DNA from: Lachnospiraceae bacterium
GTDB taxonomy: Bacteria > Bacillota > Clostridia > Lachnospirales > Lachnospiraceae
Assembly (NCBI GenBank): GCA_017434885.1
Contig: JAFSGE010000005.1
Coordinates: forward strand, 1 to 64,000
Reading direction: 5' to 3'
DNA length: 64,000 nucleotides
The notes under the pieces are model-generated. The model was not told where the DNA came from. It made no database searches and worked only from the letters and a program-made list of their open reading frames with translations. Below are positions 1 through 64,000 of this stretch, piece by piece. Numbering within the stretch: position 1 is the first letter of the stretch; every line of letters begins with the position of its first letter. Position numbers and translations under genes: made by a program.

Positions 1-73
1 AAACAATAAATAGCGTATATGCTTTTAGTTTTTCTCTGTTCACGTCAAGATAATTAAATAGACTTGTCTGCAT
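1..73 (-). CDS. N-terminal fragment of an unidentified protein, cut by window edge
   Basis: An ATG at 73 (reading leftward) is preceded by AGGAG with a 7-base spacer and opens 24 codons (MQTSLFNYLDVNREK...) that run off the window. It follows the folA-flavodoxin-membrane protein operon on the same strand after a 123-base gap, so it may belong to it or start a new unit. The fragment is too short to assign a family. The start is supported only by the ribosome site and the open frame. Confidence 0.45.
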   Translation of the reverse strand, partial: MQTSLFNYLDVNREKLKAYTLFIV

Positions 74-196
74 AGGGTTTCTCCTTTTATAAACGCATGG
101 TTTAGCTTTAAATATAAATTAACCGATAATCCCGTATTATCCTACAAAAATTATATCTCTCCCTCCAGTTTTTCTCTCTCCAATGTCACAATTTCC

Positions 197-503
197 TCAT
201 TTCTTGTCACGTTTCGACAAAACAAGCAACCTACATCCAAGCACAAACACCGCACCGCCCAGAATTACAAATCCACCGCCACCAGTAATTATGATGCAAG
301 TTCTTAAAAAACGTAATCATACCAAGAATGCAAAGAAATGCCAACACATCCATTAACACAAAATAAATCATTCCTTTATTTTCTAAAACATTTATCCAAA
401 ATGCAGCATAGGATGTCCTGTCAACAAGTCCCCAGATTCTATGCAAATGGAACACTCCGAAAAACAGGAAAAACCACGGTTCATAGCAATATATTTTCTT
501 CAT
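197..503 (-). pseudogene. small integral membrane protein with a one-base frameshift
   Basis: The frame from 503 encodes a polytopic protein (MKKIYCYEPWFFLFF..., hydrophobic segments near residues 9-20 and 45-65) and stops after 90 codons. Removing one T from the TTT at 269-271 joins NYWWRWI to VILGGAVFVLGC, a third membrane segment ending RLLVLSKRDKK at a TGA at 197-199. The join preserves protein character perfectly, so I infer a real or sequencing frameshift rather than a 90-residue protein. The start codon overlaps the flavodoxin stop by four bases (translational coupling). Function unknown. Confidence 0.65.
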
Positions 504-991
504 CCCTGCTCACACTTCCGGCAAAATTCTTCTATCATTACATCATTTTCCGGATTTTCTTTATCCTTCGGGTCAACCAGAATAAGCTCTGCAAGAAAAG
601 CATCCACGCCAATAAACTTCCTCATTTTCTCGATTGCTTTATCTGCACCGCCTCCGCTAAAACAGGTAAATACGGCAATCTTCTTATCGGTAATGTTCCT
701 GTTTTTGCTTAAAAAGGTTTTGATTGGCGGTGCAAAACTACTTGCCCAAATAGGTGTTCCGATTATGATTGTGTCATATTGTTCTGCTTGAAAGTCATAA
801 GGTAACAGTTCAGGCTCTTCACCCATAACCGCACTTTTTCCTCCCCAAAAGAATTTTTTTACTCCCTTATCGGGATATGCCTTTACGGGTTCAATTCTGA
901 TTACATCAGTTTCCAATTTTTTCGCAATTTTCTCTGCCGCAAATTCTGTATTTCCTGACATGGAATAATATATAATCGCAGTCCTCATCAC
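500..991 (-). CDS. flavodoxin-like protein
   Basis: 163 residues. The N-terminus has the flavodoxin phosphate-binding loop (IIYYSMSGNTEFAAEKIA, residues 5-22), then the FMN-contacting segment IIIGTPIWASSFAPPIKTFL near residues 75-95 and a CFSGGGADK loop near 110. This fits the flavodoxin family of FMN-binding electron carriers, or NADPH-quinone-reductase-like flavodoxins; the physiological partner cannot be told. It overlaps the dihydrofolate reductase gene upstream and the membrane protein downstream by ATGA-type junctions, so all three are one cistron group. Cytosolic, no signal peptide. Confidence 0.85.
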   Translation of the reverse strand: MMRTAIIYYSMSGNTEFAAEKIAKKLETDVIRIEPVKAYPDKGVKKFFWGGKSAVMGEEPELLPYDFQAEQYDTIIIGTPIWASSFAPPIKTFLSKNRNITDKKIAVFTCFSGGGADKAIEKMRKFIGVDAFLAELILVDPKDKENPENDVMIEEFCRKCEQG

Positions 992-1470
992 AGTTCTCCT
1001 TTATTTTTTCTGGTATATGTCACATAAGTATATGGAATTTCCCCTTCATGCCGCTGGTTAATCTCTTTCTCAAACAACAACTCATCAAAGGTCGGGAAAT
1101 AAGTATCTCCCTCTATTTCACAGTCAATTTCTGTAATGTACATCTTTTCAACTAAAGGAAGGGCTTCCGCATAAATTCTTCCCCCACCGGAAATATACAC
1201 ATCCTTATCGCCTGCCAGTTTGAGTGCTTCTGCCAGAGATTTCGCAGTCATACAGTTTTCGGCATCAAAATTCTTGGTATTTGATACCACAATAGTTGTT
1301 CTATTAGGAAGCGGCTTCCCGATTTCTTCATAAGAACGTCTTCCCATTATTACAACATTTCCCAATGTCAGTTCCCTGAAACGTTTCTGTTCACCCTTTA
1401 TTTTCCAAGGAATACATCCCTTATTTCCTATGACCTGATTCTTGGCATATGCCACTATAAGTGCTATCAT
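988..1470 (-). CDS. dihydrofolate reductase, DfrF-like
   Basis: 160 residues. Dihydrofolate reductase reduces dihydrofolate to tetrahydrofolate with NADPH. Seen: N-terminal IALIVAYAKNQVIGNKG, the substrate helix IPWKIKGEQKRFRELT with the acidic residue (E) where the usual D/E27 sits, the NADPH-binding GNVVIMGRRSYEEIG, and YISGGGRIYAEAL. The KIKGEQK/FRELT wording recalls the trimethoprim-insensitive DfrF/DfrK group rather than typical chromosomal enzymes (LPEDLKRF); that comparison is from memory. The start is ATG at 1470 after GAGGATGAG. First gene of a coupled operon with flavodoxin. The promoter must lie in the 40 bases upstream or further back behind the Rpn remnant. Confidence 0.88.
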   Translation of the reverse strand: MIALIVAYAKNQVIGNKGCIPWKIKGEQKRFRELTLGNVVIMGRRSYEEIGKPLPNRTTIVVSNTKNFDAENCMTAKSLAEALKLAGDKDVYISGGGRIYAEALPLVEKMYITEIDCEIEGDTYFPTFDELLFEKEINQRHEGEIPYTYVTYTRKNKGEL

Positions 1471-1511
1471 TTTTTCTCATCCTCTTTGCTTACTTAATCA
1501 TGTCGCTGAAA

Positions 1512-1906
1512 TTATTTTTCCAACAATTTCTTCGCTTCTTCATAACGTTCAACAGATGAGCCGATTGCCTGACATGCCGCTTCTAACGAAATGCCCAAAT
1601 TGTTAATTAGGTTATTAATATTTTCAATCAAATTTCCTGCATGACCTTCCGCACGTCCTTCTGCACGTCCTTCTGCATGCCCCTTTATTCTTATTTCCTC
1701 AAATTCTTTTTCAAAATCTTCCCGGAATAATTCCTTCAATGCCTGACACATACTCTTTGCCTCCCTAAACGTTTCACTATTTGCACTTACTATCAGTTCC
1801 ATCACTGACTGATACAGCCCTTCATTCTGATGTTTCTCATATTCACTCACAATCTTTTTAGCCGTTTCCACTTCTTTGATATCATCAGTTAGGTATCGTA
1901 ACCCAT
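1512..1906 (-). pseudogene. Rpn-family nuclease, internally deleted copy
   Basis: The frame from a GTG at 1871 encodes 119 residues (ETAKKIVSEYEKHQNEGLYQ...) matching the C-terminal half of the intact nuclease gene at 32199-33119. Directly upstream a well-placed ribosome site and ATG (1904-1906) give MGYDT then stop. The sequence GGTTAC at 1898-1903 marks a junction: the gene's third codon is fused to the codons for RYLTDDIKE, out of frame. The whole PD-(D/E)XK catalytic half is missing. The tail carries GHAEGRAEGRAEGHAG repeats followed by an asparagine/isoleucine-rich helix (NLIENINNLINNLG). Almost certainly nonfunctional as a nuclease. Confidence 0.8.
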
Positions 1907-1910
1907 TACA

Positions 1911-2113
1911 CCCTCCTTTTATTTAGGAGCTTCATCTTCTTTTAGAAACTCCTGCTGTTTGTTTGGAATTAAGCACGAATTTCTGAAAGATACAGATGAA
2001 TATCTGTAATGAATTAATTACACGAAAGATAATGCTATCTTCCGCTCTGATATGTTTTTAGAAAATCTTGCTTATCAATATGATAGCACTAAATATACGG
2101 AAATGCAACTTTA
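1911..2113 (-). repeat. Rpn leader repeat, family A copy 1
   Basis: About 200 bases upstream of the deleted Rpn gene, repeated with high identity at 5312-5516 and 33122-33326. Just before the ribosome site it has a hairpin (1926-1952) with arms GGAGTTTC and GAAGCTCC on the minus strand. The other copies have GAAACTCC, so the C-to-T difference keeps a G-T wobble pair, which argues for a conserved RNA structure. The left part must hold the promoter, not clearly resolved. Confidence 0.75.
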
Positions 2114-2115
2114 TG

Positions 2116-2200
2116 TTGTATATATAATTTTCTCACTTACTATTTTTTGTGATATTTTTGGTTATTATTTCGGATTGCAAATCATTTAATCCAATCTTCC
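2116..2200. repeat. 85-base 3'-end repeat shared with 30492-30576
   Basis: The last codons of the epimerase gene (ending EDWIK) and about 65 bases of downstream sequence match, with few differences, the last codons and downstream sequence of the IspD-like gene at 30558. Similarity stops abruptly after TCTTCC inside the coding sequence. Confidence 0.75.
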
Positions 2201-3225
2201 ACTACACACCTTAACCCCTCCGGCATGTGTACCTGAGCCTTCCAATCAAGAGCCTCTAACTTGGACGCATCCAACATTGCCTTAGTGGCAGTGGAATATC
2301 CTTTGCGTTCCGCTTCATCCGGCAAGTCAAAAACCACTTTAGTGCCGGCAATCTCTGCCAAAGTTTCTGCAAGCTCCTTCAACGTAATATCCGACTCTTT
2401 ATCCGCTACATTGTAGGCCTCACCCGGCTGTCCAAGTAGCATTGCATACAAAATTCCCGTCACGGCATCTGTCACAAATGAATAGGAGTACTTCTGTGTG
2501 CCTTCACTTTTCAGCACAATATCCTCACCTGCTGCCGCCTTCTTGATAAATTGGGAAATTGCTTTAGTATCCGATGCAAGCATGGTAGGCCCATAACACC
2601 TGCTGAGTCTGGGAATCACAAAATCAAGATCATAGGTCTGCTTATATGCATTACACAAGGTTTCTCCAAGGCGTTTGCTCTCCGGATAACCGGCACGTAA
2701 TGTATTGCAATCAATATATCCCAAATACTGCTCGTCAAATTTTTCCACATCTCCACGGTTCTCTCCGTATACTTCCACCGAGGAAACAAAGCAAAACTGC
2801 TTTGCGCTATGAGCAACCGCATAATCAAGCAAATTCTTGGTTCCAAGTACATTAGAGGTAATGGTTCCCACAGAATCCTGCGAATACTGCAAAGGATGAG
2901 TGTTACTTGCCGCATGAATAATATAATCAGCCTGTCCGCACTCAGGAATTGCCTCATTCACATCACAAGACATATAGGTAAAATATGTATTATCCCAATA
3001 TGACGCAAAACGCTCCCTTGCTTTAGCTTCATTTCGGCTGAGAGCAATTATACGAATTTCATTGCCGTTTTTTGCTATCGTTTCATTATAATGCATAAGC
3101 ACGTCTATCATACACTTGCCGATCATACCGGTAGCTCCGGAAAGCATAATAGTTTTCCCGATTACTTTTTCCCACGGTAGTGATAACGCAACCACTTTTT
3201 CTATTTCCTGCTGATATTTATCCAT
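2182..3225 (-). CDS. NAD-dependent epimerase/dehydratase (extended SDR)
   Basis: 347 residues. The N-terminal Rossmann fold has GATGMIGKCMID (residues 30-41, GxxGxxG) and the catalytic YxxxK as YPESK near residue 180, with the serine of FVSSVEVYGE upstream. This is the family that epimerises, dehydrates or reduces nucleotide sugars. The substrate cannot be read from sequence. An N-terminal extension of about 25 residues precedes the fold. It closes the leftmost glycan operon behind a DUF4422 gene (60-base gap). Its last five codons and 3' flank duplicate those of the IspD-like gene at 30.6 kb. Confidence 0.85.
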   Translation of the reverse strand: MDKYQQEIEKVVALSLPWEKVIGKTIMLSGATGMIGKCMIDVLMHYNETIAKNGNEIRIIALSRNEAKARERFASYWDNTYFTYMSCDVNEAIPECGQADYIIHAASNTHPLQYSQDSVGTITSNVLGTKNLLDYAVAHSAKQFCFVSSVEVYGENRGDVEKFDEQYLGYIDCNTLRAGYPESKRLGETLCNAYKQTYDLDFVIPRLSRCYGPTMLASDTKAISQFIKKAAAGEDIVLKSEGTQKYSYSFVTDAVTGILYAMLLGQPGEAYNVADKESDITLKELAETLAEIAGTKVVFDLPDEAERKGYSTATKAMLDASKLEALDWKAQVHMPEGLRCVVEDWIK

Positions 3226-3285
3226 ATCTATCCTGTCCTTCTTTCAGTAACATCAGGCAATTCCTGTTGTTCGCATTCACCGCAA

Positions 3286-4338
3286 CTAAATTAACATCAA
3301 TCGCCCCGTATGCGCAATTTTCAATTTATCTGCATTTGCCATGAAATAAAGCGTTGTCAGATTCTCACCCAAATAGCCGATGTACCTGTCGGCACGCTCA
3401 CTTCCCTTTGGCACGCTAAGTTCCTCTGTCCTTTGAAGAATCGGAAACAGCCAGTTACAGTAATCCTTAAATACCCTTTCCTTTGCAACGAGCATATTGT
3501 AATTATAAAAGAACTGCTTTTCAAAAATTTCAGGCAGCTTTGCCGCATATTCCGGCGCCAATTCCTCAAGTGCCTTGAGCATGGCATCCCAGTCCTGTTG
3601 TTTCAAATACCGTTTATGATGCTCCCCAATATTCGGATAATGTACAGTAGGATAAGGCAAAACTACATCTATATCATTCTCACGAATCCTAAGCAAATCT
3701 TCTTCCTTTATATCCAACATGCGCCTGTAATGAAAAAGCCCCATATAATCACTGCTCATATGTTTGCCAATCCAATACATAGCAGTGAGTTCACTGTAAT
3801 TTACATTCTTTTCGGAAATATTCTCTCCCATGTTATCCCTAAGCTCTGCCACTTGGATATCGGTCAATGCTGCACCTGCCTGCACAGGGTTTACATAACT
3901 TGGCATATCGTAGTTTCCGTTAAGCTGTCTGTCCTTGTAAAATTTAGACATTCCCACAAACAGCTCTGCTTTTTCTGTCCCTTGCGGAAAGCCTGAAAGA
4001 ACCGCAAATTGACCGGTCTTGGCATAAAACTCACGCATAAGTTCAGCCTCTGTCACAGAATCAATGCAAATGTAGTCTTTAAATCCTTTCTCTTCCAATC
4101 CGACAATAATCTCAGCATGAAAGTTCTCCGGCACTGCAACAAGTACCTTACAATCTTTATTTCTGTTTCGTTCATATGCTTCAAGCGTCATAACCGAAAC
4201 GCCATCTACTTCCACCGGATTTCCTTTCATATCACTGACCACAAAAGCCGTAATTTTCACATCCGGATATAAAGTTTTCAATGCATAATATACGCTTACA
4301 GCAACCATTTGGGCGCCATAGATGACAACCTGTTTCAT
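3286..4338 (-). CDS. DUF4422 glycosyltransferase-like protein with N-terminal Rossmann module
   Basis: 350 residues in two parts. Residues 1-100 form the recurring Rossmann-like module of this island (VVIYGAQMVAVSVYYAL, ... VLVAVPENFHAEI). Residues 125-350 are a DUF4422 domain with its hallmarks GAALTDIQVAEL, NISEKNVNYSELTAMYW and GLFHYRRML. DUF4422 proteins occur in capsule and LPS-type loci and are treated as glycosyltransferases; the donor and acceptor are unknown. Cytosolic, no membrane segment. A second, longer DUF4422 gene lies at 5706-6887. Confidence 0.75.
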   Translation of the reverse strand: MKQVVIYGAQMVAVSVYYALKTLYPDVKITAFVVSDMKGNPVEVDGVSVMTLEAYERNRNKDCKVLVAVPENFHAEIIVGLEEKGFKDYICIDSVTEAELMREFYAKTGQFAVLSGFPQGTEKAELFVGMSKFYKDRQLNGNYDMPSYVNPVQAGAALTDIQVAELRDNMGENISEKNVNYSELTAMYWIGKHMSSDYMGLFHYRRMLDIKEEDLLRIRENDIDVVLPYPTVHYPNIGEHHKRYLKQQDWDAMLKALEELAPEYAAKLPEIFEKQFFYNYNMLVAKERVFKDYCNWLFPILQRTEELSVPKGSERADRYIGYLGENLTTLYFMANADKLKIAHTGRLMLI

Positions 4339-4368
4339 TCAGAAAGCTCCTTGTAAATATTTTCTATG

Positions 4369-4607
4369 TTATATTTCGGCATTGTCGGTGTTCCTCTTTA
4401 CGTTTATCTGCCTGCATTGCTTCTTGATTCCACCTTTTTCCATAATCATCTCACAGATTATTTCCACCTGGTCGAATCCCTGTTTTTTTAATTCATCTTT
4501 TGCCCGGTTGATTGCGCCTGCAAATCCATTTACCATAGCATCAAACCGCTTCATCATCATTCGCATCTTATCCCGTCAATCTCAACAAAAACAGATAGAC
4601 GTCTCAT
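4369..4607 (-). pseudogene. remnant of a HipA-type kinase toxin gene
   Basis: Immediately after the HipB-like gene an ATG (4605-4607) opens MRRLSVFVEIDGIRCE and then stops, which resembles a HipA N-terminus. In another frame and abutting it, MMMKRFDAMVNGFAGAI...RAKDELKKQGF continues for 65 residues, like the far C-terminus of such a protein. The entire kinase core between is missing, so a large out-of-frame deletion is inferred. HipA identity rests on context and remembered termini, not on catalytic motifs. Confidence 0.5.
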
Positions 4608-4611
4608 ATCG

Positions 4612-4824
4612 TCATCCCCTTCTTTCAACCAGCAAATCCATCCCCAAAATATTTATTAACCGAATTGTTTTTTCAATCTCTGCTGTTGGTTTTCCCCGTT
4701 CCAAATCAGAGATGAATGTCACAGACAAACCCGTAAATTCAGACAAATATGCCTGTGTATAACTTAATTCTTTTCTTCTCGCCCTAATAGCCTGACCCAA
4801 GGATTTTGAATCTGATATTTTCAT
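4612..4824 (-). CDS. HipB-like XRE-family antitoxin/repressor
   Basis: 70 residues, a single helix-turn-helix domain: SLGQAIRARRKELSYTQAYLSE (helices 1-2), then SVTFISDLERGKPTAEIEKTIRLINILG. The tail MDLLVERRG is typical of HipB-type antitoxins. The start is ATG at 4824 behind GGAGG. Its promoter contains three copies of a perfect palindrome, so it very likely represses itself. The partner toxin downstream is reduced to end fragments, leaving an orphan antitoxin. Small size and intact domain suggest it is still functional as a DNA-binding protein. Confidence 0.8.
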   Translation of the reverse strand: MKISDSKSLGQAIRARRKELSYTQAYLSEFTGLSVTFISDLERGKPTAEIEKTIRLINILGMDLLVERRG

Positions 4825-4840
4825 AAGTCCTCCACTATAT

Positions 4841-4932
4841 GCCGTTCGGCTAAAATCATTCCAGATACAAAATATTATGCCGAACGGCTAATTCTATTTC
4901 AAATTATAGTATTAGCCGTTCGGCTGTGTCAA
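4841..4932 (-). promoter_or_regulatory. hipB promoter with three palindromic operators
   Basis: On the minus strand TTGACA (4927-4932), an 18-base spacer and TATAAT (4903-4908) form a consensus promoter. The palindrome AGCCGAACGGCT lies inside the spacer (4914-4925). GCCGTTCGGC recurs at 4879-4888 just downstream of the -10 and at 4841-4850 before the ribosome site. The placement is that of an autorepressed promoter. Confidence 0.85.
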
Positions 4933-4938
4933 TACTCA

Positions 4939-5309
4939 TTATTCCTCCAACAGTTTCTTTGCCTCTTCATAACTTTCAACCGATGAACCAATTGCCTGAC
5001 ATGCGTTTTCTAATGAAATGCCCAAGTTATTAATGAGATTATTAATATTTTCAATTAAATTTCCTGCGTGTCCCTTCGCGTACTCTTTTACTCTTATTGT
5101 TTCAAATTCTTTTTGAAAATCTTCCCGGAACAATTCCTTCAATGCCTGACACATACTCTTTGCCTCCCTAAACGTTTCACTATTTGCACTTACTATCAAT
5201 TCCATCACTGACTGATAAAGCCCTTCATTTTGATGCTTCTCATATTCATTTACAATCTTTTTCGCTGTTTCCACTTCTTTGATATCATCAGTTAGGTATT
5301 GTAACCCAC
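4939..5309 (-). pseudogene. Rpn-family nuclease, internally deleted copy with same junction as at 1.9 kb
   Basis: Encodes 111 residues from a GTG at 5274, matching the C-terminal half of the intact gene at 32199-33119 and nearly identical in plan to the copy at 1512-1906. The original GTG start (5307-5309) survives behind its ribosome site but reads into a stop. GGTTAC (5301-5306) is the same deletion junction as in the first copy. The tail lacks the GRAEGRAEG repeats and has a single KGHAG, followed by the same NLIENINNLINNLG helix. Its stop lies six bases left of the hipB -35. Confidence 0.8.
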
Positions 5310-5311
5310 TG

Positions 5312-5516
5312 CATCCTCCTTTTTATTTGGAGTTTCATCTTCCTTTAGAAACTCCTGCTGTTTGTTTGGAATTAAGCACGAATTTCTGAAAGATACAGAT
5401 GAATATCTGTAATGAATTAGTTACACGAAAGATAATACTATCTTCCGCTCTGATATGTTTTTAGAAAATCTTGCTTATCAGTATGATAGCACTAAATATA
5501 CGATAATGCAACTTTT
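5312..5516 (-). repeat. Rpn leader repeat, family A copy 2
   Basis: Copy of the leader at 1911-2113 and 33122-33326. The hairpin before the ribosome site is at 5329-5355 (arms GGAGTTTC/GAAACTCC). Confidence 0.75.
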
Positions 5517-5541
5517 TATACGTCAGGATTTCATCCAAAGC

Positions 5542-5606
5542 AAAAACGGATAGCAACTTGCACAAACACAACTTTTTGCGTTTGTTTCACGTCATTACCC
5601 GTTTTT
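5542..5606 (-). terminator. T-family hairpin 1, downstream of the DUF4422/GT2 operon
   Basis: Outer arms AAAAACGG/CCGTTTTT flank the conserved inner text GATAGCAACTTGCACAAACA (plus strand). On the minus strand it ends in a T-run and lies 100-165 bases after the stop at 5706, as expected of an intrinsic terminator. Related copies occur near 12.0, 29.3, 30.4, 33.4 and 44.1 kb. This copy is the most diverged in its second half. Confidence 0.65.
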
Positions 5607-5705
5607 ATACTATATTTTGTATACAGAACATTTCCAATGTCCCTTTTTCGTTTATATTTTTAGCACATTTGCCATTGCTTCATATCATATCAAATCCAAC
5701 CATGC

Positions 5706-6887
5706 CTACCAATATCTCTTAAGATTTGAAAACGTAATTCTATAATCTTCATGATGCTTCATAAAATAAATTGTTGTCACATGCTCTGAAAGCCAACAGC
5801 GCTTCTGTTTTGTTCCCTCGTAATCCTTCATGCGTTCTTCCACTTCATCTATTACAGAAAAAGCAAACTCGCAATAGCTTTCTACAATTTCACGCTTTGC
5901 AATGAAAATATTGTTGGGATAAAAAATCGGATGCTTTGCACACCAACATGCTGTTTCATAATACTCCGGATGCTTTTCCTTAATCACCTGCAGCATCATT
6001 TCATAATATGCCTTCTCTCCCCAGTTCAAATAATAGCCTGACAAGTCAGGATATACCAAAGCCGGCATAGGCAAAACCGCGTCTGCCTCATCCTCCCAAA
6101 GATACTTCCATACAATATCCGATTCAAACTGTCTTCTGTAATGACAAATACCGGAATAATCCAAATCAGTATTTTTCCATAGCCAGTACAGCCCTGTCAT
6201 TTCATTATAATAGGCATTCTTGGCAGAGATATTAACACCATCAGCGTCCGTCACTTCTGCAACACGTACATCTGTCAACGCGGCTCCTGCCTGCAAGGGC
6301 GTCACCCACGCCCGCTCTGCTCTTTCCTCAGAAAGCTTCACATCCTGCGCGCACTGCACCATATATGTCATTGCCGAAACGCCTGTCTGCTTCTGGTCAA
6401 ATACATTACTATCACCCGAAAGCATATCAGTCATTTGAAATTCCTTGCCAAGCTGTGCATAATAATATTTCATAAAATCAGCTATCAGAATCCGTTCCAT
6501 TACATCATTTAAATAAAAAATGTTGTGAAAAGGCGTGCTGCTTAAAGACAATGCTATCTCATCATGATAATGCTCCATGGCAACAACAAGTACCGCAGAC
6601 TTATCACACTCACCCTTTTTGACATCCGACATCTCTACATAATCCTGTAATACATAAACGGGAATACCGTCAATCCGCTCCGGATTGTCAACACTTTCAC
6701 GGTTTCCTTGCATCCCCGTCACCAAAAAGCACTCCGGCCTTGGCATGGTAAGAAAACCCATATTTAACATTTGAATCAGTTCTTTTGCCCGATTTCCCGC
6801 ACTATACACATACAATCTCGGAAAATCATTCAGTTTTTTCAAAAGCAACCTTAAATTTTCTCTCTCTTGCTGATAAATCTTGTCCAT
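5706..6887 (-). CDS. DUF4422 glycosyltransferase-like protein with N-terminal Rossmann module
   Basis: 393 residues from the ATG at 6887, chosen because GGAG sits six bases before it; in-frame starts upstream to 6923 have poorer sites. Residues 20-145 resemble the island's Rossmann module (LYVYSAGNRAKELIQML, AVLVVAMEHYHDEIA). Residues 190-390 are DUF4422: GAALTDVRVAEVTDADGVNI, KNAYYNEMTGLYWLWKN, GICHYRRQFE and a C-terminal STYFMK-like EHVTTIYFMKHH. Probably a glycosyltransferase acting on an activated sugar in the cytosol. Translationally close (about 45 bases) to the GT2 gene upstream, same operon. Confidence 0.75.
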   Translation of the reverse strand: MDKIYQQERENLRLLLKKLNDFPRLYVYSAGNRAKELIQMLNMGFLTMPRPECFLVTGMQGNRESVDNPERIDGIPVYVLQDYVEMSDVKKGECDKSAVLVVAMEHYHDEIALSLSSTPFHNIFYLNDVMERILIADFMKYYYAQLGKEFQMTDMLSGDSNVFDQKQTGVSAMTYMVQCAQDVKLSEERAERAWVTPLQAGAALTDVRVAEVTDADGVNISAKNAYYNEMTGLYWLWKNTDLDYSGICHYRRQFESDIVWKYLWEDEADAVLPMPALVYPDLSGYYLNWGEKAYYEMMLQVIKEKHPEYYETACWCAKHPIFYPNNIFIAKREIVESYCEFAFSVIDEVEERMKDYEGTKQKRCWLSEHVTTIYFMKHHEDYRITFSNLKRYW

Positions 6888-6932
6888 TTCCAACTCCATA
6901 TCCCCCTTAATACCTACAAACACCCTCTACCG

Positions 6933-8198
6933 CTAAGGCAACTTACTCAGAAACACATCATCTACAAATTGATAATTCCTAATTTCTGACTTCTCCAACG
7001 TCTCTTCAATTTCCTCATGAAAATGAGCCCCCAATGTAACATATAACCTCATCTTCTCATCAGAAAAATTCTGAACCGCGACAAGCGGAATTCCATCCAA
7101 CGTCTCTCCGTTGCCTTTCAGGGATGATACCACAATCTGTTTTACTCTATCTTCCAATCCCTGCTTTTGTAAATAACGCAAAAAGGCTTTGGCATACTTT
7201 CCCGCGCCATATAGTGCAATTTCCCCCTGCGTTTTTATTGCTTCGAGCAACCTGCCCTCGTACATCATATCGTCTGCCCCGACAAGCTCTAACATCCGTC
7301 GCAAGGGACGAATCGTATACCTATCATCTAATTTCCAATCACACACTATTTGATTTACCTGAAGAAGCAACTCCAAAATCTGCTTACTGTCTTTGGAAAT
7401 ATTATGATAAATAATTCCGGCATACTCATATTCCAAACGCTTTTGTGTTATTAAAAACAGCTTGTCCAAATCATGCTCTTTTGCAAATATCAGATTATCC
7501 ATCAGTCCATTCAGTAAATCGATTACCCGCTCCTGCGTAAATCGCGCCGCCATTTCCGGCTTACGATAACAATACAAATACGCATCTGCTATCACAAACT
7601 TTCCTGCATAATACATAGCTTTCACCATAAATGGTGGATCTTGAAAGCGCCTGTAATCAGGGAAAAAAATGTTATTTTCTACTATCATTTTTCTTTCAAA
7701 AATAAAATTAATATAATTATAATCAAATTGAAAATCAATATATTGGTATATTTTTTGTTCTTTTAATTCATCCTTCAGCTCCTGAAACAACCCTTCTACT
7801 TTTTCTTCACCATTCTCCAGTCGTTTCAGCATACTTCCGCATACAGACACTCGCTTTTTCTCACACAGTGAAACCATCTTCTCCAAGGCATTTTTATCAA
7901 GATAATAGTCATCCGCATCCAAAAAAACAAGGTACTTCCCCCTTGCTTTTTGTATTCCATGGTTTCTCGCTATCCCTGCGCCTTGATTAGGCTGCTTCAA
8001 CAGCATAATTCTATCATCTTTTCTTATAAATCCTTCAATTATTTTAACCGAATCATCTGTTGAACCATCATCAACACAAATAACCTCAAGTGCTCTTAAT
8101 GTTTGCGTTAAAACACTTTGCAAACAATCTTCTAAATATTGTTCACAATTATATACCGGAATTATTATTGAAACTTTAATCTCTTCATTTACATACAT
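6933..8198 (-). CDS. family 2 glycosyltransferase with C-terminal Rossmann module
   Basis: 421 residues. Residues 8-110 are a GT-A fold of family GT2: VSIIIPVYNCEQYLEDCLQS, ICVDDGSTDDS, and the metal-binding FLDADDYY near residue 95. Residues 330-420 carry the Rossmann-like module (EIALYGAGKYAKAFLRYL, LYVTLGAHFHEEIEETL). The enzyme would transfer a sugar from a nucleotide donor to a growing glycan; the sugar is not predictable. No transmembrane segments, so a soluble or peripheral enzyme. It lies between the membrane-anchored Rossmann protein (8226) and the DUF4422 gene. Confidence 0.88.
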   Translation of the reverse strand: MYVNEEIKVSIIIPVYNCEQYLEDCLQSVLTQTLRALEVICVDDGSTDDSVKIIEGFIRKDDRIMLLKQPNQGAGIARNHGIQKARGKYLVFLDADDYYLDKNALEKMVSLCEKKRVSVCGSMLKRLENGEEKVEGLFQELKDELKEQKIYQYIDFQFDYNYINFIFERKMIVENNIFFPDYRRFQDPPFMVKAMYYAGKFVIADAYLYCYRKPEMAARFTQERVIDLLNGLMDNLIFAKEHDLDKLFLITQKRLEYEYAGIIYHNISKDSKQILELLLQVNQIVCDWKLDDRYTIRPLRRMLELVGADDMMYEGRLLEAIKTQGEIALYGAGKYAKAFLRYLQKQGLEDRVKQIVVSSLKGNGETLDGIPLVAVQNFSDEKMRLYVTLGAHFHEEIEETLEKSEIRNYQFVDDVFLSKLP

Positions 8199-8225
8199 TT
8201 GTTTAAGTTTCCTTATCAGTATCTA

Positions 8226-8702
8226 CTATACTTCATACAAAACATCTTCAAGTGAGATAACAGGGCAGTCCACCTTCTCACTCAGCTTTGCCTCAATTTC
8301 ATCAAAAAAGGTAATGGAAGTAACAACTATTGCATCTACTGTTTCCAGTTCCTCATCAGGTGAAACCACATCAACATCTGCATAAAGATTATCTGCATTT
8401 CTGTCAATTGCATATTTTATCTTTACATTCGTTCCTGCCAGTTCATCTACAAGTGTTTCTCCTGCATAACTCATGCCGTAAACAGCAATCTCTTTATAGC
8501 CTTCTTTTTCAAAATAAGATGCAAGATTTTTCCCTTCCTGCTTTACTTTCACCCATTGATTCATCATTAAAAACAGTGCTAAATGTTTATCGGACATTTG
8601 CTGCTTTTCATTTACACTTTCTCCGATTACTTTCCCGGCACATAATGCTCCGCCTGCTGCTCCTACCAATAATGATAATGCTCCAACCACGCCTTTATTC
8701 AT
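8226..8702 (-). CDS. stand-alone Rossmann-module protein with N-terminal membrane anchor
   Basis: 158 residues. Residues 5-25 (VVGALSLLVGAAGGALCAGKV) form one hydrophobic, glycine/alanine-rich anchor. The rest is the Rossmann-like module found fused to enzymes throughout this island: KEIAVYGMSYAGETLVDEL, KIKYAIDRNAD, DAIVVTSITFFDEIEAKL, CPVISLEDVL. The soluble part closely resembles the C-terminus of the glycosyltransferase at 25048. No catalytic domain is present. A sensory, scaffold or sugar-nucleotide-binding role is a guess only. ATG at 8702 behind GAGGAG. Confidence 0.7.
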   Translation of the reverse strand: MNKGVVGALSLLVGAAGGALCAGKVIGESVNEKQQMSDKHLALFLMMNQWVKVKQEGKNLASYFEKEGYKEIAVYGMSYAGETLVDELAGTNVKIKYAIDRNADNLYADVDVVSPDEELETVDAIVVTSITFFDEIEAKLSEKVDCPVISLEDVLYEV

Positions 8703-8730
8703 TTTGTTCTCCTCTCTGCCGCTTAATTGT

Positions 8731-9374
8731 TTATGATATCTTTTTGCATACTTTCTCTACATCATATTTGGGTATTACTTCTTCTGCCGCATCACAGATA
8801 CGATGGATGACATCAATATCCTCTTCCAGTTCTTCCGCAATCTGTTCCCGCGACTTATCCTTTTTAAGCTTCTTACACACCTGTTCTACAAGAAGCACAT
8901 TACGCCCCTGTTCTAATCCTTCCTGTCTCTCATCTGCCAGCATTTCTTTTATTGCCAAACACATATTAACCTTTCCTCCACTTTCATGATTTTGCTTTAC
9001 GGAAACCAACTCTTCTGCTCTGGTATACGCCGCTACCATATCATAGGCTTCTTCGTCCATATCCTGATATGCCGGGTCACTCTGCACCAGCTCCCTTAAT
9101 CGCTTCTTGTCCTTTGCATAACGGATAAAATCAAATATCTGCTTTAAATCGGTCCGAAACACCTCTGTTCGTTCCAGCTTTGCAATCTCAAATACATGTA
9201 TCGGATAATTATTCACATATTTCCTCAATTTCTCAGGAATATCCGTAAAATCCAATATACCATGTAAATCTTTGCTTTTACTATTTGTTCACCTTCAAGC
9301 AATAAGCCATTAATTAAATCGGCATACCGCTCATTGTCTGAGAGACAGTTCTTCCCCCGTATGTCTTTATCCAT
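8731..9374 (-). pseudogene. Rpn-family nuclease, internally deleted
   Basis: An intact Rpn N-terminus starts at an ATG (9372-9374) after GGGAG: MDKDIRGKNCLSDNERYADL continues to about residue 36. It is then fused out of frame, near 9265, to the second half starting at LHGILDFTDIPEKL. The downstream frame runs 174 residues to 8731 (NYPIHVFEIAKLERTEVFRT..., tail VCKKLKKDKSREQIAEELEED). The catalytic ENQ/EIDY-type region is lost. The tail resembles those of the copies at 10789 and 32199. Confidence 0.75.
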
Positions 9375-9438
9375 ATTCAGTTTCTCCCTTCTACGGAAGC
9401 ATCCAAAAATCTCCCGCTTGTTTCTTTTTGATTGGAAT

Positions 9439-9504
9439 AAGCATAGATTTTTAGATATTTTCTGAATTTAGATATTTAGAAATATATAGAATAAAATTTA
9501 TGCT
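9439..9504 (-). repeat. Rpn leader, AAGCATA-bounded segment (copy C)
   Basis: A 66-base AT-rich segment bounded by inverted AAGCATA and TTATGCT, lying between the terminator at 9528-9565 and the Rpn start at 9374. Similar segments precede the Rpn copies at 11.8 and 30.2 kb and the coiled-coil gene at 43.9 kb. Probably the promoter region of the unit; exact boxes not resolved. Confidence 0.5.
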
Positions 9505-9527
9505 CTGGAAAAAGTATATCACATCAT

Positions 9528-9565
9528 AAAAAAAATGTCACGAAAAAACATAGCTTTTCATGACA
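9528..9565 (-). terminator. intrinsic terminator after the GT11 gene
   Basis: Minus strand: TGTCATGAAAA, loop GCTATG, TTTTTTCGTGACA, then eight T. It lies 38 bases after the GT11 stop. It does not belong to the T-family hairpins. Confidence 0.8.
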
Positions 9566-9602
9566 TTTTCATGACATAATTTTCACTAATAAACTCAAAT
9601 CA

Positions 9603-10472
9603 CTAAATCCGAATCCACTGTTTCGGAATAATATCTGTCTTCCAGTTTTTAGGACACACAACCACCTTATCAGGATTTGCATTCAGATAAGCAGGCCAAT
9701 AGCTAAACGTACTGTTTGCAATAATATGATGCTTACAATGCCTCATAATAGCCATTTCTTCATAATCCCGGAATCCCATTTCACTGACATATATTTTCTC
9801 TCCCGAAATTTCCAAATGCTCCCGAACCCACTCAATGTCATCTGAAAATACCAAATATGTAGGGTGTGAAACCACCTCACTCATATATGCCAACGCCTTC
9901 GGATAATATTCTTTCTGACTAATATCCCGATTCAGTTTCAGGAAATCTCCTCTGCGAACATGAATACTTATTGTATCTTCATTTCGCAACACCCTACTTA
10001 GTTCTCTGGGCAAACAAATTTTTTCTTTCAATACAAAGTCTCGTTGTAACACATCCTTAATGGAATCAAAATAGGATAAATCAAAAAAATATCCCTTATA
10101 ATAAGTTGGCAAAAATGCCCTCTTCTTTACATCAGATGTTTCTTCATCTCTGTATTGCCAAGGCCATAATCCGGTCTGTGCCAACCTATAGACACTTTGC
10201 GATATTGCATCATCTTCTGTCAGATAGCTCCATGGTTTTAGCTCAGACTCACCTGCCTGCGGCAACCGGATGCGAAAATGCGCTAATCCATACTTTCTGT
10301 CTGCATTCTTCTTATCGCGGCATGTCTGTTCTCCCCGCGCTGTCACATCTTCGTTATTAATAAAACGGGTATCCAAATAGACAGCCTTCCCTGTTTCAAT
10401 TTGAAGTTTTCTCGCAAATGCATACTGAAACATCTGATTTCCAAGACCGTCTGATATTTTTACGATGTTCAT
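9603..10472 (-). CDS. GT11 alpha-1,2-fucosyltransferase-type glycosyltransferase
   Basis: 289 residues from the ATG at 10472 (GGGGA eight bases upstream; an in-frame start at 10526 would overlap the Rpn fragment). Family GT11 signatures: KISDGLGNQMFQYAFARKL at the N-terminus, the GDP-binding HVRRGDF near residue 190, and ANSTFSYWPAYLN near residue 260 (usual SNSTFSWWGAWLN). GT11 enzymes transfer L-fucose from GDP-fucose, but some use other sugars. No GDP-fucose synthesis genes are visible here. It is a single-gene block bounded by Rpn units on both sides, which suggests independent acquisition. Confidence 0.85.
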   Translation of the reverse strand: MNIVKISDGLGNQMFQYAFARKLQIETGKAVYLDTRFINNEDVTARGEQTCRDKKNADRKYGLAHFRIRLPQAGESELKPWSYLTEDDAISQSVYRLAQTGLWPWQYRDEETSDVKKRAFLPTYYKGYFFDLSYFDSIKDVLQRDFVLKEKICLPRELSRVLRNEDTISIHVRRGDFLKLNRDISQKEYYPKALAYMSEVVSHPTYLVFSDDIEWVREHLEISGEKIYVSEMGFRDYEEMAIMRHCKHHIIANSTFSYWPAYLNANPDKVVVCPKNWKTDIIPKQWIRI

Positions 10473-10491
10473 GATTACATTCCCCATTCCG

Positions 10492-10788
10492 TCATATACA
10501 TACTTGCAATTCCTTTTCAAAATCACTGATACTTTCTGCCCTTGCTGCCAGCTTCAGCCATTTCTTCAAAACCTCTAAATCCTTTTGTTCATATATCTTA
10601 TCGCTTAACTCCTTTGACACTTCTCCTGCCTCACTTAATAATTCAATAACAGCAGATGCTTTTCCTTTTGTTATACCTTCCGCAACTCCATCATCATAAA
10701 ATTCCTCTAATGCTCTGCACATGTTTCCTTCCTCCTCTGCTTTGTTGTTTTTCCCCCAGTACACCACCAGTGTTGACACAGGAAATAT
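10492..10788 (-). pseudogene. second, truncated tandem copy of an Rpn gene
   Basis: Starts in homology with KIFPVSTLVVYWGK immediately after the stop of the Rpn gene at 10789. It then jumps from WGK to NNKAEEEGNMCRALEEF, a deletion of about 120 codons compared with 29536-30243; both edges carry GGAAA-type sequence. The tail (SAVIELLSEAGEVSKELSDK) matches the 29536 copy, not its immediate neighbour. Only 95 codons remain and no nuclease domain. Confidence 0.75.
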
Positions 10789-11785
10789 TTACATTACATC
10801 CGGCATTTTCTTATCCCGAAGAAGCTTATATATTTTTTTTGTATCAAATTCAGGCGCAAAGCTTAATGCCACATCATATATTTTCTTTATGGTATATTCA
10901 TCTTCTTCCAATTCTTCTGCTATCTGTGATACCTCTTTTTCTTTTGCTATTTTCCGACAAACCAACCCTATAAGCTTAATTGCTTCACCTTCCGCAACTC
11001 CATCATCATAAAATTCCTCTAATGCTCTGCACATGTTTCCTTCCTCCTCTGCTTTATTCTTAAACTGATTTATCATCTTTGGTGAGTTTGTCACCTTCCC
11101 AAGCACGTCCCAGCTCTCATCATCCATTTTGGAGCATTCCTTGCTGTTCCTTAAATATTCTATAAATTCTTTTTTGTTATTCCTATTTTTATACAGTTCA
11201 AAGAATGGCCGAAGCTCTGTCTTAAAGTATTCCGGATGTTCTATCTTGGATAAATCCAGAAAGTGTATGGGGTATTCCGGCACAAGATTTTTGACCTCTT
11301 CTCCATCCTCTCCCCAGTCTATCATGTCATGCAGGCTTTGGGGGCCGTCCCATTCTTCCTTTCCCCAGTACACTACCAGCGTCGATACTGGGAATATCTT
11401 ATCATCCTTTTTTTACCTTGTACAGAAATTCCCCGCCCGGTTTCAGTCCTTTCTTGGCATTTTCCTTTTTCTTTTGCCTGATTTGCTCGCCGTATGCCAT
11501 TGCCTCCTGCCGCATAACCCGCACCGGCATTCCGTAATCTACATGCTCCTGATTTTCCACTGTCCACAATGCAAACCTCTGTCCGGTCAGGCTCTGCTTC
11601 ATCACCAAATCCCGGAGCATTTCTTCTGCCTCTGTCTCTTCCGCCACGTCCAGCACCGGCGATACTTCTTCAAGCTCCTGTGGCTTTACCACCTCTCTGC
11701 CTTGGAACAGGCTTCCGTTCCAAAGGTCTGCGTACCGCTCTTTGTCACTGAAATACACCTTCAATCTGATGTCTTTTTCTCCCAT
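10789..11785 (-). pseudogene. Rpn-family nuclease, near full length with a frameshift in an A7 run
   Basis: First part 11785-11402 (MGEKDIRLKVYFSDKERYAD..., then ENQEHVDYGMPVRVM, the PD-(D/E)XK-type core) ends KVKKG-stop. The second part 11373-10789 continues YWGKEEWDGPQSLHDMIDW to a 194-residue tail. The break is an A7 run on the minus strand at 11408-11414 where the homologue at 30.2 kb has AAAGAA; one base less restores KVKKDDKIFPVS. So this is a one-base slip in an otherwise complete gene of about 330 codons. It could be a switchable or recently dead copy. Confidence 0.75.
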
Positions 11786-12003
11786 TTTGCCTCCTTCTTG
11801 CAGGAGACAATATCATGCCTTGCTTTCTGTGCATCTCCTGCTTTATTCTTTTTGATGTTTGAAATAAAGCACGATTTCATTTAGCACTGCACAGCAGCCA
11901 GATGTTCTATCTAAGAAATGTAATAGAATGTTAGAAATATATGCTTCAAGCAGAGTATAGCATGACGTAAAAACATATTTCAATCATTATTTCTTTTCAA
12001 AGC
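11786..12003 (-). repeat. Rpn leader repeat, family B copy 1
   Basis: Upstream region of the frameshifted Rpn gene. It contains a hairpin with arms GCAGGAGA/TCTCCTGC just before the ribosome site AAGGAGG and an AAGCACGATTT...ATATGCTT-bounded segment (11867-11946). The left part matches 30244-30415 closely. Confidence 0.7.
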
Positions 12004-12063
12004 AAAAACGGATAGCAACCTGCACAAACACAATATCTTGTATTTATACATCGCCACTATCCG
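12004..12063 (-). terminator. T-family hairpin 2, end of the AT-rich glycan operon
   Basis: Arms CGGATAG (12009-12015) and CTATCCG (12057-12063) enclose the conserved CAACCTGCACAAACACAATA and an inner ACAA/TTGT hairpin. The minus-strand stem ends in TTTTT. About 140 bases beyond the stop at 12201. Confidence 0.75.
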
Positions 12064-12200
12064 TATCACACACCACATGTTGTATTTTCCGACAGTTAGC
12101 CCGTCTATTTTTTATTGAATTTTCAGCATATTTATGGCGTCCACCTAAAAATACTTTTCTCATCTATAACGTCATATCATCTGCTTTTTTCAAGTTCAAA

Positions 12201-13400
12201 CTACTTTGATACCTTCCCTGTATTTTCTTCTACTTCATAAATCTTCGTTCCAACATTGCCTTGCAATTCCGATTTCTCTCTGCTAGAATCCCGTTTTATA
12301 ACACCTTGAAGAAAGTCTTCCAATTGATAATATAAAATCCCTTCATTTATCGTATGTACTTCCTGTTCAAGTCTCTCATGCACCTCCGATAAGTCAAGTT
12401 GGCTCATATCAAATTCAACAATTTCCTGTGACCAATCACTTGTATCAACAATCAAAATAGCATTTTTGTCAAGCAGCGGCATGTAAAGTTTCCCATCCAC
12501 CAATTTATATTGTTGAAACTTTGTATCTGTTCTCTTATATTCTCCAATTTCTAACGGTAACCTACATACTTCCCACTCAGAATTGATTAATAGCAAATAG
12601 TCTGCCCACTGTTGCATTACAACAATTTGATTATCAACCTTACATAATCCAAACGGATAACCGGGATCCTGTAACTTTTCTCCTAAAAATCCAAGGTCAG
12701 CTTCTATCTTATTAACACTTCCATCCTTTTCATTCCAACGTATCAATTCCGAGTAAAACCTGTCAACTAAAATAAATTCTTCATTATAGTAAACAATTCC
12801 TGTATACATTCTTTCTTCATTACAAATTTTATGAAACGAAATTTCATCCGTTTCCATGTTATATTTAATTACAACATTTTCTGCTAGTAAATACATTGTT
12901 TCATCTACAACTTCAAAATCCGAAAATACCAATGCTGTCTGATTTACTTGCAAGAAATCCGGGAAACGCTCTAAAAGTTTTTCTTTCCATGGAACACACT
13001 GCATTTCAAATGTTTCTTTGTTTATTTTCAAAATGGCCGGATATAACATTGGAACAAAAACAAACCACTCTTTATAATCATACACTGCACCAAATCTGCT
13101 CTTTTTTTCATCTCCCTCTTTCATTGGAATTGACACATATTTTTTTTCTTTATCAACGATATCATATACTAATATATCATCTACTGACACACATGGAATA
13201 AACCATAGCTTTGTTCCATTGACTCCAATATCCACATATAAATTCTTATCTGTCGGCTTTACTGTATCTGTCAAAGTCACATAATCTACTTTCTGCGTTG
13301 GTACATTTAACTTAAATATACCATTTGCTCGATAGGTGCAAAAATATATATCATTTTTTACAACTTTAAAGCCTTTCATATCCATCACAAAATCACTCAT
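12201..13400 (-). CDS. unrecognised beta-propeller-like protein
   Basis: 399 residues from the ATG at 13400 (GGGA upstream; two bases after the preceding stop). I do not recognise a family. The sequence is built of repeated short strand motifs ending in aromatic/hydrophobic pairs (NDIYFCTYRANGIFKLN, TKLWFIPCVSVDDILVYDI, EWFVFVPMLYPAILKIN, GKLYMPLLDKNAILIVD), roughly every 45-60 residues, as in six- or seven-bladed propellers. No signal peptide, membrane segment or obvious catalytic motif. It is the last gene of the operon with the CMP-sugar genes, so a role in glycan recognition or assembly is possible but unproven. Confidence 0.6.
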   Translation of the reverse strand: MSDFVMDMKGFKVVKNDIYFCTYRANGIFKLNVPTQKVDYVTLTDTVKPTDKNLYVDIGVNGTKLWFIPCVSVDDILVYDIVDKEKKYVSIPMKEGDEKKSRFGAVYDYKEWFVFVPMLYPAILKINKETFEMQCVPWKEKLLERFPDFLQVNQTALVFSDFEVVDETMYLLAENVVIKYNMETDEISFHKICNEERMYTGIVYYNEEFILVDRFYSELIRWNEKDGSVNKIEADLGFLGEKLQDPGYPFGLCKVDNQIVVMQQWADYLLLINSEWEVCRLPLEIGEYKRTDTKFQQYKLVDGKLYMPLLDKNAILIVDTSDWSQEIVEFDMSQLDLSEVHERLEQEVHTINEGILYYQLEDFLQGVIKRDSSREKSELQGNVGTKIYEVEENTGKVSK

Positions 13401-13402
13401 AC

Positions 13403-14131
13403 TTATTCCCTTTCTGATTGTGAAACCAAACCATTCTTTCTCATTAATTGTTCTATAATATCCCAATCACTTGGCTCATCAATTTCAAAAAAAGTATCTT
13501 CACTCATTTCAACTGCTTGAATATTTCCTGAGATACGATTTTTACTTCTACATAAAGCTTCCTTAGATGTAATATAAAAAGCGCCGTTTTCCACCAAATA
13601 TCCTTTAAAATCTTGACGCCTTGGTCGATTAAACACATCATAGTTGGTCGGATGTGCAAATCCATCTTCATCTATTTCCCAATGAAATCTTTTCTGGCGT
13701 ACTACCGAAAGCACACTATCTGTTCCTTCCTCATAATATGCTTCAAATCCACGTTCCAAATCTTCACTTTTCAAAAGTGGAGAAGTTGCCTGAATCAAAA
13801 CAATATTGCCAAATTCATATTTTTCTGCAAATTCAAGCATTACAGACTCTGTAGACGCAGTATCCGACGCAGATTGCGCAGAACGACCAATTATGATAAC
13901 CTTTTCAAATAACTTCTTTTCACTTCCATACTTAAACTTTTCTATCGTCTCTGCTATTTCTTCGCTATCTGTTGCAACATATACCTCATCAATGCTTTTA
14001 CAATCACAAGCAGCACGTAAGCTCCAATAAACCAGTGGTTTCCCATTAATAATCTTAATATTTTTTAAAGGAATTGACTTACTACCTCCTCTGACCGGAA
14101 CAAAAGCTACATTTCTTTCAGTTCTGTTCAT
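13403..14131 (-). CDS. CMP-nonulosonate (sialic-acid-type) cytidylyltransferase
   Basis: 242 residues of the acylneuraminate cytidylyltransferase family, which activates nonulosonic acids with CTP. Seen: VAFVPVRGGSKSIPLKNIK (nucleotide-binding loop, residues 8-26), VYVATDSEEIAE, IVLIQATSPLLKSEDLERG (metal/CMP site) and a C-terminal FFEIDEPSDWDIIEQL. The ligand could be Neu5Ac, KDN, legionaminic or pseudaminic acid. Its ribosome site GGGGAGAGTAAGGA is supplied by a remnant of the synthase 3' end (14132-14250). It works with the synthase at 15100 and the phosphatase at 15986. Confidence 0.88.
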   Translation of the reverse strand: MNRTERNVAFVPVRGGSKSIPLKNIKIINGKPLVYWSLRAACDCKSIDEVYVATDSEEIAETIEKFKYGSEKKLFEKVIIIGRSAQSASDTASTESVMLEFAEKYEFGNIVLIQATSPLLKSEDLERGFEAYYEEGTDSVLSVVRQKRFHWEIDEDGFAHPTNYDVFNRPRRQDFKGYLVENGAFYITSKEALCRSKNRISGNIQAVEMSEDTFFEIDEPSDWDIIEQLMRKNGLVSQSERE

Positions 14132-14250
14132 TCCTTACTCTCCCCGCAATTTTTTCTTACTTCTTTTTCACGCTCTGTATAACTTTTTCTCCATTACCCA
14201 GCACAGTCAAAACTCCGTTCATTCTTCCGTGTAACATCGCTATAATTATC
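14132..14250 (-). pseudogene. duplicated 3'-end fragment of the NeuB-like synthase gene
   Basis: About 115 bases read AMLHGRMNGVLTVLGNGEKV on the minus strand and match, at roughly four of five positions by eye, the last 115 bases of the synthase gene at 15100-15981 (AMLQGRMKEVLVMLGNGEKV), including GCGGGGAGAGTAA at its stop. Two single-base losses put the end out of frame. It begins right after the stop of the methyltransferase at 14261 and ends at the next gene's start, acting as its ribosome site. Confidence 0.85.
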
Positions 14251-14260
14251 CCTTTGTTCC

Positions 14261-15097
14261 TTACTGTTTCATTATCCCAACACTTATAGAATCCCCTATT
14301 GGAAACAAACTTATTTGTTTTCCTTCACAAAATTCTTCTACTGCATGTCTAACCCCTTCATACACTTCAGAAAAATAATCATGTACTAATATCACTCCAC
14401 CACTTTCCATCTTCTCCCAAAAGAAATCCAATCCCTCAACCGTTGGCTTATATAAATCCATATCCAAATTCACAAAACAAAATGTATCTGAAATACCGTG
14501 TGCTGTCTCTGGGAAATAACCTTTTTTGATAATGCACTTATCTGCATGCTTCATCTTCTGCATTACCAACTCTTCCGACGTCATATTAAGATGTCCCACT
14601 TTTTCATTGGAAAAGTTAAATTTCTTTTCGTATTCAATATCCTTCTCATCAAATCCCTCAAAAGTATCAAATAAATACAACTTTCTATCCGGAAACTTTT
14701 CATTAATTACTCTGGCAAACTCTCCTTGAAATACACCTGCTTCCGCAACAGCGCCTTGTATACCTTTCTCATAAACAATCTGTGCAAAATCAGTCAAAAA
14801 TTGTTCTCTTGCCTTAACCTGCAGTTCCATATAACTCAAATTAATAGTAGCCTTAGATATCCCCATACCTATTAATTGGTCTCTAATTGGATACATAGCT
14901 GTTATTGAAGCAACTATCACTTCATCCCATTTCACTCTCAAAATTTCATTAGGCGGAATTATCGGTACTCCAGCTATTTGCCCCCCCCACTTTGCATTAT
15001 CATTATCTGTAAATGCCACTATTTCATATTCTTCTTCGATTTTTCTATATAATTTTTTTGAATTCTCTGATGCTCCGAAAATAACTACTTTATTCAT
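14261..15097 (-). CDS. TylF/MycF-type O-methyltransferase with N-terminal Rossmann module
   Basis: 278 residues. Residues 1-95: the Rossmann-like module (KVVIFGASENSKKLYRKI, AFTDNDNAKWGGQIAG, EVIVASITAM). Residues 110-275: a macrocin O-methyltransferase (TylF) domain with EAGVFQGEFARVINEKFPD (SAM loop), LYLFDTFEGFDE, VNLDMDLYKPTVEGLDFF (metal-binding acidic patch) and GGVILVHDY. It probably O-methylates a sugar of the glycan, cytosolic. Codons 36-38 (W-G-G) are written as a run of eight G, a likely slippage site. The gene sits between the synthase and a second copy of the synthase 3' end, so it looks inserted. Confidence 0.85.
   Translation of the reverse strand: MNKVVIFGASENSKKLYRKIEEEYEIVAFTDNDNAKWGGQIAGVPIIPPNEILRVKWDEVIVASITAMYPIRDQLIGMGISKATINLSYMELQVKAREQFLTDFAQIVYEKGIQGAVAEAGVFQGEFARVINEKFPDRKLYLFDTFEGFDEKDIEYEKKFNFSNEKVGHLNMTSEELVMQKMKHADKCIIKKGYFPETAHGISDTFCFVNLDMDLYKPTVEGLDFFWEKMESGGVILVHDYFSEVYEGVRHAVEEFCEGKQISLFPIGDSISVGIMKQ
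14981..14988 (-). repeat. G8 homopolymer in methyltransferase gene
   Basis: TGGGGGGGGCAA on the coding strand at codons 37-39 of the TylF-type gene. Both glycines use GGG in an AT-rich gene. A one-base change would truncate the protein before the catalytic domain. Confidence 0.8.
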
Positions 15098-15099
15098 AT

Positions 15100-15981
15100 T
15101 TACTCTCCCCGCAATTTTTTTCTCACTTCTTTTTCTTTTTCAGTAATAACCTTTTCTCCGTTACCTAGCATAACCAAAACTTCTTTCATTCTTCCCTGCA
15201 ACATTGCCATAGCAGCAACACTTAAACTTGCCGCATGGTCAGTTCCCCACATGTTACGATCCAATGTTACATGACGTTCTATCACCTTTGCTCCAAGCGA
15301 AACAGCCACAACCGATGGTTCCAAATTAATTTCATGTCCACTATATCCAACAAGACAATGATATCTTTCTTTCAATGCTGTAATCATTCTTAAATTCAGC
15401 TCAGATGCCGGCGCAGGATAAGCAGAATTTGTATGCATCAAAATATAGTTTCCTTCTGAATATTTTTCCAAAAAGGAAACCGTTCTGTCTAGTTCTGCCC
15501 ACGTACTCATCCCTGTTGATACAAGTAACGGCTTTCTGCTTTCGCATGCCTTTTTAAGTAATTCTTCATTTGCATTACTGGAAGAAGCAATCTTTAAAAA
15601 TGGCAAATCATATTCCAATAAAAACTCCAAACTGGGAATATCCCAAGGAGATGCAGTCCATGCTATTGGTTTTTCTTTACAATAAGCATCTATGTAATCA
15701 TATTCAGCTTTTCCAAATTCTATTTTTTTCTTGTACTCCAAATAAGTCATTCTTCCCCATGGAGTATCTCTCATTACACTTTTTTGTGCTTCCGGCACTG
15801 CTATATCAGGTTCCCTTTTTTGAAATTTCACGCAGTTCCACAAACATGCATTAGCCGCATCAATCAACTTCTTCGCTATCTGCAAATCTCCATTATGATT
15901 AATTCCGATTTCTGCTATTATGTAAGGAAAAGACTCTTCATTAATTAAATAGTCTCCTAATTTTATTTCCTGCAATGCCAT
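15100..15981 (-). CDS. NeuB-family nonulosonate synthase lacking a SAF domain
   Basis: 293 residues. NeuB enzymes condense phosphoenolpyruvate with a six-carbon sugar (or its phosphate) to make nonulosonic acids. Seen: YIIAEIGINHNGDLQIAKKL (residues 20-39), VKFQKREPDIAVPE, LVSTGMSTWAEL, LMHTNSAYPAP, VGYSGHEINLEPSVVAVSLG and VIERHVTLDRNMWGTDHAASL. The barrel is complete but the C-terminal antifreeze-like SAF domain of usual NeuB/PseI/LegI (about 340 residues) is absent. The adjacent KdsC-like phosphatase suggests a phosphorylated intermediate, as in KDN-9-phosphate synthesis. Its last 115 bases are duplicated at 14132-14250. Confidence 0.88.
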   Translation of the reverse strand: MALQEIKLGDYLINEESFPYIIAEIGINHNGDLQIAKKLIDAANACLWNCVKFQKREPDIAVPEAQKSVMRDTPWGRMTYLEYKKKIEFGKAEYDYIDAYCKEKPIAWTASPWDIPSLEFLLEYDLPFLKIASSSNANEELLKKACESRKPLLVSTGMSTWAELDRTVSFLEKYSEGNYILMHTNSAYPAPASELNLRMITALKERYHCLVGYSGHEINLEPSVVAVSLGAKVIERHVTLDRNMWGTDHAASLSVAAMAMLQGRMKEVLVMLGNGEKVITEKEKEVRKKLRGE

Positions 15982-15985
15982 ATCA

Positions 15986-16471
15986 TTATTCCTCCATATG
16001 ATTGCTTATCAAACCCGCCACTTCTCTTATCACGCCATAACCACCATTAACAGTTGTAATATAGTCAGCTATCTGTTTCACTTCTTCGTAAGCATCCTGC
16101 GGCACAATTTTAACTCCTGTCAATTTCATGGCTTCGTAATCATTAATGTCATTTCCGATATACGCCACATTATCTAACAAAATGTTTCTACTTTCACAGT
16201 ACTCCTGTAAACACTTGGCCTTATCATGAATACTCTGCACACATTCTACACCAAGCTTTTGTGCACGTTTTCCTACAACACCATTTGTTTCTGTTGACAT
16301 GATTACTAATTCAATTCCTAAATTACGCAGTATATGTACCGCTTGTCCGTCCGCACGACTGACATATACTGACTCTTTTCCGTCTTCATCAACCAAAACC
16401 CGGTTATCTGTCATAACACCATCAAAATCACTTATAATCAGCTTAATTTTTTCCCATTCAACCTGTTTCAT
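15986..16471 (-). CDS. KdsC-like HAD phosphatase (nonulosonate/KDO-type)
   Basis: 161 residues from the ATG at 16471; a GTG at 16486 is also in frame. HAD subfamily C0: motif I LIISDFDGVMTDNRV, motif II IMSTETNG, the lysine KAKCLQEYC, and motif IV YIGNDINDYEAMKLTG. KdsC-type enzymes dephosphorylate KDO-8-phosphate, and relatives dephosphorylate KDN- or Neu5Ac-9-phosphate. Since no KDO genes are expected in a Gram-positive, dephosphorylation of the neighbouring synthase's 9-phosphate product is the natural reading. Four bases separate it from the synthase gene. Confidence 0.85.
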   Translation of the reverse strand: MKQVEWEKIKLIISDFDGVMTDNRVLVDEDGKESVYVSRADGQAVHILRNLGIELVIMSTETNGVVGKRAQKLGVECVQSIHDKAKCLQEYCESRNILLDNVAYIGNDINDYEAMKLTGVKIVPQDAYEEVKQIADYITTVNGGYGVIREVAGLISNHMEE

Positions 16472-16472
16472 A

Positions 16473-16646
16473 CTACAATATATCACTTTCTTTTTTGGTG
16501 CCTATATACCACAATGTATCTGCTATTCCGAGACTGACAAGTTTCTTCTCGTATGCAGCATTAATTTCTTCATCATTAAATTCAATCCACTTTACATGCT
16601 CACTCTCCAAAAAAATCATCACTTGCGCAACAACTCTCAAACTTCC
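16473..16646 (-). pseudogene. orphan 3'-end coding fragment (57 codons) of an unidentified gene
   Basis: On the minus strand, directly after the stop of the gene at 16653, a frame without start runs 57 codons (…FLESEHVKWIEFNDEEINAA...ADTLWYIGTKKESDIL) and stops one base before the phosphatase ATG. The composition and periodicity look like real protein. No ribosome site precedes it. Given the two neighbouring cases of duplicated 3' ends, it is best read as the remaining end of a gene that once preceded the phosphatase. Family not recognised. Confidence 0.5.
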
Positions 16647-16652
16647 TTATGC

Positions 16653-18491
16653 CTATTCCAATTCCGTTCTTAAAATTTTACACAAATTTCTCTTATAACT
16701 ATCAGGGTCTCCCCTTAACTCACGCAAACACAAATTATGTTTTTCCACTATAGTATCAAGTTTTGTTTTCCCCCCTTCTGAATCATTGACAATTGCCAGA
16801 ATATCATCACACATTTTTTCTGCATCATCATAAATTAAAAATTCATCCATAAGAGTAGTATCTATTTCTTTATTCTCATGCCATTTCATTCCAAACACCG
16901 GACGCTGTGCCTCTACAGCATCCCATAACGCCAATGATATACTTGATGCAATTACAATATCACACTCTTCTAAATATTTATACACACTATCATCGCTAGG
17001 CACAAATCTTATATTTGACGTATCATTAAATTCTTGTATTAACTTGCTTTCTATTTCATTATCCATACCCGGATGATTTTTCACTATAACTTTATAATCC
17101 GTTTTCGTCAAGGCATTTAATATATCTTCACAAATTTGAAAATATTTTCTCACTGAAACTAACCCAACAGTAGGTGGCTGCGGTAAAAATAGAATAGTGC
17201 TTTTACCTTTTTTTAAATTTTTCACTTCTGACATTTTACCAACACCCTTTACCATGAATTCACTCTGCGCATAATATATAGCACCATTATAATCAATATT
17301 TCCCAATTCTCGCTCTTCTACTTTCTTGTTTGGGAACACTCTTACTGCAATTTCATTTGCATTTGCCTCTTTTCTATAATAATAGAATGGGCTAACCCTT
17401 GTGGCAAAAAAAAGCTTACTACCATATTTCTTTACATTCTGATAAGCTATTCGCACTTCAAAACCAGACGTTTCTGTCATGCACTCAATAAGAGCATATT
17501 TACAGCATCTAAAATATCCTTTCATGCAGCTATCTATGTATACACGTTCTAAATTTTCTCTCTGCAATCTATTCATTACCTTTTTTAACATATATGGTGT
17601 CAAATCAATTTCTTTATATTTAATATGCATTTTTTTTCTTAATGCGTTCATCACACGATAAACATTTACAATATATTGCAGATATAACCACACATAATCC
17701 ATTCTGCTAAAATAATTTTCTATACAGTCGCAGTTTACCCCCCTATTTCTGATTTCATCGGCACCGCCTGCATTATAAACTGCAATCACATTTACCGAAA
17801 AATTATTTTTTAATGCCTCTACCCGCGCCATAATCGCTTCTACATATCTCACTTGCTCTTTTACTATAGCCAAAACACCAACTTCATATTCTTCTCTTTT
17901 TCTTTTCTTTTCTTTCCTTTCTCTTTTATAATACTCTATAAACTTTTCTATTTGTAAAGCGTTCTTCAAAACCTGTTTTTTTCTATTTTGATCATACAAA
18001 GAATCCTTTAATGTAAATAAACACTCTTTTTCCGTTCCATCCCTTTCATCAATAATATAATATTGTATTCCGCTATTGTATGCCAAAAGAAAAGCAGCTT
18101 CGTTAAATACCCAATTCATTGCATTATCCAGCATGTATATTGTATTTATCTCATTTTTAACAACAATCTCTTCAATTACATTTATATACCATAAGATTCT
18201 TCCCAAATGATTTGCAAATGGCCATATTGGATAACTGGAAAAAGTATATAAATACTCTTTCTTAACACAGCCCTTAATTATATCATTAATATTATCAATT
18301 ATTTTGCATACTTCCCGATATTCAATACCTTTATCACTTTCTAAAAAATTCACCATTTCACCATTATTTTTACATTTTAAAAAGAAATGATAATTTTGAG
18401 TAGCAATACAATAATTATCTGCTATATGCTTTTTTATCTGTTTTAATTCCTCATCCGTACTACATATCAGCAAGTTTTTTTTACAGCTCAT
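16653..18491 (-). CDS. large GT-B-like surface-polysaccharide transferase, family uncertain
   Basis: 612 residues from the ATG at 18491 (GGAGGAGTAACA upstream). The N-terminal 200 residues include a lysine/arginine/glutamate-rich coiled segment (KRERKEKKRKREEYE). The C-terminal third has features of GT-B polysaccharide transferases and glycerophosphotransferase-like enzymes: STILFLPQPPTVGL, YKVIVKNHPGMDNEIE, and VIASSISLALWDAVEAQRPVFG, in which the NHP and S-S-x-A...P-G elements bind the nucleotide donor. It could be a sialyl- or nonulosonyl-transferase consuming the CMP-sugar made by its operon neighbours; this is inference from context. No signal peptide. Confidence 0.55.
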   Translation of the reverse strand: MSCKKNLLICSTDEELKQIKKHIADNYCIATQNYHFFLKCKNNGEMVNFLESDKGIEYREVCKIIDNINDIIKGCVKKEYLYTFSSYPIWPFANHLGRILWYINVIEEIVVKNEINTIYMLDNAMNWVFNEAAFLLAYNSGIQYYIIDERDGTEKECLFTLKDSLYDQNRKKQVLKNALQIEKFIEYYKRERKEKKRKREEYEVGVLAIVKEQVRYVEAIMARVEALKNNFSVNVIAVYNAGGADEIRNRGVNCDCIENYFSRMDYVWLYLQYIVNVYRVMNALRKKMHIKYKEIDLTPYMLKKVMNRLQRENLERVYIDSCMKGYFRCCKYALIECMTETSGFEVRIAYQNVKKYGSKLFFATRVSPFYYYRKEANANEIAVRVFPNKKVEERELGNIDYNGAIYYAQSEFMVKGVGKMSEVKNLKKGKSTILFLPQPPTVGLVSVRKYFQICEDILNALTKTDYKVIVKNHPGMDNEIESKLIQEFNDTSNIRFVPSDDSVYKYLEECDIVIASSISLALWDAVEAQRPVFGMKWHENKEIDTTLMDEFLIYDDAEKMCDDILAIVNDSEGGKTKLDTIVEKHNLCLRELRGDPDSYKRNLCKILRTELE

Positions 18492-18547
18492 TGTTACTCC
18501 TCCAAGCACTCTTACAATTGTTCCTCAATCGTCATATCTGTCTTATA

Positions 18548-19450
18548 TCATTTATAGCAGTCAATCACCATACTAAATACTTCTTCTCCGTTTTGTACCC
18601 TGCGCACATATCCATTCTGCGAATCAATTTCATTCAAAATTAATTGTTTATCATCTGTATGGTAGCACAAAAAGCGTATATCCGTAAATTTTGTCTTTTC
18701 TAACAAATCTCTAACCATATCATACTTCGGAAACCATACATGTCCTCCTCTAACAACTCCATCGCCTGAATAATCCCCACCGCCTAGTGGATCAAAAATA
18801 ATATTATCATATTCATCTCTCATAGCAAGTGAACTTAATAATTCACTATTATAATCCGGCAAACAGATTCTAAATACACTTCCTCTTTTTAATACTCTAT
18901 ATATTTCATTAATAACCGGCACCATCTGTTCAAATGCAATATGCTCCAAAACATCCTCAGCTTGATATGCAGCAATACTTTCATCCGGCAACGGATATTT
19001 TTCAGTTATATCATGTAAAATATGACGTTCATCTCCCTTTGTTATTGACAAACCATATAAGTTTTCCTGTGATAAATGTATCTCATCACATATGTTTCCT
19101 GCATATAAAAAAATATCTTTACTTAAATCCAAGTCAGAAAAATGCATTTGCTTATATTGTTTCAATCCTTGTTCTGAATAAACTCCTTCTATTGCTATCT
19201 CAGCCGCCTCTAATTGTTTTCCTATCATTGCCCATGCTCCCGCAGCAATAATCACTGAATAATCCAACCTATCCTTCAATTTTATCATCTCTGAAATAGA
19301 ATATATCGGCATTCCTTTTGTTTTATATTTGAATTTATTTGTATTATTATCTCCAAATCCAACAATACAATAATTTTTGTCTTTTCTCAATTCCACATAA
19401 GCTTTTGCTCCCAAAAAACCATATCCCCAAATCACAACATTTTTCTGCAT
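18548..19450 (-). CDS. SAM-dependent methyltransferase with N-terminal Rossmann module
   Basis: 300 residues from the ATG at 19450, which has GGAAAGGAAATAATA before it; the longer frame to 19474 starts inside a repeated segment. Residues 1-95 are the island's Rossmann module (NVVIWGYGFLGAKAYVEL, YSVIIAAGAWAMIGKQLE). Residues 110-300 are a class I, type 11 methyltransferase: the post-I acidic AAYQAEDVLEHI, then EIYRVLKRGSVFRICLPDY and GGHVWFPKYDMV. It probably modifies a sugar or lipid-linked glycan. Its ribosome site lies at the edge of the 3'-end repeat 19461-19598. Confidence 0.75.
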   Translation of the reverse strand: MQKNVVIWGYGFLGAKAYVELRKDKNYCIVGFGDNNTNKFKYKTKGMPIYSISEMIKLKDRLDYSVIIAAGAWAMIGKQLEAAEIAIEGVYSEQGLKQYKQMHFSDLDLSKDIFLYAGNICDEIHLSQENLYGLSITKGDERHILHDITEKYPLPDESIAAYQAEDVLEHIAFEQMVPVINEIYRVLKRGSVFRICLPDYNSELLSSLAMRDEYDNIIFDPLGGGDYSGDGVVRGGHVWFPKYDMVRDLLEKTKFTDIRFLCYHTDDKQLILNEIDSQNGYVRRVQNGEEVFSMVIDCYK

Positions 19451-19460
19451 TATTATTTCC

Positions 19461-19598
19461 TTTCCATCATACATTTATCATTTTATATGTTTAGACAATT
19501 TCCATCTCTATAAAATATGGCTGTTATATTCTTTGTGCCACTGCACCCATAAAGAGCTCCGCCAAATTCCAAACAACGGAAGCCTTTTTCTTTTAAAT
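19461..19598 (-). pseudogene. duplicated 3' end of the gene at 20615
   Basis: 138 bases match 20593-20730 with five mismatches by eye. It encodes KGFRCLEFGGALYGCSGTKN...FYRDGNCLNI-stop in frame, the same C-terminus as the gene at 20615-21841, plus 20 bases beyond. It starts immediately after the stop of the FkbM gene at 19600 and ends at the ribosome site of the next gene. Confidence 0.92.
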
Positions 19599-19599
19599 T

Positions 19600-20523
19600 T
19601 CAGAAAATACTTTTCTCATAAATCACAGTCCAGCCAAATTTATTAATCGGAGTATATCCTTTATCTCTAAGAAACATATAGACCTCACTCTCTATTATCT
19701 CTAACAAAGATACCCCAAGTTGTTCAACTAACAAACATTCTATTGATACCTTTTCCCAGTTAATCGAACGCAATACCTCCAGTTCCATCCCTTCCACATC
19801 AATATCCATAAAATCAATTTCACGTATATTGTATTTTTCTAAGATTGCATCCATTCTATTTACAGGTATTTTCTCTATTTCTTTAATATCTTCTTTATTT
19901 ATTATCTTGTCATAACAAAAAGAATTCAAAGCACTTTCATTGAATGCATAATAGTTTAATACCGTTTCTCTATCTGACACTCCGCAATTAATATTTATAT
20001 CATTTTTTCTAATCGCACTTAATAATTCGTAATTTCTTCTGTCCGGCTCAATATTAATCCCTTTCCATCCTTTTTTATAAGCCCACCATGTATTAGAGAA
20101 TCGAAAGGGATGGTTAGCTCCAACATCTACATAAACTCCAGCTTTTTTATTAGCGAACTTCTTTCTTAAATATAACTCTTCTCCATCCAGCGAAAATACT
20201 ACCTTGCTCCATTTACAATCTATCGGAATAATCTTATTATCTTCCGGAACATAAAAATACATATCTTCCCACTTTATACCGTTTGTAATACACTGGTTTA
20301 TACACTCATCACTTTCCATAGTAACTATTATTTTTTCAATATTTTCACCTTTATATAAATTAATCATTTCACTAAAAGAAATAATCTTTATGCCATTTAC
20401 ATCATAACCGGCTTTTTTTTCATCATTATCACAAAACAACAAATTTGACTCTAAACGTTCTCCATTTTTCTCAATATATACCCCCCCTATTTTTCCTGCT
20501 CCGAATAATATTATCTTTTTCAT
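19600..20523 (-). CDS. FkbM-family methyltransferase with N-terminal Rossmann module
   Basis: 307 residues from the ATG at 20523 (GGGAGG upstream). Residues 1-90: Rossmann module (KKIILFGAGKIGGVYIEK, KIIVTMESDECINQC). Residues 125-305: FkbM-type SAM methyltransferase, with GVYVDVGANHPFRFSNTWWA (SAM loop), GINIEPDRRNYELL and the ending EIDFMDIDVEGMELEVLRS, plus SIECLLVEQLG. Likely O-methylates a glycan sugar. Codons 13-15 (IGGV) contain a run of seven G. The gene lies between the complete gene at 20615 and an extra copy of that gene's 3' end, so it appears to have been inserted. Confidence 0.82.
   Translation of the reverse strand: MKKIILFGAGKIGGVYIEKNGERLESNLLFCDNDEKKAGYDVNGIKIISFSEMINLYKGENIEKIIVTMESDECINQCITNGIKWEDMYFYVPEDNKIIPIDCKWSKVVFSLDGEELYLRKKFANKKAGVYVDVGANHPFRFSNTWWAYKKGWKGINIEPDRRNYELLSAIRKNDININCGVSDRETVLNYYAFNESALNSFCYDKIINKEDIKEIEKIPVNRMDAILEKYNIREIDFMDIDVEGMELEVLRSINWEKVSIECLLVEQLGVSLLEIIESEVYMFLRDKGYTPINKFGWTVIYEKSIF
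20481..20487 (-). repeat. G7 homopolymer in FkbM gene
   Basis: ATAGGGGGGGTATAT on the coding strand at codons 13-15. The gene is AT-rich, so two consecutive GGG codons plus a G are unexpected. Candidate slippage site. Confidence 0.75.
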
Positions 20524-20592
20524 ATTACAACCTCCCACTAATTTTTCTCCTATGCTACATTTTTTCTTGACTTAATATTTCCCTTAATGCGC

Positions 20593-20730
20593 TTTCCATC
20601 ATACATTTATCATTTTATATGTTTAGACAATTTCCATCTCTATAAAATATGGCTGTTATATTCTTTGTGCCACTGCACCCATAAAGAACTCCGTCAAATT
20701 CCAAACAACGAAATCCTTTTTCGTTTAAAT
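20593..20730 (-). repeat. 3'-end segment duplicated at 19461-19598
   Basis: Source copy: last codons of the 20615 gene plus 22 bases downstream. The two copies lie on either side of the FkbM gene in direct orientation. Confidence 0.9.
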
Positions 20731-21841
20731 ATTTCCTTCCACCTTCAGTATAATCACAATTTGCATTATCAATTATAATTACTCCCTCAGCATTTAACAT
20801 CTCAACAGCATTCCGGGTACAATTATTCCTGTCTTCACCATCTACCAAAATAATATCAAATTTTTGCTTGCAAGATAAAATTGCATCACAATAATCTCTA
20901 TTTTCAACATTTTCATGCAATGATAATTTCACATTCGAAGGACATATATCTCTCATTTTTTCATACCATTCAAAATCATTTTCAACAGATGTCACTTCAC
21001 TTACATATTGTGCAAAGTATAATGAAGAATTGCCACATCCCCATTCAAACACTTTCATTTCTTTTGTTAATCGTGGCGTCAAAAAATCTACTGCTGCCAC
21101 CGTCCACCACGGATTATTTTTGCCCTCATCATCCTCAAAGAAATTATCCCAATAGGGTAATACCCAACTCGACAGTACCCCTCTCTTACGCAAATCTGAA
21201 TTCAAAGCATTCATCCAATTCAAACATTTTACATTTAAATCATAAATATCCAAATTAGATTCCACAATTTTGTTGCAAGTCCTATAGCTATCATAACAAT
21301 GCGCTTTAAAATTAAACATCAAAGTAGGCAATGGCATTCTTAATCGTTTTACATCATCTTTATCCGTCAACGCATCCCAATACCTATATTTTTCTATAAT
21401 TTCATTTTGATATTTATGTAACACATCAACCGATACTATATCCGGCAATACGCTGTTGCTTGGACTTTCTTCTCTAAAAAACTGCATTTTTTGTCTTTGA
21501 TATTCACTCATTACTTTTCGAGTCAATGAAACATCCAACAAACACTGGTCTCCCGCAATCCGCACAATACTCCCAGCCTTTACCTTCTGTAATGATTCCA
21601 ACATTCGTTTTGTAACATTTTCTTCGTCACTCAAAATCACTTCTACATCATTATCCTTTAATATTTCTATTAATGGCAGATTCTCTATTGTGTCATATAC
21701 CCCACAAATCACATTGTCAGCATCTAATTCTCTAGCTGATTGTAGTGTTTTTTCAATAACTTTCTTTACCCCCACTTTTTCTAATAAAAATTTACCATAT
21801 CTTAAATCAGCCTGTATATAAACTGTAAAATCACTCATCAT
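20615..21841 (-). CDS. SpsF-like nucleotidyltransferase fused to a methyltransferase
   Basis: 408 residues. Residues 1-130 resemble SpsF-type cytidylyltransferases of polysaccharide loci (FTVYIQADLRYGKFLLEKV, NVICGVYDTIENLPLIEIL, GSIVRIAGDQCLLDVSLTRK), although the classical R-L-x-S-x-R loop is changed to DLRYGKF. Residues 230-400 are a class I methyltransferase (WTVAAVDFLTPRLTKEMKVF, EWGCGNSSLYFAQYVSEVTS, FDIILVDGEDRNNCTRNAVE). The nucleotidyltransferase part may be degenerate. An activated-sugar methylation role is inferred. GGAGGAAATAA precedes the ATG. The last 130 bases are duplicated beyond the next gene. Confidence 0.7.
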   Translation of the reverse strand: MMSDFTVYIQADLRYGKFLLEKVGVKKVIEKTLQSARELDADNVICGVYDTIENLPLIEILKDNDVEVILSDEENVTKRMLESLQKVKAGSIVRIAGDQCLLDVSLTRKVMSEYQRQKMQFFREESPSNSVLPDIVSVDVLHKYQNEIIEKYRYWDALTDKDDVKRLRMPLPTLMFNFKAHCYDSYRTCNKIVESNLDIYDLNVKCLNWMNALNSDLRKRGVLSSWVLPYWDNFFEDDEGKNNPWWTVAAVDFLTPRLTKEMKVFEWGCGNSSLYFAQYVSEVTSVENDFEWYEKMRDICPSNVKLSLHENVENRDYCDAILSCKQKFDIILVDGEDRNNCTRNAVEMLNAEGVIIIDNANCDYTEGGRKYLNEKGFRCLEFDGVLYGCSGTKNITAIFYRDGNCLNI

Positions 21842-21853
21842 TTATTTCCTCCA

Positions 21854-23005
21854 TTATTTCACCCAATATATTATAATTTTATCTTTAGGTACATTATATT
21901 TCTCTTCTAAGTTTTCAGCTATTTTTTTACATTCTTCCTCATCATAAAGCATAATTATAATTGAATCATATTGAAACTTATCTATTTGCGCAGGTTCAAT
22001 AATCCTCTTTCCGGCAAACCATCCACGTTTATATGAATCAATGATTGCTACTACATTATATTTTCCGACAATCTCCTTCTCATTATCATGAAAACAGTTT
22101 CCCAACCCATAAATCAATACATCATTCTTTTTCGAATCATATTCACTAAATATTAATCCGCTTCCAAAAAAATTGACATAAGCTTTTCTGACTTCTTCTT
22201 CAAAATTTATTTTTTCAGGCCATATCCAGCTTTCCGGAACATTCTTCTGTAACTCATCAGTATCATACCTGTTATGCGCTGAACAGTGTTCTCCTGAATT
22301 ATCAAATCCTATATTTTTCACGAGTGATATACAGGGATTTAAGCAATATCCTCTATTTTTTATCACTGTCAACGCCCAAAACACATCCCATGTATCTATT
22401 TCCCCCTTCCGCACTGCCTGCTGTACATTATCTAAATCTCTTCCCCATATGGCAAGTTCTTTGGATAATTCCGAGTTGTTCATTATCTCTCTTAATGGCA
22501 AATCTGTTCTATCATATAAACCCCATCTGTTTTTCCATGTTCCCCATCCCCAGATATTTGCACGTCCTCCAAAATATGCATCCACTCCATTTCTTGACAA
22601 ATCAAGCGGAAGGTTATAGCCTGTAACATGATAAACCTTTTCCTCTTTTTCATAACGCACCAAACTTTCTGTCATAAATTTCATAAATCCCGGCATAACC
22701 ATAATATCATCTTCAATTACAATCACTGCATCATTTTCTTCAAGCACATAATTTATGCCGGAAAGAATTGCTTCCGTTAATCCTTTATTTTCTTTTGAAA
22801 CGTGTAATTCTACCGGACAAAAATCTACAGTATGAATCAGTTCGTTTACCTTTTCCCAGTCTTCCTTATCACTTTCCTTCTTTAATCCATCTTGAAAAAT
22901 ATATAATTTTTGTGGTAAAACAGTATTTTTACTTAAAGCCTCCAAAACCTTTTTCGTATGATTTATTCTCTTATACGTAAATAAAACAGTTCCTATTTTT
23001 AACAT
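21854..23005 (-). CDS. GT2-like glycosyltransferase with C-terminal Rossmann module
   Basis: 383 residues. Residues 3-130 are a GT-A fold: IGTVLFTYKRINHTKKVLEA, IFQDGLKKE, ENKGLTEAILSGINYVL and the metal site VIEDDIMVMPGFM (E-D-D). GRANIWGWGTWKNRW near residue 170 is typical of a glycosyltransferase group related to GNT-I/hemolytic-type transferases. Residues 285-383 form the recurring Rossmann module (NDVLIYGLGNCFHDNEKEI, SIIIMLYDEEECKKIAEN). Soluble. Donor unknown. It sits 12 bases after the kinase/nucleotidyltransferase side of the operon continues. Confidence 0.78.
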   Translation of the reverse strand: MLKIGTVLFTYKRINHTKKVLEALSKNTVLPQKLYIFQDGLKKESDKEDWEKVNELIHTVDFCPVELHVSKENKGLTEAILSGINYVLEENDAVIVIEDDIMVMPGFMKFMTESLVRYEKEEKVYHVTGYNLPLDLSRNGVDAYFGGRANIWGWGTWKNRWGLYDRTDLPLREIMNNSELSKELAIWGRDLDNVQQAVRKGEIDTWDVFWALTVIKNRGYCLNPCISLVKNIGFDNSGEHCSAHNRYDTDELQKNVPESWIWPEKINFEEEVRKAYVNFFGSGLIFSEYDSKKNDVLIYGLGNCFHDNEKEIVGKYNVVAIIDSYKRGWFAGKRIIEPAQIDKFQYDSIIIMLYDEEECKKIAENLEEKYNVPKDKIIIYWVK

Positions 23006-23046
23006 TTTTTTTCTCCCAATTGTAAGCTTATTATTTTATGCAATAA

Positions 23047-24978
23047 TTATTTCCCAAACTTCCAAAAAGTCTTTCTATAAATCTCCGGCAAGCCGGTATC
23101 GAATGACTTACCGTTTATTTCATACGCATACATTCCTTCTTTTTCACGAACAGCATCTAAAGCATCCGTCAGTTGGATTTCTCCTTTACTATAATTTCCT
23201 GCTTCGATATTCTTTCGCAACTCTTCAAAAACCGCAGGCGTAAGTATATATTGTCCGAATACAGCATAGCAACTGTCTCCTTTTCTCGCAGAATGAACTT
23301 TTAAATATTCATTTGCATAATCAAGCCCCGGCTTCTCTTTCATGCATTCCACCTTCATCAAGGTTTCCCGCTCATCTTCCCATTGACCATAGAGAATACC
23401 ATAGTGTTCTGCCTCTTCCACGGAAATTTTATGTATGCTTACCATGGTCTTACCATATTTCTCATAAGCATCTACCATCTGCTCCATACAATTCTTTTCT
23501 TCAAAAGACTGATAAACCATATCTCCCAATAGCAGAAGCACCGGTTCTCCTTTAGCAAATTCCTTGCATTGATATACTGCATGCCCGAAGCCCAAGCGTT
23601 CCGTTTGACATACATAAGTAATTCCTTTTCCAATTCGTACAATTTTTTTTTCATATTCTCTTTTTTCTGGAGAAAGCTTTTGGATATGTTCTTCTTCCAT
23701 TGGTTCAAAAAAGCTTTCATACTCTGCCTGCTCATTAGGTCCAACTACCAAGCACACATCTTCAATTCCGGCTTCATTCAACTGCTCCAGCAAAATTAAA
23801 AGTGCAGGTTTTAATAAACCATCCTTATCTACGAGAGGCAAAAATGCTTTCTTGATTCCTCGTGTAACAGGATACAGTCTTGTCCCGAATCCGGCAACAG
23901 GAATAATTGCCCGCTTAATGCGTTTTTCCGGTCTCAACGTGAGAGAAAAAGCGGGCATTCCTTTTTCTTCTTTCAAATAAGCAATTAATGCATCTCGGCT
24001 TTCTTCATTCTTTGCTAAAAATTGTACCGTTCCATCACCTTGAGAACCAACGCCCTTGGCTCCGTATGTCCAATGCTTGATTTTAATATCATTCAATACA
24101 GAGTGCAGAATTGGCGCAGCCAACTGGTCCGGACAAGCAGGTGCTACCTTCTTGTCAAAGTTCTTCTGAAATTCCACCATAAGCTCGCCTAATCCTTCAG
24201 CATCACCCTTTTCCAGATATTGCATTGCTTCACTAACAAAACGTTCATTATCTGCTCCCAGAGCTTCCTGTACCAAGCATTCCTTTTCATTTTGCGCAAA
24301 CGGATAACAGCCGTTCAAATCGGACAATATTTTCACAGTATCTTTCGAAGACTTTAAATCCGCCACTACCCAGTAAAATGTAGTTCCTATCTGTATGCTA
24401 CGGGCACTTACTTCTGTGCCATCAAACTTCATAAAAACAGGCTTCGTTCCAAACGCACACGCCTGGTCAAGGCGTCCGCATCTGGAGGGTGTACGCTGCT
24501 CTCCTCTAAACGCTGCCAGCATTTCTCCATTGGTGTTTAATTTCAAACCATACAGCTGATTAAATGCTCTTGCCACTAAAACGCAAATTGCTGCGGAGGA
24601 AGACAGCCCACTTTTTATCGGCAAGTCCATTCTTGTAATCTTAATTCTCACACCGCCAACTGAATAATTTTCATTAATATAGGATGCCACTCCTGCTACA
24701 TAGGAAAAGAAACCACCTTCCTTGGCAATTTCAATCAGCTTTTCGGTGTCCATTTCGCATTCCAGCACTTCCTGCCGATATATTTCCAAATCACTTTCTA
24801 CAACAAATTCAGCACTCTTCTCTGCCGTTGCATAAATCCCTTGTTCCAAACCGGACACAATAGCATAACCGGGAATAATTGCCGAATTCATTACTCTATG
24901 CATTCCTGCCCAGTCACTATGCTCTCCAAGCAAACACAATCGACCGGGAACAAAAAGCTCAATTTTACTTTGACTCAT
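23047..24978 (-). CDS. fused GHMP sugar kinase and sugar-1-phosphate nucleotidyltransferase
   Basis: 643 residues from the ATG at 24978 (GGAGA upstream). Residues 1-340: GHMP kinase with galactokinase-like VPGRLCLLGEHSDWAG, the ATP loop PIKSGLSSSAAICVLVARAF and a late GAKGVGSQGDGTVQF. Residues 360-643: GalU/RfbA-type nucleotidyltransferase with RAIIPVAGFGTRLYPVTRGI, KKAFLPLVD and LLLLGDMVYQS. Such fusions phosphorylate a free sugar at C1 and then couple it to a nucleotide, a salvage route comparable in logic to bifunctional fucokinase/GDP-fucose pyrophosphorylase but with the kinase first. The sugar is unknown. It would supply a donor to the transferases around it. Confidence 0.85.
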   Translation of the reverse strand: MSQSKIELFVPGRLCLLGEHSDWAGMHRVMNSAIIPGYAIVSGLEQGIYATAEKSAEFVVESDLEIYRQEVLECEMDTEKLIEIAKEGGFFSYVAGVASYINENYSVGGVRIKITRMDLPIKSGLSSSAAICVLVARAFNQLYGLKLNTNGEMLAAFRGEQRTPSRCGRLDQACAFGTKPVFMKFDGTEVSARSIQIGTTFYWVVADLKSSKDTVKILSDLNGCYPFAQNEKECLVQEALGADNERFVSEAMQYLEKGDAEGLGELMVEFQKNFDKKVAPACPDQLAAPILHSVLNDIKIKHWTYGAKGVGSQGDGTVQFLAKNEESRDALIAYLKEEKGMPAFSLTLRPEKRIKRAIIPVAGFGTRLYPVTRGIKKAFLPLVDKDGLLKPALLILLEQLNEAGIEDVCLVVGPNEQAEYESFFEPMEEEHIQKLSPEKREYEKKIVRIGKGITYVCQTERLGFGHAVYQCKEFAKGEPVLLLLGDMVYQSFEEKNCMEQMVDAYEKYGKTMVSIHKISVEEAEHYGILYGQWEDERETLMKVECMKEKPGLDYANEYLKVHSARKGDSCYAVFGQYILTPAVFEELRKNIEAGNYSKGEIQLTDALDAVREKEGMYAYEINGKSFDTGLPEIYRKTFWKFGK

Positions 24979-25047
24979 TTTATCTTTCTCCATTAAAGCA
25001 TGCAATATCGTATTACAGCACTGTATCCTTCATCGTTTCACTTATTC

Positions 25048-26379
25048 TTACAACTCGCTAAGCAATTCACAAATAATCTTCTTTAATGACACAATTGGTA
25101 CATTCGTTTTTTTAGATAAGTCCGCATATATCGAATCAAAATAAAATACAGGTGTAACTACTATCATATCAACTATTGGTATTTCTTCGTTTGGACTTAT
25201 TGTCATTTTACCGGAATTAGTAACCTTGGACACTTTATCTATACAGCACTCAACCTCTATCATTGTGCCTTCCAGTTCTTCCTCCAATTGGCTTGTCAAT
25301 TCAGTATATCCATAAACAGCAATTTTCTTTATTCCTTTATCAAGGAAATACTTTTCTATGGATACATTTCTGTTCTTTAACAGCAACCATCTGCATAACA
25401 CTTCAAAATACAGTTGCATTTTTTTTAGTTCGTCTGACTCGTCTTTCTTCTTTTTACTCTCTATTACCCCTATTTCTTTTCCTTCCTCTATCCAATCCAG
25501 AATCTTATACTTTTCCTTTTGCCACTTTTGATGCCCTTCTTTTATATACTGATACGCATTTTTCTGAATCTCTCTGACATCTCTTAGCATAATCGGTTTT
25601 GGATTTTCATAATCATACAAAATTCCCGTAACTCCATCCTGTATATACTCATTCATCGTTGGATAGTCAGGCGCAATCACACATCTCCCCATTGCCATTG
25701 CATCCAAAAAGCTCATTCCAATACCTTCATACCTTCTTGGTGCAACGTAATATGCTGACTTTTCAATCGTATCTATTAAATCTTGTTTCTTTTCAAACCA
25801 CTTTGAGTATGTAAAATTATACCTATACTTTTTATTGGGCGGAACAAAATACCTATTCGGATCCAACGCTTTATGAATATGTATCTTTTTCAAATTTAAC
25901 TCTTCACACATTTCCAAGCATTGATTAATATGTATATCATTTGTTCTTTGCCAGAAAAATAACGAATTTTCCTCTCCATTATCCAAGAACATCTCCGGCT
26001 TAGGAAAAAATTGAATATATTTTGAACAAAAACCTTCCTTACATAAATAATCATGCAATGTTTTTGAGAAATTGATAATTGTAAATGCTTTGTAAGGCTC
26101 CCAATCATCCCTTGTCTTTCCAACAACTGCATCATACATTGGGAAAAAAATACCTTTATTAAAGGACAACTCATTAAGGAAATCTGCTGTTGGCATTAAC
26201 TGCCACAAAACAAGATAATCATATTTGTACTTTCTTACACTTTCTTCTATTTCGCATAGTTTAAAACTATTAATATACACTTTATCCACTAAAAATCGAG
26301 TCTCTAATAGTTCTACAACAAAATTAGATGATTTTGTTTTTATATGAAATGCCATATCTATATACAAAACTTTTTTCAT
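25048..26379 (-). CDS. GT-B glycosyltransferase (group 1) with C-terminal Rossmann module
   Basis: 443 residues. The GT-B donor-binding region is clear near residues 210-255: YYVAPRRYEGIGMSFLDAMA, MGRCVIAPDYPTMNEYIQDG, VTGILYDYENP. The N-terminal half lacks a recognisable acceptor signature. Residues 330-443 are the Rossmann-like module (KKIAVYGYTELTSQLEEEL, MIVVTPVFYFDSIYADL, VPIVSLKKII), closely related to the stand-alone protein at 8226. Cytosolic; probably transfers a sugar in the same glycan pathway. Confidence 0.8.
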   Translation of the reverse strand: MKKVLYIDMAFHIKTKSSNFVVELLETRFLVDKVYINSFKLCEIEESVRKYKYDYLVLWQLMPTADFLNELSFNKGIFFPMYDAVVGKTRDDWEPYKAFTIINFSKTLHDYLCKEGFCSKYIQFFPKPEMFLDNGEENSLFFWQRTNDIHINQCLEMCEELNLKKIHIHKALDPNRYFVPPNKKYRYNFTYSKWFEKKQDLIDTIEKSAYYVAPRRYEGIGMSFLDAMAMGRCVIAPDYPTMNEYIQDGVTGILYDYENPKPIMLRDVREIQKNAYQYIKEGHQKWQKEKYKILDWIEEGKEIGVIESKKKKDESDELKKMQLYFEVLCRWLLLKNRNVSIEKYFLDKGIKKIAVYGYTELTSQLEEELEGTMIEVECCIDKVSKVTNSGKMTISPNEEIPIVDMIVVTPVFYFDSIYADLSKKTNVPIVSLKKIICELLSEL

Positions 26380-26447
26380 TTACTTTCCCACCACTCAATC
26401 ACTTAAATAGTTATCATTGCTGAAACACACACAATCCTGTGGCCTTA

Positions 26448-27671
26448 TCAATCCATTGATAGATATAAATCAGTATTATATTCTTTTCTATACTCCTCGA
26501 TTATATCATAGCACGTTTTTTCATGTTTTGCTTTACACGCTAATATATCAACATAATATAACGTTCTGGGCGCATATCCCACATTCATTCTCATCATATA
26601 CTCATTCAGGTCTTTTATATTTCTTTGATTCATTTTTCCCATATAATTTCCGAAATTATCAAAGACATAAAATATATCATACTCACACGCAAGCAAGTAT
26701 TCATACATTCTATTATATTTTTCCAGTTGTTCCTTATTATCTATCTGATTCTCCCAATACAAGATAGGTGATTGTCTCTTCAGCATTTCTTTACATGATG
26801 TAATAACATCATAATCATATCCATCAGTATCCACCTTAATTAATGTCACTTGTTCTTCTTTTATTCCCAACTCTTTAATCACTGTCTGTATTGTCTTTAC
26901 AGGAGCCTCCCCAAAACTTTCTTCCTCAGATATAATTCTTTTATTTCCGGTCCCCTTCTGAATATCTACACAAAAATGTTCATCTTCATTATTTGAAACA
27001 AATGCATTCACCATGATAACTTTTTTTCTAAACACTTCATCCAGTGATTCCACATTACTTCTTAACAGTTCATAATATGTCCTTGCCGGTTCTATTGCAA
27101 TAATATTAGAATTTGTATTTTTTATCATACCAAATACGGTATCTCCTACATTTGCTCCCACATCAAAAATATAGCTTTGTTCCATTTCTCTTGATACAGC
27201 ATCTGCAATTTTACCTAAAAACTTAACAAACTTATCATACATTACCGCCATCCTTTGATACTTTGGCAAACATGCTGTATTCCCCAAATCTATTTTCATT
27301 CCATCAATCATATACTCGCTGTTCTGGCAATAAAAATTCTTATCAAACAGCATTTTGATTCTACTTTCACTATTCTCTGAAACTTTAGCGGCATCAACTA
27401 TCAATTCCTTATTTATTCCAAGTGCGTTTAATTGCACACAAATTTCTTCAAAAAACTTTGATGCCACCAATATTACATCTATTTCATTCAACGATTTAAT
27501 TTCATCAGGCTGGATAATCGGCACAACCGTACCATTCTTTATGATTCTTTTCTTCCCCCCAAAAAATTCTTTATTATTATCAGCAAATGCTATAATTTCT
27601 ACTTTTTCAAGATTAATGTATGATTCCACTATTATTTCAAATTTTCCAAGTCCAAAAACAACTACTCTCAT
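26448..27671 (-). CDS. FkbM-family methyltransferase with N-terminal Rossmann module
   Basis: 407 residues. Residues 1-100: Rossmann module (VVVFGLGKFEIIVESYINL, FADNNKEFFGGKKR, DVILVASKFFEEICVQL). Residues 165-345: FkbM domain with SYIFDVGANVGDTVFGMIKN, IIAIEPARTYYELLRSN, VTLIKVDTDGYDYDVITS and the extension SPILYWENQIDNKEQL. A C-terminal tail of about 60 residues is unassigned. Codons 38-39 (GG) are a G6 run. Likely sugar O-methyltransferase, a paralogue in plan of the genes at 19600 and 27687. Confidence 0.8.
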   Translation of the reverse strand: MRVVVFGLGKFEIIVESYINLEKVEIIAFADNNKEFFGGKKRIIKNGTVVPIIQPDEIKSLNEIDVILVASKFFEEICVQLNALGINKELIVDAAKVSENSESRIKMLFDKNFYCQNSEYMIDGMKIDLGNTACLPKYQRMAVMYDKFVKFLGKIADAVSREMEQSYIFDVGANVGDTVFGMIKNTNSNIIAIEPARTYYELLRSNVESLDEVFRKKVIMVNAFVSNNEDEHFCVDIQKGTGNKRIISEEESFGEAPVKTIQTVIKELGIKEEQVTLIKVDTDGYDYDVITSCKEMLKRQSPILYWENQIDNKEQLEKYNRMYEYLLACEYDIFYVFDNFGNYMGKMNQRNIKDLNEYMMRMNVGYAPRTLYYVDILACKAKHEKTCYDIIEEYRKEYNTDLYLSMD

Positions 27672-27686
27672 AATCCTTATACCTTC

Positions 27687-28940
27687 CTAAAATATGTCAA
27701 ATATTTCAAATATTTTCTTTATTTCTCCTGTCGTCAAGTCAACTAATGGCATATCCTTAATAATATCTAATTGTTCTTTTCCTCTAAGAAAGCTTAATTT
27801 CCCATCCTTATTTCTACTTTGTCGAAATTTTATCTGCGCAAACTCATTATTATATTTAGGTATTAGTTCTTTACTCACACTATCCTTACGCACAAAAAAA
27901 GCATTAACCCCTGCACTGTTACTTCCAAAATAATAATATCCATGTTTTTCAGCATAGTCTTTAAAGGCTGCAAGTGACGCTCCAAAATACAAATCACTAT
28001 AATGACTACTTGTCTTAAAAAAATTATCATCATAGGGAATAGTTACTTTTTCCTTTTCTCCAAACAAAGCATTATATTCGCAAATTAAGATACGCGGTCT
28101 GACGCACTCAATAGCATTTAATACCCAATAATCATTCCCGTCAATATCTACACTAAGAATCCCTATGTCGCCTTCAATTCCGGCATTTTTAATGATATCG
28201 TTAATATTATCTTTTGTGATAAATTTGTCTACCGCTTGTAAATCATATTTCCAAAACAATTTCCATTTGCGAAGTCTGTCCATGTTCTCTTTGCTTCCGT
28301 CAATCACAAGCCCTGACCAATTATTATTCATCAACAGAAACCTTGTATTGGCTTCCTGATAATCCTCAACACCAAATTCCACAAATATTTTATTCGGAAT
28401 CTCCACATTTTTTATCAACCATTGGATAATTCCATCTTCACCCCATTGAGAGTATACCTGAAATTCCACTTCCTCCAAGCTGTCAATTTTACCCTTTGGC
28501 ATAGAATTAATGAAATTCTTTGCTTCCAAAAACAGCGTTTTCCTTTGCATTTCTTCTAAACGCCATAAGCTTTCTTCTTCGCTATTTTGGGTAAGCAAAT
28601 TGAAAAGAACACCTTCCTTTAACATATGCTTCCAATTATCATTTTCTAATGGAAGCAATCGTTTATATATAGAGTAAAAATCAAGAATCTTGTCTTCCTC
28701 TATCCCCAGAGACAATAATTGCTCCTTCACTTCACTTACAAATGCAGTTGTTATAATCACATAATCTATGTTCAAGCCTTCTATTTCATTAGGTGCATAT
28801 ACTTTGTAACCATTCAGTATTATCCCATGCTTTTGGGCGTCATTATCTATCCCCCCCACAAGTTCTAATGAATTTTCATTATATAATTGAATGAAAACCT
28901 GATACACTTTTCCGGTACCAAAACAAACAACTTTTTTCAT
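27687..28940 (-). CDS. methyltransferase-like protein with N-terminal Rossmann module; first gene of the AT-rich operon
   Basis: 417 residues. Residues 1-100: Rossmann module (KKVVCFGTGKVYQVFIQLY, GGIDNDAQKHG, DYVIITTAFVSEVKEQLL). Residues 160-330 look like an FkbM-related fold: FQVYSQWGEDGIIQWLIKNV, FVEFGVEDYQEANTRFLL, GLVIDGSKENMDRLRKW and ILSVDIDGNDYWVLNAI. Whether it still methylates is unclear. A G7 run lies at codons 28-30. It is preceded by a terminator-like hairpin 40 bases upstream and by nearly 600 bases without genes. Confidence 0.7.
   Translation of the reverse strand: MKKVVCFGTGKVYQVFIQLYNENSLELVGGIDNDAQKHGIILNGYKVYAPNEIEGLNIDYVIITTAFVSEVKEQLLSLGIEEDKILDFYSIYKRLLPLENDNWKHMLKEGVLFNLLTQNSEEESLWRLEEMQRKTLFLEAKNFINSMPKGKIDSLEEVEFQVYSQWGEDGIIQWLIKNVEIPNKIFVEFGVEDYQEANTRFLLMNNNWSGLVIDGSKENMDRLRKWKLFWKYDLQAVDKFITKDNINDIIKNAGIEGDIGILSVDIDGNDYWVLNAIECVRPRILICEYNALFGEKEKVTIPYDDNFFKTSSHYSDLYFGASLAAFKDYAEKHGYYYFGSNSAGVNAFFVRKDSVSKELIPKYNNEFAQIKFRQSRNKDGKLSFLRGKEQLDIIKDMPLVDLTTGEIKKIFEIFDIF
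28851..28857 (-). repeat. G7 homopolymer in first gene of the AT-rich operon
   Basis: GTGGGGGGGATAGAT on the coding strand (V-G-G-I-D), codons 28-30 of the gene at 27687. Candidate slippage site controlling the operon's first protein. Confidence 0.75.
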
Positions 28941-28979
28941 ATTCTAACACCTTTCCCTTTTAAAACAGCCTCAAGCGAA

Positions 28980-29033
28980 TAAAAAAGCAAATACAAAAGC
29001 CAACCTATATAGTCCTTCCATATAAGTCAGCTT
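28980..29033 (-). terminator. hairpin with T-rich tail in the operon leader
   Basis: Fourteen-base arms AAGCTGACTTATAT (29020-29033) and ATATAGGTTGGCTT (28997-29010) pair with three G-T wobbles, followed by TTTTGTATTTGCTTTTTT. It lies about 40 bases before the start of the gene at 28940, so it could be a leader attenuator or simply block incoming transcription. Confidence 0.6.
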
Positions 29034-29324
29034 TTTATCATTCATTTGTCACCCTCTACCATCCTCCATGATGCACTACGACCTTCCTTGTCTTTCATTT
29101 ATAACAAATCACTTTTCAGTTTAACATTCATAATTTTTATCGGCAGTCATCCTTATTTTCTTAATACTTTCATGAGAAATATCCGTTTCGGGTAGAGTGT
29201 AATTCTAAATTCCACTTCTTATCCGTTTAATCTTGAGTGCGTTTCATATTTCATGTTGAGTGCTGTAAAGTATACTCTTGAATATCAGACAACTTATCTC
29301 CTTTTCACATTCTTAATTCTCCAC

Positions 29325-29383
29325 AAAAAAAACGGATGTCAGCCTGCTAAGATGTAATATCTCACATCTGCATGCTCCATCCG
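29325..29383 (-). terminator. T-family hairpin 6 (diverged)
   Basis: Arms CGGATG and CATCCG with an inner AGATGTAATATCTCACATCT-type hairpin, and a minus-strand tail of eight T. It follows the truncated Rpn gene at 29536 and is the most diverged of the family. Confidence 0.65.
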
Positions 29384-29535
29384 TTCCTGCTTCAAAGGTA
29401 ATTTTATATGTACTGCATTTTATAAATCACCTTCATATCTTTCTGTATTTTTCGGTAAAAAAGATGAAAGAAACACGGAATACAAAAATTATATTCTCAT
29501 GTTCCATCCTCTCCTATTCTAATTTCTTTTTAAGC

Positions 29536-30243
29536 TTATAATCGAATCGCGCTTTCAAACTCGCTGACGCTTTCTGCCCTTGCTGCCAGCTTCAGCCATT
29601 TCTTCAAAACCTCCAAATCCTTTTGTTCATATATCTTATCGCTTAACGCCTTTGACACTTCTCCTGCTTCACTTAATAATTCAATAACAGCAGATGCTTT
29701 TCCCTCTGCTCTTCCCTCCGCAACTCCATCATTATAAAATTCCTCTAATGCTCTGCACATGTTTCCTTCCTCCTCCGCTTTGTTGTTTTTTTCCATTTTA
29801 TTCTTAAAATCATTTATCATCTTTGGTGAGTTTGTCACCTTCCCAAGCACGTCCCAGCTCTCTGCATCCATTTTGACACATTCCCTGCTGTTTCGTAAAT
29901 ATTCTATAAATTCTTTCTTATTATTCCTGTTTTTGTACAGTTCAAAGAATGGCCGAAGTTCTGTCTTAAAATATTCCGGATGTTCTATCTTGGATAAATC
30001 CAGAAAATGTATCGGATATTCCGGCACAAGATTTTTGATTTCTTCGCTCTCTTCTCCCCAGTCTATCATGTCATGCAGACTTTTGGGACCGTCCCATTCT
30101 CCCTTTCCCCAGTACACTACCAGTGTCGATACAGGGAATATCTTATCATCCTTCTTTACCCTGTACAGAAATTCCCCGCCCGGTTTCAGTTCTCTCTTGG
30201 CATTTTCCTTTTTCTTTTGCCTGATTTGCTCGCCGTATGCCAT
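29536..30243 (-). pseudogene. Rpn-family nuclease, 5'-deleted
   Basis: 235 codons starting MAYGEQIRQKKKENAKRELK, which correspond to the middle of the gene at 10789-11785. The first 110 codons, including the DKERYAD and ENQEHVDYGMP region, are gone. The leader is joined directly at GCAGGAG, a motif present both in the leader hairpin and just before the MAYGE codons, so deletion at a 7-base repeat is inferred. The fused GGAGG lies only two bases from the ATG. The tail is of the SAVIELLSEAGEVSK type. Confidence 0.75.
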
Positions 30244-30415
30244 AGCCTCCTGCTTTATTCTCTTTGATTTTTGAAATAAAGCACGATTTCACTTAATACT
30301 GCACAGCAGTCAGATGTTCTATCAAAGAAATGTAATAGAATGTTAGAAATATATGCTTCAAGCAGAGTATAACATGACGTAAAAACATATTTCAATGATT
30401 ATTTCTTTTCAAAGC
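30244..30415 (-). repeat. Rpn leader repeat, family B copy 2
   Basis: Matches 11826-12003 closely, including the AAGCACGATTT...ATATGCTT-bounded segment (30279-30358). The part between the GCAGGAG hairpin arms and the original start is deleted. Confidence 0.7.
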
Positions 30416-30480
30416 AAAAACGGATAGCAACCTGCACAAATACAATATGTTGTATTCATACAAGGTCATTATCCGTTTTT
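30416..30480 (-). terminator. T-family hairpin 3, end of the IspD-like operon
   Basis: Arms AAAAACGGATA / TATCCGTTTTT (one mismatch) with the conserved GCAACCTGCACAAATACAAT core. Symmetric A/T runs make it potentially bidirectional. About 80 bases after the stop at 30558. Confidence 0.75.
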
Positions 30481-30557
30481 ACCACTTTATGCTGTATATA
30501 TAATTTTCTCATCTATTATTTTTTGCAATATTTTTAGTTATTATTTCGGGTTGCAAA

Positions 30558-31268
30558 TCACTTAATCCAGTCTTCCCTTTCCATCTTAAGCAGTGCCTTG
30601 AACACTTCCAAATCATCAATGGTAGTGACTTTCACATTCTTTTCTGTTCCCTTGGAGAAATATACTGTTTCCCCGAGCCGCAGCATCAGGGTGTTAATAT
30701 ATACTTCTCCGGTAATTCCCTGTCTTTCTGCCTCTTCATAAGCCCAAATAGCCTTACTGTAACGATAAGCCTGCGGTGTCTGCACACGCATAATCTCCGA
30801 TCTTGCAATTCCTTCACAGCCTGACTTTCCGTCTTCAGTCCGAACAATGGTTTCCTGGCACCTAACAGCGCTTAATCCGGAGCCTTTTCTCATACAGGTC
30901 TTAATGGCATCGGAAATCACCTCTTCCGTGATAAACGGACGAATGGCATCATGTACCAAAAGCACATCATCATCTGTACAGATATCCTTCAGTGCCTTTA
31001 CACCCTTTCCGGTAGATTCCTGTCCGTCATTTCCTCCGTGCACAATCCACTTAAGCTTGGTAATCCGATACTGTCTGGCATAAGCACGGAGTACTTCGTG
31101 CCATCCATCTAAGCATACCACTGCAATCCCATCAATATCAGGGTGACGTTCAAAATTTTCCAACGTATATATAATCAGTGGTTTGTCATATACATTCATA
31201 AATTGTTTAGGGATATCCTGAGCAGTTCTGCTGCCATATCCTCCTGCTAATATCAGTGCTATGTTCAT
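30558..31268 (-). CDS. IspD/TarI-like cytidylyltransferase 2
   Basis: 236 residues from the ATG at 31268 (GGAG seven bases upstream). IspD-superfamily signatures: NIALILAGGYGSR, the PKQF loop (DIPKQFMNVYDKPLIIYTLE), VLLVHDAIRPFITEEVI (metal site) and RVQTPQAYRY. Such enzymes couple CTP to methylerythritol phosphate (IspD) or ribitol phosphate (TarI). Its place directly behind two LicD phosphotransferases argues for a CDP-polyol donor used on a glycan rather than isoprenoid synthesis. Its 3' end is repeated at 2116-2200. Confidence 0.85.
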   Translation of the reverse strand: MNIALILAGGYGSRTAQDIPKQFMNVYDKPLIIYTLENFERHPDIDGIAVVCLDGWHEVLRAYARQYRITKLKWIVHGGNDGQESTGKGVKALKDICTDDDVLLVHDAIRPFITEEVISDAIKTCMRKGSGLSAVRCQETIVRTEDGKSGCEGIARSEIMRVQTPQAYRYSKAIWAYEEAERQGITGEVYINTLMLRLGETVYFSKGTEKNVKVTTIDDLEVFKALLKMEREDWIK

Positions 31269-31301
31269 CCGAAACTCCATTTCAAAGACTTATCATCTGT
31301 A

Positions 31302-32024
31302 TTATCTTCTGGCATCTATAGGTTCTTCCGTATTTTTCATCTTGTAAAGGGCCTTAAACATTGCCACATCTTCCACTGTGTTAATCTTAATATTAACGTC
31401 CGAGCCTTCCGAAAAGTATACCTTTTCTCCCAGTTTTGTAATCATGGAACTGTTATCCCATGCACCCAGGCAATTTTCTGCAATCGCTCTCTCATGCAAT
31501 TCCATAATCACCTGATAGTCAAAAGCCTGCGGTGTCTGCACCTTCATAATCTCGTAACGGTTGATGCTCTGATAACCTTCCTTACCGTTATCGGAATGCA
31601 TAATGGTATCCATGATAGGCGTTGCCGAGACACCCATTCCCTTTTTTCGGCATTTTTCCAAACTTTTGGTGATAATTTCCTCCGATACCAGTGGACGAAT
31701 GGCATCGTGAACAACTACCACATCTCCTTTATCCATCCTCTCTCCCAAAAGCTTTAATCCTTTGTAAGTAGATTCCTGAGCATCCTTACCACCGGAAATA
31801 ATATCAGTCAGCTTGGTGATATTGAACTGCTTGCTGTATACCCTGACCATTTCCTGCCAGCCATCCAGACAGGTAACTATAATCTCATCAATCTCCGGAT
31901 GCTTTTGAAAAACCTCCAAAGTATAAACAATAATCGGTCTGTTATTGACATTCACAAACTGCTTGGGAATGTCCATTTTAAATTTGGAGTCGGTTCCTCC
32001 GGCCAAGATTAACGCAACGTTCAT
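31302..32024 (-). CDS. IspD/TarI-like cytidylyltransferase 1
   Basis: 240 residues from the ATG at 32024 behind GAGGAGG. Same family as its neighbour (NVALILAGGTDSKFKMDIPK, QFVNVNNRPIIVYTLE, VVVVHDAIRPLVSEEIITKS, KVQTPQAFDY). The usual AGGxGxR loop is changed to AGGTDSKF, so the arginine that contacts CTP is replaced by lysine/phenylalanine here. The two paralogues, 33 bases apart, may act on different polyol phosphates, or one may be a regulatory partner. Confidence 0.82.
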   Translation of the reverse strand: MNVALILAGGTDSKFKMDIPKQFVNVNNRPIIVYTLEVFQKHPEIDEIIVTCLDGWQEMVRVYSKQFNITKLTDIISGGKDAQESTYKGLKLLGERMDKGDVVVVHDAIRPLVSEEIITKSLEKCRKKGMGVSATPIMDTIMHSDNGKEGYQSINRYEIMKVQTPQAFDYQVIMELHERAIAENCLGAWDNSSMITKLGEKVYFSEGSDVNIKINTVEDVAMFKALYKMKNTEEPIDARR

Positions 32025-32170
32025 CTCAATCCTCCTCATTTTTCGAAGAATAATCCGAATACTCCAACCGGAGAGGATTTATTCTCCTTGATACTGCATC
32101 GGCTGCCCTGCCATTTATTTACTACTTTATATATCGGTTGTTTTATGCAAATCTTTAATTTTTCTACATA

Positions 32171-32200
32171 ACTCCATCCGTTCTTATTCACACTTTATCT
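32171..32200 (-). repeat. fragment of a T-family hairpin
   Basis: CTCCATCCGTTCTTATTCAC and following bases match the distal arm and flank of hairpin 4 (33401-33420). The other arm is absent. It abuts the stop of the intact Rpn gene. Confidence 0.5.
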
Positions 32201-33119
32201 ACTTATCATAAATAACCTTATATATTTTTTCTGCATCGAAATCAGGTGCAAAGCTGATTGCTACATTATATATTTTCTTTATAATACTTTCATCTTCTTC
32301 CAGTTCCTCTGCTATCAGTGGCATTTCTTTTCCCTTTGCTATTTTTCTACAAACTAATTCTATTAATTTTTCTGCATGTCCCTTTATTCTTATTCTTTCA
32401 AATTTTTCTTCATATTCTTTTTCAAAATCTTCCCGGAATAATTCCTTCAATGCCTGACACATACTCTTTGCCTCCCTAAACGTTTCACTATTTGCACTTA
32501 CTATTAGTTCCATCACTGACTGATAAAGCCCTTCATTCTGATGTTTCTCATATTCACTCACAATCTTTTTAGCCGTTTCCACTTCCTTAATATCATCTGT
32601 CAGATACCGCAACCAAAAATTCTCTTTCTCAGACAGCTCCGTGGTAACAATAATCTGTATCGGAAAAAAATCACCTTTAATATAATAAATACCGTTTTCT
32701 CCGCTTACTTCATATCCTCTTACTGTTTCTAAATGTTTTATCAATTCCCTTGGATGTCTTGCCGTCGCCAATGTTATTGTAATTTCTTCTGCCTTAATCT
32801 GATTCACACTCTGCGCATCCGATTTGTAAAAACAGGCATATGCATACACCTTGTAAAAATCATCAACACTCAGATAATCCGTGGGACTTTTATATTCCAC
32901 GATGTTGTACGTCCTGAATATCCTGCCAATGTTCTTCTGAATCTCAATTTCAGGATTTTTCTTGATAATAAGCACGTCTACCTCCTTCGGCTTCGTTCCC
33001 AGTTGATGCTCATTTTCAAAAATGAGATTCTCCTTCTCCCCTGCCAGTTCAATCTGCATACCGCCATAAAATGCCGGATGCCACTGAAAGACAGACATTT
33101 CCTCTTTCTTGTAACCCAC
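32199..33119 (-). CDS. Rpn-family PD-(D/E)XK nuclease, the only intact copy in the window
   Basis: 306 residues from the GTG at 33119, with AGGAGG five bases upstream. The PD-(D/E)XK core is visible: KEVDVLIIKK (D), then IVEYKSPTDYLSVDDFYK (E-x-K) near residues 72-90. A helical linker ETAKKIVSEYEKHQNEGLYQ, an FRED-EKE-rich charged segment, and the tail KLIELVCRKIAKGKEMPL...IAEELEEDE follow. Rpn proteins are DNA nucleases that promote recombination and are often annotated as transposases. It sits at the operon boundary between the LicD and IspD blocks. It could act in trans on the other units. Confidence 0.82.
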   Translation of the reverse strand: MGYKKEEMSVFQWHPAFYGGMQIELAGEKENLIFENEHQLGTKPKEVDVLIIKKNPEIEIQKNIGRIFRTYNIVEYKSPTDYLSVDDFYKVYAYACFYKSDAQSVNQIKAEEITITLATARHPRELIKHLETVRGYEVSGENGIYYIKGDFFPIQIIVTTELSEKENFWLRYLTDDIKEVETAKKIVSEYEKHQNEGLYQSVMELIVSANSETFREAKSMCQALKELFREDFEKEYEEKFERIRIKGHAEKLIELVCRKIAKGKEMPLIAEELEEDESIIKKIYNVAISFAPDFDAEKIYKVIYDK

Positions 33120-33121
33120 TA

Positions 33122-33326
33122 CATCCTCCTTTTTATTTGGAGTTTCATCTTCTTTTAGAAACTCCTGCTGTTTGTTTGGAATTAAGCACGAATTTCTGAA
33201 AGATACAGATGAATATCTGTAATGAATTAGTTACACGAAAGATAACACTCTCTTCCGCTCTGATATGTTTTTAGAAAATCTTGCTTATCAGTATGATAGC
33301 ACTAAATATACGAAAATGCAACTTTT
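33122..33326 (-). repeat. Rpn leader repeat, family A copy 3
   Basis: Leader of the intact nuclease gene, matching 1911-2113 and 5312-5516. The hairpin GGAGTTTC/GAAACTCC (33139-33165) precedes the ribosome site. Confidence 0.75.
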
Positions 33327-33344
33327 TCACACATTTACTTTTTT

Positions 33345-33410
33345 CACAAAAACAAACAGATGGCAACTTGCACAAATACAATATCTTGTATGTACATGCT
33401 CCATCCGTTC
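33345..33410 (-). terminator. T-family hairpin 4, end of the LicD operon
   Basis: Arms CAGATGG (33357-33363) and CCATCCG (33401-33407) around CAACTTGCACAAATACAATA and an inner TACAA/TTGTA hairpin. The minus-strand tail is T-rich. In hairpins 1-3 and 5 the first arm reads GGATAG, so the change to AGATGG with CCATCC opposite is partly compensatory. Confidence 0.7.
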
Positions 33411-33519
33411 TTATTTTACACATTATCTTGTATTTAGAAAAATTCACTAAGTACCGGTAACTCAGATTTTTCTACACTGCTTCACAGGCACATCGCACAC
33501 TCATTCATATAAACACTTT

Positions 33520-35802
33520 TTATACATCCAACGACTGTATCATCACCGGTTTTCCTGCCTGCACAAATTCCATCATAACCGGCATCGGGTCTCCGTAATA
33601 AGCATCATATTCCGTGGCAGACCCGATATCATCTTGCGGAAAATGTACCACGGTAACTTCTATTTCATTCTTATAAGACTCAAATGTCTTTAAGTTACTT
33701 TCTATTTTCCGTCTTGCTTCCTCCGGCATCTCCTGCAGGATGCTGCTACTAATTCCGTAAAGCAGCTTCTTGCGCATTTTTACATCGCTTGTTACAGCAT
33801 CATCCGCTTTTTTATCACTTTCTTCTTTGCAGGATAAGGCGTTCTGCTTTTTATTCATAATTGGCAGTCCATGTGACAGTATCGTTTCCAGCCAATGTTC
33901 TCTTGTGTCTTCTCCCGCAAACTCTGTCAGTTTTTCCACATACATCTGCTTCATGTTTTCAGACTGCACAATCACCTTATCCGCATATACCACTCCCGGC
34001 ATCGTGACATAGTACTGCATATTGGCATATTCTCTGGCATTATCTTTAGAAAATTCATTTACCGTAAAAGGCGGCACATAGATAAGCTTGTCTGTATACT
34101 GCCTGATATTCTCCGCATAAAACAGCTCCGGAACCGAGACAGCCGGATGCCATGCATCATAAGGATTCTGAATAATAATCGCTTCCGGATGAAGGAGTTC
34201 CAAATATTCCGGTGTTAATATCCTGTAATCCAGCACATTAATTTCTTCCGGGAATGTTTCTCCTTCATAGCATATTTTTTTAGCCGAACCGTCATAATCC
34301 TTATAAAAATACGGAAGTGGCACCACATAGACATCACTGTTTTCATCTTCTGCCGCTGCCTGCCACAAGCTGTGCAAGCCGCCCCAGTCTTTTTCCATCA
34401 TCGGAAGAAACAAAATCGCCTTTCTATTCAGGACCTTCTCTTCAAGCTCTGTTTCAAAAGAACTTGCCGTTTGTTTCAGTTCTTCTATCGGTGCACTAAT
34501 ATCCGCCGGAACTCCCCCTTGCAGTTGTTCATAAATCTGATAGAGAGTTTCACAATATTTCTCCAACATGCCAACACAAATGCATCCTTCTCCCTTTATC
34601 TGTTCCAGTAAAGTTCCAAGATCTACCGCAAGCTGTTGACTGCCTCCGAGCAAATCAAATATACGGCTTCTGTCATTCTCCTGTTGCATGCACTGTTCAT
34701 CGCTCTTTGCTTGTATCAGGAGTGCTTCAACCGCCGTCATCAGTTCTTCCCGCATTCCCGCAAGCTCACTGACACACTCTTTTGCCATATTTTTGTAAGA
34801 ATATCCGACAATTTCTTTTTCGTTCTCAGACCGCTTTAGCTTTTCCCTGTCAAACCGAAACGCCGGCAAATCAAAGTCCAGCACCTTCTGAAGATTTTCC
34901 TTCTGTCCCTCAAAAAAAGGATAATTGTGAGCTCCTGCATCCTTCGAGGGCCGCCAATACTCTCCATAACGCATGCGAAGCATCTTGTCATAAACAGGCG
35001 AAACCGGTATTTCCATACACTCAAAAGGTATTCTCACTGCATTTTCATAATATTCCTTAGGATAATAATTGGCATTTTCTTTCAGTCCCCAGGGAAACAT
35101 CTGCACCAGACAGTCCGCTTCCTGTGCCGGTACTTCTGCAAAGCGCTTTTCTGCTTCTGCGTAAAGGTATCTTCCCATTTCCACCGGGTCATCCATTTGC
35201 TCAAAATGCTGTCCTGCCATTTCCTCAAGATTTCGGAAATGCCACTTCTTTTCTTCTTCGGTAAATTGTCCTTCCACAATTCCGTCGGCAATTCCCAGTA
35301 TATATTTACAGATTTTTTTCCGTCTTTCTTCTTTAATGGAGTCTCTGTGTACATAATCAAGCACAAAAATATCCACACAGGCAATATAAGGGAAATTGTG
35401 GAATCTCCTCAGGTGCTCTTTTTCAAAGCAAAAACGGTTCTTTCCCACTACTTTTCCCATAAAAAGCCAAAAATCCTTTTGATTACGGAAGGTTTGCACA
35501 TCAAATCCTTCTTCCATGTCAAAACGGGCTACCTCCATGAATTTTTGGTAGTCTTCTCTTTTCATGACAATATCCAAATCATCATCCCACGGAATAAACC
35601 CTCCATGGCGCACAGCGCCAAGCAGGGTTCCCCAGTCTGCAAAATATTCAATATCATGTAGTTTGCACACTCTGTCAATTTCCATCAAAACTTCCAGTTG
35701 TGCCGCCCATGCCTGCTTGATGGCAGCCGGAACAAAAAATCCGCATCTGACTTCATCCAGCAGAAATGATTCCTGTACACTCACCTTATTATTGCACCTC
35801 AT
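33520..35802 (-). CDS. LicD-family phosphotransferase 2 with large C-terminal domain
   Basis: 760 residues. Residues 15-190: LicD domain with EIDRVCKLHDIEYFADWGTL, LGAVRHGGFIPWDDDLDIVM, KREDYQKF and the D-x-F CVDIFVLDYV. LicD enzymes transfer phosphocholine or polyol phosphates from CDP donors. Residues 440-700 form a second domain shared with the paralogue upstream (AILFLPMMEKDWGGLHSLWQ, IIIQNPYDAW, YVTMPGVVYADKVIVQSENM) that resembles a nucleotide-sugar-type GT-B half but is not a named family to me. The start overlaps the paralogue's stop (TAATG). No membrane anchor. Confidence 0.85.
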   Translation of the reverse strand: MRCNNKVSVQESFLLDEVRCGFFVPAAIKQAWAAQLEVLMEIDRVCKLHDIEYFADWGTLLGAVRHGGFIPWDDDLDIVMKREDYQKFMEVARFDMEEGFDVQTFRNQKDFWLFMGKVVGKNRFCFEKEHLRRFHNFPYIACVDIFVLDYVHRDSIKEERRKKICKYILGIADGIVEGQFTEEEKKWHFRNLEEMAGQHFEQMDDPVEMGRYLYAEAEKRFAEVPAQEADCLVQMFPWGLKENANYYPKEYYENAVRIPFECMEIPVSPVYDKMLRMRYGEYWRPSKDAGAHNYPFFEGQKENLQKVLDFDLPAFRFDREKLKRSENEKEIVGYSYKNMAKECVSELAGMREELMTAVEALLIQAKSDEQCMQQENDRSRIFDLLGGSQQLAVDLGTLLEQIKGEGCICVGMLEKYCETLYQIYEQLQGGVPADISAPIEELKQTASSFETELEEKVLNRKAILFLPMMEKDWGGLHSLWQAAAEDENSDVYVVPLPYFYKDYDGSAKKICYEGETFPEEINVLDYRILTPEYLELLHPEAIIIQNPYDAWHPAVSVPELFYAENIRQYTDKLIYVPPFTVNEFSKDNAREYANMQYYVTMPGVVYADKVIVQSENMKQMYVEKLTEFAGEDTREHWLETILSHGLPIMNKKQNALSCKEESDKKADDAVTSDVKMRKKLLYGISSSILQEMPEEARRKIESNLKTFESYKNEIEVTVVHFPQDDIGSATEYDAYYGDPMPVMMEFVQAGKPVMIQSLDV

Positions 35803-38048
35803 TACACATCAATATTTTGCAACATCACCGGCTTGGATGCCGTTCTCATTAGCTGGGCACTCTTTCCGCCATCTCCATAAAAGGCATCCGACAGCCTTAC
35901 CGCCCGCTCTTTTTCCGCATCTTCCATAACGGTAATCCAATCCTTACCGGAAGCATCTGCAACAGCCTGCTGATACTGCTTCCAAACTTCCGGCGCACGT
36001 TTCCCAAGTCTTTGCTCAAGCTGCAAGTCCTGCAACCAGATAATCTGCAGTTTATCTGACTGTTCTTCAAAAATAGTCATGGTTTTCTGCATCTTGGCAA
36101 ACATTGCATCTTTATTTTTCAAAAGTCCGTCTCCGCTGATGTAATAGAGCAGTACTTTCTTATCCTGCCACTCATCGGGACGCAGTTCTGCTTCCTCATC
36201 TATATCATCTAACGGTGAACCGGTTCCATAGATTTTCTCTTCCCAAATAGAACGGGTATCCTCTCCTGCCCAACCCGATAGATAGTCCACATAGCTTTGC
36301 TTCATCGCTTCTGACTGGACAATTACTTTGTCCGCATTTACCACGCCGGGCATGGCCACATAATATTTCATACCATTGATGGCCCTGTCATCAGTAGGCG
36401 GTATTTCATCCGTTTTAAACCACGGAATATAAATAAGCTCTTCCGTATTCTTCCAAAGCTCCGTAGAATAATAGTCCGAATGCACCGTAAGTACATGGTC
36501 CCAGTTATCATGGGGATTCTGGATATAAATTTGGTCCGGATGATTATTTTCCAAATTATATTCCATAAAATCCGTAATGGGTACGTATTCCGGAAACTGC
36601 CCCCCGTCATAATACCGCTCGCTGAGTTTCCTTCCCATCTGTTTCTTATAATAATATGGGAGCGGAACCACTTTCACATCACAGTTTTCATCTGCACAGG
36701 CTGCCCGCCATACGCTTTCTATGGCTTTCCAGTGGGATGCGTGATAGGGCATAAAGACCACTTCTTTCTTGATAGCAAGTCTCTCCACGGATTCTGTTAC
36801 CATCTGCAGCGCTTCATCCAGAATCACACGCACGCCGCTGCCATCCGTCACTGCATTTTGCATCACTACGTTATATAATTCAAACACACCTTCACAGTAC
36901 TGTTCCAGCAGGGCAACCGTTTCCGTGCCCTCTCCTATCTTCTTTTCAATGGAATTTCCAATAACAACAGCCACATTTTGCAGTTCTTCAAACAATTTCT
37001 GCACCAGTTCATACTGCCCGTAGCCAATCAGCATTTCCAGTTTTTCATGAATCTGTGAAAGAAGCTGCAACTTATTCATCAAACTCTGCTTAAAGGTAGG
37101 ATTTTTCACCCTCTTATCAAGGTCACCGGGATATTGATAAGTTGGTAGCTCTGCATCATGCTCCTTTAAGAACTTATCATGATTGTCAAAATAAGGATAT
37201 TCGTGTCCACCGCCACTTCTGACATTTTTCATGTAATCGCCGTATTTTAATTTCAATACGCCATCATATCCCATAGGCACCGGTATATCCATCACGTCAA
37301 AAGGCATCCGCACAGAATCCGCATAGCATTCCTTGGGATAAACACTAACACCGGCCTCTAAGTATTGTGCAATCAATGCGATTCTGTCTCCATCCTCCTC
37401 GCCAAACAATGCATATAAGGCAGTCAGTAGCTTATACAGCTGATTCTTAATCTTGCCGTCGCGGTCAATCTTCTGCCTGCATACATTTTCAATCAGGGTC
37501 AAGAGGGCATCCAGTTCATCTTCCTTCAAATATCCCATTCCGTTAGAGTCGGCAACTGTCTTTACCATTTCTACCAGTTCTCTCTGGATTTCCTCTTCAT
37601 CCTTATTATTCGTCACATAATCCATAGGGAAAATGTCAATTCCAGCGGGGTATGGACAGTTGTGAAATTTATCGAGAAACTCCGGCTCATAACTGACAAA
37701 GCTGGTGTTAATCACACGCATCATTACATCCCAATAATTGTCATTGTTATCATACCAGAGAATTTCATAACCTTCCGGCAATTCATCTAAAACAATCTTT
37801 TGAAACTTTTCGTAGTCCATCCGCTTCATGGAAATATCCATATCATCATCCCACGGAATAAAACCGCCATGACGGATGCAACCAAGTAAAGTACCCCACT
37901 CTGCAAAATACTGAATGTTATGCTTCTTACAAATGCGGTCAACAACAGCAAGCACCTCAAGCTGGGATGCCCAGCAGCATTTCATTTTGGAACTGATATA
38001 GAAACCGTCTCTCACTTCTTCTTCGTAATAAGAATTCGGGAATTGCAT
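35802..38048 (-). CDS. LicD-family phosphotransferase 1 with large C-terminal domain
   Basis: 748 residues, paralogue of the next gene. LicD domain: VVDRICKKHNIQYFAEWGTL, LGCIRHGGFIPWDDDMDISM, KRMDYEKF, GIDIFPMDYV. C-terminal domain: VVFMPYHASHWKAIESVWRA, IYIQNPHDNWDHVL, YYVAMPGVVNADKVIVQSEA, SGWAGEDTRSIWEEKI. The pairing of two LicD proteins with two IspD-like enzymes parallels FKTN/FKRP with ISPD in ribitol-phosphate transfer to dystroglycan. GCAGGAGG precedes the ATG and lies directly against the flagellin terminator, leaving no room for its own promoter, so expression probably depends on read-through. Confidence 0.85.
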   Translation of the reverse strand: MQFPNSYYEEEVRDGFYISSKMKCCWASQLEVLAVVDRICKKHNIQYFAEWGTLLGCIRHGGFIPWDDDMDISMKRMDYEKFQKIVLDELPEGYEILWYDNNDNYWDVMMRVINTSFVSYEPEFLDKFHNCPYPAGIDIFPMDYVTNNKDEEEIQRELVEMVKTVADSNGMGYLKEDELDALLTLIENVCRQKIDRDGKIKNQLYKLLTALYALFGEEDGDRIALIAQYLEAGVSVYPKECYADSVRMPFDVMDIPVPMGYDGVLKLKYGDYMKNVRSGGGHEYPYFDNHDKFLKEHDAELPTYQYPGDLDKRVKNPTFKQSLMNKLQLLSQIHEKLEMLIGYGQYELVQKLFEELQNVAVVIGNSIEKKIGEGTETVALLEQYCEGVFELYNVVMQNAVTDGSGVRVILDEALQMVTESVERLAIKKEVVFMPYHASHWKAIESVWRAACADENCDVKVVPLPYYYKKQMGRKLSERYYDGGQFPEYVPITDFMEYNLENNHPDQIYIQNPHDNWDHVLTVHSDYYSTELWKNTEELIYIPWFKTDEIPPTDDRAINGMKYYVAMPGVVNADKVIVQSEAMKQSYVDYLSGWAGEDTRSIWEEKIYGTGSPLDDIDEEAELRPDEWQDKKVLLYYISGDGLLKNKDAMFAKMQKTMTIFEEQSDKLQIIWLQDLQLEQRLGKRAPEVWKQYQQAVADASGKDWITVMEDAEKERAVRLSDAFYGDGGKSAQLMRTASKPVMLQNIDV

Positions 38049-38062
38049 AAGAACCTCCTGCG

Positions 38063-38096
38063 CAAAAAAAGGAACCGGATGTTGTCCGGTTCCCTT
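38063..38096 (-). terminator. intrinsic terminator after flagellin
   Basis: Minus strand GGGAACCGGA, loop CAACA, TCCGGTTCC and TTTTTTT. Strong stem 36 bases after the flagellin stop. The LicD ribosome site begins about three bases beyond its T-run. Confidence 0.92.
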
Positions 38097-38131
38097 TGGT
38101 AGTCATTGTTTCGTTACTATCTCTACAGAAA

Positions 38132-39061
38132 TTAGCCAAGTAAGGACAGAACACCCTGATTGGACTGATTAGCCTGTGCAAGCATTGCCTGACCAGCCTG
38201 AGCAAGGATATTGTTGTTGGAATACTTAACCATTTCAGTTGCCATATCTGTATCACGGATCTGGCTTTCTGCTGCTGTAGTATTTTCAACTACGTTGTCC
38301 AAGTTGTTGATAGTATGTTCAAGACGATTCTGGATAGCACCGAGGTCAGATCTCTGTTCGGATACATCCTGAATAGCGGACTTAGCCCATACGTTCAAGC
38401 CTGCGAAGTAAGAAGCCTTCAGCATATTGGTTGCATTAACCTTTGCACCACTGGATAACTTGCAGTAGCTGAGGAATGCATTAACAACCTTTGCTGCAGT
38501 GTTCAGTGTTGTCTGAGCACTCATCTTTGTTAAGATGCTACCGAATGTTGTAGCCAATGTAGAAATACCCATGTTCTTGATGGTAACGGAAATCTTGTTG
38601 TTAACGTTAGATTCTGCACCAACCTGAAGATTTTTGTCCTTAAAGGAACCATTCAAGAGGCTCTGCTCGTTGAATGTTGTAGTATTCTTAACACGGTTGA
38701 TTTCCTGCATTAACTGGGAAACTTCGGAACCAACATAGCTTCTGTCCTGAGTTGTAAGAGTTGCATTTTCACCCTTTACAGCCAGTTCGTTAATTCTCTG
38801 AAGCATATCTTCAACTTCTGCTAAAGCACCTTCTGCTGTCTGCACTGCGGAGATACCGTCCTGTGCATTTAAGGAAGCCTGTGTAAGACCTCTCATCTGA
38901 CGTCTCATCTTTTCACTGATGGAAAGACCAGCTGCATCATCAGCTGCACGGTTAATCTTGTAACCGGAAGATAATTTCTCAGTTGACTTAGCCTGAGTTG
39001 CTGTGGTTAAACCAAGCATTCTGTTAGAGTTCATTGCTGTTAAATTGTGTTGTACTACCAT
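38132..39061 (-). CDS. fliC: flagellin
   Basis: 309 residues from the ATG at 39061 (AAGGAGG upstream). Conserved D0/D1 ends: VVQHNLTAMNSNRMLG, SSGYKINRAADDAAGLSISE and the C-terminal EQRSDLGAIQNRLEHTINNL, ending LAQANQSNQGVLSLLG. The central part (about residues 165-240) is short, replaces the D2/D3 domains, and is unusual: LSTLATTFGSIL..., FLSYCKLSSG with a cysteine, and GLNVWAKSAIQ with a tryptophan, both rare in flagellins. Secreted by the flagellar type III system. Controlled by a sigma-D promoter and probably by CsrA/FliW at the leader. Glycan genes lie on both sides. Confidence 0.95.
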   Translation of the reverse strand: MVVQHNLTAMNSNRMLGLTTATQAKSTEKLSSGYKINRAADDAAGLSISEKMRRQMRGLTQASLNAQDGISAVQTAEGALAEVEDMLQRINELAVKGENATLTTQDRSYVGSEVSQLMQEINRVKNTTTFNEQSLLNGSFKDKNLQVGAESNVNNKISVTIKNMGISTLATTFGSILTKMSAQTTLNTAAKVVNAFLSYCKLSSGAKVNATNMLKASYFAGLNVWAKSAIQDVSEQRSDLGAIQNRLEHTINNLDNVVENTTAAESQIRDTDMATEMVKYSNNNILAQAGQAMLAQANQSNQGVLSLLG

Positions 39062-39065
39062 ATTA

Positions 39066-39099
39066 TTTCCTCCTTGAATTTTCACGTCGCATCCTTGCG
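39066..39099 (-). promoter_or_regulatory. CsrA-type binding sites in the flagellin leader
   Basis: The transcript has CGCA-AGGA-TGCG (39088-39099), a four-base stem presenting AGGA in the loop, the canonical CsrA target. A second GGA lies in the ribosome site CAAGGAGG (39069-39076). Upstream TGCGTACG and CGTACGCA can pair with each other and would compete with the first hairpin. csrA and fliW are encoded at 44.2-44.9 kb. Confidence 0.65.
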
Positions 39100-39209
39100 T
39101 ACGTTTGTTTTTTTCGTAACTGATATTTTGAATTCGTACGCAGCCAAAATACCTGTTACAGGTTTACTTATTAAGTTGTTTGAAGCATTTACTGCTTCAT
39201 TTGTAATAT

Positions 39210-39236
39210 ATATCGGACGCTTCTTTTATTACTTAA
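39210..39236 (-). promoter_or_regulatory. sigma-D (sigma-28) promoter of flagellin
   Basis: Minus strand TTAA (39233-39236), 15 bases, TCCGATAT (39210-39217), against the consensus TAAA-N15-GCCGATAT. The same layout occurs before flaG and flgM. It leaves a leader of about 140 bases with a GAAGCA/TGCTTC hairpin at its 5' end. Confidence 0.88.
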
Positions 39237-39355
39237 CCCCTTTTTGAAAAATTTTTTATATTTTTTTTAATTTTTTTATGCTATGATACGGGTAAGGTCG
39301 AAATGACACCGGAAACTGTCATCAAAATCCCAAAAACGCTTGAAGGAGTTTTATC

Positions 39356-40537
39356 ATGAATATTGTTTTTCACCGCTACGGAAATATCTGCGAACCTGAT
39401 ATTATAGATGCTTTTTCTTCGTTTGGTCTGAATATCATAGAGGAAGATACTGAAATTTCCCAAAAATCTATCGAACCTGCCTTGCGGGTAAAGCTTATTG
39501 CCGAAAAAATTCTGGCAAACTCTCCTTTATTTGTTTTCAGTATCAATTTCTTTCCCTATATTTCCGAAGTATGTGAAAAACTTCATGTAATTTATGTCTG
39601 TCTCAGCGTAGATTGTCCGGTGTTGGAATTGTATTCAGCTTCCATCAGAAATCAGTGCAACAGAATTTTTCTGTTTGATTATCATCAGTATACACAGTTT
39701 CATGATGAGAATCCGAATTGCATTTTTTATCTCCCGCTTGCTGCCAACACAGCACGTTGGGACCAGGTTCTGCACGCAAACAAGGACGAATCCGACAGAT
39801 TGACACCTGTTTATGATATATCTTTTGTCGGCTCTTTATATAATGAAAAGTCAAGGCTTCCGCATCTGCCTCTTTCCGGCAAAGACCACGCTTTATGTGA
39901 GCAGTTGTTATCTGCCCGCCCTTTACTGTCTGGATTGTATCAGGTTGAAGATGCACTTACATCCGAAATCGTAAACGCAATTAAAAATGCCGATGCCGGA
40001 TTTTATACAATGCCGGATGCCTTTACAGACACCGACGCTTTTGTTGCCGCAAATTATTATCTGGGGATGGAGCTTTCCTCCCGTGACAGAATACAGCTAC
40101 TAAAGTCTTTGTCAGAAAAATTTGATGTGCACTTATTTACCCGCAGTGATTCCTCCGTGCTACCACACATTCACTGCCATGGCGGGGTATCCACTCATAC
40201 GGAAATGCCCCTTGTCTTTCAGCAAAGCAAAATAAATCTGAACATAACCATGTGTTCCATCCAAACCGGGTTATCCCAGCGAATCTATGACATCCTCGGA
40301 TGTGCTGGATTTTTGCTGACCGATTACCGTGGCGAGATTCCGGAGTATTTTGAAATCGGCACGGATTTGGATTGCTACGAAACCATAGAGGAATGCCACG
40401 AAAAAGTAGCATATTATCTCACTCATGATGATATACGCCGCGAAATCGCAGATAACGGATATCAAAAAGTAAAAGCGATGCATACCTATCAGATACGCAT
40501 CGCCCGCATTTTAAAAATTGTTTTTGCTTCTGTATAA
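39356..40537 (+). CDS. DUF3880/CgeB-like glycosyltransferase, probable flagellin glycosyltransferase
   Basis: 393 residues. N-terminal half is DUF3880-like (GNICEPDIIDAFSSFGLNII, FVFSINFFPYISEVCEKL, VCLSVDCPVLELYSASIRN). The C-terminal half has a glycosyltransferase family 1 tail: INLNITMCSIQTGLSQRIYD, ILGCAGFLLTDYRGEIPEYF, EIGTDLDCYETIEECHEKV. Proteins of this type commonly lie next to flagellin in Clostridia and are thought to attach the first sugar to serine/threonine. Divergent from flagellin; GAAGGAG precedes the ATG. An extended -10 TGCTATGAT at 39279-39287 is a possible promoter. Soluble. Confidence 0.8.
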   Translation: MNIVFHRYGNICEPDIIDAFSSFGLNIIEEDTEISQKSIEPALRVKLIAEKILANSPLFVFSINFFPYISEVCEKLHVIYVCLSVDCPVLELYSASIRNQCNRIFLFDYHQYTQFHDENPNCIFYLPLAANTARWDQVLHANKDESDRLTPVYDISFVGSLYNEKSRLPHLPLSGKDHALCEQLLSARPLLSGLYQVEDALTSEIVNAIKNADAGFYTMPDAFTDTDAFVAANYYLGMELSSRDRIQLLKSLSEKFDVHLFTRSDSSVLPHIHCHGGVSTHTEMPLVFQQSKINLNITMCSIQTGLSQRIYDILGCAGFLLTDYRGEIPEYFEIGTDLDCYETIEECHEKVAYYLTHDDIRREIADNGYQKVKAMHTYQIRIARILKIVFASV

Positions 40538-40544
40538 AACGTTT

Positions 40545-41024
40545 TTATTTCTTTTGATCCATGATTTGCGGTTCAACAGTATTGACACCGCCCCTCATAT
40601 TGCGATAATAATTCATCGCTACGTTAAGAGAACGTTTTCCCCGGCTGATTTCTGTCCGCTCCTTGGCAAAAGCAGCTTCAACAACACGCTTATTCCGCTC
40701 CTCCAAGGCCTGGATTAATGCACTTTTATCCATAATTCCGGATATTGCTTCCTGCATACGGCGAATCTGTTCCGCATATAAGCTTTTGTTGCTTTTCAGT
40801 TCCTGACAGACCCTGTTGTAAAGCATTTCAAAACCTTCATCAAGCTTATTCAATGCTTGTATATGCTCGGACTTTTCATCCATGCACCGGTCAAATTCTT
40901 CAAAATCAACAGACTCCCCGGCAAGTACCTCTGCCTGTCTTTGACATAACCGATAGATTTCTTCCAACACTTTTAGCTTTTTATCAAGACTCTCAACTAA
41001 AACAGATACATATTGCTTATTCAT
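40545..41024 (-). CDS. FliT/FlgN-like flagellar export chaperone
   Basis: 159 residues, almost entirely helical with heptad-like leucines (YVSVLVESLDKKLKVLEEIY, DEKSEHIQALNKLDEGFEML). No enzyme motif. Position directly after fliS in the flaG-fliD-fliS operon is that of FliT-type chaperones, which bind the cap protein. Sequence alone would not separate FliT from FlgN-like proteins. Three-base gap to fliS. It ends eight bases from the convergent DUF3880 gene with no obvious terminator between. Confidence 0.65.
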   Translation of the reverse strand: MNKQYVSVLVESLDKKLKVLEEIYRLCQRQAEVLAGESVDFEEFDRCMDEKSEHIQALNKLDEGFEMLYNRVCQELKSNKSLYAEQIRRMQEAISGIMDKSALIQALEERNKRVVEAAFAKERTEISRGKRSLNVAMNYYRNMRGGVNTVEPQIMDQKK

Positions 41025-41027
41025 CGT

Positions 41028-41405
41028 TTAGCTCTCCCTGTTGATTCGCATAACCTCTTTCCATGTATCTCTGACAGAGTTTAAATGCATATGCACTTCT
41101 TCCAATATCGCCTTGTCTTTTTTTACATTAGCCTCTATCAGTCTCTTGGACAAATAAGTGTATATCTTTTCAAAATCCTGGGCAACGGGATATCTCATAT
41201 CCAATGTAGCACGTAAATACTCAATAATCTTCTCTGCTTTTACAATATTAGTATATGCCTTCTGAACATCCTTGCTATCGATTGCCATCATTGCTATGTT
41301 ACAGAACTTAATCGCACCTTCATAAAGCATCAGCGTAAGTTCTGCAGGCGACGCAGTAAGCACTCTATTATTCTTATATTGTGCAAATGCACCGGGTAAC
41401 GCCAT
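41028..41405 (-). CDS. fliS: flagellin export chaperone FliS
   Basis: 125 residues. FliS signatures: FAQYKNNRVLTASPAELTLM, LYEGAIKFCNIAMMAI, VKAEKIIEYLRATLDM, VHMHLNSVRDTWKEVM. It binds the C-terminal disordered part of flagellin in the cytosol and stops premature polymerisation. Its ribosome site lies in the last codons of fliD, one base before overlap, so the two are coupled. Length is normal. Confidence 0.95.
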   Translation of the reverse strand: MALPGAFAQYKNNRVLTASPAELTLMLYEGAIKFCNIAMMAIDSKDVQKAYTNIVKAEKIIEYLRATLDMRYPVAQDFEKIYTYLSKRLIEANVKKDKAILEEVHMHLNSVRDTWKEVMRINRES

Positions 41406-41406
41406 T

Positions 41407-42930
41407 TTATAATCCTCCTAACATGTTTGTCACAGCAGTTGAATTGGATTGCATCTTTGCCATGGCTGTTTCCATTTCGGCAAATTTCTTGTACCACTTG
41501 TCTTCATACGCAAACAGCTTTTCTTCCAAATCAGCAATCTTGCTGGTATAACTCGTATAGTCTGATGTAAGCTTCTTGTCATCATAAAAATTACCGTAGC
41601 TCCGATAACCGTTAACTGACTTGGACATGTCAAACATCTTATCGTAAAGCTTCTGGGATAACTGTGAGAAAAAGCTCACAACCGTATCCGGATTATTGGT
41701 AATCATTTCTTTCAGCTTATTGGTAGCTGTGGATGTATTTTCATCATCTGCATCACCGTCGATATGATATGCATTACGCTCATATTTCTCTGCACTGAAA
41801 TATCCCAACGTTGCGATACCAAAATCAGAAAGATACATTGTTTTTCCGTTTACCGTAAAACCGGATGACATAACATCTTTCAAAGCCGTGCTGATATCGG
41901 ACAAATTCTCATCTCTGTAAAGAAGGGAATCCTTGATTTTCTGTTCCCAGTCTTCCACTTTCTTTTCCGACATGGAATACTCTTCTTCTTCCGACAACGG
42001 GTCATAATCCTTACCGCTGTCATCATTGTACAATTTGTCCATGCTGTTGATAAGCTCATTGTACTCCTTGAAGAGATTTTTAATCATATCATAGATACCG
42101 GAGGTATCATTTTCTGTCGTCAGTGTTACTTCTTCTCCCGCCTTGGTCTGCTGCAGAGCCGTAATAGTAAGTCCGTTTATCTGGAATACGTTGGTATCGC
42201 TGGTAAATTCGGCATCATTGAGCCAAATCTTGGCATTACTTCCGTCTACCTTTGTTGCACCTGCATCCTCGGTCAGTTTTAACGCAGACAATGCTGCCAG
42301 TCCGTTTGCATCAGAAGAAGTAAGTGTAAAATCACTGGCTTCTCCGGATTTTTTCGCACTGACAAACAATCTGCCCTGTTTCTCATCAAAGCTTGCATTT
42401 AAGCCGTTATCCTTTAACTGGGTTAGCACATCTGATATTGTGGTATTTTCATTTACTGTGATATCTACAGATTTTGCGCTGCTGCCGGTTCCTGTTGTCA
42501 GTGTAATGGTTCCTTCTCCTTCAACAGTACTGCCTGTAATATCGCTTAACTTTGTCAGCGCATTTAATTTGCCTGCATCACTTCCTGCCAACTTACCACC
42601 TGTTAAATATGCAGTTTTTGCCAACCGCTCCACACGCAGGGTCTGCACACTGTTAACAGCATTTTCGCTTGTAATTACATTTGCAATATTGCTGTTGGAC
42701 ACTTTCGTTGTTTTCTTTGCATAGTCAGCAGACAAACGCATGTTGGAAACATACTTATTCTGAAAGCTTTTCAGCTTGGTGTTTAAATCCTTCCACGCTT
42801 CCTGCTTCCACTCCAGCTTTTTCTGTTCTTTTTTGGTATTGTCTACCTTCTTCTGCCTTACAGCAACCAGTTCCTGGATAATGCTTTCTGTATCAAGTCC
42901 GGAATTCATTCCGGTTAATCGCATTGCCAT
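41407..42930 (-). CDS. fliD: flagellar cap protein FliD
   Basis: 507 residues. N-terminal RLTGMNSGLDTESIIQELVA is diagnostic of FliD. A heptad helix follows (KKVDNTKKEQKKLEWKQEAW), then the variable D2/D3 region and the C-terminal FliD domain (STALKDVMSSGFTVNGKTMY, LSDFGIATLGY, DKMFDMSKSVNGYRSYGNFY, KKFAEMETAMAKMQSNSTAV). Five to ten subunits cap the filament and fold incoming flagellin. Sigma-D operon with flaG and fliS. Confidence 0.95.
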   Translation of the reverse strand: MAMRLTGMNSGLDTESIIQELVAVRQKKVDNTKKEQKKLEWKQEAWKDLNTKLKSFQNKYVSNMRLSADYAKKTTKVSNSNIANVITSENAVNSVQTLRVERLAKTAYLTGGKLAGSDAGKLNALTKLSDITGSTVEGEGTITLTTGTGSSAKSVDITVNENTTISDVLTQLKDNGLNASFDEKQGRLFVSAKKSGEASDFTLTSSDANGLAALSALKLTEDAGATKVDGSNAKIWLNDAEFTSDTNVFQINGLTITALQQTKAGEEVTLTTENDTSGIYDMIKNLFKEYNELINSMDKLYNDDSGKDYDPLSEEEEYSMSEKKVEDWEQKIKDSLLYRDENLSDISTALKDVMSSGFTVNGKTMYLSDFGIATLGYFSAEKYERNAYHIDGDADDENTSTATNKLKEMITNNPDTVVSFFSQLSQKLYDKMFDMSKSVNGYRSYGNFYDDKKLTSDYTSYTSKIADLEEKLFAYEDKWYKKFAEMETAMAKMQSNSTAVTNMLGGL

Positions 42931-42944
42931 ATATTTGTTACCTC

Positions 42945-43373
42945 CTATCGCTTCTCATCAACAAGAAGTCCTGCGATTTCCCATGCTTTTGCAATCAGGT
43001 CAAGGGTCTTTTCGGGAGGAAGCTCTTTAATTACTTCCTTACTTTCTTTGTCAACAAGCTTGATAGTCACTCTGTTAGTCTCTTCGTGAATACCAAACAC
43101 TGCCTCTGAATTATTCAGATTCTTGTTCAGCTTTTCTACAGCTTTTTTAATCTGTTCTTTGCTCGCCTGCTGGTTTTCAGCAGAGTCGCCCTGACCGCTT
43201 TGGGAATCCTGCTTCTCAACGGATGCTACCTTTGCGGTAGTTGTATCGTAAGCGTAATTCTGTTCAGGTGTAGAAACTTCCGTGTTCTCTACATTTGTTT
43301 TTGTTACAGGCTTAGCCTGCGGTGTTGTCTGTGCCTGATAAGTCATTGCACTGCTTAATGGTTCAATTGCCAT
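42945..43373 (-). CDS. flaG: FlaG family flagellar protein
   Basis: 142 residues from the ATG at 43373 (GGAGGTGA five bases upstream). The first 80 residues are low complexity (glutamine, threonine, serine). The FlaG domain is C-terminal: EQIKKAVEKLNKNLNNSEAV, FGIHEETNRVTIKLVDKESK, EVIKELPPEKTLDLIAKAWE. FlaG affects filament length and stability and almost always precedes fliD. First gene of the operon driven by the sigma-D promoter at 43442. Confidence 0.9.
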   Translation of the reverse strand: MAIEPLSSAMTYQAQTTPQAKPVTKTNVENTEVSTPEQNYAYDTTTAKVASVEKQDSQSGQGDSAENQQASKEQIKKAVEKLNKNLNNSEAVFGIHEETNRVTIKLVDKESKEVIKELPPEKTLDLIAKAWEIAGLLVDEKR

Positions 43374-43441
43374 TGAAATCACCTCCGTGTGATAGTTTGA
43401 AAGTTATTTGTTACTTAGAGTCTCATAGTCTTCTTACTTTT

Positions 43442-43468
43442 ATATCGGATGATATGGAAAAAAATTTA
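43442..43468 (-). promoter_or_regulatory. sigma-D promoter of flaG-fliD-fliS
   Basis: Minus strand TAAA (43465-43468), exactly 15 bases, TCCGATAT (43442-43449). About 70 bases upstream of flaG. Confidence 0.9.
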
Positions 43469-43569
43469 GGGGTTACGACAAATTTCTTTGCAAATCTTGA
43501 ATGTAAAATCCCTTAGTGTTTCCTTGGTAATCCGGCAATATTCCCTCCAAGTGCAAGTGCAATCTCACT

Positions 43570-43881
43570 TTAAGAAATCATCTGCAATTTCTTACTATGT
43601 TCCGCAACCACCTTTTTCACAACACTCATGTCCTGCTTCAGAGTATCATAATCCTCCACGCTGTTTTTGTACCGTTCGTAAGTGGATGTATAGCAGGCCT
43701 CTATGGTCTCCAGTCTCGGCAGAATGATGTTTTCCTGATTCAGCTCGACGCGTTTCAGACGGGTGCTGATTTCCACCACATTATTTTCCAACCTTGCGAT
43801 GTCGCTTTTCATTTCCCGTATATCTTCCCTAATGGGGTCAAGCATATTAGATAAAGATAATAAAATTTCGTTATCTGTCAC
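43570..43881 (-). CDS. small coiled-coil protein of unknown function
   Basis: 103 residues from a GTG at 43881 with GGGAGGTG upstream. The sequence is a long amphipathic coiled coil (SNMLDPIREDIREMKSDIAR, LENNVVEISTRLKRVELNQE, VVKKVVAEHSKKLQMIS) with the N-terminus TDNEILLSL. No enzymatic motif, signal or membrane segment. It lies between csrA and flaG but carries the same kind of leader and upstream T-family hairpin as the Rpn genes, so it belongs to that repeated unit class rather than to the flagellar regulon. A Bacillus-type flagellar role is not indicated. Confidence 0.65.
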   Translation of the reverse strand: MTDNEILLSLSNMLDPIREDIREMKSDIARLENNVVEISTRLKRVELNQENIILPRLETIEACYTSTYERYKNSVEDYDTLKQDMSVVKKVVAEHSKKLQMIS

Positions 43882-43904
43882 GTTTTCACCTCCCTTCCTT
43901 ATCA

Positions 43905-44018
43905 GGCAGGCTCCAAAAAAATCCCTGCCTTATCTTTCATAATGAAATAAGCATAGATTTCAGATGTGATTCAGAACATCGAAATAACATATAGAATATA
44001 GATTCAAAACTTATGCTT
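43905..44018 (-). repeat. Rpn-type leader before the coiled-coil gene (copy D)
   Basis: Contains the hairpin GGCAGG/CCTGCC (43905-43929) near the ribosome site and a segment with perfect inverted ends AAGCATA (43949-43955) and TATGCTT (44012-44018). It corresponds in layout and partly in sequence to the Rpn leaders at 9.4, 11.9 and 30.3 kb. Confidence 0.6.
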
Positions 44019-44073
44019 GCAAGAATCGTAGCACACTTTATCTGTTTTGTCATGTCAAAAATTCCGGCATATA

Positions 44074-44133
44074 AAAAGCGGATAGCAACTTGCACAAACA
44101 CAATATCTTGTATTTATCAAGTATCGCTATCCG
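44074..44133 (-). terminator. T-family hairpin 5, downstream of csrA
   Basis: The best-formed copy: CGGATAGC/GCTATCCG extended by ACTTG/CAAGT, with the conserved CACAAACACAATATCTTGTA top and a minus-strand CTTTTT tail. Lies about 80 bases beyond the csrA stop, ending the flgM-csrA operon. Confidence 0.8.
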
Positions 44134-44215
44134 TTCTTAATACTTCATCTTGTATTCGGCGATTTTTCGCACATCATTTTTTCACCAATTTTTCAGCATT
44201 ACGCTAAAATTATTG

Positions 44216-44434
44216 TTATCCAAACAGATTCTTAAGAGCTTCCATTCCGCTAACATCAGCAGCTTCCTTGTTCGCATCCTGAATCTGTACGTATACCTCT
44301 TTGCGGTAAACAGGCACTTCCTTCGGTGCACTGATGCCCAGCTTCACCTGTTCTCCTTTAATTTCCAAAACAGTAATTTCCACGTTATTGTTAATAATCA
44401 GGGCTTCATTTTTCTTTCTGGATAAAGCTAACAT
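44216..44434 (-). CDS. csrA: carbon storage regulator CsrA
   Basis: 72 residues. MLALSRKKNEALIINNNVEI and the RNA-binding strand VKLGISAPKEVPVYRKEVY are diagnostic. CsrA binds AGGA loops in mRNA; in Firmicutes it represses flagellin translation and is sequestered by FliW. A 10-15 residue C-terminal extension (ADVSGMEALKNLFG) matches the FliW-binding type. The ATG follows directly on the fliW stop and its ribosome site lies inside fliW. Likely target: flagellin leader at 39088. Confidence 0.95.
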   Translation of the reverse strand: MLALSRKKNEALIINNNVEITVLEIKGEQVKLGISAPKEVPVYRKEVYVQIQDANKEAADVSGMEALKNLFG

Positions 44435-44899
44435 CTACTCACCTGCTTTCTTCTTTGCATTCAGGATTTCATAAATCGGATATTTTACGGCATAGCCTTC
44501 TCCTTCGATAATCACCTGACATGCCTTTTTCTCTGCCGCATTGATAATAATGGGACCTCTTAAGTTTACCGTCATCTTAGTCAAATCACTGGGAACTGTT
44601 ACTGTCACCATTACAAGGAGTTCTTCGGGAATCAGTTCACCGATAGGCTTTAACAGTTCATCGTCCACTTCCGGATTGTAATCCGGCTTCACAAGAAGGG
44701 GATCCATTACCGGCATGGCAAATGCAGGCTCCTGAACAGACTGCAACCAATGAATTGCGCCAACGCCTTTTTCCTCATCATGCACCAGGGCAAAATCCGT
44801 CAAATCGGGAAATCCGATAATTCCTGCCGGGAAATGAATAATCTTATCATCATCAATTGTAATTTCACCAAATACTTTTGTTTGAATGTTCATAGTCAC
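44435..44899 (-). CDS. fliW: flagellar assembly factor FliW
   Basis: 154 residues. FliW features: IHFPAGIIGFPDLTDFALVH, GAIHWLQSVQEPAFAMPVMD, VTVTVPSDLTKMTVNLRGPI. FliW binds flagellin or CsrA exclusively, so free flagellin releases CsrA to repress its own translation. Abuts csrA with no gap. Last part of the operon flgM-flgN-flgK-flgK-flgL-fliW-csrA. Confidence 0.95.
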   Translation of the reverse strand: MTMNIQTKVFGEITIDDDKIIHFPAGIIGFPDLTDFALVHDEEKGVGAIHWLQSVQEPAFAMPVMDPLLVKPDYNPEVDDELLKPIGELIPEELLVMVTVTVPSDLTKMTVNLRGPIIINAAEKKACQVIIEGEGYAVKYPIYEILNAKKKAGE

Positions 44900-44935
44900 T
44901 CCTATCTGCGCACGCAGCGCTGTCTGTTTATCGGT

Positions 44936-46480
44936 TTAAATGTAGTTCATCAGTGATGTCTGCATGATCTTGCCGGTTGCCATCAATGCAGCTTCATAAG
45001 TAAGCTCTGTACTGGTCAGCTGAATTGCTGTCTCCGTAATATCCACGTCTTCGTTTTCGGACTGCAGTGTCTGGAATGTGGTCTTCTGCTCCATCAAACG
45101 GTTACTTACCAGTTCAAGACGGCTGCTTCTGGTACCGTTTTCGGTTACCGCAATATTGGTATCATCCAAATGTGTCTGCATACGGGTGATGGTGCTTTCA
45201 AACAGTTCATGTACACCTTCTCTGATATAGTCATATGCTTTCTGCGCCGCATCAAGCTGCTTGGTTACTTTTTCATAATCAGCATCCTGCTCTGTCAATC
45301 CTTCTTTTACCTTGGTAAGCGCATTTACGGTTTCTGTCATTTCTGTCAGTTCTGCCATCATCACTTCCAAGTCATTGATATCTCTGTTTAAGTCATGACT
45401 GAATGCTTCTCTTGCGGTAGTATTGACACGGATTGTCTGGTTATATCCCACATCATATTCAATCACCTGGGATTCTTCCTTACCCTGCAAATATTCCTGA
45501 TTGTAATTGATAGTTTTGGTCTGCCCGTCCTCGACCGTGGTTGCCGTACATGCAAAGTAATGCTCCGGACGAAGGTCTCCGTTTTCCCAACTGTCCTTGG
45601 TATAAGTCACCTGAATTTCCGTTTCCGGAGTTACCGTATTCTCCAGGCTCTCATAAGCTTTATTGCTAAATAAAAGCTCACCTGTTTTAGAGCAAAATAC
45701 CACTTTAGACTCATCATTATCGTTTGCACTTGCAATTGCAAGGTATGCCTGTTCTACATTATCAAATGTATCATCAACCGCAATCGTAGTACCACCGGCT
45801 TTAACCGTAGGTGTCACGCCGTCAGAAAGATTATCATAAGCCAGCCTCAGTCTGTAAATATCCGTATTGGAAATACTCTGTTCCGATACATCTTTATACT
45901 TATCAGCCTGATAGTTGGTCTGGGTAATACCGTTCAGCACTTCCTTCATGGTGTAATTGATGCTGTCAAATTTCTCAATTGTTACCTGCTCGGTAATGCT
46001 GTAACTGGGCTGAGGGTTCAAATCCTCAACTTCTTCCGTAAATGATAAGGTAGTATCGGTACGATATCCCGTAAACACGTATCTGCCCGCATAGTCTACA
46101 TTTCCGGTGGAATAATACTCATCCTTCAGATTCCGCATCTGCTCCAAAATAATATTCAAGTCATCTGTAGTTAAATCCTTATTTGCCGCCTTAGTTGCCT
46201 GCTTTACCAAATCGGTAAGCACATCTGCACCTGTTCCCAATGCATCCTCTGTTACCTTCAGCCAGCTTTTTGCATCCGGCGCATTTTTCTCATAAAACTG
46301 AGTCAGTTCGGAAACACTTGTACGAAGACGAAGGGCACGGATTGCCACTACCGGATCATCGGAAGGTCTGGTAAGCTTCTTCTGGGTAGACATCTGCGTA
46401 CTCAATTTATCCTGCAACAATTTATTGTTATTGATATTATACAGGGAGTTATTCTGCATAATCTTGTTGGTCATTCTCAT
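44936..46480 (-). CDS. flgL: hook-filament junction protein FlgL
   Basis: 514 residues. N-terminus MTNKIMQNNSLYNINNNKLL, then STQKKLTRPSDDPVVAIRAL, and a C-terminal helix TETAIQLTSTELTYEAALMA, ending KIMQTSLMNYI, typical of FlgL/HAP3. The central 300 residues are larger than in short FlgL proteins. Start at 46480 (GGCGGG upstream); ATG two codons on is possible. Exported to the hook-filament junction. Confidence 0.92.
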   Translation of the reverse strand: MRMTNKIMQNNSLYNINNNKLLQDKLSTQMSTQKKLTRPSDDPVVAIRALRLRTSVSELTQFYEKNAPDAKSWLKVTEDALGTGADVLTDLVKQATKAANKDLTTDDLNIILEQMRNLKDEYYSTGNVDYAGRYVFTGYRTDTTLSFTEEVEDLNPQPSYSITEQVTIEKFDSINYTMKEVLNGITQTNYQADKYKDVSEQSISNTDIYRLRLAYDNLSDGVTPTVKAGGTTIAVDDTFDNVEQAYLAIASANDNDESKVVFCSKTGELLFSNKAYESLENTVTPETEIQVTYTKDSWENGDLRPEHYFACTATTVEDGQTKTINYNQEYLQGKEESQVIEYDVGYNQTIRVNTTAREAFSHDLNRDINDLEVMMAELTEMTETVNALTKVKEGLTEQDADYEKVTKQLDAAQKAYDYIREGVHELFESTITRMQTHLDDTNIAVTENGTRSSRLELVSNRLMEQKTTFQTLQSENEDVDITETAIQLTSTELTYEAALMATGKIMQTSLMNYI

Positions 46481-46557
46481 GTGAAATTCCCGCCTTTCCT
46501 GTTGCCTGCCGTTTAAATGCAGGTTTCTGTCTGCTTACGGACTTATCGCCCTTTCTT

Positions 46558-48396
46558 TTATACACCGGTTGATAAAATCAACTGGTCATAAATTTCTGTC
46601 AGTGTCTGAATCATCTTGGATGACAATGTATAAGCATTCTGATACTTTACAAGGCTTACCGCTTCTTCATCCTCATCTACACCGCAGACCGAAGTTCTCT
46701 GGTTATCAATTGAGGTTCTAAGCCCCTCATATGTAGTGCAGAAGGTGTTTGCATTGCTGGCATTTAATGCCACATCCGAAAGAATGGATTCCAAAAGCTC
46801 ACTGGCACTGCCGTTTCTGAAACTGAACTTTTCTTTGCTGTTTAAAAGTTCAATCATTTCCTTCACCCGGTCACATTCTTCCACACCGTTGGAAAGATTT
46901 CCTCTGGATCCTAAAAGTCCCGGATTGTCTATCAGATCTTCATTGACTGCAAAATTACCTGCTGTAATTTCATAAAGTCCATTTTTTTCATCAGCCCGAA
47001 GATCATTTTCCTTGTACTGACCGCCGGAAGCAATATTCGCCGTAAACAAAATACATCCTTCATTGCCGTTCACATCATATCCGCTTTTAAAGATTTCATT
47101 TACCTTGTCGGTGAAGCCACGAAGCCATGCATTCATCTGCTCCATATAATAAGGAATACCCTGATATTTTACGGCTTCTTCCGTCTTCACTTCTTTTCCG
47201 ACAAGTCCTGCTGTCACTGCCACATCATTCTTGGCATCATTCATCACAAAAGTATATTTTTCTGTTGCAGGATCATAATTCCATGATTCATAGTAGAATA
47301 TGGTATTACCGATATTGATAACACCGCCCGTATTGGAGAGCGTGCTTTCCTGCATATTTTTCAGATAGTCGTCCTCTACACTGATGACGATTTCCGTCTT
47401 ACCGGATGGGCTGGAGGATGCATCTGTCATGGACTCCATTTTTCCGTGGAAGTTGGCACCGTTGTTACCATCCCTCATTTCCACAAGACCTTTCAGTTTA
47501 CCTTCCATGGCTGCGTTGGTTAAGTTAAATTCATTTCCGTTGGACCATACGATTTCGTACAAACCGTCTACGTCAGTCTGATTCACCTTCTCCTCTGTTG
47601 CTCTTGCAGTGTAGGAAAGGGTATTGTAATCATTGGCATCTACCAGCGTCTGTCCTCCGGCAATCTGTACGATGTAACGGGTACCGCCGGTTTCTCTGTC
47701 CGGATTATTGGTATCATAAATGGGAAGTTCTGTAATCTTTACATCTACGATTTCAGAAAGCTCATCCACCAGTTTTTCTCTCTGGTCACGAAGCTCATTC
47801 GCCGTACCGCCGGAAAGTTCAATTACATTCACCTGTTTATTTAAGGTACAAATCTTTTCCGCAATAGCATTAATCTGGTCCACATTCTGCTTGATTTCCA
47901 GGTTAATGTCTTCCTGCAACTCCTGCAAGTTACCATACATATTGTTGAAGTAATCCGCAAGGGCATTTGCGGTAGAAATAAATTCTGCTTTGGAGCTGTC
48001 ACTGCTGGCATTGGAAACCAGTGACTGGAGCGCATTGCTCATCTTGTTAAACACGGAAGTAAAGCCTGTCACGCCGTCATCTTCAAAGTAATCTTCGATA
48101 GTTCTCGCATAATAAGATTTCACTTCATACTCGCCGTATTTGCAATTATTATCCCAGTACTTCACATCATAGAAAGAATCTCTTACTCTCTCGATGGCAA
48201 TGGTGTCAACACCGGCACCGGCACAGCCGTAAGTGGTAAATGTCCGAAGAGCATTGCTGGCCTGCTGGGTAACCTGCTGTCTGGAATATCCGTCTGTCTG
48301 CGCATTGGCGATATTATTTGCTGTTGTATTCAAAGCGGCGTTGGAAGCCCTAAGACCGGAACCCGCTATATTTAATCCAAAAAATTGTGAAGGCAT
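46558..48396 (-). CDS. flgK: hook-associated protein FlgK, second copy
   Basis: 612 residues. N-terminal rod/hook motif GLNIAGSGLRASNAALNTTA, NNIANAQTDGYSRQQV and the C-terminal VSLVKYQNAYTLSSKMIQTL, EIYDQLILSTGV. An insertion-rich middle (residues 250-470) makes it longer than the first copy. Two cysteines in CGCAGAGVD-like YGCAGAGVDTIAIERV are unusual for an extracellular flagellar protein. Tandem with another FlgK, 15 bases apart. Confidence 0.9.
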   Translation of the reverse strand: MPSQFFGLNIAGSGLRASNAALNTTANNIANAQTDGYSRQQVTQQASNALRTFTTYGCAGAGVDTIAIERVRDSFYDVKYWDNNCKYGEYEVKSYYARTIEDYFEDDGVTGFTSVFNKMSNALQSLVSNASSDSSKAEFISTANALADYFNNMYGNLQELQEDINLEIKQNVDQINAIAEKICTLNKQVNVIELSGGTANELRDQREKLVDELSEIVDVKITELPIYDTNNPDRETGGTRYIVQIAGGQTLVDANDYNTLSYTARATEEKVNQTDVDGLYEIVWSNGNEFNLTNAAMEGKLKGLVEMRDGNNGANFHGKMESMTDASSSPSGKTEIVISVEDDYLKNMQESTLSNTGGVINIGNTIFYYESWNYDPATEKYTFVMNDAKNDVAVTAGLVGKEVKTEEAVKYQGIPYYMEQMNAWLRGFTDKVNEIFKSGYDVNGNEGCILFTANIASGGQYKENDLRADEKNGLYEITAGNFAVNEDLIDNPGLLGSRGNLSNGVEECDRVKEMIELLNSKEKFSFRNGSASELLESILSDVALNASNANTFCTTYEGLRTSIDNQRTSVCGVDEDEEAVSLVKYQNAYTLSSKMIQTLTEIYDQLILSTGV

Positions 48397-48411
48397 TTAC
48401 GCACCTCCTCC

Positions 48412-50040
48412 TTATCTTCCTAATGTGGAAATAATGTGTTCCAACATTTCACTTATTACATTAATGTACCGACTGGATGCGTTAAAAGCATTCTGGAACA
48501 TAATCATGTTACTGAGTTCTTCATCGGAAGAAACACCGAGAATCTGCTCTCTTGCTGCTGCAATATTATCTACGGTAACCTGCTGGTTCTCACTGATTCC
48601 CTTCATAACGGAACCGGTGTTTGCGACCTGGGAAACCAGATTGTTGTAATAATTTACGAAGTTGGTCTGTGTTTTTACCTTGGGATTCAAGGTATGGGTC
48701 TCTTCCGTAAACAGCTCTTTTAATCTGTCTGCGGTTTCCTGGTCAACCTTGCCATCTACCTTGATAAATCCAAGGAGGGAAGGCGCCTGCTTCAGTTCCC
48801 CGTTGATAATAATATTTTCAATGGTAAAGTACGGATTGCCCTGTTTATCGGTTTCTCCTGTAACAGTATCAAATATCTGATAAGGATTACCTTCACTGTT
48901 CAGCATGTATCCGCAGCCGGGGTTTTCTGCCTCCGCAGCTGCTGCCGCATCTGCAAGCACACCGTTAATGGCATTGACAACTTTATTTACCAGCTGGTCA
49001 AACTCAGCCTGCACATTCATGATAATCGACTGTGAAATGTTGGTCTCATAATACTGTTCGTCTGCCAAATCTTCGTAAGTGGCTCTGTGATCGCCTCTCG
49101 CAAAGAGAATTGCCTTAAGGGAACCGATATCTGTATTCATGTCTGTGGAGATTGTCTGCGTCATGTTATAAACATGGGCGCCGTCAATGTTGATGTCCAC
49201 TGAACCGTCAGGCTTTACGGTCTTCTCTGCAAATTTCTCCCAGTAAGGTGTGTAGAATCCGGTAAGCGGATCAGCCTGCACGCCGATTTTGTTTACCATA
49301 TCATCTTTTACAAAATCGTTGCTCTCAAACTGAATGCTTACAAATCCGTCTATTCCTTCGGTAACACTGATGTGTCCCATCTTGGAAAGCTCATCTATTA
49401 AGTAGTTCCGCTCATCACGAAGGTCATTTGCCTTTTCGTGCTGACCGGACTCAATTTTCATAATTTCTTCATTTAACTCTTTGATTCTCTCGCCGTACTT
49501 GTTAATCGTATCAACATACTCTTTTACTTTGTAATTCAAGTTGTCCTGATACTCGCCAAGTCCCTGATAAACAGCTCCCGCACGTTCGATAAACTCATAG
49601 CAGCGTTGCACAAACACACCCTGATTTACCGCGTTGGAAGGGTCTTTGGAAAGCTCCTGTACGGAAACCCACAAATTATCAATCGATTCGGAAAAGGTTT
49701 CCCCCTGAAGCTCCTGGAACAAATCTTCCACTTCCTCAACAGCACCTACAGTGGTGTCATAAAAAGCGCCGCGTCCTGCTTCCCGTCTGTAATTTTTATC
49801 AAGGAAATAATCTCTGACCTGTTTTACATTAGAGTAGTTGACACCAAGACCAATCTGCTGATAAGCATTGGCAGAAGCGGTCTTGGAAATGGTATTATAA
49901 TAACGGGTACCAAGCTGCACCTGCTGCCTGGTAAACCCGGTTGTATCTATATTGGACATATTGTGCGCTGTGGTATTCAGCGCATTCTGACTTGTCTGTA
50001 ATCCGGAAGTTCCGACATATAAACTACCCATTAAACCCAT
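48412..50040 (-). CDS. flgK: hook-associated protein FlgK, first copy
   Basis: 542 residues. GSLYVGTSGLQTSQNALNTT, AHNMSNIDTTGFTRQQVQLG and the C-terminal LSNMIMFQNAFNASSRYINV, ISEMLEHIISTLGR. The two FlgK proteins share the ends but differ in the middle, so the junction may contain both or they may form successive rings. Part of the sigma-D operon. Confidence 0.92.
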   Translation of the reverse strand: MGLMGSLYVGTSGLQTSQNALNTTAHNMSNIDTTGFTRQQVQLGTRYYNTISKTASANAYQQIGLGVNYSNVKQVRDYFLDKNYRREAGRGAFYDTTVGAVEEVEDLFQELQGETFSESIDNLWVSVQELSKDPSNAVNQGVFVQRCYEFIERAGAVYQGLGEYQDNLNYKVKEYVDTINKYGERIKELNEEIMKIESGQHEKANDLRDERNYLIDELSKMGHISVTEGIDGFVSIQFESNDFVKDDMVNKIGVQADPLTGFYTPYWEKFAEKTVKPDGSVDINIDGAHVYNMTQTISTDMNTDIGSLKAILFARGDHRATYEDLADEQYYETNISQSIIMNVQAEFDQLVNKVVNAINGVLADAAAAAEAENPGCGYMLNSEGNPYQIFDTVTGETDKQGNPYFTIENIIINGELKQAPSLLGFIKVDGKVDQETADRLKELFTEETHTLNPKVKTQTNFVNYYNNLVSQVANTGSVMKGISENQQVTVDNIAAAREQILGVSSDEELSNMIMFQNAFNASSRYINVISEMLEHIISTLGR

Positions 50041-50068
50041 CGTGTCACCTCATATATCTGCAAGGATT

Positions 50069-50587
50069 TTACTGTCTGGCATCAAATCCGCCCATGCCAA
50101 CTCCCATATAAGAGCCTGTATTGTAGGCTCCTTTATTGTAATTGGCTGTTTCCGGTGCGGTTTTCATCGCCTGTAACATATTCATGTCAAACTGAACCAT
50201 TTCCAACGCATTCTCTATCAACACTTTATTCTGCTGATTGACTCTTTCCACGTCATGGACTACGGTTTTCAATTTGTCATGTACTTTAGCCAGCTTCTGC
50301 TGTTCCTGCGGTCTTTGTGCCAAAATAGCTACCAAATCCGCAAGCATCAGCTTGTTAACATCCCTGTTAATAACATTGGCGATGTCAGTAAACAGTTCCT
50401 GACGTTTGTGGTCAAGATTTGTGATTTTACTGACAACGATTTGTTCTTCTTCCGTGATCTTGGCTAATTCTTCTAAGTTGCCGGATACAATCACCGGCGT
50501 CTTTCTCATGGATAATCCCAGCAAGTTTTCATATTCCCGGCTTTCCTTGTCCAGTACCTCTATCAGGTTTTCCATTAAACTTGCCAC
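50069..50587 (-). CDS. flgN: FlgN-type flagellar chaperone
   Basis: 172 residues. Helical FlgN pattern: LMENLIEVLDKESREYENLL, GLSMRKTPVIVSGNLEELAK, VHDKLKTVVHDVERVNQQNK, VLIENALEMVQFDMNMLQAM. The tail is glycine/tyrosine/asparagine-rich. FlgN escorts FlgK and FlgL to the export gate; its genes lie directly downstream. Four bases after flgM. Confidence 0.88.
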   Translation of the reverse strand: MASLMENLIEVLDKESREYENLLGLSMRKTPVIVSGNLEELAKITEEEQIVVSKITNLDHKRQELFTDIANVINRDVNKLMLADLVAILAQRPQEQQKLAKVHDKLKTVVHDVERVNQQNKVLIENALEMVQFDMNMLQAMKTAPETANYNKGAYNTGSYMGVGMGGFDARQ

Positions 50588-50591
50588 GGGA

Positions 50592-50867
50592 TTACCTCAT
50601 TTCTTCATATTTTTTGAATAACTTTTCTCCAAAGCTCTCTGCACTCACTTCGTAGCTTCCTGCCTGAACCTGTGCCTTGAGAGGAGCCGTTACTTCTTCT
50701 CTGATATCTGCACTTGCTGCAACTGCGGCTTTGGCTGTCTGGATATCCTTACCGATACCGGAAATCTGCAGTTTATCAGAAAAGCTTACGTTTTTCTTAG
50801 GTTCAACTTTATTCACTTTCTTCGTATTATAAAGTTGCTGTACCTGGGTATAAGCTTCGATACGCAT
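50592..50867 (-). CDS. flgM: anti-sigma-28 factor FlgM
   Basis: 91 residues from the ATG at 50867 (AGGAGGAGAACTT); a longer open frame to 50963 would start upstream of the promoter and is rejected. FlgM features: RIEAYTQVQQLYNTKKVNKV, KLQISGIGKDIQTAKAAVAA, and the sigma-binding end YEVSAESFGEKLFKKYEEMR. It holds sigma-D inactive until exported through the finished hook. First gene of its own sigma-D operon. Confidence 0.92.
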   Translation of the reverse strand: MRIEAYTQVQQLYNTKKVNKVEPKKNVSFSDKLQISGIGKDIQTAKAAVAASADIREEVTAPLKAQVQAGSYEVSAESFGEKLFKKYEEMR

Positions 50868-50908
50868 AAGTTCTCCTCCTTCCGTGGATTTGCGTGTTGC
50901 TATTATTT

Positions 50909-50935
50909 GTATCGGACATTTTTCAAAAGACTTTA
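50909..50935 (-). promoter_or_regulatory. sigma-D promoter of the flgM operon
   Basis: Minus strand TAAA (50932-50935), exactly 15 bases, TCCGATAC (50909-50916). About 40 bases before flgM. Confidence 0.9.
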
Positions 50936-51027
50936 GAGGTAAAAAAAATTTCCTTTTTTTCATGGCGCAATCGCTTGCATTTCCTTATATACAGTGCTAA
51001 CATGATAATATATAGGAGAATGGTACT

Positions 51028-53241
51028 ATGAAGAAAATATGGTCAAGAATACTTATTTTATCATTAGCAATTATTATATCGGTTGTAGCTTTAATCCGAT
51101 GCCGGATTTTTATTTACAATGCCATGGAAGAGCAGGTTTTTGACAACCTGAAGGATGTTTCCCTCCAAAACAAAGAATCTTTGGAGCATGAACTGAATAC
51201 TACCTACGAATTGCTGGACAGCATTGCAAATCAGCCTGTGTTCATCAATGCTGATTATAATTCCCCGGAAGATCGACAGATGCTGATTAATTCCCTGCAG
51301 GTTCTTTCTTCACTTTACAATTATAAGCGTGCAGGTATTGTTACCACTGACGGCATCTGCTATTCCACAGATCAGGCTCCTGCAGACCTTTCCGGCGAGG
51401 ATGTCTATTTATACGGCATTCAGGGTCTTCCCAATATTACAGGAAGCCTTACTGACTTACTTGGCACACCGGAAGACATTAATGTTTTCAGCGTTCCCAT
51501 CCGCGGCAAATATTCGGAAGTAAAAGCCATTCTTTTTGTTACATACCGTACAGAACACTTTAACGAACGCCTGAACGCAGAATCCTTTGACGGTATGGGC
51601 TACAGTTACATCGTGGACGAAGACGGCACGGTAGTTACCGAGTCCCCCAAGTCATCCATGTACGGCTCAGAAAATGTTCTTGAATCCATACCTGAATTTA
51701 CATCAGACAATCTGCCTGCAGTAGAACAGCTCCGTGTTGACATGCAGCTTGACAAAAGCGGTTACATTTCCGTGAAAACCCCGGAAATGCGCTATGTATA
51801 TTATACACCGCTCAAAGCAACCGCTCTTCAAAAGAACTGGTATTTATACACCATTGTTCCGGCACAGGTACTGGACGAAAAATCCGAAACGGTTCTTTAT
51901 CACATGAACCGTCTTCTTGCCGTTATCTTTATTGTTATTGTAGTTCTGCTTGCTTATTTTATCTGGACTTACCGCAAGGACGAAAAGAAGCTGCGCACTT
52001 TGGCATTTACCGATCCTTTGACAAAGGGTGACAATTATTCCTGCTTTTTGCACAAGCTCAAAGCCAAAAGCGGCGTTTCCGGCTACATGGTTTCTTTAGA
52101 TTTAAGTGAGTTTAAGATGCTGAACAGTATCTGCGGTATCAAAACCGGAGACAAAGTGCTCAAAGCTATTTGGAATATCCTTTCTTCCAATTTAAGACCG
52201 GATGAACTGGCCGCCCATGTTGCCGCTGACCGCTATGTTATGTTTTTATCTGCTGACACCCGGGAAGAATTATTGGAGCGTATTCATGCTATCAGCACAC
52301 AGATTACGACTTTGCCGGAACAACTCAATACTATTCAGGTGCAGCCCTATTTCGGCATTTACCAAAATTCCAATCTGGGAAATCCGGAAGAGTGTTATAC
52401 CCGCGCCGTGCAGGCAAAGAAGCTTGCCAAAAGTGACACGACCAAAAATTGGGCTTTCTTTGACGAGGTAGACGTAAACAAGCTGGCAGACGAAAAACAG
52501 CTTTCCGATTCCTTCGAAAAAGCCATTCATGACTGTGAATTCGAAGTTTGGTATCAGCCTAAATATTATCCTTCTGACCGCACCATTGCCGGTGCAGAGG
52601 CTTTGGTTCGCTGGCGTAAACCTGACGGAAGTCTGATTCCGCCATACCGCTTCATTCCTTTATTTGAACGAAACGGCATGATTGTTACTTTGGATGAATA
52701 CGTATTCCGTGCCGTGTGTAAGCAACAGAAGCAATGGTTATCGGAAGGCCGCAGCCTGTTCCCGATTTCCGTCAACGTATCACGCGCCAGTCTGCATTAT
52801 GACAATATTGTACAGCGTTACACAGACATCATAAATGAATACGGAATCCACCCCGAATTCCTTCCTTTGGAAGTAACGGAAAGTGCCACCATCAACAATG
52901 CACAGATTCAAGGCATTATGGCAGATTTCCGCAAAGCAGGATTCCCCCTTTATCTGGACGACTTCGGTGTAGGTTATTCTTCCCTTGCTACATTAAGCCT
53001 TATGCTTTTTGATACACTGAAGCTGGACAAGAGCCTTGTAGACTTTATCGGTGACTCCAATGGAGAAAAGCTGATTCACTATACTGTTAAGCTTGCCAAG
53101 AGTCTCGGTATGAAAATTATTGCCGAGGGTGTAGAAGAAGAAAAGCAGGTATCTTTCCTGCAAGATATACGTTGTGACGAGATTCAGGGATATTTCTTCT
53201 CCAAGCCATTGCCGCTTGGCAAATTTGAAGATTTATTATAA
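51028..53241 (+). CDS. membrane Cache-sensor protein with degenerate GGDEF and intact EAL domain
   Basis: 737 residues. Membrane segments near residues 6-28 and 295-315 enclose an extracellular Cache-like sensor (residues 30-290). Residues 330-460 are a GGDEF domain whose signature is AADRY instead of GGDEF, so no cyclase activity is expected. Residues 480-735 are an EAL domain with EAL (AEALVRW), LEVTES, DDFGVGYSSL, EGVEEEKQ and IQGYFFSKPL, the full set for cyclic-di-GMP hydrolysis. Likely a phosphodiesterase favouring motility, consistent with its place beside the flagellar genes. Divergent from flgM. Followed 22 bases on by another cyclic-di-GMP gene. Confidence 0.88.
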   Translation: MKKIWSRILILSLAIIISVVALIRCRIFIYNAMEEQVFDNLKDVSLQNKESLEHELNTTYELLDSIANQPVFINADYNSPEDRQMLINSLQVLSSLYNYKRAGIVTTDGICYSTDQAPADLSGEDVYLYGIQGLPNITGSLTDLLGTPEDINVFSVPIRGKYSEVKAILFVTYRTEHFNERLNAESFDGMGYSYIVDEDGTVVTESPKSSMYGSENVLESIPEFTSDNLPAVEQLRVDMQLDKSGYISVKTPEMRYVYYTPLKATALQKNWYLYTIVPAQVLDEKSETVLYHMNRLLAVIFIVIVVLLAYFIWTYRKDEKKLRTLAFTDPLTKGDNYSCFLHKLKAKSGVSGYMVSLDLSEFKMLNSICGIKTGDKVLKAIWNILSSNLRPDELAAHVAADRYVMFLSADTREELLERIHAISTQITTLPEQLNTIQVQPYFGIYQNSNLGNPEECYTRAVQAKKLAKSDTTKNWAFFDEVDVNKLADEKQLSDSFEKAIHDCEFEVWYQPKYYPSDRTIAGAEALVRWRKPDGSLIPPYRFIPLFERNGMIVTLDEYVFRAVCKQQKQWLSEGRSLFPISVNVSRASLHYDNIVQRYTDIINEYGIHPEFLPLEVTESATINNAQIQGIMADFRKAGFPLYLDDFGVGYSSLATLSLMLFDTLKLDKSLVDFIGDSNGEKLIHYTVKLAKSLGMKIIAEGVEEEKQVSFLQDIRCDEIQGYFFSKPLPLGKFEDLL

Positions 53242-53263
53242 TAACTTTTCATCGAGGATAATA

Positions 53264-55180
53264 ATGTATCACAATCAGAAAATCGGCGTTTTTGTTTCAC
53301 ATATCATGGGAAATTATCAGAAGAATTTTTGTCAGGGTATTATTGACAAGGCTTCGGAATACGGGTATTCCATAGAAATCTTTGCTTCCATGGACGGCGA
53401 AAATCTGGGCGAATACGACAGAGGTGAAGAAGGGATTTTGAACATCCCAAATTATGATCGTCTCAGCGGTATTCTTTTTGCCTCCGATACCTATCCTCAA
53501 AAAGAACTTAAAGACAAAATTTATCAGACACTGAAGGAAAAATGTCACTGTCCCATCATTGAGATTGCGGCAGGTGATACTCTTTTTCCTTCAGTCTCCC
53601 TTGACAACAACCGTACAACTCTTTTGTTAACCGAGCACTTAATTTTTAAGCACGGTTGCAAACGTATCTGTTATCTGGGTTGTAACGAGGAACGGGATTT
53701 TTCGGACAAACGTGAATTCTATTACAAGGAAGCCCTTCATCAATCAGGTCTTGTATGCCGCCCAAAAGATGTTTTTCACGCTTCCTACTCTGATACTTCC
53801 GTCAAAGCAGCTTTATCCGCATTTACAGCAGAAGAAAGTATGCCGGATGCCATTTTGTGTTATAACGACAAAATGGCACTTCTTCTTATGCAACAGGCAT
53901 TATTGCAGGGATTCCGAATCCCCGAAGACTTCGCTGTTACCGGCTGCGACTGTACAGAATACGGTCAGAGTATTACGCCCTCCCTCACCACGGTTACTTT
54001 CCCTGCATATGAAATGGGAAGTACTGCTGTGGACACACTGATTTCTGCGCTTCACGGAAATGCTCTGCCCGAAAAAACCATAGTAAATGCAGAAATTGTT
54101 CTTGGCAATTCCTGTGGTTGCAACAGTGCTCCCTGCACCCTGCACCAAAGCCCTCTGTTTTATATGCAAAGTTTATCGCAACGAATCGAAGCCGTAGAAG
54201 CCTCTATTTTAAACTCCATGCATATGTCTGCTGCCTTCCGGAATGTCACCGACATTGACGAGGGAATGGACTTACTGGAAAATTATGTCCAAAACATCAG
54301 TCATTGCAAGGAATTTTACCTTTGCCTGTATGCGGACTGGGATTCTTTTTCCGGCAAAATCTGGGCTTTGACCTCCGAGGATGCTCCCGAAAGCTCACCC
54401 AAAGGCGAAATGCTTCTCAAATTAGCTATTCGTGACGGAAAACGATTGGCTGAATGCAGTTTCCAAAAGCTGTTACCGCTTCCGGAATATATATACTTAA
54501 ACTCAGACTCTGTGTATCACTATATTCCGCTCTATTTTGGCGAGCGTAAATTCGGCTATATTGCCCTGTCTTACGAAGAGAACCAAATTGATTACCACTT
54601 CCGTTTCATCCAGTGGTTTATGAACATTAACCAGATGCTTGAACGTATCTGTGAACTGCGCAAAACCTCTTTACTGGTAACTCATTTGGAAGATGTGTAT
54701 ATGAAAGATGCTCTGACAGGTCTTTATAACAGGCACGGATATCTGCAAAAAATAAATGAAATATTGCAAAACGGTTCTGTTTCCGACAAACCGATTACAG
54801 CATTTCTTTTCGACCTGGACAATGTAAAATATATTAACGACAACTTTGGTCATGATGAGGGGGACTTTGCCATTCAGGTTCTTGGCCACGCCCTTATGAG
54901 CGTCATTTCCTCTGAGGAATTGTGTGCCCGTTTCCGGGGAGATGAGTTCCATCTGCTCAGTTACAGCCGCACCAAAGAAGACGCCGACGAATTTATCGCC
55001 CGCGTCCAAAAGTATTTAAATAATTATAATCGGTTAAACAACAAGCCTTATCCTATCAGCGTAAGCGGTGGCTATGCACAAATTTCCGGCAATGTTCTTA
55101 CAAACGAAAACCAGATAGAAGCACTGTTCAAAGAGGCTTCCGAATATATGCTGAAGCAAAAACGGGAAAGGCAAACTTAA
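53264..55180 (+). CDS. cytosolic sugar-binding-protein-like sensor fused to GGDEF cyclase
   Basis: 638 residues from the ATG at 53264 (GAGG upstream; an earlier in-frame start lies inside the previous gene). Residues 1-290 match the ligand-binding domain of LacI-type regulators without the DNA-binding headpiece: KIGVFVSHIMGNYQKNFCQG, DRLSGILFASDTYP, SVSLDNNRTTLLLTEHLIFK, PDAILCYNDKMALLLM. After a linker (residues 300-470) a GGDEF domain follows: DALTGLYNRHGYLQKI, FLFDLDNVKYINDNFGHDEG, and CARFRGDEFHLLS (RGDEF variant). No signal peptide or membrane segment, so it would read an intracellular sugar and make cyclic-di-GMP. Pairs with the EAL gene upstream. Confidence 0.85.
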   Translation: MYHNQKIGVFVSHIMGNYQKNFCQGIIDKASEYGYSIEIFASMDGENLGEYDRGEEGILNIPNYDRLSGILFASDTYPQKELKDKIYQTLKEKCHCPIIEIAAGDTLFPSVSLDNNRTTLLLTEHLIFKHGCKRICYLGCNEERDFSDKREFYYKEALHQSGLVCRPKDVFHASYSDTSVKAALSAFTAEESMPDAILCYNDKMALLLMQQALLQGFRIPEDFAVTGCDCTEYGQSITPSLTTVTFPAYEMGSTAVDTLISALHGNALPEKTIVNAEIVLGNSCGCNSAPCTLHQSPLFYMQSLSQRIEAVEASILNSMHMSAAFRNVTDIDEGMDLLENYVQNISHCKEFYLCLYADWDSFSGKIWALTSEDAPESSPKGEMLLKLAIRDGKRLAECSFQKLLPLPEYIYLNSDSVYHYIPLYFGERKFGYIALSYEENQIDYHFRFIQWFMNINQMLERICELRKTSLLVTHLEDVYMKDALTGLYNRHGYLQKINEILQNGSVSDKPITAFLFDLDNVKYINDNFGHDEGDFAIQVLGHALMSVISSEELCARFRGDEFHLLSYSRTKEDADEFIARVQKYLNNYNRLNNKPYPISVSGGYAQISGNVLTNENQIEALFKEASEYMLKQKRERQT

Positions 55181-55211
55181 GAGCTCATAGGTCATATGAG
55201 CTCATATTTTT
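55181..55211. terminator. terminator between convergent genes
   Basis: GAGCTCAT, short loop, ATGAGCTC then ATATTTTT on the plus strand, directly after the GGDEF gene stop. The stem also contains the last codons of the convergent regulator gene. Confidence 0.75.
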
Positions 55212-56672
55212 GCGATATTCTGAAGGGGATACCCCACAACAGCTTTTAAATGTCTTCATAAAATGTTTTTCATTGTCATACCCTACCATCTGACTGATTT
55301 CCACAATTTTCATATTGCTTTCCGCCAAAAGTCTCTGGGCTTCTCTCATACGGATATCCCGCAAAAAGTTCACAAATGTAGTTCCCGTGTATTGCTTAAA
55401 GGAATAAGAAAACAACGAATAATTCATGGAAATGTAATTGGAAACCACCGCCATGTTCAAATCCTGTGCATAATGCTCTTCAACGTATTCTATTGCCATG
55501 CGCATTTTACGGGTATTTTTGTTCACTTCAAAGCGGCTGTTAATGGTTTCGTGAAGAAAAAGCACCAGTCTCATCAGCTTTTCTTCGTAGTTTGCGATGC
55601 ACATCTCTCCCCAGATTTGTTTGCACGCTGTCAGTAACTCCTGCTGCGCTCCAAGCAGATTCCTGTACGTCTTCTCCATCTCCACAAAAAAAGCTTTCAT
55701 ACAGGCTTCCATCTGCTCTGCATTCACATTTCCGCTCTGCAGTGCCACAAAAAGCTGTTTCATACTCTTTCGCAGTTCTTCAGTTCTCTCCGTTCCGATT
55801 AACTGTACGCGCTGCAAATTGGCTTCATAAGACAAAAACCGCTCTGTCTCTTTGGCAGATTCCGAAGATGTGACATCTTCCGTCTCTCCCGCCGTCACAA
55901 ATTTGCGCATTTTCATAAATGCCTGCTTTCGCATGGCAAGGGCTTCTTCATAAGCCTGCTTTAATTCACGGATTCCGCAGTGAAGTTCACTTATTCCCAC
56001 AAATCCCGCCTGCAACTCGTTTTTCAGAAGAAAATCTACATTTTCCTCAGGAACAATATAAATATCATGGAGTGCAATGTTTTTCAGCAGAATATAATTG
56101 TTTTGGCTTCTATTTTCCGCGCCCTTTTCATCTCCTGTCATATACCGGCAGCAAACCCGGTAATTTCCTTTAAAGAAATATCCCGCATACTGCTTTTCCA
56201 CGGAAGAAATTTCTTCTCCCGTGGCATAATCGGTAAGCATAAGGTGCTTCATCTGCTGATAACTGATTTTTTCATGGGTTTCCCTGATTTCCCTGCTGCT
56301 CTCAATCTCTGCGTTCAGTTTACGCAGAACCTCGGATAATCGTTCTTTGTCCACAGGTTTAAGCAGGTAATCCCTTACCCCACAGCGCATCATTTCCACT
56401 GCCGCTGAAAAATCATCATGACCACTGATTACGACAGTATAGGGAATATGCTCACACTCCTGCATCCCCTTTACAAGCCCGATGCCGTCCATTTTGGGCA
56501 TACAGATATCCGTAAGCATCACATCAATTTTTTGTTCCTTCACTATCTCAAGTGCCACTTCACCGTTATTACATTCAATAATAACCTCCACAGGAACACC
56601 ACTGTTTTGCACCATGGTTTTTATGGTCTGTCTGGTCAGTTTTTCATCTTCCACAATCAGCAAGGTTTTCAT
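55185..56672 (-). CDS. YesN-type response regulator (REC plus AraC helix-turn-helix)
   Basis: 495 residues. Receiver domain 1-120: LLIVEDEKLTRQTIKTMV (acidic pair), phospho-acceptor aspartate in DVMLTDICMPKMDGIGLV, and LLKPVDKERL. The middle (150-380) is a variable region of the YesN type. The C-terminal 100 residues form the double AraC helix-turn-helix: LNMAVVSNYISMNYSLFSYS, FVNFLRDIRMREAQRLLAES, MVGYDNEKHFMKTFKSCCGV. Such regulators usually answer to a sensor kinase and control sugar transport/utilisation genes; no kinase is in view. Sixteen bases after the cupin gene, so co-transcribed with the phosphorylases. Confidence 0.9.
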   Translation of the reverse strand: MKTLLIVEDEKLTRQTIKTMVQNSGVPVEVIIECNNGEVALEIVKEQKIDVMLTDICMPKMDGIGLVKGMQECEHIPYTVVISGHDDFSAAVEMMRCGVRDYLLKPVDKERLSEVLRKLNAEIESSREIRETHEKISYQQMKHLMLTDYATGEEISSVEKQYAGYFFKGNYRVCCRYMTGDEKGAENRSQNNYILLKNIALHDIYIVPEENVDFLLKNELQAGFVGISELHCGIRELKQAYEEALAMRKQAFMKMRKFVTAGETEDVTSSESAKETERFLSYEANLQRVQLIGTERTEELRKSMKQLFVALQSGNVNAEQMEACMKAFFVEMEKTYRNLLGAQQELLTACKQIWGEMCIANYEEKLMRLVLFLHETINSRFEVNKNTRKMRMAIEYVEEHYAQDLNMAVVSNYISMNYSLFSYSFKQYTGTTFVNFLRDIRMREAQRLLAESNMKIVEISQMVGYDNEKHFMKTFKSCCGVSPSEYRKNMSSYDL

Positions 56673-56688
56673 GTACGCTCACTCCGAA

Positions 56689-57099
56689 TTACTTTGCTTC
56701 TATCATCCCCGCAAGTTCTTTCAGCTGTTCTTCATCCAGCGGCAGGATGGGCGAATTGTCATCACAGGTGTCTGCATTTTCTACAATTACCACAACACCT
56801 TCTTCATCCAGAATGTGATTATGCCAAAAGCCTTTTTTCACATTATAAACCTTCTGCGGCTCCAATTTCCAGAGAGTCAGTTCTCCCGGCTTTTCACCGC
56901 ATCCGGCAGTTATCAGTGTGCAGTTTCCTCTTGTCAGTACAAATACCTCATCTGTTTCATCATGCTTTTGCATGGTTTTTATCTTCGGAAGAGTGGTATT
57001 TTCACAGGATGCCAGCACGGCAACCCGCCACCCCTCGTAATCTACGAGGGGCATATAATCTGTTTTCGGGAAATCGGTTATCTCAATTGCTTTATTCAT
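56689..57099 (-). CDS. small cupin-fold protein
   Basis: 136 residues with a single cupin barrel: [20 protein letters not shown] (metal-type H and E of motif 1) and [20 protein letters not shown] (motif 2 histidines). Small cupins in sugar operons act as isomerases, lyases or ligand sensors; nothing here decides. The start overlaps the end of the large phosphorylase gene by eight bases, so the pair is coupled. Confidence 0.75.
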
Positions 57100-60000
57100 G
57101 GCTCACCTCAACCGTAATCTTTGCGATAGCACCGCTGCGCACATCCTTTGCAATCTTTTCACCTGCAAATGCAGCATTAACTACTACTTCGTTGCCATTG
57201 TCATAGTCAAATTTCATGGACGTAATACAATAATTTCCGGGCATATAGTCAGCAACCTTGTCAAAGTGATAAGTCACCTCTGTCTTTCCGAACAAAGTGG
57301 CTGACACTTCACCGTTTTCAGGAATCAGGTAAGCAGGCATCGCAGGCGCAGGCGCAAAGGTAAGCTCGCCGTCTTTTACCGTAAGCACCTTGCTACCGAA
57401 CATCATCAGCTTCCACATGCTGATAAATTCAATGGTAGAACCGCTCAGTCTCGCCACAAAGCCTTTTCCGTGGAAGGACTTATTGGGATTCTTGCTGCTT
57501 GCGATGAAGGAGGAGTTTTCAAAAATACTTCTTCCGTAAATTTCCTCATCAAGGAAAGGTACTGCTGCCTTGTGGAAATCTTCAAAGTATTCGCTGTACA
57601 TACCGCTTCTTAATAATTCAAGCAAGTATTTGTATTCCATATGAAGCCAAATAGATTCATTCTCAAGCCATCCCGGAGTAAATACTCTTGCACGTCCCAG
57701 TTCATAAGATTCGTTCAAAAGGGAAGCATTCACCTTATACATATTCAGCTTTTCATCGTATAAATCGCTGTTCTTTACTCTGTCATAAAGTTCTTTCTTC
57801 TTTTCCGGTGTATTCTTAATCTTCAGATAGCGAACCGCACCCTCCAAGAAGTAAGGTACATTATTTACTTTGAATGCAAGCGCCTTATAACCTTTTTCTG
57901 TCTTTTCATATTCTGTTACATCATAAGTAAAATAAGTAGGGCTGATACCGTCACCCAAAACAGTTGCTTTGGCAATACCGGTCTGTACAGTATCTAAAAA
58001 TCCTTCCAAAATACCGGCAAGCTCCTGCGCTGAAAGTTCTGTTTCTTTGCCGGAAATACCTGCAAATACTTTTTCACGATATGCTTCCTTTGCATCGTTT
58101 ATTTCATTCCAGAAAGCAAGCACCTGACCGTTTGCCCTGATGCTTTCCGCATCCATTTTGGCATCAAGTGCATGAACATTTGCACTCTGTGCCTTATTGA
58201 TTTCTGCCAGTTCCCTTACAAGCACAGCAAGTTCTTCGGGAAGAAATGTTCCCTGTTCATATTTCTTAAGAACGTCAATGGTGTACTCTAACATTCTGCA
58301 AAGCTCATAGCTTTCGGACATGGAAGAACCAAACATGGCAGGCATACCGTTTAATGCATCATACCAGCCGGGCTTTCCTCCTTCCATTTCCACACCCATT
58401 CCGTAAGCATCCAGTGCCGCAAACTTGGTGGTGCAAAGCAAAATCAGCTTGGAAAGCAGTGTCATCTTGTAAATTTCGCCTTGACCGTAATTGTCACGTA
58501 CCAGCTTTTCAGCAGTATTGCGCTTATTTGCTTCATCCAGTGCATGATACTGGCGAAGACCATTTGCTGTCTCTTCGCAGCGCGCTTCCCTTGGATTGAT
58601 ATTTACCTGACTTAAGAAACAGGAATAATCCTTTTCAAAGAGCATTTCCTCTTCCTGCTCAGGGAACACTTCTAAATAGTCCTGAATCAGGTCAAGATTG
58701 TATGTCCAGTGGTCACTCCAGTAGCCTTCCCCAAAGTTACCGTTTACCATACTGTCCGCAAAGTCAATGATATTCTGGAATACCGCTTCTGCCTTGTCAC
58801 CAAGTCCCAGTTCATCCAGCTCATGGTATAATGCACCGGGCGTAAATGCCTTGGTTACAAAAGCAACAAGGGCTTTCTGCTTTTCTTCTGTAAGGTCTGT
58901 AGCCTTCGCAATCTGTGTTGCTTTTTCTTCTGTCAGCTTGTAGGTCAGCTTTTCGATTCCAAGCGGATTGTAACCGTCAAGCTGAATCAGACTGTAGAAC
59001 ATCTTAATATTTTCTCTTCCCACAAAAGGTGCAAAGAAGGTATCGCAACGGCGGTTCTGGTTTACGTCACGGAAGTTTCCGTTGCCCTGGGAATAAAACT
59101 CGGGAAGCATGGAGAAGTAATTGTAATCACGCTCCAAGTCGCCGTGTTTTCTGGAATATACATAAAAAATCTTGTTGTTGCCAAGCTGAATCGGATAACC
59201 GCCGCGAAGCACATTGTCCATGTAAGTATACTGACAGTATGCATCAAAATCTTCGGAAGCTGTCTTAGTGGTAATTCCGGCAACTACTTCTTCCACATAT
59301 TTTTCCGCTTCGGCTTTCTTTGCTTCAAAATATTTTCCGTCTTTTTTTTCTGCCACAAATCCTGCAAGTACTTCCTTGCCGGACACCTGACCGATCAACT
59401 CATAAATGCTAAATGCCTCTCCTTTGGCAAGTACTTTTTCTGTGCCGTAGAAACTGCAGGGTACCTGGTTTGCCGTAATCTGCTCTGCCTTGTAAAGCTC
59501 TGTAAGACTCTTTTCCTCAAAAGAAACTGCCTTGCGAAGGGAATTGTCATAGGCAAATACCACCTCAGGATCTACGATGGGCTTAAGCTGTGTGCCGTCC
59601 TCTAAGCACGCCATGGAGAAATTGCCTCCCAGAATGGATTTTACTTCCGCGCTGTCCTTAATACTTGCGCGTACTCTGTAGTAGGGAACATTACTTTCCA
59701 CATCTTCTACCTGCATCCACGCTTTTACAGTCTGTCCCATGTTCTTGATATCTTCCATACCAACGCCGTAAGGAATCACAGCCGGCATACCGTCAAGCAC
59801 CTCAAGACTCATCTGTGCATCCGAAATATTCTTTATGGTTACTTTTCTAACCAACGCGCCTACACGCTCACCCGGAAGGGTAAAATATTCAACCGAGGTC
59901 TGAATACCTGTGGCTTCATTTGTCTCTTCAATAGAAAATCCGTTCATGGCAATGCTCATGCTGTGGGAAATCTTTTCCTCGGAAAAAGGCTCGTATACCA

Positions 60001-60250
60001 CTCCGTCCTTTTTGATAAAGGTACGGAAGCCTGTGGTTTTTACTGCCTGATATGCCTGATGGGCAGGGAAAAATTCCATAATCGCGGAATCCTTATTGTC
60101 CACACCAAAGCTTACCACGCCCTGCCCGCGGTTTACATAATAACACCAAATCGGTGTGCCGTGTGTACCGGAAATGCCGGGTAAAAAGCTTGCAAATGTT
60201 GATTTCTTACCATAATCTTTCATGACGAACTGTTTTGTATGATGTGCCAT
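57092..60250 (-). CDS. large GH94/GH161-type beta-glucan phosphorylase-like enzyme
   Basis: 1052 residues, cytosolic. The overall plan is an N-terminal beta-sandwich (residues 1-290, [20 protein letters not shown]) and an (alpha/alpha)6 barrel as in glycoside phosphorylases: [73 protein letters not shown]. The DWND acid motif of classical GH94 is not obvious. Length fits beta-1,2- or beta-1,3-oligoglucan phosphorylases rather than cellobiose phosphorylase. It would cleave oligosaccharides with phosphate to glucose-1-phosphate. Forms an operon with a second, shorter phosphorylase 57 bases upstream. Substrate undetermined. Confidence 0.7.
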
Positions 60251-60307
60251 TGCTTTGTCTCCTTTTTATCACGTTTGTTTTATCATTTCTTAACCATTTA
60301 CGTTCCT

Positions 60308-63016
60308 TTAGTTCAATGTAATTTCAAGGGTATGCTCTGTGCCCTTTGCAAGTCCGTCAAGCACTTCCTTTGCAAGTACTGCCAGACCGTCTTCTTTTGC
60401 TTTTAACGAAACTTCTTTGCCGTCAAGTGTTACAGCTGCCACCACATAGTCACCGTATTCTTTGCCGGAGGCGTTGGTGTATACAATATTCCACCTCTTA
60501 TCCTGGAACAACAGATTCAATGCTGCCTGTCCCTTTTCATCAAACTGTTCCTTCAAAAGCTTCGGCTCCATTACCATGTCACCAAGCTCGCCGCGGATAC
60601 CGTACATCTGTGTAATTACGGTGAGCATAAACCAGCTTGCCGCACCGGTGAGGTAATGGTACATACCTCTTCCCTTGCCGTCAAAGTACTCAGGCACTCC
60701 GGGATAAATACCGCTTACTTCAAAGTTCATTGCCTGTTTTTCAAGGGCATTTAAGGACTTGTAGCCTTCCTTTACGAATCCTCTCTTGTAAAGCGCGTTA
60801 CCATACATTACTGCCATATGGGAGAATACCGCACCGTTTTCTTTATCGCCATAGGAGAATCCGAACATTCTTCCAAGGTCAGTCTTTACCTCATGGAAGT
60901 TTGTATTTAAGCGGTAACCGCCGATTTCTTCCTGATACAAGTATTTGTCTGCACTCTTTGCAATAGCTGCAATTTGCTCTTTCTGTGCAGTTCCGGCCAT
61001 TACGGAGAATACCTGTCCTGTGAGCATCATACGCACGCCGCTGTCAAATTCACCTTCCACACGTCTGCCGTGATTATCATAATAGCCGTTAAACCAGCCG
61101 TTTCCTTCTTTGTCTGTTACCCATTCGTTGTCGCGGATATGCTGCATCATCCATTCCGACTTATTCATCAGGTTTGCAGCCAGCTTTTCGATTGCCACTT
61201 CCACCTTTTTGCCGCAAACATTGTGTCTGCAGGTATCAAGATAAGCAGACAGCACACCAAGCTTTCTCTCTACGCTGTCATACATACCTTCTTCATCCTC
61301 AAGAAGAAGCACCATTTCGGAAGAAATGGAGATGGTCTGTTTTCCTGTTTCCTTTGCATATGCCAAAAGCAGCTCTGCCAAGTCTCTTAAGTTGCCTGCA
61401 TAGGCATTGGTAAAGGCAACACTCTCGCCTCTCTCTGCTGCCATATCAAGGGCATCGTTCCAGTCAGCACCGCGAAGTCTGATAACATTGTGCTCACCCA
61501 CTTCATAGAATGCAGTTAAATTCTGCAACAGCAAGTGCTCGATAATGCTTCCTTTGTACTGTGTGCCGTCCTGTGTCTTCTGCCAACAGCCGTAAGCATC
61601 GGTCCATTCGGCATCCGTCTGTGTTCCTCTGCAAATCTGTTTATCCTTAAAATAAGGAACTTCCTTTTCAAGCAGGGTAATATCCCCTGTCTGGTCAATA
61701 TAAAGCTTTGTTGTCATGCAGGGCCATACACCGTGGTCCATCCATACTCTGGTAATATTGTTACGGTCAGCAACGAATTCTCCCTGCTTGCTGCCGATAA
61801 TGGTCGCATTGCTTCCATCCATACGCACACCTGCAAAGTTATCGATTAACATCTGGCGTACGCCATCGGGATGCATAATCAGAAGTGCCAGACAGTCCTG
61901 CCAAAGATCACGCCATCCTCTTCCGCCTTTGCCGTAATCATGGTGAGGAAGGAAAGAACAACCGTAAATTCTACGCAGGATAGGCTGGAAGCTGACCCAC
62001 TTCATGTACTGGTCAAAATCCTCATCTCCTGTCTTGTAGCTTACGTTTACTTTTTCCTGCCAGTATTTCTTTACGTTTTCCAGTTCCGCTTCTACCTTTG
62101 CCGCGCTGTTAAAACGCTCTGTCAGTTCACCGATTTCACCCTGTTCCTTTGTAATACCGAGAAGTACGGTATAAGAGGTGCTTTCCCCTGCTGCAAGCGC
62201 TTTTTTTGCGAAATGAAGTCCGCCTACCGCTTCAAGACCTTCTACCTCAGTACCTTCCTTCACACCGCATTTGTTGGTCACTACGGCGTAAGGCCATTCG
62301 AAGTTGCCGCCTTTTTCCACGATATCATCCACAGTAGGATAAAAATCTACAGGCGCATCTCCCTGTCCGTCCATACCGCACACATAGTAAATCATGTGAT
62401 TTAACTGATGTCCTCTTTCATCAAAGGAGAGGGTAGGCTTTACTTCCACGCCGTATTTGGTAGTTCTGATACGGTGAAGAAGGGATGTTACATGTCTGTG
62501 GTCTCTGATATTATCTGCACTTCTGCCATATACGGGAATGATTGCCGTAGGAGTAAACTCTACTTTTTCACTTCCTGTATTGGTCACTGTCACCTGCATA
62601 ATTTCCACATTTGCATCCACAGGAACAAAAGAAGTAATCTCCGCCTTTAATCCGTATTTCTTTGACTCTCTCATGACCTGATGCCACATCATACCTGCAC
62701 GCATGCTGCACGCATCCTTGTCATCACCAAATACCTTTACCAGTTCTTCTGCAGATGCGCCCGTTGCAGACCAGCATCCCTTTCCTTCCATGTGAAACCA
62801 GAAGTTTCTGGTATTTCTGTTGTTATGTAAGTTTTCAGAGCTGACCGGCTCTAAAAGAAATGTGTTCTGATCCAGTTTGGAATCACCGCCAAGTCTCGGT
62901 GTAATTGCATTCTTAAGTCCCGCTTCCCCCGCCAAAGGAAAATATAAATAAGTAGATTCCTGCGGCTGCTCCATAGAAAATGATCCGTTCTTATCCAAAA
63001 AACTAAAAGTTGCCAT
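60308..63016 (-). CDS. GH94 glycoside phosphorylase (cellobiose/laminaribiose type)
   Basis: 902 residues from the ATG at 63016 (GAGGAGG eight bases upstream). GH94 hallmarks: FSFLDKNGSFSMEQPQESTY at the N-terminus, SFLPHHDYGKGGRGWRDLWQ (phosphate and sugar pocket), DHGVWPCMTTKLYIDQTGD, and the catalytic acid motif RLRGADWNDALDMA near the middle; C-terminal GVPEYFDGKGRGMYHYLTGA and ASWFMLTVITQMYGI. It splits a beta-glucobiose with phosphate. A short phosphorylase for the disaccharide beside a long one for oligomers would make a complete degradation pair. No transporter is visible in the window. Confidence 0.88.
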   Translation of the reverse strand: MATFSFLDKNGSFSMEQPQESTYLYFPLAGEAGLKNAITPRLGGDSKLDQNTFLLEPVSSENLHNNRNTRNFWFHMEGKGCWSATGASAEELVKVFGDDKDACSMRAGMMWHQVMRESKKYGLKAEITSFVPVDANVEIMQVTVTNTGSEKVEFTPTAIIPVYGRSADNIRDHRHVTSLLHRIRTTKYGVEVKPTLSFDERGHQLNHMIYYVCGMDGQGDAPVDFYPTVDDIVEKGGNFEWPYAVVTNKCGVKEGTEVEGLEAVGGLHFAKKALAAGESTSYTVLLGITKEQGEIGELTERFNSAAKVEAELENVKKYWQEKVNVSYKTGDEDFDQYMKWVSFQPILRRIYGCSFLPHHDYGKGGRGWRDLWQDCLALLIMHPDGVRQMLIDNFAGVRMDGSNATIIGSKQGEFVADRNNITRVWMDHGVWPCMTTKLYIDQTGDITLLEKEVPYFKDKQICRGTQTDAEWTDAYGCWQKTQDGTQYKGSIIEHLLLQNLTAFYEVGEHNVIRLRGADWNDALDMAAERGESVAFTNAYAGNLRDLAELLLAYAKETGKQTISISSEMVLLLEDEEGMYDSVERKLGVLSAYLDTCRHNVCGKKVEVAIEKLAANLMNKSEWMMQHIRDNEWVTDKEGNGWFNGYYDNHGRRVEGEFDSGVRMMLTGQVFSVMAGTAQKEQIAAIAKSADKYLYQEEIGGYRLNTNFHEVKTDLGRMFGFSYGDKENGAVFSHMAVMYGNALYKRGFVKEGYKSLNALEKQAMNFEVSGIYPGVPEYFDGKGRGMYHYLTGAASWFMLTVITQMYGIRGELGDMVMEPKLLKEQFDEKGQAALNLLFQDKRWNIVYTNASGKEYGDYVVAAVTLDGKEVSLKAKEDGLAVLAKEVLDGLAKGTEHTLEITLN

Positions 63017-63082
63017 GTTAAATACCTCCTCAAATCGGCACATTTTTTCTTCTCTGATTGTATTGTATCTTATATTGGCAAT

Positions 63083-63122
63083 AAAAAAAAGACACCTTTT
63101 TCCAAAAAGGTGTCTTTTTTTT
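63083..63122. terminator. bidirectional terminator after degV
   Basis: GACACCTTTTT, loop CC, AAAAAGGTGTC with eight A before and eight T after. Perfect 11-base stem 15 bases from the DegV stop. Confidence 0.95.
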
Positions 63123-63136
63123 AGTTTTTATTCTGA

Positions 63137-64000
63137 TTAGTCTATTCTTTCTGCTCCCCAGAAAAATAACGCCACTGTTCCGGGGCCTGTATGACTTCCG
63201 ATAGTAGTTCCGATATGGTTAATTTCCACCTTACCGTTCAACTTCGGAAACTGTGCTTCCACCAGGTCTGCCACCGCTTTGGCATCTTCGTAGCAGGCCG
63301 AATTGCTGATATAGCACTTTCCGCTGTAATCGAGTCCATCCTGTGCATTTAACTTCATCTGCTCCACAATGGCTTCAATTACCTTCTTTTTGGTTCTGAT
63401 TTTATAACGCGGAATCAGTTTTCCTTCAAAATCCACATTCAAAAGCGGACAAATATTCAGCACACCGCCCACAAATCCTGCCGTCTTGGTCACTCTGCCT
63501 CCTTTTACAAAAAAGGTTAAATCGGTAGAGAAAAACCAGTGTTGCAGCTTCTTCTTATTTGCTTCCGTCCATGCCACCAGTTCCTCTGCGCTCATTCCGC
63601 CGTCACGAAGGTCTGCCAGCTTATCCATCAAAAGACCGAAACCGGAGGATGCCGCAAGGGAATCAATAATATAAATCTTTCTGTCGGGATATTTTTCCAA
63701 AAGGGCCTCTTTTGCAAGGTTTGCCGAATTGATTACTCCCGTAATTCCGGAGGATAAACATGCATGCACAATATCCTTTCCCTCTTTTAAAAACGGTTCA
63801 AAATATGCTTCAAATTCCGCCTCATTAATCTGGGAAGTTCTGGTATCCGCGCCATCTTTCATGGCTTGATAGAACTTGTCAAAGGGTACCGACTGTCCCA
63901 AATCATCCGGGTACTGCTTGCCATCCAGTTCATAATGAAAGCAAATATAATGAATATCTCTTTTTTCAAAATGCTCTTTGGTTAAATCGGCTGTTGAACA
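63137..64000 (-). CDS. DegV family fatty-acid-binding protein, N-terminus beyond the window
   Basis: 287 codons visible. The frame is open through the window edge: CSTADLTKEHFEKRDIHYIC is recognisable DegV N-terminal sequence, so the apparent TTG start at 63901 is not real. Further features: VHACLSSGITGVINSANLAK (fatty-acid carboxylate site S-S-x-x-S/T type), IYIIDSLAASSGFGLLMDKL, KGGRVTKTAGFVGGVLNICP and NHIGTTIGSHTGPGTVALFF. DegV/FakB proteins present exogenous fatty acids to FakA kinase. Only about the first five to eight residues should be missing. Confidence 0.9.
   Translation of the reverse strand, partial: CSTADLTKEHFEKRDIHYICFHYELDGKQYPDDLGQSVPFDKFYQAMKDGADTRTSQINEAEFEAYFEPFLKEGKDIVHACLSSGITGVINSANLAKEALLEKYPDRKIYIIDSLAASSGFGLLMDKLADLRDGGMSAEELVAWTEANKKKLQHWFFSTDLTFFVKGGRVTKTAGFVGGVLNICPLLNVDFEGKLIPRYKIRTKKKVIEAIVEQMKLNAQDGLDYSGKCYISNSACYEDAKAVADLVEAQFPKLNGKVEINHIGTTIGSHTGPGTVALFFWGAERID

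What the first reader, a model, noticed from the sequence alone, without database searches (positions are those of the whole stretch)
1512..44133. Operon boundaries of the glycan island are punctuated by repeated units: hairpin, leader, Rpn-type ORF
Seen: at about 44.1, 33.4, 30.4, 12.0, 9.5 and 5.6 kb, a terminator-like hairpin is followed at once, in the same orientation, by a leader with a GGAG-containing hairpin and then an Rpn ORF (a coiled-coil ORF at 43.9 kb). A seventh unit at 1.9 kb has the leader and ORF but lacks the hairpin. Five hairpins (44.1, 33.4, 30.4, 12.0, 5.6 kb) are related in sequence; the 9.5 kb one is not. Each unit sits exactly between two operons. Inference: the hairpin may be the 5' end of a mobile or recombinogenic unit that insulates itself, or Rpn nucleases may use terminator sites. 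The units divide the island into exchangeable blocks and would provide homology for block exchange.
Basis: partly seen in the sequence, partly recalled or inferred. Interest (0 to 1): 0.75.

Follow-up and report, generated by a model that had tools for sequence, protein, structure and literature searches.

The report
RNA-switched nuclease genes between glycan blocks
The repeated units at the joints of this flagellar sugar-gene island are copies, mostly decayed, of small nuclease-type genes that share a switch-like RNA leader matching no catalogued RNA family, and compared with one related gut bacterium sugar-gene blocks have changed at several of these joints.

Summary
In detail: seven minus-strand units (44.1, 33.4, 30.4, 12.0, 9.5, 5.6, 1.9 kb) lie at gene-block borders, and five hairpins are related. 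Only the 33.4 unit keeps a full-length Rpn-type ORF. A sixth related hairpin (29.3 kb) has no unit, and an eighth unit lies outside the island on contig C54.

The strongest result is the leader. A covariance model matches 34 of 37 same-genus genomes (E<=0.05) and 45 of 299 sampled family genomes (E<=0.01), this one included. Of the 59 loci these searches returned, 49 have a Rpn/PD-(D/E)XK-type ORF downstream (genus 29 of 30, family 20 of 29). No Rfam family fits. Four predicted, mutually exclusive helices (seg0:seg1, seg1:seg2, seg2:seg3, seg3:Shine-Dalgarno) pair better within than between 43 leaders; four control pairings do not. I infer a translational on/off switch.

The hairpin belongs to some unit types only, and carries two palindromic boxes 41-42 bp apart.

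Against G026, three shared blocks meet at Rpn genes or remnants at three of four joints. At csrA|flaG, 18 of 27 readable relatives are empty. First-reader interpretation: partly supported.

The parts
44066..44140 (-). related hairpin / box pair behind csrA
   Evidence: R1 83.2 bits (training copy); fold -30.6 kcal/mol, z -6.4; second box 42 bp upstream
44025..44053 (-). sigma-70-like promoter ATGACA-17-TACGAT (TG before -10)
   Evidence: scan
43879..44030 (-). switch leader (44.1 type) in front of the coiled-coil ORF
   Evidence: R2 39.9 bits at 43915-43967 (training copy); folds
43570..43881 (-). 103-aa coiled-coil ORF (not Rpn-like)
   Evidence: in G026 the homologous ORF at the same site lacks the long leader
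33344..33414 (-). related hairpin / box pair
   Evidence: R1 75.3 bits (training copy); fold; boxes
33293..33321 (-). promoter-like TTGCAT-17-TATCAT (read by eye, not in the scan list)
   Evidence: sequence
33117..33290 (-). switch leader
   Evidence: R2 38.1 bits; folds
32199..33119 (-). full-length Rpn-type ORF, 306 aa, PD-(D/E)XK-like DVLI...EYKSP motif, tail X
   Evidence: no Rpn or PD-(D/E)XK family match
30408..30482 (-). related hairpin / box pair
   Evidence: R1 91.7 bits (training copy); fold -34.9, z -9.1
30366..30395 (-). promoter TTGAAA-18-TATACT
   Evidence: scan
30240..30366 (-). truncated switch leader (seg3 and the original RBS deleted, seg2 fused to the coding region)
   Evidence: R2 49.3 bits; sequence
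29536..30243 (-). Rpn ORF with N-terminal deletion between 7-bp GCAGGAG repeats, tail Y
   Evidence: PF04754 23.6 bits, cut-off 21
29316..29390 (-). sixth related hairpin, without leader or Rpn ORF after it
   Evidence: BLAST 75% to the 33.4 unit; R1 76.7 bits (training copy); fold
11996..12070 (-). related hairpin / box pair
   Evidence: R1 88.1 bits (training copy); fold; boxes
11954..11983 (-). promoter TTGAAA-18-TATACT
   Evidence: scan
11783..11950 (-). switch leader
   Evidence: R2 50.8 bits (training copy); folds
10492..11785 (-). Rpn gene broken into three ORFs (11402-11785, 10789-11373, 10492-10779) with a duplicated C-terminal segment
   Evidence: (D9)
9525..9600 (-). unrelated hairpin, terminator-like
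9513..9541 (-). promoter GTGACA-17-TATACT, overlapping the hairpin
   Evidence: scan
9372..9512 (-). switch leader (9.5 type, near-identical copy in G016)
   Evidence: R2 41.1 bits (training copy)
8731..9374 (-). broken Rpn gene (49-codon 5' ORF, then a C-terminal 174-aa ORF in another frame)
5534..5608 (-). related hairpin / box pair (41 bp apart, read by hand)
   Evidence: R1 85.2 bits (training copy)
5307..5511 (-). promoter TTGCAT-17-TATCAT (by eye) and switch leader
   Evidence: R2 38.1 bits
4939..5309 (-). Rpn remnant: 5-codon ORF at the leader's start codon, then a C-terminal-only 111-aa ORF, tail Z
1904..2112 (-). promoter (by eye) and switch leader of the unit without a hairpin
   Evidence: R2 38.1 bits (training copy)
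1512..1906 (-). Rpn remnant, C-terminal-only 119-aa ORF, tail Z with GRAEG-type repeats

Best explanation
The units are paralogous Rpn-type PD-(D/E)XK nuclease genes in various stages of decay, each carrying its own sigma-70-like promoter and a 130-170 nt switch leader. Shown by computation: the leader contains a chain of overlapping complementary segments, seg0 (at the transcript's start), seg1, seg2, seg3 and the Shine-Dalgarno, in which neighbours can pair but not all at once. Inferred: seg1:seg2 plus seg3:SD is the OFF state that keeps a toxic nuclease from being translated, and seg0:seg1 plus seg2:seg3 is the ON state. A factor that reads the conserved unpaired YCCAA-type loop between seg1 and seg2 may choose between them. 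Five types of Rpn/PD-(D/E)XK-like ORF follow this leader in Lachnospiraceae. Where examined, units sit directly behind upstream terminators, that is at operon borders. In this island most ORFs are broken while promoter and leader remain. Because units are repeated, oriented alike and lie at the borders, they are the likely joints at which glycan blocks have been exchanged (positions shown against one relative; mechanism inferred). The hairpin of the island's main unit type travels with the unit. It probably ends the upstream transcript and also presents two operator-like palindromes four helical turns apart.
For: Leader: R2 matches 34 of 37 genus genomes at E<=0.05 and 45 of 299 family genomes at E<=0.01 (strict filters), this genome included. 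Of the 59 loci those calls returned, 49 have a Rpn-type ORF downstream: 29 of 30 genus, 20 of 29 family; 30 of 40 if the 19 loci used as seeds of the type models are left out. In the larger set of 92 matches aligned it is 85, but that set holds 13 rows fetched as PF04754 genes and omits four weak matches that I judged false by eye.

Helices: cross-permutation over 43 non-redundant leaders (of 92) gives seg1:seg0 p 0.012, seg1:seg2 5e-5, seg2:seg3 5e-5, SD:seg3 1.5e-4. Four control pairings give p 0.63-0.84 (first run). The 8 core seg1:seg2 pairs are formed in 95.2% of cells, against 92.8% shuffled and 41-59% when slid; 31 cells change on both sides against 16.2 shuffled. The 5' part alone folds seg0:seg1 in 9 of 9 leaders tried. 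SD is less accessible than in shuffles (0.354 v 0.440, p 0.005, 30 of 43). Loop motif YCMA in 64 of 78 v 23.4 expected. No Rfam family.

Units and blocks: unit ends by alignment; empty csrA|flaG sites in 18 of 27 relatives; block comparison with G026, G022 and G003.
Against: SD occlusion is the weakest step. In per-leader shuffles (17 leaders, several near copies) SD:seg3 reaches p<=0.05 in 2 of 16, against 11 of 16 for seg2:seg3, 10 of 17 for seg1:seg2 and 7 of 17 for seg1:seg0. Native SD is not below its shuffle mean in 13 of 43, and for the 33.4 type the SD:seg3 helix is only 4-5 pairs. The permutation results are averages: the native partner is in the top 10% of its row in only 5, 14, 13 and 7 of 43 leaders for the four helices. 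The outer part of the seg1:seg2 helix is formed in about half of cells. Rows are related, so the p-values are not for independent events. R2 was trained on rpn leaders; 10 of its 59 loci have no typed ORF, and at least four of these (L176, L181, L193, L194) look like chance matches, so 45 of 299 is partly inflated. Type labels are by best score and can reflect shared C-terminal tails. The 44.1 kb leader precedes a coiled-coil ORF. No expression, toxicity or ligand data exist here. One relative only has a syntenic glycan island, and one of its four joints has no Rpn match.
Confidence: 0.57

Rival explanations
1. The hairpins are simply the terminators of the upstream operons, older than the Rpn genes, and Rpn genes settle behind any terminator.
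For: Two copies of one unit in G016 lie directly behind unrelated terminators and share sequence only from about 3 bases before the -35; in another pair (G000 C50, G016 C20) the same gene and terminator are followed by two different rpn units. The 29.3 kb hairpin has no unit.
Against: 33.4 v C54, and two loci of G022, share the box/hairpin region across different neighbouring genes. None of the 18 empty csrA|flaG sites shows this hairpin in the printed sequence, and of the 35 same-genus relatives searched with R1 only G026 has a match at E<=0.01 (strict filters).
Confidence: 0.2
2. The unit is a conventional insertion sequence whose left end is the hairpin.
For: Repeated, oriented, with empty sites.
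Against: No common left end: box 1, about 30 bp 5' of box 1, or the -35, depending on type. The right end is at the Rpn stop codon for 1.9 v 5.6. No inverted repeats of 40 nt or more (shorter ones not tested). PMC10327210 found no inverted repeats or target duplications for rpn and thinks transposase function highly unlikely (section 4).
Confidence: 0.07
3. The hairpin is chiefly a DNA operator: two palindromic boxes (ATACAAGATATTGTGT-like) four turns apart, bound by a repressor such as NrdR, so that rpn transcription follows a nucleotide signal.
For: In 11 of 12 copies listed the best second match within 31-59 bp of the apex lies 41-42 bp upstream; in the twelfth (5.6) the two boxes are also 41 bp apart, read by hand. 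The 24+18 and 20+22 nt layouts compensate 4-nt indels (counted by hand). 20 of 24 boxes, and both boxes in 9 of 12 copies, fit the NrdR regex of PMC12051234, which describes a tolerated four-turn spacing (passages). Among 82 leader loci 42 bp is the commonest pair spacing (5 pairs; next 39 bp with 3; 41 bp has 2).
Against: Only 7 pairs at 41-42 bp in 82 loci. The regex is loose. By my count the boxes lie some 55-110 bp upstream of the -35 instead of over the promoter. This genome's own nrdD boxes are 32 bp apart. The apex is palindromic anyway because it is a hairpin.
Confidence: 0.15
4. The leader is conserved only by recent duplication of paralogues and has no RNA function.
For: Copies inside the window are near-identical in places.
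Against: Leaders in the family loci seen (L166-L194) differ in many letters yet the aligned rows keep the pairings; control pairings are flat; the leader precedes five ORF types.
Confidence: 0.1

Closest known systems
E. coli rpn (YhgA-like, PF04754) genes: RpnL/RpnS intragenic toxin-antitoxins (PMC10327210, passages and section 4 read; PMC5350276, passages read)
   Same: PD-(D/E)XK nuclease-type genes, multicopy, horizontally moving, no terminal inverted repeats reported, variable C-terminal tails with short amino-acid repeats, C-terminal-only remnants
   Different: The switch leader is not mentioned in the passages read (0 occurrences of 'leader', 'UTR' or 'terminator' in PMC10327210 main text). 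Several of the five ORF types here are not detectably related in sequence. Association with glycan-block joints.
Translational attenuators and riboswitches with sequestered Shine-Dalgarno (general class, recalled)
   Same: Chain of mutually exclusive helices ending at the SD
   Different: No conserved leader peptide found (0 of 43 with an SD-preceded uORF running over seg1/seg2); signal unknown; no Rfam family
IS200/IS10-type insulation (terminator plus SD-sequestering leader ahead of a transposase; recalled, one listing search returned nothing specific)
   Same: A terminator-like hairpin followed by an SD-occluding leader would stop both read-through transcription and translation from outside promoters
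   Different: No transposase shown and no common ends
NrdR box pairs (PMC12051234, passages read)
   Same: Palindromic A/T-rich boxes with C...G ends, spaced by an integral number of turns
   Different: Placed far upstream of the promoter and in front of nuclease-type genes instead of ribonucleotide reductase genes

Membership tests
Rpn / PF04754-PF12784 nucleases | match to a family model | tested here: inconclusive
   29536-30243 matches PF04754 at 23.6 bits (cut-off 21); 10789-11373 at 18.9, below cut-off; 32199-33119, 8731-9255, 1512-1871, 4939-5274 and 11402-11785 have no Rpn or PD-(D/E)XK match. Of 55 downstream ORFs, 14 match PF04754, 5 PF12784 and 9 TIGR01784 at E<=0.01.
Rpn / PF04754-PF12784 nucleases | PD-(D/E)XK active-site pattern | tested here: inconclusive
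   32199 and two family members share DVLI...(I/V)EYKSP. The names of types T2, T3 and T5 as Rpn-like are partly recalled; T1 and T3 are homologous by hhalign (99.7), T2 is weakly linked (82 and 78), T4 and T5 are not linked.
Rpn / PF04754-PF12784 nucleases | variable C-terminal tail with short repeats | tested here: met
   three tail types exchanged among window ORFs; GRAEG-type repeats in 1512-1871
Rpn toxin-antitoxin | internally translated C-terminal antitoxin and toxicity | not testable with these tools
   needs ribosome data or growth assays
Insertion sequence | one defined left and right end in all copies | tested here: not met
   left ends differ between unit types in the pairs aligned
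Insertion sequence | terminal inverted repeats | tested here: inconclusive
   no inverted repeats of 40 nt or more in the window; shorter terminal repeats were not tested
Insertion sequence | target-site duplication at an occupied site | tested here: inconclusive
   csrA|flaG occupied v empty sites share only a TAAC at both edges, read by eye, too short to count
Intrinsic terminator | stable hairpin followed by a U-tract | tested here: inconclusive
   stable folds with short T-runs, but the consensus scan lists only the 9.5 kb one
SD-sequestering translational switch | mutually exclusive conserved helices | tested here: met
   as averages over leaders; the SD:seg3 helix is the weakest
SD-sequestering translational switch | change of translation on a signal | not testable with these tools
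   needs reporter or probing experiments
Known Rfam RNA family | match to one of 4227 covariance models | tested here: not met
   window at gathering: none; ten leader loci at E<=1: three snoRNA-named matches at E 0.036, 0.32 and 0.39, all below gathering
NrdR operator | two boxes fitting the published pattern at an integral-turn spacing | tested here: inconclusive
   spacing 41-42 bp; both boxes fit in 9 of 12 copies
NrdR operator | binding by NrdR | not testable with these tools
   needs a binding assay

The most novel reading that the evidence does not exclude
A portable RNA switch class of Lachnospiraceae, apparently undescribed, that arms PD-(D/E)XK nucleases of several kinds: the leader is the conserved part and the protein is exchanged beneath it, and it can even be captured by a non-nuclease ORF (44.1 kb). 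A cellular or phage factor reading the conserved YCCAA loop would flip seg1:seg2 to seg0:seg1 and release translation, which would answer how such nucleases are held silent. Decayed units survive as promoter-leader joints at which surface-glycan blocks are swapped.
Probability: 0.35. Interest if true: 0.8.

Novelty: new variant of a known kind. Interest (0 to 1): 0.62.

Why it matters
How the activity of Rpn toxins is released is called 'a key unresolved issue' in the passage seen of PMC10327210 (the passage is cut there). A conserved two-state leader in front of several nuclease-type families gives a concrete, mutable handle on how they are kept silent. It also supplies a bioinformatic tag (R2) for finding further such genes, including families that current protein models miss. 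If the units are the joints for glycan-block exchange, they explain how a flagellar surface-glycan island can be rearranged without breaking operons.

Tried and rejected
Hairpin as a genome-wide palindromic repeat: rejected, 7 strong forward copies in the genome, 6 in this window. Leader-peptide attenuation: not supported, no SD-preceded uORF over seg1/seg2 in 43 leaders. Free RNAduplex scoring of the chain gave long, fuzzy duplexes, mostly not better than shuffles, and was replaced by local complementarity with shuffles and cross-permutation. Empty site for the C54 unit: the nifX-like gene is found in 15 of 37 genomes; of the 12 loci whose downstream sequence was printed, 11 are relatives with varied neighbours, so no empty site could be defined. 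Leader in viral contigs: one exact pattern, no match. Defence-gene library: only weak matches (PADLOC, 6 proteins). Solved structures: nothing useful. First leader pattern in the genus: besides this genome's 8 matches there were 7 others, of which only G016:C78 looked like a unit. Literature: searches listed no description of this leader; 'recombination-promoting nuclease' with 'Lachnospiraceae' gave 0 papers.

Full report
What the window is. The window is the first 64 kb of a 474 kb contig (C40) of a 3.1 Mb, 58-contig genome. It holds a flagellar and flagellin-glycosylation region in which most long ORFs lie on the minus strand. Genus members are unnamed in the tool. One of them, G026, has a contig of exactly the length (101,558) of JAGBBV010000021.1, 'MAG: Lachnospiraceae bacterium isolate RGIG8976', so I take the group to be Lachnospiraceae.

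Seven minus-strand units occur at the stated places. One search finds them as direct-repeat families. folds the five related hairpins at -25.5 to -34.9 kcal/mol (z -4.9 to -9.1). A model built from six window hairpins (R1) has seven forward matches at E <= 3e-11 in the whole genome: its six training copies and one on contig C54. The leader pattern has eight matches in the genome, exactly the seven window units plus C54, and none in the reversed control. So the C54 copy, behind a clpX and nifX-like gene pair (names by my reading), is an eighth unit outside the island.

The ORFs are mostly ruined, the leaders less so. Read from the leader's start codon the ORFs have 103 (coiled coil), 306, 235, 127, 49, 5 and 5 codons. 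The 30.4 kb copy has lost its N-terminal part by deletion between two GCAGGAG heptamers still present in the 12.0 kb copy, which also removed the third leader segment and the original ribosome site. The 12.0 kb copy is split in three with a duplicated C-terminal segment. The 9.5 kb copy is split in two. The 5.6 and 1.9 kb copies keep only the C-terminal third. For 1.9 v 5.6 the shared sequence runs from 2112/5515 (just before the -35) to 1511/4938 (one base past the stop codon).

The leader is a conserved RNA with overlapping helices. Folding the leaders showed that the 5' strand of the GGAG hairpin can instead pair upstream. The same plan, with other letters, is in the leaders of 44.1, 33.4, 12.0 and 9.5, in relatives at the csrA site, and upstream of many PF04754 genes in the genus. 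In the 33.4 unit the segments are seg0 ATAAGCAAGATTTTCTAA, seg1 AGAAATTCGTGCTTAAT, seg2 GCAGGAGTTTC, seg3 GAAACTCC and the ribosome site AAAGGAGG. In L197 (contig C30 of this genome) they are AAAGCATA, ATGAAAATCTATGCTTTG, AAAGCAGGAGATTTTCAT, GCTCCTGC and AAAGGAGG.

Where the leader occurs. A model of the seg1-seg2 part built from 13 leaders, 4 of them from this window (A4, R2), matches 34 of 37 genus genomes at E <= 0.05, up to 14 matches each, and 45 of 299 sampled family genomes at E <= 0.01 under strict filters; both counts include this genome. The two searches returned 59 loci (L136-L194; best matches, capped at 30 a call). An ORF of one of five Rpn/PD-(D/E)XK-like types follows in 49 of 59: 29 of 30 genus loci and 20 of 29 family loci, or 30 of 40 without the 19 loci that served as seeds of the type models (the script counts 50, 21 and 31, but I count L169 as a miss because its best match is followed by a transposase and only a second leader match in that locus by a typed ORF). 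Of the ten misses, L155 runs off its contig, L184 and L185 look by eye like a nuclease tail and a cut nuclease start, L169, L172 and L174 have other genes, and L176, L181, L193 and L194 look like chance matches. Among 92 matches aligned the figure is 85 (T2 YKDRVFR 28, T1 VEKEF 24, T3 NERYADI 20, T4 EELDMMD 7, T5 DVLI..EYKS 6), but 13 of those rows were fetched as PF04754 genes and I had left out L176, L181, L193 and L194; L144, L148 and L155 were left out as repeats of places already in. Pfam names 14 of 55 downstream ORFs PF04754 and 5 PF12784, and NCBIfam Rpn. T1 and T3 are homologous (99.7), T2 is weakly linked (82, 78), T4 and T5 show no clear sequence link. Calling all five 'Rpn-like' therefore rests partly on recalled annotation and on the DVLI..EYKS motif, and shared tails can decide a type.

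Tests of the helices. On the 92-row alignment (78 distinct) eight core seg1:seg2 pairs are formed in 95.2% of cells against 92.8% shuffled and 41-59% when slid by 1-3 columns, with 31 double-changed cells against 16.2 shuffled. A hand-extended 15-pair helix is formed in 73.9% against 70.4% shuffled and 37-54% slid, with outer pairs formed in about half of rows. In 43 non-redundant leaders (rows without a recognised ribosome site, with short upstream sequence, or 80% or more alike were dropped from 92), native pairing exceeds pairing between leaders for seg1:seg0 (p 0.010 and 0.012), seg1:seg2 (5e-5), seg2:seg3 (5e-5) and SD:seg3 (4e-4 and 1.5e-4). Four pairings not predicted by the model (seg2:upstream, SD:upstream, seg1:region 3, SD:seg2) give p 0.63, 0.68, 0.72 and 0.84. 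These are averages: the native partner is in the top tenth of its row in 5, 14, 13 and 7 of 43 leaders. A first test on 13 leaders gave 0.0064, 0.0002, 5e-5 and 0.0043. Per-leader shuffles on 17 leaders reach p <= 0.05 for seg1:seg0 in 7 of 17, seg1:seg2 in 10 of 17, seg2:seg3 in 11 of 16 and SD:seg3 in only 2 of 16. The 5' part up to seg1, folded alone, pairs seg0 with seg1 in 9 of 9 leaders tried. The ribosome site is less accessible than when the upstream sequence is shuffled (0.354 v 0.440; 30 of 43 lower; p 0.005), but in 13 of 43 it is not. A YCMA motif lies in the seg1-seg2 loop in 64 of 78 distinct rows against 23.4 expected. No Rfam family matches above gathering, and ten leader loci give only three weak snoRNA-named matches. 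Leader-peptide control is not supported: 0 of 43.

Is the hairpin the unit's end? Mixed. 33.4 v C54 are homologous from the first ATACAAGAT box onward, and two loci of G022 from about 30 bp 5' of the first box, each behind different neighbours and terminators. Two copies of another unit type in G016 share sequence only from about 3 bases before the -35, behind unrelated terminators. So terminators are where these units sit, and in one lineage a hairpin came along. In that lineage a second copy of the hairpin's palindromic apex lies 41-42 bp upstream (11 of 12 copies by the script, the twelfth by hand; the 29.3 copy only 9 of 16 letters), across compensating 4-nt length differences counted by hand. 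This looks like a DNA operator pair. Both boxes fit the published NrdR pattern in 9 of 12 copies. The paper reports that a four-turn spacing is tolerated (PMC12051234 passages), this genome's nrdD has box-like sites 32 bp apart, and among 82 leader loci 42 bp is the commonest pair spacing with 5 pairs, then 39 bp with 3, while 41, 31 and 26 bp have 2 each. I treat NrdR as a hypothesis.

Empty sites. FliW was found in 30 of 37 genus genomes, this one included. csrA was read in 29 of those 30 loci and its 3' side in 28, this genome and 27 relatives. By my reading 18 of the 27 relatives pass directly, or through a short unrelated terminator, into the flaG promoter. This genome, G026 (hairpin and coiled-coil ORF, no long leader), and G003 and G022 (rpn) carry the hairpin or an rpn unit. 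Four carry another insert: G014, a short ORF; G030, an ORF without Pfam match; G006, AAA-ATPase with PDDEXK_9; G020, a GT-D glycosyltransferase. G021 and G023 show no flaG in the stretch printed.

Do blocks change at units? Against G026, the flagellin-to-33523 block (76-94% identity), the ispD-like pair (92-94%) and the glycosyltransferase-epimerase pair 2185/3289 (81-83%) are shared. Rpn genes or remnants lie in both genomes at three joints: between 33523 and the ispD pair, after the ispD pair, and before the GT-epimerase pair. At the fourth, after the epimerase (1.9 kb here), G026 has no Rpn match. The long stretch between the ispD pair and the GT-epimerase pair is non-orthologous (best hits 21-39%, several ORFs without any). 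The Rpn types at the joints differ: the GT-epimerase block is preceded by a T5-type remnant here and by a gene of the PF12784-like type with its own leader in G026; the G026 remnants at the other two joints have no leader match. G022 and G003 also have Rpn genes with leaders next to glycan genes. G016 joins an epimerase-like gene (by eye) directly to a 9.5-type unit. This supports units as joints. It does not tell whether homology between units or Rpn-made breaks cause the exchange.

Known context. PMC10327210 (passages and section 4) describes rpn genes as intragenic toxin-antitoxins against phages, mobile without inverted repeats or target duplications, with ends that vary, and calls release of the toxin a key unresolved issue. 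PMC5350276 (passages) reports an in vitro nuclease activity of RpnA. The search listings showed no paper on this leader; most subscription papers are not held.

Verdict. Observation confirmed. Interpretation partly supported.

Noticed in passing
[not shown]
   Followed up: partly
2108-2249 and 30484-30619: The last codons (EDWIK) and 3' UTR of two unrelated genes (epimerase, ispD-like) are shared (93 nt at 89%; longer at 77%); one is followed by a unit without the hairpin, the other by a unit with it.
   Followed up: partly
about 32170-32190 (-): An orphan left arm of the hairpin (AATAAGAACGGATGGAG) just after the full-length Rpn ORF, like the scar of a deleted second unit (by eye).
   Followed up: no
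43570-43881 and L036:7805-8287: The coiled-coil ORF after csrA has the Rpn-type leader here, but in G026 it follows the promoter almost directly: the leader seems to have been captured by, or lost from, a non-Rpn ORF.
   Followed up: partly
4620-4932 (-): A small XRE/HipB-like gene (by eye) with a TTGACA-18-TATAAT promoter (12 of 12) inside an inverted repeat GCCGAACGGCTAA..TTAGCCGTTCGGC, directly after the 5.6 kb unit's Rpn remnant.
   Followed up: no
L108, L112, L116, L117, L130: A second class of rpn leaders with CTTTTCGCC..GGCGAAAAG and a strong TTTCTCCTGT..ACAGGAGGAAA hairpin over the ribosome site.
   Followed up: no
L103:906-2615, L104:864-1943, L102:1044-1523: The csrA|flaG junction looks like an insertion hot spot in this genus: AAA-ATPase with PDDEXK_9, a GT-D glycosyltransferase and an unknown ORF sit there in three other genomes.
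   Followed up: partly
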